Assembly: GCA_945889715.1 (NCBI GenBank)
Contig: CAMDCI010000004.1
Span: 1-40,874, forward strand
DNA from: Bifidobacterium breve
Lineage (GTDB): Bacteria > Actinomycetota > Acidimicrobiia > Acidimicrobiales > Ilumatobacteraceae
DNA length: 40,874 bases
Reading direction: 5' to 3'
Shown here: piece after piece, positions 1 to 40,874 of the stretch
How positions within the stretch are numbered: position 1 is the stretch's first letter
Layout of the letters: every line of letters starts with the position of its first letter
Position numbers and translations under genes: made by a program
The notes under the pieces: model-generated
The model's database searches: none
Told to the model about the DNA's origin: nothing
Seen by the model: the letters and a program-made list of their open reading frames with translations, nothing else

Positions 1-36
1 TTCACCGAACAGTTGCTCCTCGATATCGCTTTGCAT
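1..36 (-). CDS. Possible 5' end of a leftward gene, cut by the window edge
   Basis: Reading leftward from an ATG at 34-36 gives M-Q-S-D-I-E-E-Q-L-F-G-E with no stop before the edge. It would be divergent from the CoA-transferase that starts at 95, leaving a 58-base shared promoter region. Only twelve codons are visible and the ribosome site is weak (an AAGGA about 13 bases upstream), so neither family nor reality can be judged. Some gene should lie here, given the density of the rest of the window. Confidence 0.3.
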   Translation of the reverse strand, partial: MQSDIEEQLFGE

Positions 37-94
37 GTTGAACGCAATCGTCCTTGGCCTCTTGTCGCCCCCACGTGATGCGCGAATATCTACT

Positions 95-1291
95 ATGAAC
101 AAAAATTCGAGTTCACACGGTCCACTTCACGGAATCAAAGTTCTTGACTTATCGGTCATGATCTCTGGCCCACTCGCCGCCATGATGCTGGCCGACCAGG
201 GTGCCGATGTCATCAAGGTCGAGTCTCCCGGTATCGGTGACTTCATGCGCTACATCGGCTCAGCCAAAGGCGGAATGACCGGCATTTTCGTCAACAACAA
301 TCGCGGCAAGCGTTCACTCGTCGTCGACCTGAAAAGTGAACAAGGCGTCGCGGTTCTCAAAAAACTTGCCGAAACTGCCGATGTGGTCATTCAAAACTTT
401 CGACCCGGTGCAGTCGAACGACTCGGAATTGGTTACGAAGATCTGAAGGCAGTCAATCCCAATTTAATTTATGTGAGTATCAGTGGTTACGGGCCCGATG
501 GACCTAACAGTGGACATCGCGTCTATGACAATGTCATTCAAGCAGCGTCTGGTCTGGCGAGTGTGCAAACCGATCCCCGCAATGGCGAACCATCATTGTT
601 TCGTACTCTCTTGTGCGACAAAGTCACATCGCTCACCGCGGCTCAAGCAATTTCGTCAGCACTCTACGCCCGTGCTGCGGGCAATGCCGACGGTCAGCAC
701 ATTGTCTTAGCAATGCTCGATGCCGCGGTTTCGTTTATGTGGCCCGATTCGGGCATGGATGCTGTGTTGCTTGATGATGACGCGAACCGCACCCCGACGA
801 TTGGACAGAACTACGGCATCACGCGACTCAAAGACGGATTCGCCGCCGTCTCGGTTGTCAGCGATAGCGAATTCCGTGGACTATGCCAAACCTATGGTCG
901 GCCCGAACTCGCCGACGACGAACGTTTTGCAACAATGGCTGGACGCACGATGAATGCCTCAGAGTTGGTTCCTCTGATGACAGAACTCTCGGCCCAACAA
1001 CCCACCGACGAATTTGTCAAGCGTGCTCAATCATTTGACGTTCCGGCCGCTTCAGTCGTGACGCTGGCTGATCTGCCACAACAGCCCCAAATTCGCAACA
1101 ACCAGGTCTTCGTCGAACGCGAGCACCCAGTTGCTGGTCGACTTCGCGAGCCTCGACCAGCAGCGCGGTTTTCGGCAACTCCAGCCCAAGCTGGTCGCCT
1201 GGCCCCCAGCCCAGGACAACACAGCGACGAAGTGGTATCAGAAGTTGGGCTTGATGCTGCAGCATTGCGGGCAGCCGGAGTCATTTTTTAA
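95..1291 (+). CDS. CaiB/BaiF family (class III) acyl-CoA transferase
   Basis: 398-residue protein of the formyl-CoA transferase/carnitine-CoA transferase fold, which moves CoA between carboxylic acids through an aspartyl-CoA intermediate in the cytoplasm. Seen: the N-terminal G-I-K-V-L-D-L-S start of the fold, S-G-P-L-A-A near residue 24, the A-D-V-I-K-V-E segment, N-R-G-K-R-S-L at 69-75 and Y-D-N-V-I-Q-A-A-S-G at 144-153, whose Asp145 matches the catalytic aspartate. An upstream in-frame ATG at 35 would add 20 residues unlike the family; the ATG at 95 directly precedes the conserved fold and gives the usual length. The substrate cannot be read from sequence. It stands alone, well away from the catabolic island at 22.7-39.8 kb, though it is the class III transferase type also found in bile-acid operons. 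Confidence 0.9.
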   Translation: MNKNSSSHGPLHGIKVLDLSVMISGPLAAMMLADQGADVIKVESPGIGDFMRYIGSAKGGMTGIFVNNNRGKRSLVVDLKSEQGVAVLKKLAETADVVIQNFRPGAVERLGIGYEDLKAVNPNLIYVSISGYGPDGPNSGHRVYDNVIQAASGLASVQTDPRNGEPSLFRTLLCDKVTSLTAAQAISSALYARAAGNADGQHIVLAMLDAAVSFMWPDSGMDAVLLDDDANRTPTIGQNYGITRLKDGFAAVSVVSDSEFRGLCQTYGRPELADDERFATMAGRTMNASELVPLMTELSAQQPTDEFVKRAQSFDVPAASVVTLADLPQQPQIRNNQVFVEREHPVAGRLREPRPAARFSATPAQAGRLAPSPGQHSDEVVSEVGLDAAALRAAGVIF

Positions 1292-1403
1292 TTCTGATTC
1301 TCACGGTTTGATCGCTTCTTAACAATTTCCTGACAATCCAAGACGGTCCTCGCGCCGATGAATGACGTGTTGATTACACGACGTTCACTGAAGTAGGACC
1401 ACC

Positions 1404-1898
1404 ATGAAAAGATACGACCGAGGTTCAAGCCTCATTGAAGTCGTCATTGCCGTTGCCTTAATGGGCATCGTGGTCTCTGGTGTTCTCGGAGCCTTGTGGT
1501 CAGCCATCCGTTTGTCGAGATTTTCTGACGAACAAGCCAAAGTGGAAGCAGTGCTCGGCAGCGCGGCCGATCGATTAGCAAATTATGCCTACATTCCATG
1601 TCCAACCAACAACAGCAATGGTGGCTACCTGCCCATCATTCAGGCCGCGGCAGGAACTGTCGATTGGCCCACAAGTTCAGTCACATTGACGGGGATGTTC
1701 TTTTGGAACACAACTTCGGTGTCGTCGGGAACGTGGATCACAACAAACGGACTTTCTGGCACCGAATGCAATGAGACCGCATCACTCACAACGGCTCGCA
1801 CTCTGCAACGCATTACCTTCATGGTGACATCACCATCGGGTTACTCAAAGTCGCTGGAAGTGGTGAAGAGCAATGTGTTCCCGCGCTCAATTTCATAA
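1404..1898 (+). CDS. Type II/IV pseudopilin-like protein with prepilin leader
   Basis: 164 residues. The short basic leader M-K-R-Y-D-R-G is followed by S-S-L-I-E and a hydrophobic helix (about 8-35). This is the class III prepilin signal: cleavage after Gly7, with Glu at mature position 5 (Glu12). The globular part is Thr/Ser-rich and has two cysteines (66 and 122) that could form a disulfide. A T-A-G-G-A lies just upstream of the ATG. It is first of three overlapping prepilin-type genes, so it is probably a minor subunit of a type IV-like pilus or secretion pseudopilus. No prepilin peptidase, assembly ATPase or platform protein lies in the window, so the machinery must be elsewhere. The exact subclass (GspI/GspH-like) is not certain. 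Confidence 0.8.
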   Translation: MKRYDRGSSLIEVVIAVALMGIVVSGVLGALWSAIRLSRFSDEQAKVEAVLGSAADRLANYAYIPCPTNNSNGGYLPIIQAAAGTVDWPTSSVTLTGMFFWNTTSVSSGTWITTNGLSGTECNETASLTTARTLQRITFMVTSPSGYSKSLEVVKSNVFPRSIS

Positions 1899-3597
1899 AA
1901 CCAAAGATCAATCTGGTCAACGCGATCGCGGTATGACTTTGGTTGAACTGCTCATCACCGTCACGATTCTTGGGATCATCATGACCAGCCTTTCGGCTGC
2001 GATGATTGTGATTCTTCGGACCGAGCGACCCATTAAAGACCATTTGTCAGAATCAAAGGACATTACGTTTCTACAAGCATGGATTCCCAATGATCTTGCC
2101 TCGGCATCAAGTCGCAATATTGACCCTCTGCACCAACCAAGTCCCAGAACAACTTTGCCTGGCACCAATGTTCTCACTCTCAACCGTGCCGACATTTCAA
2201 CAAGTGATGTCACCACAAATTATGTCGTTTCATATCGGTATGTTCAGGTCGGCGAGGAATGGCAACTACAGCGTTATGAAATTCGCAATGTCGGACTCAC
2301 AACGCAGACCTTGACAAAAGTTGGAGTTGCTCATCAACTCGCCGCGCCTCCAGCTACCTGGAACCCAACTCAATCACCAATCCACGCAGTCACTGTGACT
2401 TCTCGCAATCAAGTCGTCCTACGGCCGATCGGTGAAGATGTTCAAGTCACCTTCGGCAGCGGCGAAGAATTTACAACCGGTGGAGCCGGACTCTCATCTC
2501 AAGATCAGTTACCAACCGATTACACGGGTGGAATCATTGATCCGTCTGCACCGCCAACCCGTTGTGGAGGAACCGTCACCGTTGTGCTTGACACGTCAAG
2601 CTCGATTCCCTCACAAGGTGGCGCAACCTCACTTGTCAATGCAGCACTCGGGTTCATCGATGCTTTTTCGGGAACCCCAACCTATTTACGCATCGTCGGT
2701 TTCGATATTTCGGCATATTCGTACTACCCAACCACCGCTGGCCAATACGTCAATATTCTCAATCCATCTACCAACCTCACCGCGATGCGTACCAAGGTTG
2801 ACAATCAGGACTTGAGCACCGCCCGTTGGGGATCTGGAACGAATTGGGAAGACGGCTTATGGCAAGCGTTTAGAAATACTTCTGGAACTGCGTTCTCCCA
2901 ATTGCCAGAACTTGTTGTTTTCATTTCTGATGGCGAGCCCAACCGCAACCGAACGAACACCCCTAACGATGGTGACGCACGTTTCAATACCAGCGATCTG
3001 TCGCGTGCAGTAACAGCCGCCAACTACGGACGTGGCACCGGTGCACGAATTGTTGGAATTTTGGTGGGCAACGATGCCAGCACGACCAACCAAGGTCGCA
3101 TGAAGTCAGTAGTCGGCAATGTGGTCTGGAACGGAACTGGACCAACCAATCCCGGTAATGCCACAGCGGCTGACTTTTTCTTACCCGCCAACTCTGCTTC
3201 ATTTGCTCAACTGGGAAATGTTTTGCGGTCAATCAGTGCTGCAGTTTGCGGTGGAACCGTCACGGTACAGAAACGTATTGAACAAGCCGGAGTACTTTCT
3301 GAGGCCACTGGAACTTGGTCGTACACGACCGACGTTGGCGTACGAGACCTCGATACTTCGCAGTCATCTTCAGCCACGTTCGACTTCACATTTCCCAGTG
3401 GAACGACAACACGAACAGTCCAGATCACTGAGACTCCGAAATCTGGTTACACCTTTGTTCGAGCCGAGTGTTCTTCTGCGGGAACAGCCCTGCCATCTAG
3501 TCGCTTACAAAGTCCAAGTGATGGTTCACCAGGAGTCATCATCACGTTGACTCCCGATGAAGCAATTTCGTGCTTAATGGTGTCGCGGCCGTCATGA
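1873..3597 (+). CDS. Prepilin-leader protein with von Willebrand A domain
   Basis: 574 residues, overlapping the previous gene by 26 bases; a G-G-T-G-A-A-G-A-G before the ATG at 1873 can serve as ribosome site. A 20-residue leader ends in R-D-R-G, then M-T-L-V-E and a hydrophobic helix, so Glu25 is the position-5 glutamate of a prepilin. Residues about 232-455 form a von Willebrand A domain with a complete metal site: D240-x-S242-x-S244, a candidate Thr323, and Asp353 in I-S-D-G-E-P. The last ~115 residues (T-V-T-V-Q-K-R onward) look like a beta-sandwich of the prealbumin/SpaA kind, although this part is inferred. The order resembles a pilus-tip adhesin: a metal-dependent binding domain displayed on a pilin stalk. 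Confidence 0.8.
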   Translation: MCSRAQFHKTKDQSGQRDRGMTLVELLITVTILGIIMTSLSAAMIVILRTERPIKDHLSESKDITFLQAWIPNDLASASSRNIDPLHQPSPRTTLPGTNVLTLNRADISTSDVTTNYVVSYRYVQVGEEWQLQRYEIRNVGLTTQTLTKVGVAHQLAAPPATWNPTQSPIHAVTVTSRNQVVLRPIGEDVQVTFGSGEEFTTGGAGLSSQDQLPTDYTGGIIDPSAPPTRCGGTVTVVLDTSSSIPSQGGATSLVNAALGFIDAFSGTPTYLRIVGFDISAYSYYPTTAGQYVNILNPSTNLTAMRTKVDNQDLSTARWGSGTNWEDGLWQAFRNTSGTAFSQLPELVVFISDGEPNRNRTNTPNDGDARFNTSDLSRAVTAANYGRGTGARIVGILVGNDASTTNQGRMKSVVGNVVWNGTGPTNPGNATAADFFLPANSASFAQLGNVLRSISAAVCGGTVTVQKRIEQAGVLSEATGTWSYTTDVGVRDLDTSQSSSATFDFTFPSGTTTRTVQITETPKSGYTFVRAECSSAGTALPSSRLQSPSDGSPGVIITLTPDEAISCLMVSRPS

Positions 3598-5066
3598 CAA
3601 AGGTTTCTCAATTCTGCAAAAAGCGCTCCGAGCGCGATCGGGGTTCAGCACTTTTACTCGTGCTCATCTTGATGGTCGTTGGCAGCGTGATCGCTATCGG
3701 ACTACTGACTTTCACGCGCGTCTTGCTTGATACGCGACCTGCGCTGCACGAGCAGAACTCAGCGGCCGAAGCCGTGAAATCTGGAACTCGAATGGCAATT
3801 ACATTGCAACGCGATTTCGGACCATCTGCTTGCTTCGCCGCTTCAACAAACTGGTCGCTCAATGGATACAACGTCAACTCGACGTGCACAACGGTCACGA
3901 GTTACACCTCGGGCGCAAATCGCTACGGCACCATCACCACGCTGAATTCGGGAACTACCACAAACATCACAACGCCATCATGGGCTGGAACCACCACCTC
4001 CGCCTTAAGTGGAAATATTCTGATTAATGCGGGTACCTCGACAGCGCCGCTCAGTAGCAACTTCACCAATGATGGATCAACTAGTTGGACCAGCATCGCA
4101 AAACAATGGTGGCAGTTGGCCGGAGATAATCCCACAGGCACAGTTTGGAACTACCCACAACTTCCACAAATTCCTAGTTTTGAACGACCAGGATCACAAG
4201 CATCGATTGGCACTTGTTCGTTGTATTTTCCTGGTCGCTATCTCGGCACCACGGCACTCACGCTCACAGGCGGAACACATTACTTTGCTTCGGGCATTTA
4301 TTACTTTGAACGACCGCTCATCATTACTGGCAGCGCACAGGTGGTCTTTGGTGAAGGAAGTTATGGCGGATGTGCCGTAGATGCTCAAGCCGCCTTTGCC
4401 TCAACTGCTCCTAAAAGTCACGAGATCACTGGCAAGGGGGCAACTTTACTTTTAGGAAGTGGCGCAACGCTGACTGTTCAAGAATCATCGGTGCGTTTTA
4501 ATCGGCGTGTCTCAACTTCGACAACACGTGGCAGTGAAGGCGTGTCTATCCGTACGGTGAACTTTGGACAGAGCAACACCTCTGTAGTCATTCCTGCCGA
4601 CACCGTTTTGCTTGCTGACGGAACAACGACACCTGTTGCGAGCCATTCAATTATTCCTGTTGCGAATGCCACGCCAGTTTCATATGTTTCATCAACACTC
4701 GCCCCAAGCACGACGTGGGGTGTTGATGTCCGACTCAACGGAGCAGTATCAACGACAAACCGTTTCCTTGTTAATGGTTATATCTTCGTCCCGAATACTG
4801 GAGTGCGCGCAACAGGTACAACCGCAACATATGAATTTGGCATGACCGGAGGTGTTGTCGCCGCCAAACTTCAACTTGCGTTGTCACTTGCCCCAAGCCA
4901 AGGAATCTCTTCGTACAAAGTAGGTGTGATAAGTCAAACCATTCAACGAAAGGTTCGACTCGCAGTATCAACGACAGGTGGGGTGCGACATGCAGTCTCT
5001 ACAGCAATCATTGAAGTGCACTCCGACAAAAGTTACGCCATCAATTCGTGGGTAGTCGATCCGTAA
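3594..5066 (+). CDS. PilX-like pilus-associated protein with prepilin-type leader
   Basis: 490 residues. The ATG at 3594 overlaps the previous stop as ATGA, the sign of translational coupling; an in-frame ATG at 3570 is less likely. The leader ends in E-R-D-R-G, matching the D-R-G of the two preceding proteins, then S-A-L-L-L and a hydrophobic helix (about 18-42). Mature position 5 is Leu, not Glu, as in other PilX/T2SK-like minor components. The long exported part is rich in Thr, Ser and Gly. Its middle segment (Y-F-P-G-R-Y followed by F-A-S-G-I-Y-Y-F) resembles beta-rich exported proteins encoded in actinobacterial pilus clusters. It probably forms a complex with the two upstream proteins. 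Confidence 0.75.
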   Translation: MTKVSQFCKKRSERDRGSALLLVLILMVVGSVIAIGLLTFTRVLLDTRPALHEQNSAAEAVKSGTRMAITLQRDFGPSACFAASTNWSLNGYNVNSTCTTVTSYTSGANRYGTITTLNSGTTTNITTPSWAGTTTSALSGNILINAGTSTAPLSSNFTNDGSTSWTSIAKQWWQLAGDNPTGTVWNYPQLPQIPSFERPGSQASIGTCSLYFPGRYLGTTALTLTGGTHYFASGIYYFERPLIITGSAQVVFGEGSYGGCAVDAQAAFASTAPKSHEITGKGATLLLGSGATLTVQESSVRFNRRVSTSTTRGSEGVSIRTVNFGQSNTSVVIPADTVLLADGTTTPVASHSIIPVANATPVSYVSSTLAPSTTWGVDVRLNGAVSTTNRFLVNGYIFVPNTGVRATGTTATYEFGMTGGVVAAKLQLALSLAPSQGISSYKVGVISQTIQRKVRLAVSTTGGVRHAVSTAIIEVHSDKSYAINSWVVDP

Positions 5067-5085
5067 CCGGCCATGAATCAGCGCT

Positions 5086-5955
5086 TTAGCCCGCAAGCAC
5101 AGCGCGAGCGACGAGATCGGTTCCAAACGCAGTCAAAATTGCGAGATACATCAGTCCGGTTGCTGCCATCACTGCTGAATACGCACGTTCTTGAAGAGCC
5201 TTCAAAGTCACCACACTTAAGACACCAGTCGTGATCGCACAAGCCGCCCAAAACCAACCCAATTGGCCGCTCCAGCCATCATCGACTGTTCCCGAAAAGA
5301 CACTGAACATTCCAGTTGGAATCAACATCACGATGACTTCAATCGGCCAAATCACGAGAAACGTACGCACAATGTCATTGACGTGCCGCCGCGGAAGTCC
5401 TGGCTGAACGAGGTACCAATGACCAAGCAACATTGCATCCGATACAAAACCCAAAAACGCTGCACCAACAACCGTCCGAACAATGGCGACTGCATCATTG
5501 CCACCATCAGAAACTCCAGCAGCGATTAACGCAATGAGTCCAATGGCTACTGGCAACAAATCCAACAGCGGTTCAAATTCTTTGCCGCCACCTACTTTTT
5601 TTCCAGAATCGTCACGTTCAATTCCCGTCATTTCGGCGACCCGTTGTGATCGTCGGTCATGCTCGCCGACATAGCCGCTCACTCCAGCCTTGCGTCGACT
5701 AATGCTTTGACCCAGACCAAGCGCAATGGCGATCGTTACAACGATGGCACTGACATCGCGAACCGATTCTGCAGATGACGAAGAAGCTGACGCGAACCCG
5801 ATATAGGCCGATGCGGCAGCCATCAAGACATAGGTCCCCCGCAACAACCATCCGTATCCCAATCCGACTTCACGATGGCGGGTTGTATACCAACATCCCA
5901 ACATGCCGCCAACCGCCCATTGCAGCAAAACCGTGGACGCATCGAGTTCAATCAC
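5086..5955 (-). CDS. Polytopic membrane protein, unrecognised
   Basis: 289 residues from a GTG at 5953-5955. I do not recognise the family. Seven or eight hydrophobic spans are visible, roughly 7-24, 36-54, 68-84, 131-147, 158-180, 196-215, 230-250 and 258-280. A charged cytoplasmic-looking loop of about 45 residues (85-130, many Arg, Lys, Glu and Gly) separates the third and fourth spans. No transporter, kinase or protease motif stands out. It runs toward the pilin cluster with only 19 bases between the stops and is divergent from the lipoprotein gene at 6038. Confidence 0.7.
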   Translation of the reverse strand: MIELDASTVLLQWAVGGMLGCWYTTRHREVGLGYGWLLRGTYVLMAAASAYIGFASASSSSAESVRDVSAIVVTIAIALGLGQSISRRKAGVSGYVGEHDRRSQRVAEMTGIERDDSGKKVGGGKEFEPLLDLLPVAIGLIALIAAGVSDGGNDAVAIVRTVVGAAFLGFVSDAMLLGHWYLVQPGLPRRHVNDIVRTFLVIWPIEVIVMLIPTGMFSVFSGTVDDGWSGQLGWFWAACAITTGVLSVVTLKALQERAYSAVMAATGLMYLAILTAFGTDLVARAVLAG

Positions 5956-6037
5956 GTTCTTTACGCTACGAGAACAAGGTCCTCAGAAAACAATTTCTGT
6001 TGAAGTTTCAATTGATATTTGACTCTAGGCTTCTCAC

Positions 6038-6694
6038 GTGAATTCGCATCGACTCGTCAAGTTGCTCGCTAGCGCCAGCATTGGTGCTCTCGTGCTGAGC
6101 GGTTGTTTTACTGGTGAACGACCAACCTTGATGCCCGAAATAACTGTTCCTGCGGTGTCCGATACCGCTATTCAAGAAGTCATCGCCATTTTGAATTCCA
6201 CCCCCACCAGCATTTTCACCATCGCCTATGAAGTTGTCACCAAATTCGGCGACCTTCACACCGCTGCGACTCTGGCTTTTGACCCCTCATTGGGGACAAG
6301 TATCACAATCGCCGAAGTCAGGTACATCTATTTAGCCAATGGCACCACCTTGACCTGTTCAACGATTACCTCCGATTGCGCACCTGGTATTGATGAATCG
6401 CGAGTGTCTGATCGCCAATTGGTTTCGACGATTTTCAAGAAAGCGACCACCGAACGCATGCAACAAGATGCGCGTGTTGCGGTTGGCTCTGCAGTTGCTT
6501 CAGACGAAGTCATCGTTGACAACAATGCATCGTGTAGCGCCATCCCAGTGGTTGATGGCAACGGCGCTACCCAATCAAAGACCTATTGCGCATTCACCGA
6601 TCTCGGAGTTGTGGCTTCAATGGACACCGCCGATCTCACGATCACCGCACTATCTTTCACAGCAACTGCCACAGCCGATCAATTTTCGGCATAA
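6038..6694 (+). CDS. Putative lipoprotein of unknown function
   Basis: 218 residues, with a GTG start at 6038. The N terminus is a lipoprotein signal peptide: basic start (R5, K8), hydrophobic core, then the lipobox L-S-G-C with Cys23 as lipidation site, so the mature protein should be anchored on the outer face of the membrane. The rest is a soluble domain with Cys pairs (T-L-T-C-S-T-I-T-S-D-C and S-C-S-A...Y-C-A) suggesting disulfides. No family was recognised. It is divergent from the membrane protein at 5955 and converges on the NlpC/P60 gene with a five-base gap. Confidence 0.75.
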   Translation: MNSHRLVKLLASASIGALVLSGCFTGERPTLMPEITVPAVSDTAIQEVIAILNSTPTSIFTIAYEVVTKFGDLHTAATLAFDPSLGTSITIAEVRYIYLANGTTLTCSTITSDCAPGIDESRVSDRQLVSTIFKKATTERMQQDARVAVGSAVASDEVIVDNNASCSAIPVVDGNGATQSKTYCAFTDLGVVASMDTADLTITALSFTATATADQFSA

Positions 6695-6699
6695 ACCAA

Positions 6700-7380
6700 T
6701 CACTCGGTGGGATCACCAAAGGTGCTGCGAGTCATTGAGCGCTTCGTGAGTATTTTTACTTCAACGAATTGACCTGGTCGTGGTGAGTGAATCACCGCTT
6801 GACCAACACCCAGCCACATCATGACGTGACCGGGATAGCGCAACAGGTCTCCGGCTTGCGCTGTGTCTTGTGTCCGTGGGTCGGCCGCACGAATTTGGCG
6901 AGTTGAGTTACGCGGAAGGTTAAACCCGGCTTGCCCCCAAGCAAAAGACGTCAGACCAGAACAATCGAACCCGACTCCTGGCTTCATGGCAAATCGCTTG
7001 TACGGCACGCCCACCTGAGTCAACGCGGCGAGCAATGCGGTCTGATGCTGAATGTCCGAGTCGGCCCACGCGGCGTCTAACTCATTGGGGTCAAGGGCCA
7101 GTCGGTCAGCAACCAGTTCGGCAGTCGCCCGACGTAAACGGTTAAAGGAAACACTTGTTTCGGGCGCACCGTCAAACCGAACGAGATCGTCACGAAGTTG
7201 TTCAAGCGCCCGATTGGCCGACAGTGCTAACGGATCGCTGTCGGGGATGACGACCGACTTGCCCACAACTGACGTGGCCGACGCGACTGACGTTGTCGAA
7301 ACAAAAGAGACGAGAGCAACGACAACGCCACAGAAGGCCAAGAATCGACGTCCGTTTCTAGTTGTGGGTGAATCGTTCAT
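6700..7380 (-). CDS. Secreted NlpC/P60 family peptidoglycan endopeptidase
   Basis: 226 residues. An N-terminal signal peptide (hydrophobic about 13-30, Ala-rich cleavage region near 33-36) sends it out of the cytoplasm. Residues about 115-225 are an NlpC/P60 papain-like domain, which cuts peptide stems of peptidoglycan. The triad is visible: Cys140 in F-D-C-S-G-L, His185 in G-H-V-M-M-W-L and His198 in V-I-H-S-P. The 75 residues between signal and domain are Asp/Leu/Arg-rich and probably helical, like the spacer in RipA/RipB-type cell-wall hydrolases. It is divergent from the MobA-like gene. Confidence 0.88.
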   Translation of the reverse strand: MNDSPTTRNGRRFLAFCGVVVALVSFVSTTSVASATSVVGKSVVIPDSDPLALSANRALEQLRDDLVRFDGAPETSVSFNRLRRATAELVADRLALDPNELDAAWADSDIQHQTALLAALTQVGVPYKRFAMKPGVGFDCSGLTSFAWGQAGFNLPRNSTRQIRAADPRTQDTAQAGDLLRYPGHVMMWLGVGQAVIHSPRPGQFVEVKILTKRSMTRSTFGDPTE

Positions 7381-7487
7381 ATCTCATCTCGAATCAGGTG
7401 CCCGAAGGATTTTTGACACGATATCGCAACACAACTGTCATATTTGTTGCGCCCCTGTCATATTCACGGCAGAAATTCAGCAATTTC

Positions 7488-8135
7488 ATGACAAAAGTGC
7501 TGGTCATGAGGCAAGATGGCGAGGTGGATATTTCCTCAGAGCATGGGTCACAGACCCCTCCAACTGACACCGTGGCCATCGTTTTGGCCGCCGGTGCTGG
7601 TTCGAGATTTTTGGGTTCTGAGCACAAACTTCTCGTGACTTTGCCCCAGCCGGGTAATCAGTGCATTTTTGAGATGTCGTTGCAACAAGTGCTCGGGGCC
7701 GGCTTCGCCCACATTGTCGTCGTCACTGGGGCCGCCAATATTCCCTCAGCCATGCTCGCCCATCCCAATGTCACCGTCGTCCACAACAACCGTTGGGCCG
7801 ATGGACAAAGTGGTTCGGTTGCAATGGGGATTCACGAGGCCCAACGTCTGAAGGCCAGTGCTGTCGTCGTCGGACTCGCCGACCAACCCTTCGTCACCGC
7901 CGAGGCCTGGCGACGCGTTGCCAATGCCCCGACTCCAATCGCCGTGGCTACTTATTTCGGCCGGAATGGAAATCCGGTCCGACTTCACGAATCAATCTGG
8001 TCGTTATTACCAAATTCTGGTGACTCTGGCGCCCGAGATCTGATCCGCCTGCGTCCCGAGCTCGTTTCGCAAGTAGATTGCCCTGGTTCCGCGGCCGACA
8101 TCGACACGCAGGAGGACCTTGCGCAATGGACCTAA
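7488..8135 (+). CDS. MobA-like NTP transferase (molybdenum cofactor cytidylyl/guanylyltransferase type)
   Basis: The conserved fold starts at V-A-I-V-L-A-A-G-A-G-S-R, the nucleotide-binding loop of MobA/MocA-like transferases, followed by a conserved Lys in G-S-E-H-K-L. The metal-binding Asp is in G-L-A-D-Q-P. Such enzymes attach CMP or GMP to molybdopterin. Followed by CoxG, this copy probably serves a molybdenum hydroxylase of the CO-dehydrogenase type. The start is uncertain: ATG at 7488 is given, ATG at 7506 or GTG at 7524 are equally possible, and none has a strong ribosome site. The frame is open back to 7362 inside the divergent peptidase gene, but those residues look non-coding. No coxL, coxM or coxS is in the window. 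Confidence 0.82.
   Translation: MTKVLVMRQDGEVDISSEHGSQTPPTDTVAIVLAAGAGSRFLGSEHKLLVTLPQPGNQCIFEMSLQQVLGAGFAHIVVVTGAANIPSAMLAHPNVTVVHNNRWADGQSGSVAMGIHEAQRLKASAVVVGLADQPFVTAEAWRRVANAPTPIAVATYFGRNGNPVRLHESIWSLLPNSGDSGARDLIRLRPELVSQVDCPGSAADIDTQEDLAQWT
8110..8115 (+). promoter_or_regulatory. Ribosome binding site for coxG
   Basis: AGGAGG inside the end of the MobA-like gene, ten bases before ATG 8126. It decides that start over the in-frame ATG at 8078. Confidence 0.75.
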
Positions 8136-8836
8136 ACCACACTTTCACCGTCAACCAACCCATCGCCGAAACGTGGGTTGTTCTCACTGACCTCGAGCGC
8201 ATTGCTCCATGTTTGGCTGGTGCCGAACTCCATGAAGTTCATGGCGATGTCTTCAAAGGTGGAGTCAAAATCAAGGTCGGGCCAATCGTCGCCCAATTCA
8301 AAGGTGAAGCTCAATTCGTTGAACTCGACACGGTGAACTTTCGCGCTCACCTCAAAGCATCTGGTCGCGACATCGGCGGCAAGGGCAATGCTTCGGCGAC
8401 CATCACCGCCCAACTCACTGCGATCACGCCAACAAGTACATCAGTCAACGTCGTCACCGATCTAGCGATTACTGGCAAGGTGGCCCAATTCGGACGTGGC
8501 GCACTCGCCGACATCAGCGAGAAACTCATCGCACAATTTGCCGACAACTTGAACGCACTGATTGATCGCGAAGGTGGCACTCCTGCTCCATCGGCGAGCG
8601 CACCAGTGACTGATGCTCCGTCATCCAAAGCTCCGACCGCCGGCCAAGTCACTGATGCATCGGCGGACGAACCGAAGATTCGTAAAATTGAGGGGCCCGC
8701 TGCCGAACCGTTAAACCTGCAGTCAGTTGCTGGTGGCGCAATGATGAAGCGACTTCTTCCCATTGCGGGCGTCATCTTTGGCATCTTGTTGTTCATCGTG
8801 CGTCCGTTCCGCCGTCGTCGCAATCGCGAGAGTTGA
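8126..8836 (+). CDS. coxG: CoxG / SRPBCC-fold protein (CO dehydrogenase subunit G type)
   Basis: 236 residues, overlapping the MobA-like gene by ten bases. Residues about 1-145 match the CoxG domain, a START-like lipid-binding fold: F-x-V-N-Q-P-I-A-E-T-W-V-V-L-x-D near the start, A-P-C-L-A-G-A-E-L and F-K-G-G-V-K-I-K-V-G-P-I. A Pro/Ala/Ser linker follows, then a C-terminal membrane helix (about 208-228) ending in R-R-R-R, so the protein is probably held at the inner face of the membrane. CoxG is known to help recruit CO dehydrogenase to the membrane in aerobic CO oxidisers. Finding it with the MobA-like gene but without the structural cox genes suggests these lie elsewhere, or that the protein serves another molybdoenzyme. 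Confidence 0.85.
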   Translation: MDLNHTFTVNQPIAETWVVLTDLERIAPCLAGAELHEVHGDVFKGGVKIKVGPIVAQFKGEAQFVELDTVNFRAHLKASGRDIGGKGNASATITAQLTAITPTSTSVNVVTDLAITGKVAQFGRGALADISEKLIAQFADNLNALIDREGGTPAPSASAPVTDAPSSKAPTAGQVTDASADEPKIRKIEGPAAEPLNLQSVAGGAMMKRLLPIAGVIFGILLFIVRPFRRRRNRES

Positions 8837-9297
8837 ACAACGACTTCGTTGCCAGTCCTCACGATCGCGAGATAGTTGCCCAACTTCTCGGACGCGAGCC
8901 CAGCGGTTTATTTGCTGTTGTCGTACGTGACAACGATGGAGTCCCGGTTGTTATCAAGAATGCGCCGTTCCTTGCCGACGGGACACCGATGCCGACCTTG
9001 TATTGGCTGTGCTCCCCCGACGCTCTGATTGCAGTCAGTCGACTAGAAGCAGCAGGCGGAGTCAACGAAGCCGAGGCCGAGGTTGATTCAACCGCACTCG
9101 AAAATGCCCACAGGCGATACCAGACCGAGCGTGATGCTCATATCCCGCTTGATCATGGTGGGCCTCGTCCCTCAGGCGGAGTTGCCGGCACTCGAATCGG
9201 AGTGAAGTGTTTACATGCTCACTACGCATGGTTTTTGGCCGGTGGAGACGATCCAGTTGGTCGTTGGGTCGCCGAACGAATCGCAAGTGGCTCATGA
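8833..9297 (+). CDS. DUF501 domain protein
   Basis: 154 residues from a TTG at 8833 overlapping the coxG stop (TTGA). It shows the DUF501 pattern: an opening D-R-E-I-V-A-Q-L-L-G-R-E-P, P-M-P-T-L-Y-W-L-C in the middle, and G-G-V-A-G-T-R-I-G-V-K-C-L-H-A-H-Y-A near the end. Its cysteines and histidines (L-C, K-C-L-H-A-H) could bind a metal. In actinobacteria a DUF501 gene usually sits directly before a Ppx/GppA gene (Rv1025-Rv1026 in M. tuberculosis), exactly as here. Function is unknown. Confidence 0.85.
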   Translation: MNNDFVASPHDREIVAQLLGREPSGLFAVVVRDNDGVPVVIKNAPFLADGTPMPTLYWLCSPDALIAVSRLEAAGGVNEAEAEVDSTALENAHRRYQTERDAHIPLDHGGPRPSGGVAGTRIGVKCLHAHYAWFLAGGDDPVGRWVAERIASGS

Positions 9298-10223
9298 ATA
9301 CGTCAGTACATGGTGCAGTCGCAGCAATTGACATCGGCACCAACTCCACCAACTTGTTAATCGTCAATCGCGATGGACGCACTCTTGAACGGCGAGTCAC
9401 GGTCACTCGACTTGGAGAAGGTGTAGACCAGACACGCGTGTTGTCGCCTGAAGCAGTCAAAAGAACCCTCAGTTGTCTCACGGTATATCGCGATCTACTT
9501 AATCAACATGATTCACCTCAATTACGAATCGTTGCATCAAGTGCGGCACGCGATGCACTGAACCGTGATGAATTCTTTGATCAAGCAGAAGAAGTATTAG
9601 GAGTCCGACCCGAACTTGTCAGCGGTGAGGAAGAAGCCCGACTGACCTACCTCGGCTGCAATTCACAACTCGCCCCCAACCCCAATGGTCACCTCATCAT
9701 TGACATCGGTGGCGGTTCAACCGAACTCATCGTGGGCACTTCGCAGCTTTTGCAGGCTCATAGCATTGATGTAGGGGCAGTCAGGATAACCGAACGACAT
9801 TTGCGACATGATCCCCCACAACCCGAGGAACTCTTAAATGCCATCGGTGAAGTCCAAGACTTATTTGACGATGTATTACGAATGAATCCTTCGATTAAAG
9901 ATGTGCAGCAAATCATTGGCACCGCCGGAACCATCGTGACAGTTGCGGCAATTGAAATCGGCCAGCAGGTATTTGATGCCAATGAATTGCAGGGATTCCA
10001 CCTGACTCGTGACGCCATTGAAGATGTGTTCCGAACCTTGGCGACTGAGCCTCTAGTTGATCGACGACATAACCCAGGTCTTCCACCCGAACGCGCCGAC
10101 GTCATTGTCGGCGGTTGCTGTGTACTGGTTGCATTAATGCGTGCCTTGGATGCACAAGAATTAACTGTCTCAACACACAACATCCTTGATGGTGTGTGTG
10201 CTGAACTATTGAACAACTTATGA
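9294..10223 (+). CDS. Exopolyphosphatase / Ppx-GppA family phosphatase
   Basis: 309 residues; the ATG at 9294 overlaps the DUF501 stop as ATGA. An actin/Hsp70-type ATPase fold of the Ppx/GppA family, which hydrolyses polyphosphate or converts pppGpp to ppGpp. Seen: phosphate-1 motif A-I-D-I-G-T-N-S (11-18), the S-G-E-E-E-A-R-L segment, and phosphate-2 motif I-D-I-G-G-G-S-T-E-L. The length matches the short, two-domain actinobacterial enzymes, not the 500-residue E. coli Ppx with its helical C-terminal part. Whether it prefers polyphosphate or pppGpp cannot be told from sequence. Confidence 0.9.
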   Translation: MNTSVHGAVAAIDIGTNSTNLLIVNRDGRTLERRVTVTRLGEGVDQTRVLSPEAVKRTLSCLTVYRDLLNQHDSPQLRIVASSAARDALNRDEFFDQAEEVLGVRPELVSGEEEARLTYLGCNSQLAPNPNGHLIIDIGGGSTELIVGTSQLLQAHSIDVGAVRITERHLRHDPPQPEELLNAIGEVQDLFDDVLRMNPSIKDVQQIIGTAGTIVTVAAIEIGQQVFDANELQGFHLTRDAIEDVFRTLATEPLVDRRHNPGLPPERADVIVGGCCVLVALMRALDAQELTVSTHNILDGVCAELLNNL

Positions 10224-10230
10224 GCGCCGT

Positions 10231-10857
10231 ATGAGCAATTTCGATTCACATCCAGCTCGCGCGAATGCGGGGATTCGTTTGTATGGACGACGAGTTCTCT
10301 TGCGCCCATTGGTGCCTTCAGATTTTGCGGCATGGTCTGATGTCCGCCGTCGCAACCATGAGTGGCTCAGCGTTTGGGAACCGCAAAAAATCAAACACGC
10401 CCCCGATCCTGAAACTGATCGTGATGCATTCAGCGCAAGGTGCAGTATCCGTGACCGCGAACGCCAAAACGGCACGGCCCACACATTTGGATTGTTCGTC
10501 AATCAAAACTTTGCTGGAGAAGTCAATCTCAATTCGGTTCAGCGCGGTGCATTGATGACCGGGACCGTCGGCTACTGGATCGACCAAGGCCAGGCTGGGC
10601 AGTCGTACATCGCCGAAGGTGTTGTCGTGCTGTGTCGCTACGCGATTGAAAACCTCGGCTTGCACCGTATTGAGATTTGCATCGTTCCACGCAATAGCAA
10701 TAGTCGTCGCGTGATGGAAAAGTTGAATATCCGCGACGAAGGCACGGCGCTTCGATTCCTCGAAATTAATGGCGTGTGGGAAGACCACGCGCGATACGCC
10801 ATCACTGCTGAAGAATGGAATGAGCGACGCGACGAACTAGCGGAGCAATGGCTCTAG
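10231..10857 (+). CDS. GNAT family N-acetyltransferase, RimJ/RimL type
   Basis: 208 residues. The opening R-R-V-L-L-R-P-L-V-P-S-D-F and later R-N-H-E-W-L-S-V-W-E-P are typical of RimJ/RimL acetyltransferases, which acetylate N-terminal amino groups of proteins or small amines using acetyl-CoA. The acetyl-CoA loop is seen as D-Q-G-Q-A-G-Q-S-Y, followed by L-H-R-I-E-I and N-S-N-S-R-R-V-M-E-K-L, the conserved end of the fold. It begins seven bases after the ppx stop and is probably the last gene of the MobA–CoxG–DUF501–Ppx run. The target is unknown. Confidence 0.87.
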   Translation: MSNFDSHPARANAGIRLYGRRVLLRPLVPSDFAAWSDVRRRNHEWLSVWEPQKIKHAPDPETDRDAFSARCSIRDRERQNGTAHTFGLFVNQNFAGEVNLNSVQRGALMTGTVGYWIDQGQAGQSYIAEGVVVLCRYAIENLGLHRIEICIVPRNSNSRRVMEKLNIRDEGTALRFLEINGVWEDHARYAITAEEWNERRDELAEQWL

Positions 10858-10868
10858 AACAAGTTCAA

Positions 10869-11189
10869 TCAAGCTGATCGTGCAAGGTTGCGATATGCCT
10901 CGGCCTTTTGTCGACGAACCGTAGTGCGACGCTTCCATTCCTTAACCTTCCAGTGCCGTAAGTTGCGATTCTGATCAAGTTTCTTGACCGCCTTCGCGGC
11001 ATCGTGGTGATGGAGCGGCTTCCACTCAGCCCCAGGTTCAACCACATCGTCTGGCTCGACTCCGTGACTGACCAGTTCGGCCAATTCGTGTAACTCACCG
11101 TGAACACGATGGCGTTCACCGTGGGCGTGGGCCCGCTGTTCGGCACGAGGTAGCGGTACCGCTTCCTGACTTCGATGGCGCTTGCTCAT
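10869..11189 (-). CDS. Small basic, histidine-rich protein of unknown function
   Basis: 106 residues, supported mainly by a textbook ribosome site, AAAGGAGG, five bases before the ATG at 11187-11189. Composition is unusual: many Arg, Lys and His (R-A-H-A-H-G-E-R-H-R-V-H-G-E-L-H and L-H-H-H-D), no hydrophobic span, and a C-terminal part (K-V-K-E-W-K-R-R-T-T-V-R-R) that could bind nucleic acid. I recognise no domain. A competing reading frame over the same bases (10865-11146) has no comparable ribosome site. Confidence 0.62.
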   Translation of the reverse strand: MSKRHRSQEAVPLPRAEQRAHAHGERHRVHGELHELAELVSHGVEPDDVVEPGAEWKPLHHHDAAKAVKKLDQNRNLRHWKVKEWKRRTTVRRQKAEAYRNLARSA

Positions 11190-11194
11190 TCGGT

Positions 11195-11202
11195 CCTCCT
11201 TT
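11195..11202 (-). promoter_or_regulatory. Strong Shine-Dalgarno of the small basic protein gene
   Basis: Leftward reading gives AAAGGAGG, five bases before ATG 11189. It is the strongest ribosome site I saw in the window. Confidence 0.75.
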
Positions 11203-11271
11203 AAAGGCTCCGTTGAACTCCCCTTAAAGAGAACCGTACATCAATTCAGGGGGAAAGCAAGTCACTTTTGA

Positions 11272-11287
11272 CGGGACGATAGTCCCG
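11272..11287 (-). terminator. Short hairpin after the leftward crotonase gene
   Basis: CGGGAC-GATA-GTCCCG, a perfect six-base stem with a four-base loop, 24 bases past the crotonase gene stop. Reading leftward it is followed by TCAAAAG, not a U tract, so it is at best a weak terminator or a processing signal. Confidence 0.35.
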
Positions 11288-11311
11288 AATAACGCCAAGG
11301 TCAGCGGGCGT

Positions 11312-12079
11312 CTACTTCTTCGATGAAATCTGGTTTTGTAACGCTGCAATACGTTCGGCGAACCATGGCTGACGCGTACTCCACAATTGAGGCGTGAGTT
11401 CACGTTCGACGGCAACAACATGTTCAGAGACATCGGCCATGGCTTGAATCGTCTTTTTCGTTTCAATCACTAATTCGCGCGGGGCCGATGCAGCTCGTGC
11501 TGCCATTGCGTGCGCTACTGCCTGTAATTGATCGTCATCAACACAACGATGCACGATGCCAAGACGTTCCGCTTCTGCGCCATCGACAACTTCACCGAAA
11601 ATGACTGTTGCCATCGTCGTTTGCGGTCCAGCGATGCGACGCAACATCCATGTATGACCGCCACCAGGATGAATTCCGATTTGCAGGAACCGCGTATCAA
11701 ACTTTGCTCGACGCGCTGCGATGCGAACGTCGCAGCCAAGCGCCAAATTCATTCCCGCTCCAACAGCAGCACCGTTAACGGCAGCCAAAGTTGGCAATGG
11801 ACTGCGAGCAATACGCAGGAAGCCTTCGTAAATAGTGCCCAGGCTCTCGGACGAACTCTGTTGCAGATTGCCGAGATTCGCTCCGGCGCAAAATGCCGGC
11901 GCGGCACCCGTTACAACAATCGCTCCAACATTGCTGTCGTTTTCAATGCGATCCATCGCCGAAATGATTTGGGCGACTAGTGGAGCCGTCAAGGTGTTGC
12001 GTTCGCCAGGATTGTTCAAGGTGATGGTTGCTACGCCGTCGGCAATATCGAGCAGGACAAGAGAGTCGGAAGAAGTCAC
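11312..12079 (-). CDS. Enoyl-CoA hydratase/isomerase (crotonase) family protein lacking both catalytic glutamates
   Basis: 255 residues with the crotonase fold: V-A-T-I-T-L-N-N-P near 16-24, the oxyanion-hole segment A-F-C-A-G-A-N-L (62-69) and the second oxyanion segment G-A-A-V-G-A-G-M-N-L-A-L-G-C-D (103-117). Compared with rat crotonase, Glu144 is replaced by Asn111 (G-M-N-L instead of C-E-L) and Glu164 by Phe131 in T-R-F-L-Q-I-G-I-H-P-G-G-G. It therefore probably does not hydrate enoyl-CoA. Family members with other activities (isomerase, hydrolase, decarboxylase) keep the CoA site and change these residues. It is divergent from the NUDIX gene. Confidence 0.88.
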   Translation of the reverse strand: MTSSDSLVLLDIADGVATITLNNPGERNTLTAPLVAQIISAMDRIENDSNVGAIVVTGAAPAFCAGANLGNLQQSSSESLGTIYEGFLRIARSPLPTLAAVNGAAVGAGMNLALGCDVRIAARRAKFDTRFLQIGIHPGGGHTWMLRRIAGPQTTMATVIFGEVVDGAEAERLGIVHRCVDDDQLQAVAHAMAARAASAPRELVIETKKTIQAMADVSEHVVAVERELTPQLWSTRQPWFAERIAALQNQISSKK

Positions 12080-12147
12080 GTCATGAGTCTCGCAGAATTA
12101 CAGCGTGATTCTGATATCCAAAACATTTCTGGCAATAAGGTTGGAAC

Positions 12148-12840
12148 ATGTCTGCTGACCCGACCTCGCAAGGCGTCCCTGACCGCAAGAGTCGCCCAGC
12201 GGCCACCGTCATTTTGACCCGCAAAAATTCTGACGTTGATTGTGGCTTCGAAGTTCTGATGCTGCAACGCAGCACGGTGGGTGCCTTCGCCGGAATGTGG
12301 GTTTTCCCTGGCGGTCGCATTGACGACGCCGACGCAGGTCATGATGACCTGACGAAGGCTCGTTCGGCCGCCGTGCGCGAGGCAGCCGAAGAGGTCTCAG
12401 CTGTCCTTGAACATTCAACCCTCACGGTATGGAGCCACTGGACTCCACCCTTGAATGCCCCGGCGCGATTCACGACGTGGTTCTTCGTAGCCCCATGGAC
12501 TGGCGACCAAGTCGGCATTGACAATCATGAAATTGTTGATTATCGCTGGATGGCACCCGATCACGCGTTGACATCAGGTATTCCGATGGCGCCACCAACC
12601 ATTGTGACGTTGCATGAACTTCTCGAAGCCGGCGGCCATGACGCGATTCATCGTGGTCGCGCTGATCCACCTTCGTATGTCACTCGCCCAGCCGTTGCCG
12701 CCGATGGTTCGTCGATTTTCTTATGGCACGGCGACGCTGGTTACGAATCTGGCGATCCCGATGTTCTGGGCCCGCGAAATCGTTTGCTTTTGCCCGAGGG
12801 TTTTGGTGGACCAGTGTTCACCTACATTCGGTCCGCCTAG
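12148..12840 (+). CDS. NUDIX hydrolase
   Basis: 230 residues. Opens with R-P-A-A-T-V-I-L-T-R, then F-A-G-M-W-V-F-P-G-G-R (47-57) and a NUDIX helix R-E-A-A-E-E-V-S (77-84) giving the metal-binding glutamates. The gap between G-G and R-E-x-x-E-E is a little longer than the standard 23-residue box (insert D-A-G-H-D-D). This longer form is common in actinobacterial NUDIX proteins of the NUDT19/RppH-like CoA-pyrophosphatase type, although the substrate here is unknown. It hydrolyses X-linked nucleoside diphosphates. Neighbouring acyl-CoA enzymes make CoA or acyl-CoA turnover a fair guess only. Confidence 0.83.
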   Translation: MSADPTSQGVPDRKSRPAATVILTRKNSDVDCGFEVLMLQRSTVGAFAGMWVFPGGRIDDADAGHDDLTKARSAAVREAAEEVSAVLEHSTLTVWSHWTPPLNAPARFTTWFFVAPWTGDQVGIDNHEIVDYRWMAPDHALTSGIPMAPPTIVTLHELLEAGGHDAIHRGRADPPSYVTRPAVAADGSSIFLWHGDAGYESGDPDVLGPRNRLLLPEGFGGPVFTYIRSA

Positions 12841-12875
12841 AAGACTTGAGTCCATCGGGTTGTAGCGTCAACGGC

Positions 12876-13487
12876 ATGCTTGACCATGTATTCACCGATG
12901 TCATTAGCGCGCTGCGTGATGCATTTGAAGGTGCGTTTCTTGAACGTCAAGCTTTTGAAGAACACTTTCAAGTTGACATCCAACTCGGCGATGTGAGTTG
13001 GGAAACGAGTTATGGTTTGCCTGGCGAAGGTCAGCCACCCCGAATTGTCGCGCACATCTCATTTGATTGGCCATCATGGAGTCAAACCGCATATCGCAAA
13101 TGGTATGTCGATGAGTCAATTGATGAATTACCGGCAATTGAAATGGAAATTGTCTTGCGTATTCAACGCATCAAAGACAACCCCGATCTTGCCGCGGTTC
13201 GTTCACTGCTTCCCGTCTTGAGCCCACTCATCGGCAATGGCCGACTTGAACGCGCTGGTCTGACCGTTGAGGCTACGTACCTCGATGATGAGGCTCTCGC
13301 TGAGCATGCAGTTGAAGCAACCTATGAGGGAATGTACGAATTAGCCGAAGAATCATTGGCTGATGGCGCAAACACTTTGCTCGACGAACATTTTGGTGCC
13401 CTTGGTGGTTGGGTTGCTGCCATGTTGGTCAAACTTGGCGACATTAAGTATTCATTTCTCCCAGCCGATACACCAGACAACGATTAA
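12876..13487 (+). CDS. Acidic protein of unknown function
   Basis: 203 residues from ATG 12876, 35 bases after the NUDIX stop. The frame stays open further upstream to 12723, but those residues overlap the NUDIX gene and are unlike the rest. No family recognised. It is strongly acidic (many Glu and Asp, final P-D-N-D), with no signal peptide or membrane span. A first half of mixed strands (V-D-I-Q-L-G-D-V-S-W-E-T-S-Y) is followed by a helical second half. It probably belongs to the same rightward unit as the NUDIX and the following crotonase gene. Confidence 0.65.
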   Translation: MLDHVFTDVISALRDAFEGAFLERQAFEEHFQVDIQLGDVSWETSYGLPGEGQPPRIVAHISFDWPSWSQTAYRKWYVDESIDELPAIEMEIVLRIQRIKDNPDLAAVRSLLPVLSPLIGNGRLERAGLTVEATYLDDEALAEHAVEATYEGMYELAEESLADGANTLLDEHFGALGGWVAAMLVKLGDIKYSFLPADTPDND

Positions 13488-13530
13488 CTCTTTATCAACT
13501 CCAAAGAAAGTTCATAATAGAAAGACGACC

Positions 13531-14331
13531 ATGACTCTCATTACTTCGGCCGACAGCGTTGTCCTTTTAGAGATCAGCGAGCGCATCGCGACAATTACTC
13601 TCAACCGCCCTTCGGCCCGCAATGCACTTTCAACCGAAGTGTTGAAACTTCTTCCGCAACTCATGAAGCAAGCCGATGCATCAGATGATGTTGATGTCAT
13701 CATCTTGACGGGAAGCGATCCAGCGTTTAGCGCAGGGCTTGACCTCAAAGAACTTGGTTCAACTGGCGACAACCTTGGCGCGGGCACCGGAGCCGACGGC
13801 CGCCCGAATGCTGACGGAATTCGCGGACCTTTTCCGGCCCTCAAAAAACCTCTCATCGGAGCGATTAACGGCGTTGCCGTCACCGGCGGATTTGAACTCG
13901 CACTGAATTGCGATTTTCTCATTGCCTCTGAACACGCCAAATTTGGTGACACCCACGCCCGGGTTGGCGTCATGCCGGGATGGGGGCTCACGGTTTTGCT
14001 GCCGCAAGCCATTGGTGTACGTCGAGCCCGCGAAATGAGTTTTACCGGCAACTTCATGTTGGCCCCCGAGGCCTATGACCGCGGACTGGTCAATCACGTC
14101 GTCCCCCACGCTGAATTGCTGCCGTTTTCTCGTCAAATTGCCCGAGATATCGCTGGAAACGATCAACCTGGAGTTCGACAAATACGTCGCACTTACGCCG
14201 AAATCCACGCCGAAACCACAGGATGGACCATTGAGGCCCGTGATGGCGCAGTTTGGCGCAAAGAGCAATTTTCCTCAGAGAAAGTTGAAGAACGTCGCCG
14301 CGCGATCCAAGATCGCGGTCGCCAGCAATAA
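13531..14331 (+). CDS. Enoyl-CoA hydratase/isomerase family protein
   Basis: 266 residues from ATG 13531; the frame is open to 13363 but that part overlaps the preceding gene. Crotonase fold: I-A-T-I-T-L-N-R-P near 19-27, A-F-S-A-G-L-D-L-K-E (65-74) for the first oxyanion-hole residue, and G-V-A-V-T-G-G-F-E-L-A-L-N-C-D (114-128). Glu122 corresponds to crotonase Glu144 and is present. The second catalytic position (Glu164) is His142 in F-G-D-T-H-A-R-V-G-V-M-P-G-W-G. This T-H-A-R-V-G pattern is common in actinobacterial EchA proteins annotated as hydratases, whose activity is mostly untested. A Gly/Ala-rich loop at 77-90 is slightly longer than usual. Confidence 0.88.
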   Translation: MTLITSADSVVLLEISERIATITLNRPSARNALSTEVLKLLPQLMKQADASDDVDVIILTGSDPAFSAGLDLKELGSTGDNLGAGTGADGRPNADGIRGPFPALKKPLIGAINGVAVTGGFELALNCDFLIASEHAKFGDTHARVGVMPGWGLTVLLPQAIGVRRAREMSFTGNFMLAPEAYDRGLVNHVVPHAELLPFSRQIARDIAGNDQPGVRQIRRTYAEIHAETTGWTIEARDGAVWRKEQFSSEKVEERRRAIQDRGRQQ

Positions 14332-14456
14332 AGGAACTTAATAATTCTGGCAGACATGTCACGCCTGTGTTTGTTCTACGGCCATTCTGAGGTCGTGTAA
14401 CCTTTGCCTACCGTTCGTATGGCATTCCCGCCATTCGATTAAGGGGAGGAAAAAAT

Positions 14457-15500
14457 ATGCGTAAGAATGCACGATTGCTGGCAGCATCAATTGCCGCACT
14501 CAGCCTCTTCGCTGCCGCTTGTGGCGGCGACGACAAGGGCACAACCACCGAAGCACCTGCAGGCACCGATGCGCCCGCAAGTGGCATCATCGCCGGCGTT
14601 GCCTTCGATACCGGCGGCCGTGGCGACGGAACATTCAATGACTCAGCAGCAACTGGTGGCGAGCGTGCCGCTAGTGAACTTGGTGTTGAGATCAAAGAAC
14701 TCGAAGCAACAGTTGACGAAGACCGTAAGGCCAACCTCGAATTACTCGCAGGCGACGGCGCACAGGTCATCGTTGGTGTTGGTTTCATGTTCACCGATCC
14801 CATGACCGAAGTTGCTGCGGCTAACCCCGACATTCACTTCGGCATCGTTGACTCAGTTGTCGATGCTCCGAACGTGAGCAGCTTGTTGTTCGCTGCCAAT
14901 GAGGGTTCATTCCTCGTTGGTGCAGCCGCCGCTCTCAAGAGCGAATCAGGTCAAATCGGATTCATTGGCGGTCAAGAAATTGACCTCATCAAGGCATTCG
15001 AAGCTGGTTACACCGCAGGTGCGAAGTTCGTCAATCCCGACATTATTGTGGAAGTGAAGTACCTCGGACCGGCCGGCGACAACTCCGCATGGGGCAACGT
15101 TGCTGGTGCTAAAGAAATCGCTGCTGGCTGGTACGCCGCTGGCACCGACGTCATCTACACCGCTGCTGGCGGTTCAGGTGCAGGCACCATCGAAGCAGCT
15201 ATCGAAGCCGGCAAGTGGGCTATCGGTGTTGACAGCGACCAGTACCTCACCTCAGGTGACGCGGCAGCCCAGGCTGTCATCTTGACCTCGATGATCAAGC
15301 GCGTTGACGTTGCTGTGTTCGAGACCATCAAGGCTTCGGTTGACGGTGACACCTCTGGTGGCATCAAGATGTTCGACCTCAGCAATGACGGTGTTGGCTA
15401 CTCAACTTCGGGTGGATACGTCGACGAATTCGTCGATCAACTCGAAGAGATCAAGGCCAAGATCGTGGCCGGCGAAATCGTAGTTCCGTCGATGCCCTGA
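14457..15500 (+). CDS. BmpA/PnrA-type nucleoside-binding lipoprotein (ABC transporter)
   Basis: 347 residues. Signal peptide and lipobox F-A-A-A-C with Cys22, then G-G-D-D and a short Thr/Ala/Pro linker. The mature domain is the basic membrane protein family, the periplasmic-binding-protein fold known from Treponema PnrA to bind purine nucleosides. Seen: G-D-G-T-F-N-D-S-A-A near the start, V-G-F-M-F-T-D-P, I-G-F-I-G-G-Q-E-I-D and A-I-G-V-D-S-D-Q. An excellent ribosome site AAGGGGAGG (14441-14449) lies seven bases before ATG, which fits the high expression needed for a binding protein. Together with the next three genes it forms a nucleoside importer, and the adenosine deaminase further down supports purine nucleosides as cargo. 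Confidence 0.92.
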   Translation: MRKNARLLAASIAALSLFAAACGGDDKGTTTEAPAGTDAPASGIIAGVAFDTGGRGDGTFNDSAATGGERAASELGVEIKELEATVDEDRKANLELLAGDGAQVIVGVGFMFTDPMTEVAAANPDIHFGIVDSVVDAPNVSSLLFAANEGSFLVGAAAALKSESGQIGFIGGQEIDLIKAFEAGYTAGAKFVNPDIIVEVKYLGPAGDNSAWGNVAGAKEIAAGWYAAGTDVIYTAAGGSGAGTIEAAIEAGKWAIGVDSDQYLTSGDAAAQAVILTSMIKRVDVAVFETIKASVDGDTSGGIKMFDLSNDGVGYSTSGGYVDEFVDQLEEIKAKIVAGEIVVPSMP

Positions 15501-15516
15501 TTCAGTTCCTGAATCA
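15498..15516 (+). repeat. Perfect hairpin overlapping the bmp stop codon
   Basis: TGATTCAG-TTC-CTGAATCA: eight-base arms, three-base loop; the first three bases are the stop codon. It lies 21 bases before the larger hairpin at 15538. The pair may protect the 3' end of the binding-protein mRNA. Confidence 0.6.
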
Positions 15517-15537
15517 ATCACGAGTCATTAGTTAGTC

Positions 15538-15566
15538 GAGAGCCCGGGTCCGTGACCCGGGCTCTC
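15538..15566 (+). terminator. 13-bp GC-rich hairpin between binding-protein and ATPase genes
   Basis: GAGAGCCCGGGTC-CGT-GACCCGGGCTCTC is a perfect 13-base stem with a three-base loop, followed by TGCTATAACGG instead of a U tract. It is too stable to be accidental. In binding-protein operons such structures either partially terminate or stabilise the upstream mRNA, giving more binding protein than ATPase and permease. It ends 33 bases before the ATPase ATG. Confidence 0.75.
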
Positions 15567-15599
15567 TGCTATAACGGATTATGCACTTCAAGGGGCGAC

Positions 15600-17153
15600 A
15601 TGACTGAATACTCTCATTTAGGTAAGCAATTAGCCGTAGAGCTTCACGGCATTACCAAGCGATTTCCTGGCGTGATCGCCAACCACGATGTTGAACTTCT
15701 TGTTCGAGCCGGAACAATTCATGCCATCGTTGGTGAAAATGGCGCCGGAAAATCAACGTTGATGAAAACTTTGTATGGCATGCATCAGCCCGACGAAGGC
15801 ACGATTACTGTCAACGGAAATCCCGCGCAGTTCAAGACTCCGACCGATGCCATCGCAGCAGGTATCGGAATGGTTCACCAACACTTCATGTTGGCCGACA
15901 ATCTCACGATTACCGAAAACATCATTTTGGGTGATGAGCCCGTTGACAGTCGTGGCCGTATCAATTTCAAAGAAGCTCGGGCTCGCATTGAGTCACTCAT
16001 GACTTCACTCGGCGCAACTTTTAACCCCGATACGAATGTTTCCGAACTTGGCGTTGGCCAACGACAGCGAGTCGAGATTCTCAAGGTTTTATATCGAGGC
16101 GCGAAAATTTTAATTCTTGATGAACCAACCGCCGTGTTGGTCCCTCAAGAAGTTGATGAGTTATTCACCACGCTCAAGCGACTCGTTGCCGAAGGTGCCA
16201 CGGTCATCTTCATTTCACACAAGCTTGATGAAGTGCTCACTTATTGCGACGAGATCACGGTCATCCGCCAAGGAACTACCGTCGCCCGCACGACTCCTTC
16301 GCAAGTAGATCGTCGTTCGCTTGCCGAATTAATGGTCGGAAGCGACTTACCCGACCCTTCTGGTCGCGAAACAAAAGTTGGCGACGATGTTCGGTTACAA
16401 GTGACTGGTCTCAATTTGGCTGGTGATATTGCCGGTGCCAAGTTGGCACTTGAAGACATCAATGTTGCAGTTCATTCGGGTGAGATTGTTGGAATTGCCG
16501 GGGTTGAAGGCAACGGCCAATTTGAATTGTGCGAATCAATCTTGGGGCTTCGCACAATCTTGAGTGGCTCAATTTCGGTGTGCGGACATGAACTCTCACA
16601 CACCGAAACTCGCGACCGGATCAACATGGGATTGTCGTACATTCCCTTTGATCGACATCGTGAAGGATTACTGCTTGATGCTCCACTCTGGGAAAACACG
16701 TTCTTGGGCCGCGAAGAAAACTCGTCACTCACCAACGGCCCCTTCATTTCACGTAGCAAGATTGAAGCCGATTGCCGATCCATTATCAATCGCTTCGGAG
16801 TCTTAACACCAAGCGAACAGGTTCCCGCGTTTGCACTCTCTGGTGGTAACCAACAAAAACTTGTCGTCGGTCGCGAGATGGTCAGCGATCCCAAAATCTT
16901 GCTCGCCGCCCACCCCACGCGCGGAGTTGATGTTGGCGCGCAGGCAGCAATTTGGGATGAACTACGCCATGCCCGCGACAAAGGTCTCGGAGTGTTGTTG
17001 ATCTCCGCCGACCTCGAAGAACTCATTGGATTATCCGATCGCATCTTGGTGATGTTTGATGGTCGCGTCACCGCCCAACTAGATCCAGCGACTGCAACCC
17101 CCGAAATGTTGGGTACTTACATGACTGGCGAAGTTCAAGGAGACGCTCGATGA
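15600..17153 (+). CDS. Nucleoside ABC transporter, double ATP-binding domain subunit
   Basis: 517 residues with ATG at 15600 and AAGGGG five bases upstream. Two ABC domains in tandem, as in RbsA and NupA. N-terminal domain: Walker A G-E-N-G-A-G-K-S-T (45-53), a signature-like V-G-Q-R-Q-R-V-E-I, and Walker B I-L-I-L-D-E-P-T. C-terminal domain: degenerate Walker A (G-V-E-G-N-G-Q-F-E), signature L-S-G-G-N-Q-Q-K, and Walker B L-L-A-A-H-P-T-R-G-V-D, in which the catalytic glutamate is replaced. That asymmetry is normal for this family, with the N-terminal site hydrolysing ATP. It pairs with the two permeases that follow through ATGA overlaps. Confidence 0.93.
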   Translation: MTEYSHLGKQLAVELHGITKRFPGVIANHDVELLVRAGTIHAIVGENGAGKSTLMKTLYGMHQPDEGTITVNGNPAQFKTPTDAIAAGIGMVHQHFMLADNLTITENIILGDEPVDSRGRINFKEARARIESLMTSLGATFNPDTNVSELGVGQRQRVEILKVLYRGAKILILDEPTAVLVPQEVDELFTTLKRLVAEGATVIFISHKLDEVLTYCDEITVIRQGTTVARTTPSQVDRRSLAELMVGSDLPDPSGRETKVGDDVRLQVTGLNLAGDIAGAKLALEDINVAVHSGEIVGIAGVEGNGQFELCESILGLRTILSGSISVCGHELSHTETRDRINMGLSYIPFDRHREGLLLDAPLWENTFLGREENSSLTNGPFISRSKIEADCRSIINRFGVLTPSEQVPAFALSGGNQQKLVVGREMVSDPKILLAAHPTRGVDVGAQAAIWDELRHARDKGLGVLLISADLEELIGLSDRILVMFDGRVTAQLDPATATPEMLGTYMTGEVQGDAR

Positions 17154-18235
17154 AAAGTCAACGCCTACAGCGAATGGCCGTCACATCAGCCAGTTCGCTG
17201 CTCGCAGTATTTGTCGCACTGTGTATTTGCGCGGTAGTCCTGTTGATTACCGGCAAAGATCCTATTGAGGCCTACCGCACCCTGTTTGGCGCGGCTGGTG
17301 ATACCAAGGTCTTGCAGGGATCTCTCAATCGTGCAACTCCACTCATGATCTCGGCCGCCGCCGTCGCCATCGGATTCAAAATGAATCTCTTCAACATCGG
17401 AGTTGAGGGCCAAATGCGCGTGGCACTGTTGGCTACAGCAGTTGCCGGCGCCGCTGTCGACTTACCTGCACCATTACACATTCTGTTCTGCTTCGTCGTC
17501 GCGATGGCTACTGGCGCAATCTGGGCCGGCTTTGCAGGTTGGCTGAAGGTCAAACGTGGAGTCAATGAAGTGATTTCAACCATCATGCTGAACTTCGTGG
17601 CGCTGAGTTTGGTGGCGTGGGCATTCGATTCGTTCTTCCGTGCCGAGAGCACCACGGGAAGCGTGTTAGTCAAGACCAAAGAACTGCCGACATCGGCTTG
17701 GTTCCCCGACATTGTTGATCGTCGTTTAAGCGGCATGTTCTTCATCGCTGTTTTGGTTTTAATCCTTTTCTATGTACTGGTCTGGAAAACGAAGTTCGGT
17801 TTCCAACTACGTGCATCTGGGGCAAACCCTGGCGCCTCACGTGCCACTGGCGTCAACCCCAAGCGCATGGTCATGATTTCAATGTTGCTCTCAGGCGCAT
17901 TAGCCGGACTTGTGGGAATGCGCGCTCTTCTCGGCGATGTGCACGCATATCAAAACAACTTGGCCGAGCAACAAGGTTTCAATGGAATCGCCGTTGCCTT
18001 ACTTGGCCGCAACCACCCACTTGGTATTTTCATCTCAGCGCTGTTGTTTGGTTACCTCGGCGAGGCATCAGGTCGCTTGCAACTGATTGACATTCCCAAA
18101 GAAATCACCACCATCATGACGGGCATCATTGTTCTTGCCGTTGTCATCATCAACGAGGCAGTGAAACGCTGGGACGATCGGCGTATTCAACATAAGGCTG
18201 CAGTGGCTCTTGAAACAGCGGTGGTGGCAGCATGA
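17150..18235 (+). CDS. Nucleoside ABC transporter permease 1 (NupP/YufP-like)
   Basis: 361 residues, ATG overlapping the ATPase stop (ATGA). About nine to ten hydrophobic spans. The family marker F-N-I-G-V-E-G-Q-M after the second span identifies the BmpB/YufP group of permeases in the branched-chain amino acid/ribose permease superfamily. The E-A-Y-R-T-L-F-G segment near the start and G-F-N-G-I-A-V-A-L-L-G-R near 280 are also typical. Forms the membrane channel with the next protein. Confidence 0.92.
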   Translation: MKSQRLQRMAVTSASSLLAVFVALCICAVVLLITGKDPIEAYRTLFGAAGDTKVLQGSLNRATPLMISAAAVAIGFKMNLFNIGVEGQMRVALLATAVAGAAVDLPAPLHILFCFVVAMATGAIWAGFAGWLKVKRGVNEVISTIMLNFVALSLVAWAFDSFFRAESTTGSVLVKTKELPTSAWFPDIVDRRLSGMFFIAVLVLILFYVLVWKTKFGFQLRASGANPGASRATGVNPKRMVMISMLLSGALAGLVGMRALLGDVHAYQNNLAEQQGFNGIAVALLGRNHPLGIFISALLFGYLGEASGRLQLIDIPKEITTIMTGIIVLAVVIINEAVKRWDDRRIQHKAAVALETAVVAA

Positions 18236-19488
18236 AATTCTTTAAGTCGTTAACAACTGGACAACGCACTATTGCCTTGTCCCTGGGCTTCATGCTCGTT
18301 TTGTCAATCGTTCGACTTTTCACAAATGCCGACGACATCACCAGCTCTGGAACGATCTCATCAACATTGCGCGTTGCAACACCAATCTTGCTTGCAGGTT
18401 TAGCGGGCGTGTGGGCCGAACGAGTTGGCATCGTCAACATCGGTATCGAAGGAATGATGATCATCGGCACGTGGTTCGGTGGCTATGGCGCCTGGAAATG
18501 GGGTTCGTGGGCCGGAATCGCGTTAGCGATTGTTGCTGGCTCACTTATTGGCTTGTTGCATGCCCTCGCAACCGTGCGCTTCAATGTCAACCATGTTGTC
18601 TCAGGTATCGCGATCAATATTTTGGCAGCCGGCACAACCGAGTATTTATCCATTATCTTTTTCAAAGGGCAAAAAGGCGGCGGAGAAAGTCAGTCGCCAG
18701 CTGGCAAGGGTGGTTACGGCGAATTCGACATGCCGTTCTTATCTGGAGGGCGTATTGGGTCATGGCGTAGCCCTGACATTTTGGGGTGGATCGAGCAGAA
18801 ACATGATCTTCCATTGATCCCCGACCTCGCAGGCTTACTTCGCGGTCTCGTGAGCGATATCTATATCCCGACCATTGTCGCTATTTCTCTGGTCCCACTG
18901 ACCGCGTTCATTTTGTGGCGCACGCGATTTGGGCTTCGAGTTCGTTCAAGCGGTGAATCGCCACAAGCTGGCGAAAGTTTGGGTGTCCCCATCAATCGTT
19001 TGCGCTATCAGGCGATGGCAATCAGCGGTGGCTTGGCCGCATTTGGTGGAGCGTACCTGTCGTGTGTTTTCACCAGCACCTATCGCCAAGGACAAACCGG
19101 CGGCCAGGGCTACATCGGACTCGCCACAACGATCTTCGGAAACTGGACACCATTCGGAGTTTTTCGAGGGTCAATTTTGTTTGGTTTCCCATCAGCGCTC
19201 AAATTCCGTGATGAGAAGAACGTACCTGCGCTTCTCTTAGTCATCGCAGTGATTTTGATTGCGCTCGGCATTGTGAGTGCAATGAAGAACAAGCAGATGT
19301 TAACGATGGGGCTCTTTATTGGAGCAGCCGTATCGGCAGCAACTTACTTCTTAGTTGATGAAGTTCCGCAAGAGTTTGTGGCAGCGACTCCATACATCGT
19401 CACGATTCTGGTGCTCGCTGGAGCACAACAGCAGTTGCGGCCACCAGCGCATGCTGGTATCGCCTATCGCGCTGGCGAGAATCACTGA
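18232..19488 (+). CDS. Nucleoside ABC transporter permease 2 (NupQ/YufQ-like)
   Basis: 418 residues, ATG overlapping the previous stop (ATGA). Marker V-N-I-G-I-E-G-M-M-I-I-G (about 64-75) and G-Y-I-G-L-A-T-T-I-F-G-N-W near 300 place it with the second permease of BMP-type nucleoside importers. It is about 100 residues longer than Bacillus YufQ. The additions are a central hydrophilic loop (about 145-205, Gly/Ser-rich K-G-G-G-E-S-Q-S-P-A-G-K-G-G) and two extra hydrophobic spans at the C terminus. It converges on queF with 18 bases between the stops. Confidence 0.9.
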   Translation: MKFFKSLTTGQRTIALSLGFMLVLSIVRLFTNADDITSSGTISSTLRVATPILLAGLAGVWAERVGIVNIGIEGMMIIGTWFGGYGAWKWGSWAGIALAIVAGSLIGLLHALATVRFNVNHVVSGIAINILAAGTTEYLSIIFFKGQKGGGESQSPAGKGGYGEFDMPFLSGGRIGSWRSPDILGWIEQKHDLPLIPDLAGLLRGLVSDIYIPTIVAISLVPLTAFILWRTRFGLRVRSSGESPQAGESLGVPINRLRYQAMAISGGLAAFGGAYLSCVFTSTYRQGQTGGQGYIGLATTIFGNWTPFGVFRGSILFGFPSALKFRDEKNVPALLLVIAVILIALGIVSAMKNKQMLTMGLFIGAAVSAATYFLVDEVPQEFVAATPYIVTILVLAGAQQQLRPPAHAGIAYRAGENH

Positions 19489-19506
19489 CCGATCAAGTTT
19501 AGTTTT

Positions 19507-19998
19507 TCAGTTACCCAAACTGGCGACGGTTTGAACTTCGATTCCACCACGCGGACGTTGTGTCAAGGTCACCACGACTTTGCGAGCCTTGGCGGTCTGC
19601 ATAATTTCTCCAGCTATTTCTGCGGCTAAGGCCTCAGCGAATACTGCTCGATCACGGAAGTTCCAGAGATACAACTTGAGGCTCTTCGACTCAACGCACC
19701 ATTCAAGTGGCTGATACTCAATCACCACGTGTGACAAATCGGGCTGTTTTGTGACTGGGCACACCGATACCAATTCATCGGTCGTAAAACGCACCAGATC
19801 GACGTTGGCCGGAGCCGGGAAGACCTCAACATGATCAACAGCCTCACGCACTGTGTTCCCCAGAATCGTTAACTGCGGGGCGGCTGAGGTTGTCGCCAGT
19901 TCGGTCGTCGGGCTTTTAGGTGAATTCATACCGTCAGCGTAAAGGTCTTTCGGCATCTCTACACCCGCCTGCCCCCATCCCGACCACACCTCGCCCAT
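19507..19998 (-). CDS. queF: QueF, NADPH-dependent 7-cyano-7-deazaguanine reductase
   Basis: Reduces preQ0 to preQ1 in queuosine biosynthesis, in the cytoplasm. Markers of the short (unimodular) T-fold enzyme: Cys80 in S-V-C-P-V-T-K-Q-P-D with Asp87, the catalytic pair, and the NADPH motif E-S-K-S-L-K-L-Y (103-110) followed by N-F-R-D-R. The longest reading starts at 19998 (163 residues) with GAGGGAG next to the ATG, but ATGs at 19956 or 19929 (140 residues, starting M-N-S-P) would fit the family length better and leave more room for the divergent gene's promoter. It is the only queuosine gene in the window and lies opposite to the nucleoside genes. No preQ1 riboswitch was seen. Confidence 0.93.
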   Translation of the reverse strand: MGEVWSGWGQAGVEMPKDLYADGMNSPKSPTTELATTSAAPQLTILGNTVREAVDHVEVFPAPANVDLVRFTTDELVSVCPVTKQPDLSHVVIEYQPLEWCVESKSLKLYLWNFRDRAVFAEALAAEIAGEIMQTAKARKVVVTLTQRPRGGIEVQTVASLGN

Positions 19999-20018
19999 AC
20001 TCCCTCTAGAATTCCCCC

Positions 20019-20894
20019 ATGGGAGCCTTCCTCACCGATCAACAAATTGCCGATTACCACCGCGACGGCTTCTTAGTGCTCCCCGATTTTGCGACGCCTT
20101 CGGCTTGCATCGCCCTTAAGACTCAGGCAGAAGAGATACTGCACAATTTTGATCCCGATGCCAACCGCAGTGTCTTCACGACAAATGAACAATCGCGCCA
20201 CGCCGATCAACAATTCATTGACTCAGCAACCGGAATCATCTGTTTCTTTGAAGAGGAAGCCTTTGACGCCACCGGCGATTTGAAACAGAGCAAAGAACTC
20301 AGCATCAACAAAATCGGTCACGCAATGCATGATCTTGATCCAGTTTTTGAATCATTCACTTACACCAAAAAACTTGCTGATGTTGCCAGCGATATCGGAA
20401 TGCCCGATGCCCTCGCATTACAAACGATGTACATCTGCAAGCAACCTCGCATCGGCGGCGAAGTGACTTGTCATCAAGATGCAACTTTCTTGTACAGCGA
20501 TCCGATCACCGTCACCGGATTCTGGTTTGCCATTGAAGATGCCACGCTTGAAAATGGGTGTATGTGGGCAGCACCTGGTGGACACAAAACAACTTTGCGA
20601 AAAAAGTTTGTACGCAATGAAGCGAACGATGGCGCGACATTTGAAGTGCTCGATGGCGCCCCGCTCCCCATGCCGCCGACCGATTTAGTGCCACTTGAGG
20701 TAGAGGCGGGAACACTTATTGTTCTACATGGATTGTTGCCGCATTGGAGCGATGTCAATCGCAGCGACAAGAGCCGCCATGCCTATTCGATACATTGCAT
20801 TTCTGAATCGGCCCAATATCCAGAGTGGAATTGGTTGCAACGCAATAGCGAATTGCCATTGCGCCGTCTTGACAAAGTGGCGGCATCACTATGA
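20019..20894 (+). CDS. PhyH family Fe(II)/2-oxoglutarate dioxygenase
   Basis: 291 residues, close in length and motif spacing to the phytanoyl-CoA dioxygenase-domain proteins (PHYHD1-like). Fold start [10 protein letters not shown] (13-22). The iron ligands are His152 and Asp154 in C-H-Q-D-A-T-F and His242 in L-L-P-H-W-S-D; Arg253 in K-S-R-H-A-Y-S is the likely 2-oxoglutarate contact. Hydroxylates an unknown substrate. Its stop overlaps the adenosine deaminase start (ATGA), so it is co-translated with a purine salvage enzyme, which suggests a nucleoside- or nucleobase-related substrate. No clear ribosome site precedes the ATG. Confidence 0.9.
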
Positions 20895-21985
20895 CTACAG
20901 CAACACCAGAAATACTGCTTCGTGCTCCAAAAGCACTCTTACACGATCACCTCGATGGCGGTCTGCGACCAGCAACAGTCATTGAGCTCGCAAGCGAGTA
21001 TGGCTACAAAAACTTGCCGACAACCGACGTTGCCGATCTTTCGAAATGGTTTCACCGTGGAGCCAAGCGCAATGACCTGGTCTTGTATCTCGAAACATTT
21101 GCCCACACCGTTGGTGTCATGCAAGACAAAGACGCCATTGAACGAGTGTCCTACGAATGTGCGCACGATTTGGCGGCTGAGGGTGTTGTCTACGCCGAAG
21201 TGCGCATGGCTCCTGAGTTGTGCACCGAAAAGGGTCTCACTCTCGATGAAGTGATGCAGGCGATTCTTGATGGCTTTGCTCGAGGTAGCGCCGGAACCGA
21301 TCTCTCGATCTATGCCATTTGCTCAGCAATGCGCACTGCACGTCGCAGTCTCGAAATTGCTGATCTTGCAGTTCGTTGGCGCGATCGTGGCGTCGTCGGA
21401 TTTGATATCGCTGGAGCCGAAGCAGGACACCCACCGACTCGTCACCTCGAAGCGTTCAACCATGTTCAACGTGAAAACTTTCATTCAACGATTCACGCCG
21501 GTGAAGCATTTGGCTTGCCCAGCATCTGGGAAGCCGTGCAATTGTGCGGGGCCGAACGTCTTGGACACGGCGTGCGCATCGTCGACGACATCACTGGACC
21601 TGTGGGTTCAGAACAACTCGGTCGGCTGGCGGCTTATGTTCGTGATCGCCGAATTCCGCTCGAACTATGCCCCACCAGCAATGTCAATACCGGAGTCTGC
21701 GGATCGATTGCCGAGCACCCAATCGGCATGTTGCGTCGCCTGCGATTTAGGGTCACGGTCAACACCGACAACCGCCTCATGAGCGACACCAACATGACCA
21801 AAGAGTTCGTGCAATTGGCCGAAGCGTTCGATTGGGGCCTCGAAGATTTCGAATGGCTCACGCTCAATGCCATGAAGAGCGCCTTTGCCCCATTCCCCGA
21901 GCGCCTACGCATCATTAATGGGCTCGTGAAGCCCCGCTACGCCCTTTTGAAGGCCGAAGTTGCCATGGGGTCCGAAGCCCGCTGA
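20891..21985 (+). CDS. add: Adenosine deaminase
   Basis: 364 residues, amidohydrolase TIM barrel converting adenosine to inosine. The full zinc and catalytic set is visible: His18 and His20 (L-H-D-H-L-D-G-G), His202 and Glu205 in I-H-A-G-E-A-F-G, His226 in R-L-G-H-G-V-R-I, and Asp293 in V-N-T-D-N-R-L-M-S. The N-T-D-N-R ending is the form usual in actinobacterial adenosine deaminases. Coupled upstream to the dioxygenase (ATGA) and downstream to upp (TGATG). With the importer at 14.4-19.5 kb it makes a nucleoside uptake and salvage locus. Confidence 0.95.
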
Positions 21986-22653
21986 TGCGCGACAATAGGT
22001 GCATGGCTCATCCCGCAGGCACCATCGAAGTCACAGTTGTCAATCATCCCCTCATCGCCGATTCGCTCACCCGTATCCGTGACGTGACAACCCCCAACGC
22101 ATTGTTCCGCCAAGAACTTGAACGAGTTGGAATGCTGTTGCTGGCTGAGGCAACCCGCGATCTGCCGACCATCGAAATCAAGGTCCAGACTCCCCTGACC
22201 GAGACAACAGGTCGCGTTTTGAGTAGCCAGCCAGTTGTGATCCCCGTACTTCGAGCTGGCCTTGGTTTTGTTCACGCGGCCCAAGAACTCATGCCTAATG
22301 CCGACGTCGGATTCATCGGCGTGAGTCGTGATGAGAAAACTTTTGAACCGAAGCAGTACGTCAACAAACTGCCTGAGACTTTGGCGGGACGTACCTGTTT
22401 CGTACTTGACCCAATGTTGGCAACGGGAGGCTCACTCGCTCACGCGTGCGAACTATTGATGGAACGCAACCCAACTGGACCAATCACGGTGATCTGCGTT
22501 TTGGCCGCCCCTGAAGGAATCGAGTTCTTGAAGACGACTGGGCTGAACTTGCGAATCTTTACAGCATCAATTGATGAGCGACTGAATGAAAGCGCGTTTA
22601 TCGTCCCCGGACTCGGCGATGCTGGCGACCGTCAATTCGGTGCTCCCCACTGA
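21985..22653 (+). CDS. upp: Uracil phosphoribosyltransferase
   Basis: Converts uracil plus PRPP to UMP. Markers: the P-V-V-I-P-V-L-R-A-G-L-G segment, PRPP-binding loop V-L-D-P-M-L-A-T-G-G-S, and the uracil-binding C-terminal V-P-G-L-G-D-A-G-D-R-Q-F-G. The ATG at 21985 shares a base with the add stop (TGATG) and gives 222 residues. The ATG at 22003 would give 216 and is nearer the usual ~209 residues, so the first six residues may not be translated. Last gene of the salvage run; a leftward SDR gene converges 66 bases on. Confidence 0.94.
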   Translation: MRDNRCMAHPAGTIEVTVVNHPLIADSLTRIRDVTTPNALFRQELERVGMLLLAEATRDLPTIEIKVQTPLTETTGRVLSSQPVVIPVLRAGLGFVHAAQELMPNADVGFIGVSRDEKTFEPKQYVNKLPETLAGRTCFVLDPMLATGGSLAHACELLMERNPTGPITVICVLAAPEGIEFLKTTGLNLRIFTASIDERLNESAFIVPGLGDAGDRQFGAPH

Positions 22654-22719
22654 CCAATCCATTGGGCGCGAAAACACCCCGAATACGGTGGTCAGTTTCC
22701 CCAACTCATATCGATCACA

Positions 22720-23613
22720 TCACATAGGTGGTCCGCCCCAAGCGGGAACTCCCGATGGTGCACCACCAAACATTTGATCTTTCGCGGCTGCGAGCGCATC
22801 GACGGTCCACTTCTTGTCGCCACCCGTCACTGAATTAGCGATTTCTGTTGGACGAATGCGGTGCACCTGATCGCCCAACACGATGAACGTTTGTGCATTG
22901 ATATCTGCTGCATGATCGCTCGCCAAGAACGCAACCATCGGACTGATGTTGGCGGGATCGTATTTATCAAAACCAGATTCGGGCTTCGTGAATTTTGGAT
23001 TCACTTCGGTCATTGGCGTGCGGGCACGCGGCGCGATGCAATTGACGGTCACGTTGTAGCGACCAAGTTCGCGAGCAAGGATTGTGGTCATCGTGATGAT
23101 GCCACCCTTGGCCGAACCATAGTTTCCTTGACCAGGACCGCCAAACAAACCGCTTTCGCTCGTGGTGTTAATGATGCGACGTTGCGGCAAACCACCGTCG
23201 GTTCCTTCAAGAACTTTGGCTTGGTTGCGCCAGTAGACCGCCGCGAAGTGTGCCGGAGCGAAGTGACCTTTTAGGTGCACCGAAACCACGCTGTCAAATG
23301 GCGCTTCTTCCATCGAGAAGCTCATCGCATCACGAATGAAACCGGCGTTGTTGACCAAGATGTGCAAATCACCGAACTCGCTGATGGCCCGTTGAACCAA
23401 TGCTTCGGCATCCGCCCAGTCGCTCACACTTCCACGCTGTGCGACTGCACGTCCACCACTCGCCACAATCGCTGCAGCAACGACATCTGCCGATTCGCCA
23501 AGATCATTCACCACGACTGCGGCACCTTCAGCAGCCAATAGTTCGGCATGGCAACGACCAACACCCTGACCTGCTCCGGTCACTATGGCGACCTTGCCGG
23601 TTAATGCACCCAT
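22720..23613 (-). CDS. Short-chain dehydrogenase/reductase (HSD17B4/FabG-like)
   Basis: 297 residues from ATG 23613 (an in-frame ATG at 23655 would place the start next to the operator and adds nothing conserved). Classical SDR: T-G-A-G-Q-G-V-G (12-19) for NAD(P), N-N-A-G (88-91), a serine near 152-154 in N-T-T-S-E-S-G, and Y165-G-S-A-K169. N-D-L-G at 36-39 suggests NAD preference, as in the 3-hydroxyacyl-CoA dehydrogenase part of multifunctional enzyme 2 proteins. The Gly/Pro-rich C-terminal tail (F-G-G-A-P-S-G-V-P-A-W-G-G) is longer than usual. It probably oxidises a 3-hydroxyacyl-CoA in the island's degradation route. The palindrome at 23660 lies 46 bases upstream. Confidence 0.92.
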   Translation of the reverse strand: MGALTGKVAIVTGAGQGVGRCHAELLAAEGAAVVVNDLGESADVVAAAIVASGGRAVAQRGSVSDWADAEALVQRAISEFGDLHILVNNAGFIRDAMSFSMEEAPFDSVVSVHLKGHFAPAHFAAVYWRNQAKVLEGTDGGLPQRRIINTTSESGLFGGPGQGNYGSAKGGIITMTTILARELGRYNVTVNCIAPRARTPMTEVNPKFTKPESGFDKYDPANISPMVAFLASDHAADINAQTFIVLGDQVHRIRPTEIANSVTGGDKKWTVDALAAAKDQMFGGAPSGVPAWGGPPM

Positions 23614-23659
23614 GGCATAACTCCTTATGTTGAACGGCGCCCGAGAGCCCCGCAAAATG

Positions 23660-23680
23660 TTTCTGATACCGTGTCAGAAA
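23660..23680. promoter_or_regulatory. Palindromic operator, site 1 of the island regulon
   Basis: 21 bases, core TCTGATACCGTGTCAGA at 23662-23678, a 10+1+10 palindrome with one mismatched pair. It lies between the divergent SDR gene (start 23613) and the small ORF/amidohydrolase unit (starts 23721 and 23888). The same core, with the same spacing, recurs at 28135 and twice at 38086-38123. Size and symmetry are typical for TetR-family regulators. Confidence 0.75.
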
Positions 23681-23720
23681 CTAGTCGGAATTGAGCAAAG
23701 ACCGATAACCGTTGGGGGCG

Positions 23721-23891
23721 ATGGTGCACACAAAAAACTCAAATCGCCGCCCAGTCGCCCTGATCACTGGGGCAAATCGGGATATTCGACACGAGATCAG
23801 ACGCGCCCAGGAAGATTTGTGCGAAGCGCTTGGCGAGCATGAATTTGAACGCTTACTCTCAATCTCACGCATGAATGGACAACCGCTATGA
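23721..23891 (+). CDS. Possible 56-residue coupled small protein or gene remnant
   Basis: Read directly: ATG at 23721 after GTTGGGGGCG, open to a TGA at 23889-23891 that overlaps the amidohydrolase start (ATGA). That overlap is the same coupling used by real genes throughout the window. The peptide begins M-V-H-T-K-N-S-N-R-R-P-V-A-L-I-T-G-A-N-R and continues with charged, helical sequence (R-R-A-Q-E-D-L-C-E-A-L-G-E-H-E-F). V-A-L-I-T-G-A-N-R resembles the start of an SDR, but the next glycines are missing, so it may be a decayed fragment. Otherwise it is a small leader protein of the operon. Confidence 0.42.
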   Translation: MVHTKNSNRRPVALITGANRDIRHEIRRAQEDLCEALGEHEFERLLSISRMNGQPL

Positions 23892-25117
23892 GCAACCACG
23901 AAACAGACACCTATGTCATTGGGCCGACCAACCAAGACATGTTGCTACCTGATCCCGAGATATCCCCGATCTACTACACCTTGATTTCTGTAGACGACCA
24001 CCTCGTTGAACCACCCGACATGTTCGATGGACGTTTGCCAAAATCTCTACAATCGCAAGCACCGCGACTCGTCGTCAATGAACGCGGCCATCAAGTGTGG
24101 TCCTTTGATAATCAGATCTTTAGTCAGGTTGGAATGAACGCAGTCGTCGGACGTAAGCCTGAACTTCGTTCACTTGAACCAGCACGCTTTGAAGATATGC
24201 GACGTGGGTGTTGGGATATTGACGCCCGCATCAAAGATATGGACCTCATCGGGTGTTGGGCTTCGCTCAACTTCCCATCCCAAGTTGCAGGTTTTGCTGG
24301 TCGTATTTTTAGTGCGTGCAAAGACCCCGAGGTTGGCCACGCAACAATGCGCGCCTGGAACGATTGGCTCTACGAAGAGTGGTGGCAGAAATACCCCGAT
24401 CGAATCATCCCGTGCGGCATTACTTGGCTTGCTCCGGGACCCGATGGCACAGCCAAACTTGGGGCCGATGAGATTCGACGCAATGCCGAACGCGGATTCG
24501 TTTCGGTGACATTGCCTGAACGACCACATAATGTTGGTTTTCCCAGTTTGTTTAGCGGTTGGTGGGATCCGATCATTGAAGCCTGCGTCGAAACTGACAC
24601 TGTGATCTCGTTGCATGTTGGCTCGTCAGGAATGCACGCAATGCCCGAAGGAGCACCTTCACTTCAACTCGGCGCCACTTTGTTTGGCCAACTCTCTCTC
24701 ACTGCATGCGCCGAATGGTTGTGGAGCGGATACGCAGATAAATACCCCACGCTGAAGATTGCGATGAGCGAGGGTGGCATTGGTTGGGTCCCGATGTTGC
24801 TTGATCGTCTTGAAAATGTCGTTGATCGCAGCGGCTATGGAGCCGGTTGGGATATTCGTCCTGCCGATTTATTGCGCCGCAACTTTTGGTTCTGCACCAT
24901 CGACGACCCATCAACAATCGATCTCCATGATGTCATTGGCGACGATCACATCATGGTTGAAATCGATTACCCCCATGGCGACAGCACCTGGCCGAACAGT
25001 CAATCCATTTTGCGAGATGCTTGGGGCCACTTGTCTCCACAACTCCTGCGTAAGTTTTGCTGCGAAAATGCCGCTGCGCTCTACCGTCATCCCCTGCCAG
25101 CACGAATCGTTCCATGA
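23888..25117 (+). CDS. Amidohydrolase-2 family metal-dependent hydrolase
   Basis: 409 residues, TIM-barrel family of the ACMSD/5-carboxyvanillate decarboxylase type, acting as hydrolases or non-oxidative decarboxylases. Metal and active-site residues visible: Asp36 and His38 in S-V-D-D-H-L-V-E-P-P, His243 in S-L-H-V-G-S-S-G, Glu295 in S-E-G-G-I-G-W-V-P, and Asp360 in E-I-D-Y-P-H-G-D-S-T-W-P. The W-P-N-S segment and this size are typical of actinobacterial members near steroid and aromatic degradation genes, whose substrates are mostly unknown. Coupled by ATGA to the small ORF before it and to the acyl-CoA synthetase after it. Both lie downstream of operator site 1. Confidence 0.92.
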   Translation: MSNHETDTYVIGPTNQDMLLPDPEISPIYYTLISVDDHLVEPPDMFDGRLPKSLQSQAPRLVVNERGHQVWSFDNQIFSQVGMNAVVGRKPELRSLEPARFEDMRRGCWDIDARIKDMDLIGCWASLNFPSQVAGFAGRIFSACKDPEVGHATMRAWNDWLYEEWWQKYPDRIIPCGITWLAPGPDGTAKLGADEIRRNAERGFVSVTLPERPHNVGFPSLFSGWWDPIIEACVETDTVISLHVGSSGMHAMPEGAPSLQLGATLFGQLSLTACAEWLWSGYADKYPTLKIAMSEGGIGWVPMLLDRLENVVDRSGYGAGWDIRPADLLRRNFWFCTIDDPSTIDLHDVIGDDHIMVEIDYPHGDSTWPNSQSILRDAWGHLSPQLLRKFCCENAAALYRHPLPARIVP

Positions 25118-26775
25118 CCACTGTTGCCTCTCTGCTCCGAGCCAGAAAAGGCGACCAAAACGCCGGCTACATCTTTGAAGGACACACCTACACCTGGGAT
25201 CAAGTTGTTTCTGAGTCGGCAATTCGTGCCTCAATTTTGGCCGAACTACTTTCTGATGACCGCCCGCCTCATGTCGGAATCCTTCTTGAGAACACCCCGG
25301 ACTATCTCTTTTGGATCGGCGGCGCAGCACTTGTTGGTGCATGCATCGTTGGCATCAACCCAACTCGGCGCGGAAGTGAATTAGAACGCGATATTCAGCA
25401 CACCGATTGCCAAATCATCGTGAGTGATCAAAATGGCATCAAACTTATTGATGGTTTACAAATAGGAGTCGATGCGAACAAAGTTATTGACGTTGATTCC
25501 GTTCAACATCACAATCAACTTCGACAACATCGTGATGCGGCACTCCCCGATCACGAACCCGACGAAAATAGCATTCTGTTCTTACTCTTCACATCTGGCT
25601 CAACAAGCGCACCCAAGGCTGTCGTTTGCACCAACCAACGGATGGCAACCGCCAGCGTGCGCGCTGGGCAAATTTACGGCGTCACCGCCGACGAAATTTG
25701 CTATTGCCCGATGCCACTATTCCATGGCAACGCGTTGATGGCCTGTTGGGGGCCCGCCCTTGCCGTTGGAGCAACTCTGGTTCTTCGTCGCAAGTTTTCT
25801 GCAAGCAATTTCATGCCCGATATTCGGGCACATCAATGCACCTATTTCACCTACGTGGGTCGCACGATCGCCTACATCCTTGGCCAACCCGTTTCGAGTG
25901 AGGATCAAAACAACACGTTGCGTCTCGGGTTTGGCACAGAAGCCAGCGCTCTTGATCGCGAACGTTTCCTCGAACGATTCGGTTGCGACCTGGTCGAAGG
26001 TTATGGATCAAGCGAAAGTGTCGTCGCAATCATTCGCACTCCCGACACACCGACTCACGCACTTGGCAAAGAACGAGCCGATATGGCTGGTCAAGTGTGC
26101 ATCGTTAATCCCGATACCAATGTTGAGTGCCCGAGAGTTCAATTTGACGAATTTGGGGCAATCACTAATCCAGAATGCATCGGTGAAATCGTCAGTTTGA
26201 GCGGTGGAACTTCGTTTGAGGGTTACTACAACAATCGAGAAGCGTCAACCGAACGCGTTCGTAACGGCTGGTATTGGACGGGAGATCTTGGTTATCGCGA
26301 TGACGCCGGGTTTTTCTATTTTGGTGGACGAAGCGCCGATTGGTTGCGCGTCGATAGTGAGAACTTTGCGGCCGGACCGGTTGAAAACATCGTTTCACGA
26401 TTTCCCGGAGTCATCATGGCTGCGGTCTACCCCGTTCCCGACCCAACAACTGGCGACATGGTGATGGTGGCTATTGAGATGAACGAAGCAAACCAGTTCT
26501 CACCGCACGAATTTGATGAGTTCTTATCTCAGCAGCGTGATCTTGGCACCAAATGGTCACCACAAATTGTTCGGGTGATCGAAGCGATGCCACTCACCGC
26601 CAACAACAAAGTGCATAAGCCACCGCTACGTGCGAGCAAATGGCTCACGTCAGATTCGCACTATTGGCGATCAGAGCGCAACCAACCCCTACAACTCATG
26701 ACCGACTCCGACAAGAATGATCTTGAACAACGCTTTGCATCAAATGGCCGAAGCCATATTTTGTCGGCGCTCTAA
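25114..26775 (+). CDS. Acyl-CoA synthetase (AMP-forming), copy 1
   Basis: 553 residues from ATG 25114 (ATGA overlap). Activates a carboxylic acid to its acyl-CoA through an acyl-adenylate. Phosphate loop T-S-G-S-T-S-A-P-K (160-168), the A5-like G-Y-G-S-S-E-S (297-302), Y-W-T-G-D-L-G-Y (387-394), hinge G-R-S-A-D-W-L-R-V-D-S-E-N-F (405-418) and the C-terminal catalytic lysine Lys499 in N-N-K-V-H-K. The N-P-T-R-R-G segment (82-87) is shared with FadD17-type ligases of steroid side chains (family recollection, not a search). It is paralogous to the ligase at 29167-30843. The substrate is probably a bulky acid, but this is inference. Confidence 0.93.
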   Translation: MTTVASLLRARKGDQNAGYIFEGHTYTWDQVVSESAIRASILAELLSDDRPPHVGILLENTPDYLFWIGGAALVGACIVGINPTRRGSELERDIQHTDCQIIVSDQNGIKLIDGLQIGVDANKVIDVDSVQHHNQLRQHRDAALPDHEPDENSILFLLFTSGSTSAPKAVVCTNQRMATASVRAGQIYGVTADEICYCPMPLFHGNALMACWGPALAVGATLVLRRKFSASNFMPDIRAHQCTYFTYVGRTIAYILGQPVSSEDQNNTLRLGFGTEASALDRERFLERFGCDLVEGYGSSESVVAIIRTPDTPTHALGKERADMAGQVCIVNPDTNVECPRVQFDEFGAITNPECIGEIVSLSGGTSFEGYYNNREASTERVRNGWYWTGDLGYRDDAGFFYFGGRSADWLRVDSENFAAGPVENIVSRFPGVIMAAVYPVPDPTTGDMVMVAIEMNEANQFSPHEFDEFLSQQRDLGTKWSPQIVRVIEAMPLTANNKVHKPPLRASKWLTSDSHYWRSERNQPLQLMTDSDKNDLEQRFASNGRSHILSAL

Positions 26776-26783
26776 TTCAAATC

Positions 26784-27320
26784 TCAGTTTTCTGATTTCC
26801 AGATCTGCCAAGACTCAAGGCATTCAGGCAACTCACCTCGGCCCGTTTGATTTGCTGGCCAATTCGCGTCATCGAGTCCTACTGGAGCGTTAGGCATGGT
26901 GTGGCCGTACCACAACAAGTGCTTACGTCGAGCGAACAACCAATGTCCTTCAACACACTTGTATGTATCGTGATATTGAATTTGTTGGATGATCCAGTTT
27001 CCATCGGCATCTTCAATTTCACCACGACATGACACAATTCCAGTCGCGCTGAACTGATCAGCAACATCGATCAAATGATTGTTAACTTGCAGAATGACAC
27101 GACCCAATGCGTGCATCTGACTGTCAAAACTTTCTTTCAAGGCCTGCGTTCCCGAAGATTCTCTCGTCACCTTGATATCTGGAATAAACAGCCCGGCAAG
27201 ATTTTGCGTATCTCGAGCACCATAGAAAATCGCGTACCGGCTTGCTAGTTGACGAATCTCTTCAGATGCAATCAGCCACGCAACGGGGTCAACATGCCGC
27301 AATGCATTCGAGTGTGTCAC
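26784..27320 (-). CDS. NTF2/SnoaL-fold protein (SnoaL_4-like, possible dehydratase or isomerase)
   Basis: 178 residues. Fold seen in E-E-I-R-Q-L-A-S-R-Y-A-I-F-Y-G-A-R-D, the opening helix of the SnoaL-like family, then strands containing V-N-N-H-L-I-D-V and Y-H-D-T-Y-K-C-V-E-G-H-W-L-F-A-R-R-K-H, the usual closing strands. This family includes scytalone-type dehydratases and the bile-acid 7-alpha-dehydratase BaiE; most actinobacterial members are untested. Candidate polar pocket residues are Tyr24, Asp28 and the His in N-N-H and Y-H-D. Its start overlaps the stop of the SDR gene upstream (ATGA), so the two are co-translated and probably act on the same compound. Confidence 0.85.
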   Translation of the reverse strand: MTHSNALRHVDPVAWLIASEEIRQLASRYAIFYGARDTQNLAGLFIPDIKVTRESSGTQALKESFDSQMHALGRVILQVNNHLIDVADQFSATGIVSCRGEIEDADGNWIIQQIQYHDTYKCVEGHWLFARRKHLLWYGHTMPNAPVGLDDANWPANQTGRGELPECLESWQIWKSEN

Positions 27321-28108
27321 GTTCGCGGACCTCCCGGCAGTGGATGGGGATGAGCGGTTGGTTGTAGCAGTGCATCGGTCCCACCATCAACAAACAAAAT
27401 TTGACCAACCACGTACGAAGCTTCTTGCGAACCCAAGAATGCGATCGCACTCGCGATTTCTTCTGGTTGGCCCCAACGGCCTCGAGGTATCGGAATCATG
27501 TCAAGAGAATCCTTCACACCTGGCATATCGAGCAACGGACGCGTCATGCCCGTATCAATCACGCCTGGCGCAACCGCATTGATTCGTACTCCTGATTTCA
27601 TCCATTCGGCAGCATTCATTCGAACCCAGAAGGCAATCGCCAATTTGCCAGCAGGATATGCGACGAAGGCTGCAGGAGAACTAAAACGCGCGACAACCGA
27701 TTCTTCATCTTGCTGCATATAGGCCATGGCGTCATCGACCGACAGGCCAGGAGTCATCGTTGTCGAGTTTGAAGAAATCATCACAACGGCCGAGTTCGTT
27801 CCTTTTTCAAGCGCTGGACGCAGACCATTGACAATGGCCAAGGTTCCAAAGAAATTCACGCGCACAATCAGTTCGTTTGGTACAGGGGTGCTGACACCAG
27901 CGCATGGCACCAGTCCATCCAAGACTCCCCCGCACAACGCGTTCACTTCATCAACAATCCGCTGTCGATCGGCGGGCTTTGCAAGATCGCCGCACACATC
28001 GGCGTCTCGAAGATCGACTCCGATCACTCGATGGCCCTGAGCGACAAGTTTTGCCTGTGTGGCAGCACCAATTCCTGACGCCGTTCCTGTGACACAGATT
28101 GTCCCCAT
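27317..28108 (-). CDS. SDR of the 3-alpha-hydroxysteroid dehydrogenase/carbonyl reductase type
   Basis: 263 residues from ATG 28108 with GAGGGG seven bases upstream; the 20 extra in-frame codons would run over the operator. T-G-T-A-S-G-I-G (7-14), then V-D-L-R-D-A-D-V near 31-38, which closely resembles the V/I-D-I-R-D-A-E-V of Comamonas 3-alpha-HSD/carbonyl reductase. Also present: C-A-G (69-71), serine near 112, Tyr151-P-A-G-Lys155, a long insert between the serine and the tyrosine (113-148), and G-R-W-G-Q-P-E-E-I. NAD preference is suggested by Asp32. The likely reaction is oxidation of a ring hydroxyl. Regulated with the divergent oxidoreductase through the operator at 28135. Confidence 0.92.
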   Translation of the reverse strand: MGTICVTGTASGIGAATQAKLVAQGHRVIGVDLRDADVCGDLAKPADRQRIVDEVNALCGGVLDGLVPCAGVSTPVPNELIVRVNFFGTLAIVNGLRPALEKGTNSAVVMISSNSTTMTPGLSVDDAMAYMQQDEESVVARFSSPAAFVAYPAGKLAIAFWVRMNAAEWMKSGVRINAVAPGVIDTGMTRPLLDMPGVKDSLDMIPIPRGRWGQPEEIASAIAFLGSQEASYVVGQILFVDGGTDALLQPTAHPHPLPGGPRT

Positions 28109-28134
28109 GACTGCCCCTCGATTCAAATTCCGTT

Positions 28135-28151
28135 TCTGACAGTGTGTCAGA
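28135..28151. promoter_or_regulatory. Palindromic operator, site 2 of the island regulon
   Basis: TCTGACAGTGTGTCAGA: perfect seven-base arms around three bases, the same core spacing as the sites at 23662 and 38086/38107. It sits in the 79-base gap between the divergent SDR (start 28108) and oxidoreductase (start 28188) genes, so a bound repressor could shut both promoters. Confidence 0.75.
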
Positions 28152-28187
28152 TCGCAGGAGTACTTCACGGATCGCTACGGTTGAGTC

Positions 28188-29162
28188 ATGCGTTCCATCG
28201 TTTGCAATCAGTTTGCCCCCCTGTCCGAATTGCGGCTTGAGGAAAAGCCTGCGCCCGAACTCTTCCCAGGTTCTGTTCGTATTGCCGTCACAGCATGTGG
28301 CGTTAATTTCGTTGATGCCCTATTTGTTCAAGGCAAATACCAAATCAAACCGCCAACCCCATTCGTTCCAGGAATGGAAGTCGTCGGCCGCATTACCGAA
28401 GTCGCCCCAGACGTCACTGATGTGCCGCTCGGTTCGCGAGTATTCGCCAATGTTGGCCTCGGAGGCTTTAGTTCTGAGGCGGTCGTGTCGGCCAAGCGAA
28501 TCATGAAACTGCCCGACACTCTGTCTGATGGTCAGGCAGCAACGTTCATGCAAAGTTATCTCACCGCCTGGTTCGCACTTGTTGAACGCGCTCATGTCGA
28601 ACGCGACAAGTGCCTCTTGGTTTTAGGTGCCGGAAGCGGAGTCGGCCTTGGCGCAGTTGATGTCGGCCGGGCACTCGGGTTGCGTGTCATCGCTGCCGCT
28701 TCAACTGAAGAAAAACGCAATCTTGCGCTCGAACGCGGTGCATTCGCCGTGATTGATTCGACTCTTTCAGCGGACGAAGTCAAGGAAGAGGCCAAGCGTC
28801 TCTCTGGTGGTGGAATTGACTACCTATACGACCCCGTCGGTGGCGATCTTGGCGAAACTTGTTTACGCGCGCTCACCGATGACGGTCAATATCTGGTGAT
28901 TGGCTTTGTGGCCGGTATCCCGAAGCTTCCGGCCAATCAGGTGTTGTTACGCAATCGCCGAGTTACGGGCGTTGATTGGGGCGGATGGGCCGGCAAGAAC
29001 CCCGGGCTCAATGACCGTATGTTGACTGAAGTCATGGCTTTGATTGCGGCTGGAGAACTTCGACCTGTCGAACCCCAGACATATCCGTTAGAACAGGCAG
29101 CACAAGCCCTACAAGATCTCGAAGACCGCAAGGTCGCCGGCAAAATAGCGTTGATCCCCTAA
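28188..29162 (+). CDS. Zinc-independent medium-chain oxidoreductase (quinone/enoyl reductase type)
   Basis: 324 residues. MDR superfamily, NADPH:quinone oxidoreductase branch. Catalytic-domain start with G-V-N-F-V-D-A-L (38-45), F-V-P-G-M-E-V-V-G (59-67), and nucleotide loop G-A-G-S-G-V-G (147-153), followed by G-A-V-D-V-G-R-A. The Cys/His zinc ligands of alcohol dehydrogenases are absent. Members reduce quinones, 2-alkenals or enoyl-CoA double bonds with NADPH; it may handle a double bond in the island's pathway. It sits 36 bases from operator site 2 and converges on the ligase gene with a four-base gap. Confidence 0.92.
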   Translation: MRSIVCNQFAPLSELRLEEKPAPELFPGSVRIAVTACGVNFVDALFVQGKYQIKPPTPFVPGMEVVGRITEVAPDVTDVPLGSRVFANVGLGGFSSEAVVSAKRIMKLPDTLSDGQAATFMQSYLTAWFALVERAHVERDKCLLVLGAGSGVGLGAVDVGRALGLRVIAAASTEEKRNLALERGAFAVIDSTLSADEVKEEAKRLSGGGIDYLYDPVGGDLGETCLRALTDDGQYLVIGFVAGIPKLPANQVLLRNRRVTGVDWGGWAGKNPGLNDRMLTEVMALIAAGELRPVEPQTYPLEQAAQALQDLEDRKVAGKIALIP

Positions 29163-29166
29163 CGAA

Positions 29167-30843
29167 TCAATCCAACAATGCTCCACGATTGTTGGCAGCA
29201 AACTTTTCACGGAGCTCATTTGCTTCAACCCGAGTGAATTGTGAAAAGGCAATCTCTTTCGCTGGACGCCACCACAACTGAGCATCGTCAAGAATCTCAA
29301 CATCGTGCCATCGTTTTAAAACCAATTCGCGCTTGATCACTTTGTTTGACGGGGTCATCGGGAACTCTTCAACAATCTGCACAAAGGTTGGCACCCACTT
29401 CGGACCGAGATCGGTTTGTGCTCGCAAGAACTCTGCAAACTCGTCTGAGTTAATTGTTGTCCCTGGTTGTATCTGTAGCGCCGCCATAACGCGATCACCC
29501 ATGTCGAAATCTGGAATGCCATACACAGCAGCAAGAATGACATCGGGATGGCGCATCAAAATACGTTCAATAGGAGCGCCTGCAAAGTTCTCGCCATCGA
29601 CGCGCATCCAATCGGCACTTCGTCCCGCAAAATAGAAAAAACCATCGGCGTCGCGATACGCCAGATCTCCGGTCCAGTAAGCCCCATCACGAATACGTTC
29701 ACTATTTGCTTCCGGATTATTCCAGTAACCCTCAAACGTTCCGCCGCCACCATTGACAATTTCACCAGTGGCCTCTTCTGAATTCATGAGCCGACCATCA
29801 TTGTCAAAGATTGCGCGTGGACACTCTTGATTAGTCGCCGGATCGCGCACTGTGATTGTTGCTTGCGCTGCCACGCCAAGAGATCCGGTGGGCATGTTAG
29901 GGACACGCACTATGGATGCACCAGTCTCTGTTTGGCCGTAGCCGTCGGTGAGCTTGCAATCAAATCGCTCAGCAAACCTCAACAGATCAATTTCGGAACC
30001 CTCGTTACCAAAACCACGACGCAAGGGATTGTCGCGATCATCGTCCTGTTCGGGAGTTGCCAAAATATAGGTCAATGGCTTGCCCACATAATTGAAATAA
30101 GTAGCACCAAATTGACGGACATCAGACAAGAACTCACTCGCCGAGAATTTACGGCGCAAAGCAATCGTTGACCCATAAACCAAACTTGGAGCCCATGCGG
30201 TGAATAACGCATTTGAATGGAACAGCGGCATGCAGATATACGTCGTATCTTCTGGCGTGAGTGCAATGATCATGTTCATTGACTGAGCTACAAAATTAAG
30301 TCGCTGGTGACTGGTGATAACTGCCTTCGGTGCGCCACTCGTACCCGAAGTGAAAAGTAACAAAAAAGTGTCAGTCGGATTTACCGGACATTCTTGGGCT
30401 GTGGGCAATGACGCGCCGTCATAAGCCGCAATTGCTTGCGCGTAATTGTCGGACTCCACAACCATGACACCACCCTCGGTGACACCAAGGCCGAGCCCAT
30501 CAAGCAAATTGACTTGACTCGTTTCGGTCACGACAATTTGACACGACGTATGGGTGATATCGCGGGCAAGCTCGGCACCTCGGCGAGTTGGGTTGATACC
30601 AACGATCACCGACCCAGTCACTGCAGCAACCCCCAACCACATTGTGAACTCTGGAGTGTTCTCCAGCAATACCCCAATATGAGGGGACGTACCTTCTGGG
30701 CGGCTTCGCAAAATATTGAGCCACATCGCTGCACGCGACGCGACCCCTGAACACCAATCTCGATAGGTCAATGATTCATTATCAAAGCGGATTGCGATGT
30801 TGTCATCTGTACTTCGAGCACGGACGTGATCAGCAAACGTCAT
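29167..30843 (-). CDS. Acyl-CoA synthetase (AMP-forming), copy 2
   Basis: 558 residues from ATG 30843, ten bases after the stop of the flavin reductase; an in-frame ATG at 30894 would overlap that gene by 41 bases and is less likely. Same layout as the copy at 25114: N-P-T-R-R-G, phosphate loop T-S-G-T-S-G-A-P-K, G-Y-G-Q-T-E-T, Y-W-T-G-D-L-A-Y, G-R-S-A-D-W-M-R-V-D-G-E-N-F, and catalytic lysine in S-N-K-V-I-K-R-E-L. The two copies are clearly related but far from identical, so they probably activate different intermediates or substrates. Last gene of the leftward transporter–reductase–ligase unit controlled from 38.1 kb. Confidence 0.93.
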   Translation of the reverse strand: MTFADHVRARSTDDNIAIRFDNESLTYRDWCSGVASRAAMWLNILRSRPEGTSPHIGVLLENTPEFTMWLGVAAVTGSVIVGINPTRRGAELARDITHTSCQIVVTETSQVNLLDGLGLGVTEGGVMVVESDNYAQAIAAYDGASLPTAQECPVNPTDTFLLLFTSGTSGAPKAVITSHQRLNFVAQSMNMIIALTPEDTTYICMPLFHSNALFTAWAPSLVYGSTIALRRKFSASEFLSDVRQFGATYFNYVGKPLTYILATPEQDDDRDNPLRRGFGNEGSEIDLLRFAERFDCKLTDGYGQTETGASIVRVPNMPTGSLGVAAQATITVRDPATNQECPRAIFDNDGRLMNSEEATGEIVNGGGGTFEGYWNNPEANSERIRDGAYWTGDLAYRDADGFFYFAGRSADWMRVDGENFAGAPIERILMRHPDVILAAVYGIPDFDMGDRVMAALQIQPGTTINSDEFAEFLRAQTDLGPKWVPTFVQIVEEFPMTPSNKVIKRELVLKRWHDVEILDDAQLWWRPAKEIAFSQFTRVEANELREKFAANNRGALLD

Positions 30844-30853
30844 CACTGCATTG

Positions 30854-32974
30854 TCAGAGCTCACGAGCAACTCGATTCGCTGTATGTATTGCACCTTCGA
30901 TGTAACCGATATTCAAGGCGTCTCCTACTACTTGAACTCGTATCCCAAGATCCCTCAGCAACTCTGCCAACTGCACGTCTGGTTCAACTTGAGATGCAAC
31001 AACGACCGAGTCACCACGAACTTCAAATTCGTCTTCACCGACCCGGTATCGAACTGAAACCTTGTCGATTGAAACAACCGTGGCATCACGAACTAGCACA
31101 ACCCCGTGCTTCGTTGCTTTGATTACTGCCGTCCAACGACGAGGCATCGCCATAGGGAGCCCCAAATGCGGACCTTCTTCTAATACGGTGACCTTCCGAC
31201 CGCGTTCGGCGAGAAACTCTGCGAGTTCAAGCCCAACCAAACCCCCACCTACTACCACGACTCGCCTACCAACTGGCATCCAAGTCTTTGAGAGCGTTCG
31301 AATACGATCGGCCGAGTTCAACAGTCCGAGCGATCTGCCAGTGGCCACTGCAAATTTGCCGAACGAATTCAGTGACCGCTGATCGGCACCTGCCTCACCA
31401 GTGATGACGCCCCGCAAAGCATCACCTGTCAGCACATGTGGCAGGTTGGCCCCCGGCACGTCTGGCAATCCGCGGCGAGCCCCGGTCGCCACAACAATTT
31501 CATCAGCATTCAATGCAGCAACGACTTCGCGAGTCGCTTCAGTTGATAACAAAACATCAACATTAAGTCGTTGAATTTCGTGAGTGAGCCAATCAACTAA
31601 CAATTGATTAGCCGGAGTCGTCAACTGCGAGAACCACATGGTTCCTCCGAGTCGCGAGCCCTTCTCAATCAGGGTGACTTTGGCCCCGCGAACCGCCGCC
31701 ACTCGCGCCGCCTCCATACCTCCTGGTCCACCACCGATCACGACAACATGTTTCGCCGTCGGCATTGGAGCAAGAACCGCAACGCTTTCATTGCACAACG
31801 CTGGGTTGACTGCACACTTCGGATTACCGTCAAAGAAGTTTTGTTCAACGCATACATAACAGTTGATGCATGGGCGAACTGAAGCACGTTGACCTTCGCG
31901 AATTTTGTTCACCAGTTCGGCGTCGGCCAACAATTGGCGACCCATTGAAACAAAATCGCATTCACCGAGCGCCAACATCTCGTCGGCAATTTCGGGAAGC
32001 ATTCGACCAACGGCGATCACCGGAATGGTCACATGCTGCTTGACGATTTTGGTGTATTCACGGTATTGAGCAACTTCAGATGGCAGAGGTCCTTGTGTGA
32101 AATCGGCGAACGGATTGTGCGCATTCGCCGACACATGAATTGCATCCGCACCAGCTTCTTCAATCAATGCCGAAGCTCGCGCCGTCTCATCGGGAGTGAG
32201 ACCATCTTCAAGTCCAAATTCAAAACCATTCACTCGCACGAGCACCGGGTAATCGTCACCAACAACCCGCTTGATCGCCCTCACTACTTCGCAGGTGAGG
32301 CGAGCTCGATTTTCTAGGGAGCCTCCCCAACGATCGTCCCGCTTGTTGTAGCCGCGTGAAAGGAATGTCGAAAGCAAATACCCGTGCGCCGCATGAATTT
32401 CGATTGCATCGACACCTGCTTGTTTCACTCGTCGAGCAGCTTGCGCGAACTGATCAATCACCCATGCCAAATCATCCTCATCGGCGATCTTGTACGTCGC
32501 CTTCTTTCCCTGCGTCGCTATCGCCAATCCCATTAATTCTGACATCGGATTGTCGCGGAGCGCCGACAAATCTGGCTTGCTGTCCAACAACGACGGGACC
32601 AACTGCGGTCGACCATCGGCAGTATCAACACCTGCTGTCTTGCCGTGATGACATAACTGCATGCACAGTTTTCCGCCAACAGCGTGAATTGAGTCGGCTA
32701 GTCGGCGAATTCCCGGAATGAACTTGTCATCTGAGAAAGCAGGTTGATGCCGACTCGTTGCGCCAATGGGCCACGCAACAGCACCAGTGCCGGTAATCAC
32801 TAATGCCGTACCGCCTGCAGCGCGCGCGGTGTAATGGGCGATTTCGCCGTCACTAATTTCGCCTTCAACGCACAGGTTCATATCCATCGCTGGCAGAAAA
32901 ACACGATTACTCAATTCAAGTCCAGCGATTCGGCCTGGAGCGAGAAGTGCGTTGAAATGCGGTTCGGTCATCAC
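30854..32974 (-). CDS. NADH:flavin oxidoreductase with Fe-S cluster (2,4-dienoyl-CoA reductase / BaiCD-BaiH type)
   Basis: 706 residues. N-terminal old-yellow-enzyme barrel with FMN (about 1-365): catalytic I-H-A-A-H-G-Y-L (193-200) and R-W-G-G-S-L-E-N-R (215-223). Then the 4Fe-4S cysteines C369, C372, C375 and C387. A nucleotide-binding half carries FAD loop G-G-G-P-G-G (414-419) and a second G-G-G-L-V-G for NAD(P)H. The third cysteine is spaced C-x2-C-x2-C, one residue shorter than my recollection of E. coli FadH (C-x2-C-x3-C). Known relatives reduce dienoyl-CoA or, in BaiCD/BaiH, insert or remove steroid ring double bonds. It lies between the transporter and the ligase, separated from the transporter by 18 bases. 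Confidence 0.93.
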   Translation of the reverse strand: MMTEPHFNALLAPGRIAGLELSNRVFLPAMDMNLCVEGEISDGEIAHYTARAAGGTALVITGTGAVAWPIGATSRHQPAFSDDKFIPGIRRLADSIHAVGGKLCMQLCHHGKTAGVDTADGRPQLVPSLLDSKPDLSALRDNPMSELMGLAIATQGKKATYKIADEDDLAWVIDQFAQAARRVKQAGVDAIEIHAAHGYLLSTFLSRGYNKRDDRWGGSLENRARLTCEVVRAIKRVVGDDYPVLVRVNGFEFGLEDGLTPDETARASALIEEAGADAIHVSANAHNPFADFTQGPLPSEVAQYREYTKIVKQHVTIPVIAVGRMLPEIADEMLALGECDFVSMGRQLLADAELVNKIREGQRASVRPCINCYVCVEQNFFDGNPKCAVNPALCNESVAVLAPMPTAKHVVVIGGGPGGMEAARVAAVRGAKVTLIEKGSRLGGTMWFSQLTTPANQLLVDWLTHEIQRLNVDVLLSTEATREVVAALNADEIVVATGARRGLPDVPGANLPHVLTGDALRGVITGEAGADQRSLNSFGKFAVATGRSLGLLNSADRIRTLSKTWMPVGRRVVVVGGGLVGLELAEFLAERGRKVTVLEEGPHLGLPMAMPRRWTAVIKATKHGVVLVRDATVVSIDKVSVRYRVGEDEFEVRGDSVVVASQVEPDVQLAELLRDLGIRVQVVGDALNIGYIEGAIHTANRVAREL

Positions 32975-32992
32975 TGATTCTCTCGAAGACTT

Positions 32993-35815
32993 TCAGTCTT
33001 TGGTATTGCTGCGCTGGATTGCACGTTCATCGGTTCCTAGATAACTCGCAATCACCGCTGGATTGTTTCGGATTGCAGCCGGAGTGCCTTCTGCGATCAC
33101 ATGACCAGCTTCGAGACAATAAATGCGATCAGAAATAGACATCACCATGGGCATGTCATGCTCAATAATCAAAATTGAAGCTCCGAGTTCTTCTTTAATC
33201 AGGCGAATGAGTGGTCCGAAGGCTTCAGTTTCTCGTTGTGCAACACCAGCAGTTGGTTCATCAAGCAACATCAGCTTCGAATCCAAAGCAATCAAGGAAC
33301 CAAGCTCGACGATGCGTCGAGTTCCGGTTGACAATTCACCCATCAATGAGTCGGCGTAACGACCCAGACCAAGATACGAAATGATTTCGTCAGCTTCGCG
33401 TCGTTTTCTTCCCTCATGTTTTGGCGACGGAGGCAGCGCCAAAATTGATGGAATAAGAATGGAACGTTGACGAGACTCAAGAGCGACCATCAACGTTTCA
33501 CGAACAGTCAGCGAACTAAATAGTCGCGCATTTTGAAATGCCCGACCTTGGCCCAGTCGGGCACGCTTATATGCCGGCATCTTTGAAATGTCTTGACCAA
33601 ACAGTTCGATGATTCCCGACGAAGGCACAAAACCCGATACCGCATTGAGGATCGTTGTTTTACCTGCACCGTTTGTTCCGATGAGACCGACTACTTCACC
33701 GCTTCGAACTTCCAGCGAGACGTCATTAATGATCGTGCGTCCACCCAATGTGACATAGAGACCCTTTGTCACCAACGGTGACTCTGTTTCTTTTACTTGC
33801 TTACCAGTGCCGAGCGAGGCGACTGCCACGCCATCTTTACGAACTGGAGGTGTCCAATTTGAACGACGCGCAATCCAGTTCAACAAATTGTCTCGCGCGG
33901 CGTGAACGATTGAAATCAGTCCACTCGGGAAATACAGAAGAACAATCAACATTCCGAATCCACTAGCAAAAAGTTCAACTTGTTTCGTGCCGTCAAAGAA
34001 AAGCGGAACGGCAATGATCAAAAGGGTTCCCAAAACGGCTCCGGTGATGGAACCGATACCCCCGACCACAGCTACCGAAACAATGCGTAACGATTCATCA
34101 AAGTCAAAAAGCAATCCATCAACCTTGAATTGAGCATTGCGCGCGACCAGAGGCAACAAGCCGCCTGCCAAAGCCGCAAGTCCACCCGATACCGCAAAGG
34201 CCAAAAGTTTGGCCCGGTTCGGGGCGACCGTGTAGGCCGAAGACGCTGTCTCGTTGTCTCGCGTTGCGATGATTGATCGCCCGATTCCGGTGCGACGAAT
34301 TCTCCAAACCAACAAACATGACACGAGCGCCATCAGCAAAACGAAGTAGTACACCCCGTCAAAGTTTTTACCCTTGACGGTCCAGAAAATTAAGCGGAAA
34401 CCTTCATTTCGATCAACGTTGAGCTGCGCACTTCCACCGCCACCAGGAGCGAACTTCTCACCAACGATGAACCATGAACGAATCGCCAAGCCGAATCCCA
34501 AGGTGACTACAGCGAGGTACAAACCCTTCACGCGCAATGCCGGAATTCCGACAATGACAGCGGCAATGACACCCCACGTTACGCCAATCGGTAGTGCCAC
34601 CAAATATGGCAGGTCATTGGCGTAATGGATCGTGAGATACGAGCCAAGGGCGACGAACCCGAATTGGCCCAACGAAAGTTGTCCACCCCAACCAGTCACC
34701 ACCGTGACCGAGAGGGCAATGATCAGATACACCGGGACCGAAGAAAACTTCAGCATGTCGCTGGCCTTATCGACTTGGCTAGGAAGTACCAGTGCAAGCG
34801 CAGCGATCAGACCGAATCCCGCAAATGTCAAACCTCGATACAACGGATGCTTCGTCAATTCAACACGAGCGGCACGAACTTTAGAAGAGAGTTGCCAAGC
34901 CTCGTCTTTCATCGACGCCGAACGTCCGACCGTGAACAGCACGACGATGATGACGACAAATAGTACGGCGATATTTGAACCTGTCGGCAAGTCACCGCTT
35001 AATGACCATGTAATCAAGAATCGATCAACAACGCCAGCCAAGAGTCCGCCGACAAGTGTCCATGTAAACGATTTCATTCGGCCCACCATCGCCGCGACAA
35101 GCGAGAGAAGAAGCATCTTGGGACCCAAAGCATTTTGCACCGAAGCAATCGATCCACTTTGTAGCGGGGCAATTAATAGTGCGCTCAATGCTGCGAGCAA
35201 TCCGGCCAATGCCCACACCTTTGTTGAGACACTGCGAACTCCGATTCCGGCAAGACGAGCTGCCGGGAAATTATCCGCAGTCGCGCGAACATTCATACCG
35301 AATGCGCTGCGATGGAATAACCAACCCAAAAAGAGCATCAGTACTGGCACAAAAAGCAGCACAGTGAGCTGTGGGCCCGTGACATTGATGCCGGCAACTT
35401 TCCAACTACCACTAATCAGCACAGGGAAAGTGACATTGGTTGCTTGTTCATCCGGAATAGGTAGACGTAACTGCAGCAACTGAATCACTTGTGTCAGACC
35501 AAGAGTGGCAACGAAAAGCAAGAGCCGAGGTTGAGTAAACAGGCGTCGAAGCACTAACTCTGCTGCGACACCAAGCAACACTCCACAGATCAAGGCAATG
35601 GGCAACGACAATCCGTAGGCGATGTCATAGCGCACTTGCAAGAGCGCCATGATGTAGCCGCCAAATGCACCGATTTGTCCGTGCGCAAAGTTGATAACTC
35701 CCGTCGCTCGATAAATCAGCAACAATCCAAACGCAACCAATGAATAGACGAGCCCTTGTATGAGCCCATCGAACAAAATGTTGTTGGAGTAGGTCAGAGC
35801 GATGAGTGCACTCAT
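32993..35815 (-). CDS. Fused branched-chain-type ABC transporter: LivH-LivM permeases plus LivG ATPase in one chain
   Basis: 940 residues. About 1-300 is a LivH permease (Y-R-A-T-G-V-I-N-F-A-H-G-Q at 35-47). About 325-645 is a LivM permease (G-W-G-G-Q-L-S-L-G-Q-F-G-F at 375-387, R-D-N-E-T-A-S-S near 519). About 680-930 is a LivG ATPase with Walker A G-T-N-G-A-G-K-T-T (713-721), Gln761, signature L-S-T-G-T-R-R (828-834), Walker B L-M-L-L-D-E-P (848-854) and His886. These are normally three proteins; LivH and LivM alone form the membrane channel. The ATG overlaps the stop of the MFS-LivF gene (ATGA). Family members import amino acids, but relatives carry many other small organic acids. The setting suggests the island's substrate. 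Confidence 0.93.
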   Translation of the reverse strand: MSALIALTYSNNILFDGLIQGLVYSLVAFGLLLIYRATGVINFAHGQIGAFGGYIMALLQVRYDIAYGLSLPIALICGVLLGVAAELVLRRLFTQPRLLLFVATLGLTQVIQLLQLRLPIPDEQATNVTFPVLISGSWKVAGINVTGPQLTVLLFVPVLMLFLGWLFHRSAFGMNVRATADNFPAARLAGIGVRSVSTKVWALAGLLAALSALLIAPLQSGSIASVQNALGPKMLLLSLVAAMVGRMKSFTWTLVGGLLAGVVDRFLITWSLSGDLPTGSNIAVLFVVIIVVLFTVGRSASMKDEAWQLSSKVRAARVELTKHPLYRGLTFAGFGLIAALALVLPSQVDKASDMLKFSSVPVYLIIALSVTVVTGWGGQLSLGQFGFVALGSYLTIHYANDLPYLVALPIGVTWGVIAAVIVGIPALRVKGLYLAVVTLGFGLAIRSWFIVGEKFAPGGGGSAQLNVDRNEGFRLIFWTVKGKNFDGVYYFVLLMALVSCLLVWRIRRTGIGRSIIATRDNETASSAYTVAPNRAKLLAFAVSGGLAALAGGLLPLVARNAQFKVDGLLFDFDESLRIVSVAVVGGIGSITGAVLGTLLIIAVPLFFDGTKQVELFASGFGMLIVLLYFPSGLISIVHAARDNLLNWIARRSNWTPPVRKDGVAVASLGTGKQVKETESPLVTKGLYVTLGGRTIINDVSLEVRSGEVVGLIGTNGAGKTTILNAVSGFVPSSGIIELFGQDISKMPAYKRARLGQGRAFQNARLFSSLTVRETLMVALESRQRSILIPSILALPPSPKHEGRKRREADEIISYLGLGRYADSLMGELSTGTRRIVELGSLIALDSKLMLLDEPTAGVAQRETEAFGPLIRLIKEELGASILIIEHDMPMVMSISDRIYCLEAGHVIAEGTPAAIRNNPAVIASYLGTDERAIQRSNTKD

Positions 35816-38016
35816 GCGCCAGCTCCTGACAAGAAGACGGCTCGCAAAAGATCGTCGCGGTCAAGAAGTTCTTGGGCCGGTCCCTCAAACTTCACCTCGC
35901 CTCGTTCCATAAAGACAGCACGATCGGCAATCGAGAGAGCCACGTTCACCGATTGTTCAACGATGACCATGGTGACTCCTTGCTCTTTGAGCTTCTCCAC
36001 AATCTTCAACAAATCTTGCACGACAACGGGCGCCAGACCGAGCGAAAGTTCGTCGATGCACAACAGCTCGGGATCGAGCATGACTGCCTTGGCTAACGCC
36101 AGCATTTGTTGCTGACCACCCGACAACGATCCAGCTCGCTGGTCTCGTCGCTGCCACAAAATGTCAAATGTTTCGTACACCCGCGCTAATTTTTCTTTGC
36201 GCTTGCCGTGGTCGGCGATCTGACGGCTCCACACCTGAAGGTTTTCTTCAACCGTCATCGAACTAAACACCGCTTCGCCACCAGGAACTAGCACCAATCC
36301 CATCGAGGCTCGGTATTGCGGTTCAACCAAAGTGATCGTGCGACCATTCATGCGCACGACTCCGCGGTCGGGCATCACAAGCCCCGAAATCGCCTTCAAG
36401 ATCGTTGACTTGCCCGCACCGTTAGTTCCGAGCAATGCAAGGACTTCGCCTTTACGAACATCAAAACCTACGTCAAAAAGAACCTGCAAGTTTCCATAGC
36501 TGACATCCACATTGCGTACTTGCAACACCGGAATATTGCCAGGATCATTTTGCAAGCGCCGCAACTCAGATTGTTGCTCTTTCAACTCGCTAATTGTGAG
36601 CGCAATATCGCGTTTCATAAATCGACTGCCATAAATGATTAACAGACTGCCCAACAATGCGGCCGGCGGAACGACCGACGTCAGCGCGGTTCGTTCACCG
36701 TGTGCGTCAGACAATCCACCAGCGAGAAGACCGCCAAAGAAGCCGCCCATCAAGAAGATATACACGCCAACCATGGCGAAAGCTTGCGAACGCATTTGGT
36801 ACGGGACGATGGCAGAAATGGCCGGACCCATTTGCGTGAATGCCGCGCCTTGGAATGCATTGCCAATAGTGACAAAAGCAATCATCACGGCAGCGCTTTG
36901 AAAGCGCAGACCTACCGTGACGAAAATTCCGTAACAAAGAATGCACACGCCCATCATTCGTAAGGCCGATGGTGGATTGCGCCTGAACAACTTTTCACCA
37001 ATACGTCCGGCTAGTGGAATTCCAATGAGTGCGCCAGACCAAGTGATGGCCCCTACCCAGCCACGCTTGAACGCGCTGTAGTCGTAGGTGTTTTTCAAGA
37101 GCAAGTTAAATGCACCAGGCACTGCGATGAGCGCAAACCCGAGAACACCAATGCCGACAACTAAGAAATAGAAAGTGCGTACTTTCTTTAATCGCTGAAA
37201 AGCGGCCGACAACAACACCGGCGGTTCTGCCTCTGCCTCAACAACTTCTGTACCCAAAACTGCTTGTTGTTCTTGACGGCCACGCTTTGGCTCTTTCAAA
37301 GTGAACGACCACAAGATTGTTAAACCTGCTGGGATAAGTAATGCAAAGAAAACGATTCGCCAGTCGCCGGCATCATCGCCGGCAGCAACAACGATTGCCC
37401 CAGCAAACAATGGTCCGAGCACTTGACCGAGTGGTCGACCAAGTGCTTCAATCGCGAAGATTCGCGTCCGAACAGCAAGCGGGTATTGATCGGCGACAAG
37501 AGATGGCCCAATAGGCACCCGGGCCGAAGCACCAAAACCCGAGCCGGCACGTGCCAATCCCATCTGGAACGTGTTGACGACCGACCCAGTGATCGCGACA
37601 AATGCCAGCCATAAGGCTGATGCTGCCGAAATCACCCGAACTCGGCGGCGGCGATCGGCCAGCCAGGCAAACGGCATCGTTGCTAACACCAAAACCACGC
37701 CACCAAAACTTTGTAAACCGAGAAGAACTGTGTCGGACACTCCAAGAGTTGCCTGAATATCTGGTCCAAGGACTTGCATCGCCACCCGGTCGAACTCTTC
37801 AAAAATAGTGAACAGCAGCAAAACCGTGGCCACTCTGAATCCACCAATGCGCAGGCCTTCGCGCAACTTCATCGATTCTTGGGGGGCCGCTACGTCATCG
37901 TCGGCTTCATTGGCCTGGGCGTCGCGATCCCGGCGACTTTGCTCATCGACCACAATCGATGAAGCCAGCGCCGCAGCCGAAGGTCCGGCGACTTGTTTCC
38001 CCTCAAATTCCTGCAT
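35812..38016 (-). CDS. MFS permease fused to LivF-type ABC ATPase
   Basis: 734 residues. Residues 1-55 are polar and acidic. About 58-468 form a 12-helix major facilitator domain with a motif-A-like W-L-A-D-R-R-R-R (118-125) and A-F-Q-G-A-A-F near 387. A coiled linker (475-492) leads to a LivF ATPase: Walker A G-T-N-G-A-G-K-S-T (530-538), signature L-S-G-G-Q-Q-Q (631-637), Walker B L-L-C-I-D-E-L (651-657) and Q-S-V in the switch position. It supplies the LivF partner missing from the 940-residue fusion. Start with AGGGGG five bases upstream; first gene of the leftward unit behind the tandem operators. MFS–ATPase fusions occur in actinobacterial genomes, but I know of no tested member. Confidence 0.93.
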   Translation of the reverse strand: MQEFEGKQVAGPSAAALASSIVVDEQSRRDRDAQANEADDDVAAPQESMKLREGLRIGGFRVATVLLLFTIFEEFDRVAMQVLGPDIQATLGVSDTVLLGLQSFGGVVLVLATMPFAWLADRRRRVRVISAASALWLAFVAITGSVVNTFQMGLARAGSGFGASARVPIGPSLVADQYPLAVRTRIFAIEALGRPLGQVLGPLFAGAIVVAAGDDAGDWRIVFFALLIPAGLTILWSFTLKEPKRGRQEQQAVLGTEVVEAEAEPPVLLSAAFQRLKKVRTFYFLVVGIGVLGFALIAVPGAFNLLLKNTYDYSAFKRGWVGAITWSGALIGIPLAGRIGEKLFRRNPPSALRMMGVCILCYGIFVTVGLRFQSAAVMIAFVTIGNAFQGAAFTQMGPAISAIVPYQMRSQAFAMVGVYIFLMGGFFGGLLAGGLSDAHGERTALTSVVPPAALLGSLLIIYGSRFMKRDIALTISELKEQQSELRRLQNDPGNIPVLQVRNVDVSYGNLQVLFDVGFDVRKGEVLALLGTNGAGKSTILKAISGLVMPDRGVVRMNGRTITLVEPQYRASMGLVLVPGGEAVFSSMTVEENLQVWSRQIADHGKRKEKLARVYETFDILWQRRDQRAGSLSGGQQQMLALAKAVMLDPELLCIDELSLGLAPVVVQDLLKIVEKLKEQGVTMVIVEQSVNVALSIADRAVFMERGEVKFEGPAQELLDRDDLLRAVFLSGAGA

Positions 38017-38085
38017 ATTCCCCCTGAAACTTCTCTTGGAACAATAGTGCGACTCAGTTCAACTTCTCACGGCGAATCAGAAAAA

Positions 38086-38102
38086 TCTGACGGACCGTCA
38101 GA
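38086..38102. promoter_or_regulatory. Palindromic operator, site 3a (tandem pair)
   Basis: TCTGACGGACCGTCAGA, a perfect 17-base palindrome with the same spacing as sites 1 and 2. It lies in the 188-base gap between the leftward transporter unit and the rightward binding-protein gene. Its centre is exactly 21 bases from that of site 3b. Confidence 0.8.
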
Positions 38103-38104
38103 AG

Positions 38105-38125
38105 TTTCTGACGGACCGTCAGAAA
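38105..38125. promoter_or_regulatory. Palindromic operator, site 3b (tandem pair)
   Basis: Perfect 10+1+10 palindrome, core TCTGACGGACCGTCAGA at 38107-38123, identical to site 3a. Spacing of two helical turns puts both sites on the same face of the DNA, so two dimers could bind cooperatively. A further half site GTCAGA follows at 38128-38133. Confidence 0.82.
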
Positions 38126-38204
38126 CGGTCAGATTCTCTGCTAAGTTGCCCATGCGGCTGGTCTCGTGGCCAACCGACTTCACAACTTCCGAGGGGGATA
38201 TCAC

Positions 38205-39671
38205 ATGAAGAAATCACGTATTGCGCTGGCGTTCGTCGCCGGCGCATCACTCATCGTTGCCGCTTGTGGCGGCGATGACGGAGGCTCAGTAGCAACTGAG
38301 GCTCCCGCTGCCAGCGAGGCTCCGGCCTCAAGCGAAGCTCCTGTTACTGACGCACCAGCCGAAGAACTCACAGCCTCAGACATCGGCATCACTGCCGACA
38401 CCATCAAGATTGGCGTCGCGGTCTCTGACCTCGAAGCCATTCGAGCCATGGGAATCTCGATTCCCGAGACCTTGACGACCGACCACTTGTTTGATCGTTG
38501 GAACGTCTTCTTCGAAAAGTGGAACGCCGAAGGCGGCATTAACGGACGTATGGTCGAACCAGTTCGCCTCGTCTGGAACCCGCTTGACCCAAGCACGTTC
38601 GATACTTTGGTTGCCGAAGCAACGGTCAACAATGAACTGTTTATGGTCGTGAATGGAACCGGATTGTCCTCGACCGCACGTGGATTACTCCTCGCCGCCG
38701 GCGTACCAATCATGTACGGAGACGTCATGGGCCGGGCAGAACTTGACACCGGTCTCGCGATTTCTCTCTCCGCACCATCTGAAACTGTTGCTGAAGCCGG
38801 AGTCACCGCATGGATGGACTCAACTGATGCAGCACCTGGTTCAGTTGTTGGAGTTCTCTCGAACAATACTTTGGTCGGGGCTGCCGCGGGCAAAGCGGCT
38901 GAAGCTGCGTTGACCGCTGGTGGATTCACTCCGAAGTTGATTGAGATCAACTCAACGCAGGGCGACGCAGCTGCCACCAATGAAGAAGGCGCAGCAGCCG
39001 TTGCGGTCTTCGAAGCTGAAGGCGTTGTGCAGACTTTCGTTTCGACACCGTTCACTGAAACCCAAGGTTTCTGGGGTGCTGCTGCCGCTGCTGGTTTGAA
39101 GTTCTCGTTGCTTGATACTTCATCATCTGGTTGTTCAGCGTTCGGTTTGAGTCGTGCTCCAGCTGCTGCCGTTGGCAGTGACTGCGTCACCGCTTACGAC
39201 CACTCGACTGACGGAACCTCAATTCGCCCCGACACCGAGTTCGAAGCAGAATGCCGTGCGTTCTTTGATGCAAGTTTCTCCGAGTATTACGGTGGACCTT
39301 CCAACCCAGGCGTGCCAGCAGGAAACGTTTATACCGATGCCAATGGCAAGACTTTGAATTCGGACTACACGCCCCAAGAATGTGCGTTGGCCAACATCAT
39401 CAATCTTGGATTGACAGCAGCGGGCGTTAACCCGACCCGTCAGTCATACATCGATGCTGTGTTGAACCTTGGCGAAGTGCCGTTGGCACTTGCTGGTGGC
39501 GGAACTGGCATGTTTGAGCCAGGCAAGCCATTCGCAGCCAATGCATTGCACACAGTGCGAATCACTGCAGCAGCGCTTGACACCGCACCAGATGCGAACG
39601 GTTTGTACAACGGTTGTGCAGCACCGGTCAACTGTGGTGTTGTTGTTGGCGATTGGACACCCATTAGCTGA
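38205..39671 (+). CDS. ABC transporter substrate-binding lipoprotein (branched-chain amino acid type)
   Basis: 488 residues from ATG 38205 with GAGGGGG seven bases upstream; the in-frame ATG at 38166 adds non-signal residues. Signal peptide and lipobox I-V-A-A-C with Cys21, then a low-complexity Ala/Pro/Glu/Ser tether (S-E-A-P-A-S-S-E-A-P) and a type I periplasmic-binding fold beginning I-K-I-G-V-A-V-S-D. N-A-E-G-G-I-N-G-R is the usual Leu/Ile/Val-binding-protein signature. It is the external receptor for the two fusion proteins encoded divergently, controlled by the same operators. Two Cys pairs in the C-terminal half may form disulfides. Ends in a strong terminator. Confidence 0.93.
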   Translation: MKKSRIALAFVAGASLIVAACGGDDGGSVATEAPAASEAPASSEAPVTDAPAEELTASDIGITADTIKIGVAVSDLEAIRAMGISIPETLTTDHLFDRWNVFFEKWNAEGGINGRMVEPVRLVWNPLDPSTFDTLVAEATVNNELFMVVNGTGLSSTARGLLLAAGVPIMYGDVMGRAELDTGLAISLSAPSETVAEAGVTAWMDSTDAAPGSVVGVLSNNTLVGAAAGKAAEAALTAGGFTPKLIEINSTQGDAAATNEEGAAAVAVFEAEGVVQTFVSTPFTETQGFWGAAAAAGLKFSLLDTSSSGCSAFGLSRAPAAAVGSDCVTAYDHSTDGTSIRPDTEFEAECRAFFDASFSEYYGGPSNPGVPAGNVYTDANGKTLNSDYTPQECALANIINLGLTAAGVNPTRQSYIDAVLNLGEVPLALAGGGTGMFEPGKPFAANALHTVRITAAALDTAPDANGLYNGCAAPVNCGVVVGDWTPIS

Positions 39672-39717
39672 CCGCAAGGTCAAAGCAAGTAGTACGTAGT
39701 AAACACAAATACGCAAC

Positions 39718-39753
39718 AAACAAAGCAAGAAACAAAACAAGAAACAAAGCAAG
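39718..39753. repeat. Three tandem 12-base repeats
   Basis: Units AAACAAAGCAAG, AAACAAAACAAG and AAACAAAGCAAG (middle one with one change), then the start of a fourth (AAAC). Purine-rich on the plus strand, between the binding-protein stop and its terminator. Probably slippage in an untranslated region; no coding role seen. Confidence 0.8.
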
Positions 39754-39757
39754 AAAC

Positions 39758-39806
39758 GAGGGCCGCCCTGGGAACACTCCCACGGCGGCCCTCCCCTTAT
39801 TTTCTG
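39758..39806 (+). terminator. Strong rho-independent terminator of the binding-protein gene
   Basis: Two nested stems: outer GAGGGCCGCC (39758-39767) with GGCGGCCCTC (39784-39793), inner TGGGA (39769-39773) with TCCCA (39778-39782) around ACAC. Followed by CCCTTATTTTCTG, a T-rich run. Confidence 0.82.
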
Positions 39807-39855
39807 CCACTTTGGAATATGGTTGCCGCCTAGCGGCAGCCATATTCCAAAGTGG
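39807..39855. repeat. Near-perfect 23-bp inverted repeat
   Basis: Arms 39807-39829 and 39833-39855 pair with a single mismatch (a G-U in RNA) around the loop CTA; the left arm begins CCACTTTGGAATATGG. It directly follows the terminator and ends 55 bases before the AbiEi-like gene. Its outermost eleven bases recur at the right end of the window, which suggests a repeat family and not only a second terminator. Confidence 0.75.
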
Positions 39856-39910
39856 GGAAATTGCTGATTGGTGGTCGCCGAAAACTTGGCCCCATTCCCA
39901 CATTTTGGAC

Positions 39911-40843
39911 ATGGACGACAAACTCTCATTGCTCATAAAAATCGCACAACAACGATCTGGTCTGGTGCTGCTTAATGATCTCAAGCAGTTGAGTTTCAGC
40001 CCGAGTTCAATCAGTCGACTCGTTTCTCGGGGGATCTTGCGCCGGGTTCATCGAGGGACGGTGTATGCGCTCAGCGACGCTCACCTTAACTTCGAAGCAG
40101 AAATTGCAGCGGCTTGCTTTGCGGTTCCAGATTCGTGGGCGTCGGGAGTAAGCGCCGCCCAGTACTGGGGAATCCGTCGAGTCCCCAAGGGAAGGATCGA
40201 GATTTCTGTGAACACGGATTTTCATCCAAATCTCACCGGAGTCCGAATCCGCAGAGTCAACTTGCCCGAGCCAGAAATTGTCACGTCGATCCATGGATGG
40301 AGCGTCAGCTCTCCCCCACAAACACTCTTCGAGATTGCACTTGAAGTTGACGATCGAACTTTGCTTTCGGCATATGAAGATTGCCTCAATCGAGAACTCG
40401 TCACTATTTCAGGGGTTCGAGAATTTGGTAGTCGTGCAGTGAAAATGGGTCGTCATGGATCCGCTCGTTTTCGCAGGGTAATTTTGGGTCGCCCCGATGA
40501 ATTACCGATCGCAATGAGCCACCCCGAACTTGAACTTGTCCGAGCATTGGAAGAACGCGATCCGCGTTGGCAACGACAATTTCCTATTGAAATTCCAGGA
40601 AGCCATACGATCCATGTGGATATCGCCCGTCCCGATATCAAGCTTGGAGTCGAGGTAGATGGCGAATTACACGACACAGTCGTCGCAATACACAGAGACA
40701 AACTTCGAGATATGCAGGCCGCATTACTGGGTTGGCAGATTCTCCGCCCAACAACCGGCGATGTCACCGATCACTTGATGGAAGTGATTTCTATGATCAG
40801 CCGCACAGCAACTCAACGCACCTTGCAATTTAAGGTCGCTTAA
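39911..40843 (+). CDS. AbiEi-like winged-helix protein with DUF559/Vsr-like nuclease domain
   Basis: 310 residues from ATG 39911; the longer frame back to 39812 runs through the inverted repeat and is unlikely to be coding. The N-terminal ~55 residues look like the helix-turn-helix of type IV antitoxin AbiEi proteins (S-I-S-R-L-V-S-R-G-I-L-R-R-V-H-R-G-T-V-Y). The middle part (A-S-G-V-S-A-A-Q-Y-W-G) is also AbiEi-like. The C-terminal ~110 residues resemble the PD-(D/E)xK fold of DUF559: Glu206/Glu208, Asp237 in H-V-D-I-A-R-P-D, and Glu248-Val-Asp250 in G-V-E-V-D-G-E-L-H. Such solitary genes are frequent in actinobacteria with unknown function. There is no AbiEii toxin next to it within the window. 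Confidence 0.8.
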   Translation: MDDKLSLLIKIAQQRSGLVLLNDLKQLSFSPSSISRLVSRGILRRVHRGTVYALSDAHLNFEAEIAAACFAVPDSWASGVSAAQYWGIRRVPKGRIEISVNTDFHPNLTGVRIRRVNLPEPEIVTSIHGWSVSSPPQTLFEIALEVDDRTLLSAYEDCLNRELVTISGVREFGSRAVKMGRHGSARFRRVILGRPDELPIAMSHPELELVRALEERDPRWQRQFPIEIPGSHTIHVDIARPDIKLGVEVDGELHDTVVAIHRDKLRDMQAALLGWQILRPTTGDVTDHLMEVISMISRTATQRTLQFKVA

Positions 40844-40863
40844 CACCCAAGCGGCAATTATCC

Positions 40864-40874
40864 GCCACTTTGGA
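40864..40874. repeat. Start of a second copy of the inverted-repeat element, cut by the window end
   Basis: GCCACTTTGGA, identical to 39806-39816, the outer end of the inverted repeat on the other side of the AbiEi-like gene. Only eleven bases are visible, so chance cannot be excluded. Confidence 0.4.

Follow-up and report, generated by a model that had tools for sequence, protein, structure and literature searches.

A palindromic operator and a candidate TetR-type repressor of a predicted steroid uptake and degradation regulon in Acidimicrobiia

Which regulator reads a palindrome that recurs through a 17-kb stretch of catabolic and transport genes, and which compound do those genes serve? 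To our knowledge, the freshwater Ilumatobacteraceae (acIV) are an uncultured lineage whose diet is poorly known. A scan of the window, that is, the whole 40,874-nucleotide stretch of DNA, located TCTGAYRNNNYGTCAGA exactly on the + strand at 23662, 28135, 38086 and 38107, the four places named in the original prediction, with arms and spacer constant across them, as it had also claimed. Copy 1 (TCTGATACCGTGTCAGA, 23662 to 23678) lies between an SDR gene and a small ORF/amidohydrolase unit, and copy 2 (TCTGACAGTGTGTCAGA, 28135 to 28151) between a second SDR gene and a quinone-oxidoreductase-like gene. Copies 3 (38086 to 38102) and 4 (38107 to 38123), both exact, form an array with a period of 21 bp together with a degenerate operator at 38065 to 38081, copy 3 being in the middle; this degenerate copy is the single extra place found when up to two mismatches to TCTGAYRNNNYGTCAGA were allowed. 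Under the stricter core TCTGACN5GTCAGA, three copies remain exact and copy 1 carries one change (TCTGAT). Since all four copies fall within three divergent gaps, they cover six transcription units, and the gene layout bears out what had been proposed on this point. In genome G007, the same 21-bp pair is found at the same 9951-bp distance from copy 2.

The window holds nine strand-matches to TCTGAYRNNNYGTCAGA at five places, where shuffled sequences gave 1.65 expected and none of 100 reached nine; none of the 179 other orderings of the half-site letters, searched as palindromes of the same form, matched the window exactly. Every copy could form an RNA hairpin, and the copy at 38086 is followed by T residues and scores as terminator-like on the - strand, so that the palindromes might be read as hairpins or intrinsic terminators. 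This reading is very improbable: the arms are fixed in sequence beyond what pairing alone would need, the copies lie where genes begin, frequently in divergent gaps, and one would not expect terminators to follow the distribution of a TetR gene among genomes.

The genes flanking the operators encode enzymes and an importer. Left of copy 1 is an SDR oxidoreductase (22720 to 23655, - strand, likely ATG at 23613); to its right lie an amidohydrolase of the Amidohydro_2 family (23888 to 25117, +) and an acyl-CoA ligase (25057 to 26775, +). Copy 2 separates an SDR oxidoreductase (27317 to 28108, -) and a SnoaL_4 protein (26784 to 27320, -), for which the earlier assignment to NTF2 was right in fold and the family can be given more exactly, from a zinc-type dehydrogenase/quinone oxidoreductase-like protein (28188 to 29162, +). 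Four genes on the - strand follow: a second acyl-CoA ligase (29167 to 30894); an OYE-type NADH:flavin oxidoreductase (30854 to 32974), mistaken at first for a flavin reductase; a fusion of Liv-type permeases with an ATPase, assigned as LivH-LivM-LivG (32993 to 35815); and an ABC ATPase, taken to be LivF, carrying a fused MFS domain (35812 to 38016). Beyond the array is a putative substrate-binding lipoprotein (38166 to 39671, +, likely ATG at 38205), which had no Pfam match at E 0.001. The best NCBIfam match of both ligases is steroid-22-oyl-CoA synthetase (CasI, NF052587), with 689.5 and 602.3 bits, respectively, under the curated cut-off of 900, and that of the OYE-type protein is BaiCD, with 408.2 bits under a cut-off of 825.

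The palindrome is not restricted to this stretch. In the 2.08-Mb genome, TCTGAC-N5-GTCAGA occurs in 13 exact copies against 0.12 expected, and in 19 copies when one change is allowed; the reversed motif gave none. The original prediction saw the motif nowhere else in the window, which is correct, save the degenerate copy, but does not extend to the genome, and the idea of an island confined to the window was rejected for the same reason. Random scatter, which would have spoken against a regulon, is not what these counts show, and a chance origin was rejected on the counts in the window, the genome and the TetR loci against shuffled, permuted and reversed controls. The operator set numbers about sixteen in the genome, mostly before genes resembling those of steroid breakdown and uptake; the neighbors include ligases, SDRs, ACADs, ECH, amidohydrolases, CoA transferases and DUF35/ChsH2. 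One operator, on contig C2, lies between an SDR gene and an EchA20 candidate, and another precedes a DUF35 gene whose downstream neighbor in G017 is an SCP2-thiolase-type gene.

IpdA is a steroid C/D-ring hydrolase. The best PDB match of the IpdA protein is chain A of 6co6 (E 5e-98) and that of IpdB is chain B (E 5e-76); we take 6co6 to be IpdAB, the entry itself reading "probable CoA-transferase." EchA20-like, IpdA, IpdB and IpdC-like genes are grouped together, and EchA20, IpdA, IpdB and IpdC are described as enzymes of the HIP pathway in PMC5380842. From these sequence matches, a steroid is the most likely compound class, and the substrate is probably a carboxylated, bile-acid-like steroid. 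A regulon for some other polycyclic or alicyclic acid, terpenoid-derived or the like, whose homologous enzymes do not act on steroids, would fit the failure of CasI and BaiCD matches to reach their cut-offs. It would also fit the setting of the regulator's relatives in Streptomyces and G275, which adjoin thiolase/DUF35 genes: four Streptomyces-type loci have no IpdA homologue, and the ten G275 proteins include no CoA transferase. We regard this reading as unlikely, given the matches to solved IpdAB entries, the grouping of the HIP pathway genes, and the presence of IpdA in every one of the 48 genomes of the class that carry the regulator (0 of 135 genomes lacking IpdA carry it). The EchA20 candidate had no PDB match at E 1e-30, and the single Rieske protein examined, from the C2 run, was not closest to a steroid hydroxylase.

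The regulator gene had been reported as absent; it is indeed absent from the window, but a candidate TetR of the TetR_C_38 type is present on contig C32 (10928 to 11560). It closes an ADH-ligase-SDR-SDR-TetR run, and because an operator (C32:6430) stands at the head of this run, the gene is probably autoregulated. TetR_C_38 scored 64.2 bits against a cut-off of 23.9 and a TetR_N domain at C32:10997-11113 scored 30.8 bits against 24; TetR_N was not listed at E 1e-6 in the whole-protein Pfam scan. The model of a relative with 94% identity (L109) is all-helical (pLDDT 93) and matches EthR of Mycobacterium tuberculosis, which is the closest solved relative by profile (E 2.6e-12) and comes first by fold (TM 0.73), yet with 19% identity. 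We know of no role for EthR as a steroid regulator.

We surveyed 198 genomes of the class, calling TetR at an E value of at most 1e-50 with at most 15 TetR candidates scored per genome. TetR was present in 33/33 genomes with at least three exact sites and in 15/165 others; with two or more sites, the figures were 40/43 and 8/155 (Fisher p 3e-30). A survey of the phylum (296 genomes, 35 of them of the class, at most 10 candidates scored per genome) gave 18/21 versus 7/275 (p 2e-20), and outside the class 11/13 versus 6/248. Since the number of candidates per genome was limited to 15 or 10, some TetR absences may be misses. Three class genomes with two sites lacked a strong TetR, as did three genomes of the phylum survey, G066 being common to both. 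Eight of the 48 TetR-positive class genomes had fewer than two exact sites, four of these none, and in G035, which has IpdA and matches the TetR at E 1e-34, no exact site occurs. Around 80 TetR relatives, 1.145 Mb of surroundings contained 37 exact sites, whereas 60 permuted palindromes averaged 0.18 with a maximum of 5.

In 21/45 TetR-positive loci, spanning 11 families, and in 1/14 TetR-negative ones, the 2.2 kb upstream of IpdA contained a site with at most one mismatch; 100 permuted controls gave a mean of 0.24 and a maximum of 6/45. The remaining 24/45 TetR-positive ipdA loci had no such site. The conservation upstream of orthologues on which the original prediction hinged is thus found in other families, though not in all genomes. 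Comparison across genomes shows a predicted regulon that is conserved and that goes with this TetR subfamily and with IpdA.

Could the operator be read by another regulator, the C32 TetR being merely linked to the same pathway? In our genome the TetR itself has no operator within 400 bp of its start, 11 TetR_N matches are present, and G021 (60% complete, five exact sites) and G028 (93%, three exact sites) carry sites with no TetR match. We nevertheless hold this to be rather improbable. Among 63 IpdA-positive genomes, two or more sites occur in 40/48 with TetR and in 2/15 without; the association persists outside the class; and eight other TetR_N frames of our genome, a 58-aa frame on C120 being outside the count, have no site with up to two mismatches within 400 bp of their start. 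In relatives, moreover, sites do lie at the TetR itself: an exact operator is beside its start in L076, and a site begins 46 to 63 bp ahead of the TetR match in L127 (exact) and in L131, L149 and L157 (one mismatch each). In the more distant relatives L118, L120, L122, L136 and L190, TetR is clustered with orthologues of window genes, as labeled by blastp against 53 proteins of our genome, labels not individually checked, with crude ORF calls in GC-rich relatives; the one-change form seen in copy 1 (TCTGATACSGTGTCAGA) is near TetR in these five and in L125.

We consider it quite probable, on sequence grounds, that the consensus WTCTGAC(G/A)SNS(C/T)GTCAGAW is the operator of the TetR_C_38-type repressor and that the two govern a steroid uptake and degradation regulon. 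We infer that the C32 TetR would bind the palindromes in promoter gaps, of which many are divergent. Bound TetR would silence genes that import and activate the steroid and break down its side chain and rings, until it was released by an intermediate of the pathway, for which an acyl-CoA thioester is plausible; the exact substrate is likewise inferred.

KstR and KstR2, the regulators that have been described for steroid catabolism in actinobacteria, are known from mycobacteria and rhodococci. We presume that Rv3549c and Rv3550 are an SDR gene and echA20. According to PMC3068626, KstR2 is a TetR-type repressor whose palindromic operator occupies divergent gaps, one of them between Rv3549c and Rv3550, and its proposed regulon comprises 15 genes plus its own operon; in PMC5380842, this regulon encodes EchA20, IpdAB and IpdC. 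The placement of the operator before echA20-ipdAB genes, as read from sequence, is like that of KstR2, but the corresponding mycobacterial operon carries the KstR2 operator (AnCAAGnnCTTGnT in PMC3068626) instead of TCTGAC-N5-GTCAGA, and the Liv-type import genes that share the operator here set this regulon apart. The full AnCAAGnnCTTGnT motif had no match in 17 stretches of the genome totaling 178,368 bp, where its CAAGnnCTTG core alone matched nine times. By name, no KstR2 molecule was among the best 60 of 61 PDB matches or the 18 profile matches to the TetR.

KstR3 (Mn_4965) of Mycolicibacterium neoaurum is described in PMC10398937 as a negative regulator of the TetR family that shares an operon with aldolase and DUF35 genes; the DUF35 gene preceded by a site here, with its SCP2-thiolase-type neighbor in G017, resembles that operon by description, and the main text of that paper contains neither "motif" nor "palindrom." EdcR of Caenibius tardaugens (estradiol) is likewise a TetR repressor of a steroid pathway with a different proposed operator, TnnCnnTACnAnTnGTAnnGnnA (PMC8700777). 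The predicted regulon resembles the KstR/KstR2/KstR3-like regulons in kind. The accessible literature, largely without subscription journals and seen in part, yielded no description of the pair: among the matches listed, the papers found through the TCTGAC/GTCAGA half-sites did not deal with steroids, those found through the motif in combination with steroid regulation were unrelated, and TGACNNNNNGTCA was in none.

The proposal that an undescribed TetR-type regulon serves the uptake and breakdown of one compound is supported by comparison, with a genome-wide set in place of a 17-kb island. In the phylum outside the class, related TetRs with an operator nearby adjoin other catabolic genes of thiolase/DUF35 type, so "one compound" may not hold there. 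We lean toward the view that TetR_C_38 and the operator would be an ancient pair, serving thiolase/DUF35-type and other catabolic genes in Actinomycetota and some Proteobacteria and Myxococcota, which in Acidimicrobiia, including freshwater acIV, would act as master switch for taking up steroids and degrading their side chain and C/D rings, in the place that KstR2 has in mycobacteria, with the promoters shared and the operator different. This would be a candidate case of promoters rewired to a different repressor. The operator could serve as a genome-wide, sequence-only marker of pathway genes, including many unassigned enzymes and a Liv-type importer, and it yields a defined candidate repressor-operator pair amenable to gel shift or reporter assays.

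Two further one-mismatch copies in our genome are at C103:2806 and C212:2609. Near-matches of the form TCTGATCCGTAGTCAGA in other genomes were set aside as tRNA-Arg anticodon stems (one checked, L203), and the copy at C48:10782 in our genome resembles them.

A scan of the window re-found the palindrome at all four positions named in the original prediction, the core TCTGACN5GTCAGA being exact at 28135, 38086, and 38107 and carrying one change at 23662. A degenerate copy at 38065 forms, with 38086 and 38107, an array with a period of 21 bp, or two helical turns. With permuted palindromes as the control, none of the 179 other half-site permutations had an exact match in the window. Throughout the MAG (G000; 2.08 Mb in 227 contigs, 80.7% complete), of which the window is contig C4, the exact core occurs 13 times, compared to none for the reversed control and 0.12 predicted from base composition as measured in 17 stretches of the genome, so the proposed genome scan speaks against random scatter; with one mismatch allowed, there are 19 copies and 1 in the control. 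The consensus over 15 sites is WTCTGAC(G/A)SNS(C/T)GTCAGAW, with the sites on contigs C133 and C213 counted once, since these are strain copies (89% identity across 2076 bp). One-mismatch matches on C103 and C212 fall outside the contexts listed below, and that on C48 looks like a tRNA stem. Matches of the one-mismatch form TCTGATCCGTAGTCAGA are taken as a false-positive class for the motif, the one examined, at 248 in locus L203, falling inside a tRNA-Arg gene; further TCTGATCCGTAGTCAGA near-matches are present in genomes G025, G027, G031, and G035. Contig pairs L039/L040 and L032/L035 are ~89% identical, from which the MAG seems to be a mixture of two related populations.

Outside the window, sites lie between genes for SnoaL_4 and an amidohydrolase (C1:1223), RibD_C and an acyl-CoA dehydrogenase (C15:16659), Amidohydro_3 and an aldehyde dehydrogenase (C22:13791), and luciferase-like and enoyl-CoA hydratase proteins (C22:17760), between TauD and an ADH-ligase-SDR-SDR-TetR run (C32:6430), and beside amidohydrolase-ligase (C32:2748), acyl-CoA dehydrogenase (C164:2567), acyltransferase (C205:367), and DUF35/ChsH2-like (C205:2865) genes; some start codons of these neighbors are uncertain, and a few open reading frames as called overlap their own site. 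One-mismatch sites at C133:3419 and C213:3092 adjoin luciferase-like genes; on the opposite side of the former is a PemK/MazF-like toxin gene (L032 2713-3057).

Site C2:1157 lies between an SDR gene and a run encoding EchA20-like, IpdA, IpdB, and IpdC-like proteins. The C2 IpdA and IpdB are closest to the two CoA-transferase chains in structure 6co6, taken here to be IpdAB; the same gene order is found in M. tuberculosis, where Rv3549c is an SDR gene and Rv3550 is echA20. The adjoining NMO-family protein is closest to FabK, as is IpdC in a report that places EchA20, IpdAB, IpdC, and IpdF, enzymes of the HIP pathway, in the KstR2 regulon (PMC5380842). KstR2 binds between Rv3549c and Rv3550, according to PMC3068626, whereas the SDR/EchA20-like gap of G000 has TCTGACGCTTCGTCAGA instead. 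The best scores are to the steroid-22-oyl-CoA synthetase CasI for the window ligases and to BaiCD for the OYE protein, all of them below the curated cutoffs. In G017, a site leads a DUF35 gene followed by an SCP2-thiolase-type gene also matching the lipid-transfer protein 6ok1, and steroid side-chain aldolases show the same pairing. Liv-type ABC import would suit a soluble, carboxylated steroid.

A profile search of G000 returned 11 TetR_N matches. The original prediction sought a TetR gene with the motif in its own promoter: no site with up to two mismatches lies within 400 bp of the start of any of nine TetR frames examined, but one of them, C32:10928-11560, is the last gene of the run behind site C32:6430 and overlaps the stop of the upstream SDR gene. 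The C-terminal half of this candidate (the TetR) matches TetR_C_38; in fold it is similar to EthR, with DesT, FasR, and FadR ranked lower. Near-identical proteins are encoded on contigs titled as MAGs of acIV Actinomycetes, Ilumatobacteraceae, and Acidimicrobiales, some of lake origin, and we therefore take the host class to be Acidimicrobiia and the lineage to be freshwater. Loci L108, L136, and L142, with relatives 96, 57, and 47% identical, are titled Bifidobacterium breve, titles that look wrong.

Among the nearest 41 genomes, at least five exact sites are present in 21 of 24 genus members, G000 included. A strong TetR match was found in 20 of these 21 (that in G015 being a contig-edge fragment, E of 1.5e-43), the exception being G021 (60% complete), and an IpdA match, sometimes fragmentary, in all except G017. 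The genus members G001, G011, and G019, with 0 or 1 site, have no strong TetR (best E of 2e-4) and no IpdA; G035, from another family, has both proteins and no exact site. We then scored TetR (E ≤ 1e-50) and IpdA (E ≤ 1e-40) in 198 genomes sampled from the class Acidimicrobiia. TetR was detected in 40/43 genomes with at least two exact sites versus 8/155 with fewer, and in 33/33 with at least three versus 15/165 others. All 48 TetR-bearing genomes have IpdA, and none of 135 IpdA-less genomes has TetR. Among the 63 IpdA-bearing genomes, two of which (G163 and G183) are weak matches of ~37% identity, at least two sites are present in 40/48 with TetR versus 2/15 without it (P = 1.5e-6), which sets the TetR, as distinct from the pathway, as what the operator tracks. 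Exceptions are eight TetR-positive class genomes with 0 or 1 exact site and a few genomes with sites in which TetR was not detected.

Conservation upstream of orthologues in relatives, also part of the original prediction, held for a portion of ipdA loci. The search covered 45 of the 48 TetR-positive genomes (all but G000, G132, and G210) and 14 of the 15 TetR-negative ones (all but G165); upstream sequence was short in G061 and G149 and shortest in G140 (14 bp). Within 2.2 kb upstream of ipdA, an exact site was present in 14/45 versus 0/14 (permuted mean, 0/45), a site with up to one mismatch in 21/45, spanning 11 families, versus 1/14 (0.24/45), and with up to two mismatches in 26/45 versus 2/14 (3.42/45); about half of the TetR-positive ipdA loci thus have no site at up to one mismatch. 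Site-to-ipdA distances are of two kinds, 34-98 bp and 668-848 bp, the latter leaving room for an echA20-sized gene.

In a phylum survey of 296 genomes, 35 of them from Acidimicrobiia, TetR was found in 18/21 genomes with at least two exact sites versus 7/275, and outside the class in 11/13 versus 6/248 (P = 1e-13). Eleven of the 25 TetR genomes, eight with at least two sites, belong to one genus of 6- to 10-Mb genomes taken as Streptomyces and are thus not independent. At most 15 (class) or 10 (phylum) TetR candidates were scored per genome, so that a small number of absences could be misses. The neighborhoods of 80 named TetR relatives contain 37 exact sites (permuted-palindrome mean, 0.18). 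By record title, 33 of these are in 23 of 53 mostly actinobacterial loci and 4 are in 4 of 14 proteobacterial or myxobacterial loci, with none in 11 Streptomyces-type loci or 2 others. The shorter CTGACN5GTCAG occurs 11 times in the Streptomyces-type loci (permuted mean, 0.22; maximum, 3), 10 of these in two look-alike loci, L175 and L184, 6 times in the proteobacterial set (0.34; 6), and 40 times in the actinobacterial set (1.66; 20). In L175 and L184, paired sites spaced 24-27 bp surround a related TetR; the L175 region also has thiolase, DUF35/ChsH2, ACAD, and FMO-like genes. Other thiolase/DUF35 genes accompany the TetR in G275 and in Streptomyces-type loci, and the subfamily is therefore broader than steroids.

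TetR also clusters with orthologues of window genes in L118, L120, L122, and L136 (TetRs 54-59% identical to that of C32) and in G175 (L190), from another genus of the same family; subsets of the SDR of 22720, amidohydrolase, CasI-like ligases, or OYE protein vary by locus. Sites with the one-change form TCTGATACSGTGTCAGA, as at 23662, are located at a distance of 2.1-4.4 kb from the start of TetR in L118, L120, L122, L125, and L136 and ~2.5 kb from it in L190. They precede other amidohydrolase genes than that of the window, and site-by-site orthology to 23662 is therefore not proven. G007 keeps the window spacing, with 21 bp between the two right-hand sites and 9951 bp to the 28135 site.

Sequence comparison supports the candidate operator, its putative regulon, and their link to the TetR; binding, repression, ligand, and substrate are what we infer. 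In the absence of substrate, TetR dimers would sit in the promoter gaps, with the array suggesting that binding at the transporter promoters is tighter or cooperative. Their release would be triggered by a CoA-thioester intermediate, a ligand proposed because of the resemblance to EthR and, less closely, to the fatty acid regulators DesT, FasR, and FadR. TetR repressors of steroid pathways are already known (KstR, KstR2, KstR3, and EdcR); in the literature searched, we found no publication giving the TCTGACN5GTCAGA operator or the C32 TetR. A 430-aa protein of G000 with two TetR_N domains (L041 747-2036, contig C174) shares the double-TetR architecture reported for Mce3R in PMC11667970.

Within the window, 35812-38016 encodes an MFS permease fused to a LivF-type ABC ATPase (734 aa), and 32993-35815 encodes two Liv-type permease domains and an ATPase in a single 940-aa protein; this fused transporter architecture is unusual. 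The run at 14457-22653 (Bmp binding protein, ABC ATPase, two permeases, PhyH, adenosine deaminase, and UPRTase) looks like nucleoside import and salvage. The protein encoded at 39812-40843 combines an AbiEi_4 antitoxin-type N terminus with a DUF559/REase-like C terminus.

Follow-up and report, generated by a model that had tools for sequence, protein, structure and literature searches.

The window, the whole stretch of 40,874 nucleotides analysed here, carries a gene for a 734-residue protein in which a major facilitator superfamily (MFS) carrier is joined to a LivF-type ABC ATPase. The fusion gene and the features around it are as follows:

27317..28168, minus strand: short-chain dehydrogenase (SDR), a genus-conserved neighbour (Pfam, genus comparison)
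28135..28151: arms of the putative operator again (TCTGACAGTGTGTCAGA), between the SDR and the quinone-oxidoreductase-like gene (sequence)
28188..29162, plus strand: zinc-type quinone oxidoreductase-like gene, a genus-conserved neighbour (Pfam, genus comparison)
29167..30894, minus strand: acyl-CoA ligase, top model CasI steroid-22-oyl-CoA synthetase, below cut-off (602/900 bits; NCBIfam)
30854..32974, minus strand: OYE/BaiCD-like flavin enzyme, the operon's next gene (Pfam, NCBIfam)
32993..35815, minus strand: LivH-LivM-LivG fusion (LivHMG), 940 aa, whose start overlaps the MFS-LivF stop by 4 bp (ORF, Pfam)
35812..38016, minus strand: MFS-LivF fusion gene, 734 aa (single-frame ORF, Pfam, NCBIfam, homologues, AlphaFold2)
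35815..36528, minus strand: LivF-type ATPase domain, residues 497-734 (Pfam, NCBIfam, structure matches)
36049..36066, minus strand: Walker B with catalytic Glu, LLCIDE, residues 651-656 (sequence)
36115..36126, minus strand: ABC signature LSGG, residues 631-634 (sequence)
36406..36429, minus strand: Walker A GTNGAGKS, residues 530-537 (sequence; core invariant across 90 sequences)
36547..36696, minus strand: last MFS helix, residues 441-490 unbroken, running into the ATPase (AlphaFold2 model)
36562..37866, minus strand: MFS domain, residues 51-485, Spinster-like, 12 membrane helices (Pfam, profile, AlphaFold2, fold match)
37528..37530, minus strand: Ala163, at the position of the Spinster proton-switch Glu129 (HnSpns alignment; PMC9440201)
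38086..38102: putative operator palindrome TCTGACGGACCGTCAGA, copy 1 (sequence)
38107..38123: putative operator palindrome TCTGACGGACCGTCAGA, copy 2 (sequence)
38166..39671, plus strand: divergent lipoprotein, presumed substrate-binding protein (homologue Pfam and profile matches)

Pfam places MFS_1 (PF07690) at residues 70-348 of the fusion protein (E 3.7e-32) and ABC_tran (PF00005) at residues 515-656 (E 3.5e-28). An AlphaFold2 model of MFS-LivF, built with 90 sequences (pLDDT 89.1, pTM 0.85), contains twelve membrane helices and a full ATPase; helix 12 is unbroken to residue 490 and the ATPase begins at about residue 498. The ATPase scores best against the NCBIfam models UrtE and LivF, in each case below the equivalog cut-off, and its closest solved structure is 1ji0 from T. 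maritima. Its switch residue is Gln (VEQ, 684-688), with His instead in the LivG half. Pfam, AlphaFold2 and the motifs thus bear out the initial annotation, which had described a complete 12-helix carrier and a LivF ATPase with intact Walker A, signature and Walker B in one chain.

The 4-bp overlap between the MFS-LivF and LivHMG genes is GCGCATGAGTGC. The LivHMG chain has two BPD_transp_2 permease stretches (PF02653, E 1.5e-56), and its LivG part carries a BCA_ABC_TP_C tail (PF12399, above cut-off). By domain content, LivF is the subunit that this neighbour is missing, as had been proposed. The presumed binding protein, whose start codon is more likely near 38205, has no Pfam match of its own, although 5 of 8 aligned homologues match Peripla_BP_6, and its profile gives weak matches to Leu/Ile/Val-binding structures. 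Liv/HAAT-type importers (LivFGHM-JK, UrtABCDE) are built alike, with two BPD_transp_2 permeases, a LivG with BCA_ABC_TP_C and a LivF-type ATPase; their binding proteins are of the Peripla_BP_6-type family, which the homologue matches suggest for the window protein. In contrast to those systems, LivF here bears a 12-helix MFS carrier, LivH, LivM and LivG form one chain, and the ATPase scores fall under the LivF/LivG equivalog cut-offs.

The CoA ligase and OYE neighbours score under the curated cut-offs of the steroid enzymes named for them. OYE and quinone-oxidoreductase neighbours were not found beside fused loci outside the genus. The set of OYE, CoA ligase, quinone oxidoreductase and SDR was considered as a general clue to the substrate and rejected, since it is kept within the genus only. 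More acyl-CoA catabolic genes are found near the transporter at 20019-26775, namely a PhyH-type dioxygenase, an amidohydrolase and a second CasI-like ligase (690/900 bits). The region 14457-22653 encodes a PnrA/BMP-type binding protein, a double ATPase and two permeases, then PhyH, adenosine deaminase and uracil phosphoribosyltransferase, and is likely a nucleoside uptake and salvage operon. Beside the binding-protein gene, 39812-40843 encodes an AbiEi-type N-terminal domain and a DUF559/MTES_1575 nuclease-like C-terminal part.

Full-length homologues of the fusion are 77-98% identical in genomes of the same genus, and many more occur within the order and in other families. The fusion was counted in 19 of 396 genomes sampled across the phylum, other classes included. 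Scanning genome contigs turned up 80 fused loci, including those of Candidatus Microthrix and Ilumatobacter. Cultured organisms with the fusion are Yinghuangia seranimata, Parafrankia colletiae and Kribbella pittospori, and an Embleya replicon also carries it. The window comes from a fragmented metagenome assembly (227 contigs), which could raise the suspicion of an assembly or annotation artefact. We give that explanation next to no credence and regard it as refuted, since dozens of independent assemblies, isolates included, share the fusion. The assembly error that the initial annotation had itself raised against its reading is excluded by 137 distinct MFS-LivF loci. The join is therefore genuine, as it had claimed, being in one continuous frame and conserved across genomes.

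Mapping of co-occurrence over genomes, which had also been suggested, showed LivH and LivM adjacent and on the same strand in 127 of the 137 fused loci. Of the remaining 10, nine are truncated where their contigs end, and L084 has LivH/LivM about 3-5 kb off. Using six-frame profile annotation, the window's arrangement (type A) is MFS-F / H-M-G, with the slash separating chains, and type B is H-M / MFS-F-G; further splits are MFS-F / H-M / G and G / H-M / MFS-F. MFS-LivF is thus the constant module while the other importer parts split four ways. Throughout the fused loci surveyed, the MFS is always joined to LivF and never directly to LivH or LivM. Chains of 1750-1870 aa that appeared to be LivHM-MFS-LivF-LivG were rejected: by Pfam and six-frame profiles, the N-terminal part of each is high-GC read-through and LivHM lies in a different frame. 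The window genome has a second MFS-LivF system, of type B (LivH-LivM / MFS-LivF-LivG), at L064 (G000:C36):8695-13688. A contig titled as a Terriglobia (Acidobacteriota) MAG (L146) has a type A MFS-LivF, which would be either an inter-phylum transfer or a misbinned contig.

Relatives lacking the MFS occur in the same order, either as H-M / F-G or with all four Liv parts in one chain. Single chains of the order LivH-LivM-LivF-LivG were seen at L091, L096, L099, L101, L103, L104 and L229:13361-17098 (about 1250 aa in L229). The LivF tree intermixes forms with and without the MFS, and supported branches force at least 4 changes of the MFS-less label. Stand-alone carriers mostly group apart in the carrier tree; four are nested among the fused ones, a placement that points to later separation from the fusion. 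The initial annotation had named separate genes in relatives as evidence against the fusion. Such relatives do exist, as MFS-less forms and as the four nested stand-alone carriers; they indicate repeated gain or loss of the fusion and do not make it false.

These arrangements bear on whether the join matters at all. If the fusion only ensured co-expression, two independent transporters would have been joined by chance and the MFS would have a separate job, such as by-product efflux. Genes that fuse several functions are common in these genomes (LivHMG, LivHMFG), and MFS and Liv genes also occur separately, with one stand-alone carrier of the family in L229 lying 3 kb from an MFS-less LivHMFG chain. 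However, joins made by chance should differ from case to case, and it is always MFS-LivF through several rearrangements. We therefore judge this explanation improbable.

HnSpns gives the top profile match to the carrier half (144.5 bits), followed by SPNS1 and DgoT. By fold, SPNS1 (Z 43.3, rmsd 2.4 over 411 residues) and SPNS2 (Z 43.1) come before the next family, MCT1 (39.4). SPNS2/SPNS1 likewise rank first for the type B carrier; in the predicted type B MFS-LivF-LivG model (974 aa, pTM 0.66), the placement of the ATPase relative to the carrier domain is uncertain. Mapped on HnSpns, the window protein keeps Asp41/Arg42 (D76, R77, TM1), motif A (D121, R125), Arg122 (R156), the TM4 RxxxG (R156, G160) and Asp142 (D176). 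The equivalents of motif A and Asp142 are almost invariant. In HnSpns, Glu129 in TM4 is the intracellular proton switch (PMC9440201). The window has Ala163 at this position, and among 122 fused carriers only 2 have Glu and 71 have Lys or Arg. Such near-complete loss of Glu129 across the fused carriers casts doubt on the usual proton drive. The residue is also missing from most stand-alone members of the family, so its loss was not caused by fusion. The carrier is thus like the Spinster branch (HnSpns, SPNS1, SPNS2) in its top profile and fold matches and in its TM1 Asp-Arg, motif A, TM4 Arg and Asp142, and differs from it in Ala163 and in the fusion to an ABC ATPase. The alignment indicates that the rocker machinery is kept and does not support the usual Spinster proton drive. 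Because Glu129 is replaced, we call the fused carrier Spinster-like and not a proton-coupled Spns member.

Comparison of the window with its near relatives gives a dN/dS of 0.03-0.04 in the carrier part and of 0.015-0.03 in LivF. At such values the carrier must do something that selection protects. The initial annotation had offered three roles for the fusion, namely coupling, anchoring of LivF to the membrane, and paired import and export, and favoured none of them. Anchoring in its purest form, as an assembly scaffold, would mean that the MFS only holds LivF at the membrane and fixes a 1:1 ratio, with no transport. The fusion does fix stoichiometry, and sister systems get the same result with LivF joined to LivG or built into the whole chain. 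Those LivF-LivG relatives also show that LivF needs no such anchor, and stand-alone carriers exist in the same family. With the MFS under strong purifying selection and motif A, the TM4 Arg and Asp142 conserved, a role as a pure scaffold is quite improbable. The broader idea of a mere anchor is likewise unlikely given the dN/dS, the gate residues kept and the sister LivF proteins without MFS.

The loss of Glu129 also bears on energy coupling. The LivF cycle could drive or gate the MFS itself, so that a secondary carrier would become a primary pump, in the way that ArsA acts on ArsB. A continuous helix joins carrier and ATPase in the predicted model, and Glu129 is lost in almost all fused carriers with the gate residues kept, as would suit such an arrangement. 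Several observations argue against it. LivF is already partnered by LivG, with LivHM adjacent; stand-alone family members are mostly without Glu129 too; the window keeps the TM1 Asp-Arg pair; and the four carriers nested among fused ones are separate genes. We consider ATP coupling of the carrier unlikely. The specific version in which the ATPase cycle is mechanically coupled to the MFS, so that ATP-driven import of a steroid catabolite moves a second solute in step, is rather unlikely.

Two perfect palindromes (TCTGACGGACCGTCAGA) separate the MFS-LivF operon from the divergent binding-protein gene. Genus mates have them at the same position, as do type A loci from other families (L047/L138, L055, L141). 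The arms, TCTGAC-N5-GTCAGA, occur at 13 sites in the genome, where 0.12 would be expected and the reversed control has 0. From this pattern we infer that the palindrome is a putative operator through which the operon would be regulated. The palindrome seems to differ from the published KstR2 motif. In L235, from a genome of another family, a stand-alone carrier of the sister clade (9131-10429) lies about 3 kb from a palindrome copy at 13780 and is perhaps the CamM-like carrier of that regulon.

The other operator copies point to what the transporter may carry. One is near an operon of crotonase (EchA20-like), IpdA, IpdB and IpdC-like genes (L258). Others are near acyl-CoA dehydrogenases, amidohydrolases and a ChsH2-like protein. 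A FadD3-family ligase above its cut-off stands by a copy, and a steroid 3-ketoacyl-CoA thiolase, also above cut-off, is near one though not necessarily driven by it. IpdA matches 6co6_A at 331 bits and IpdB matches 6co6_B at 259 bits, far over other CoA transferases; 6co6 is the IpdAB structure. EchA20 and IpdC are assigned to superfamily level only. FadD3-, EchA20-, IpdA-, IpdB- and IpdC-like genes of the HIP (KstR2-type) set were all found near the shared operator. IpdAB and companion genes open the last two steroid rings (PMC5380842). The KstR2 regulon for HIP catabolism in mycolic-acid actinobacteria has like genes (PMC5380842), and the difference is that here the same operator sequence also stands by a transporter. 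The regulon points away from branched-chain amino acids as the load. HIP-type genes could also serve other cyclic terpenoid acids.

Within the genus, the type A transporter is confined to genomes having the regulon. At least 5 operator sites occur in 21 genomes, 19 of which have type A; completeness is 53% and 76% for the other two. In the three genomes with at most 1 site, of which one reaches 97% completeness, type A and IpdA are both absent, although type B is present. Fisher tests that ignore shared ancestry gave p 0.005 for type A against the regulon, p 0.04 for type A against IpdA and p 1 for type B against the regulon. The steroid link holds for the window clade and for a few further type A loci and excludes type B; limited in this way, it cannot explain the fusion in general. 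Since type B has no tie to the steroid-type operator within the genus, the substrate of the window genome's type B system is probably different from that of type A.

On balance, we moderately favour a Liv-type importer with a built-in, working Spinster-type carrier at 1:1, which in the window clade would import steroid ring C/D catabolites. MFS-LivF and LivHMG would assemble 1:1 into a complete Liv-type ABC importer with two permeases and two ATPases, to which the divergent binding protein would deliver substrate. Each complex would then contain one Spinster-type carrier as an extra membrane subunit, tied to the ATPase via the predicted continuous helix. The ABC half would bring substrate in with ATP. 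The MFS half is most likely no dead anchor but a working alternating-access carrier, tethered to the importer, for the same or a related amphipathic acid. The load in the window clade is probably a steroid ring C/D (hydroindane, HIP-like) acid or similar. In Rhodococcus jostii RHA1, an MFS carrier, CamM, and an ABC importer, CamABCD, are both reported to take up steroid-ring metabolites (PMC8399759). Those genes are separate and these are fused, and we liken them by role and not by sequence kinship. By this analogy, a transporter that shares its operator with degradation genes may fill the role of the separate CamM and CamABCD.

Four points go beyond the initial annotation: the kinship with Spinster, the loss of the proton-switch residue, the operator and the link to steroid-catabolic genes. 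Domain databases probably list the MFS-LivF architecture already. No paper on an MFS-ABC fusion was found in the open-access full-text literature, where absence is weak evidence. In teaching, ABC pumps and MFS carriers are kept apart, each with its own energy source. A fusion conserved in nature makes it possible to test whether the two can be coupled. The fusion-bearing actinobacteria come from soil and water. As of 2016, steroid uptake outside the mycolic-acid bacteria had no identified system (PMC4810484). With its binding protein, switch and catabolic genes, the operon is a concrete candidate for steroid uptake in freshwater and sludge actinobacteria.
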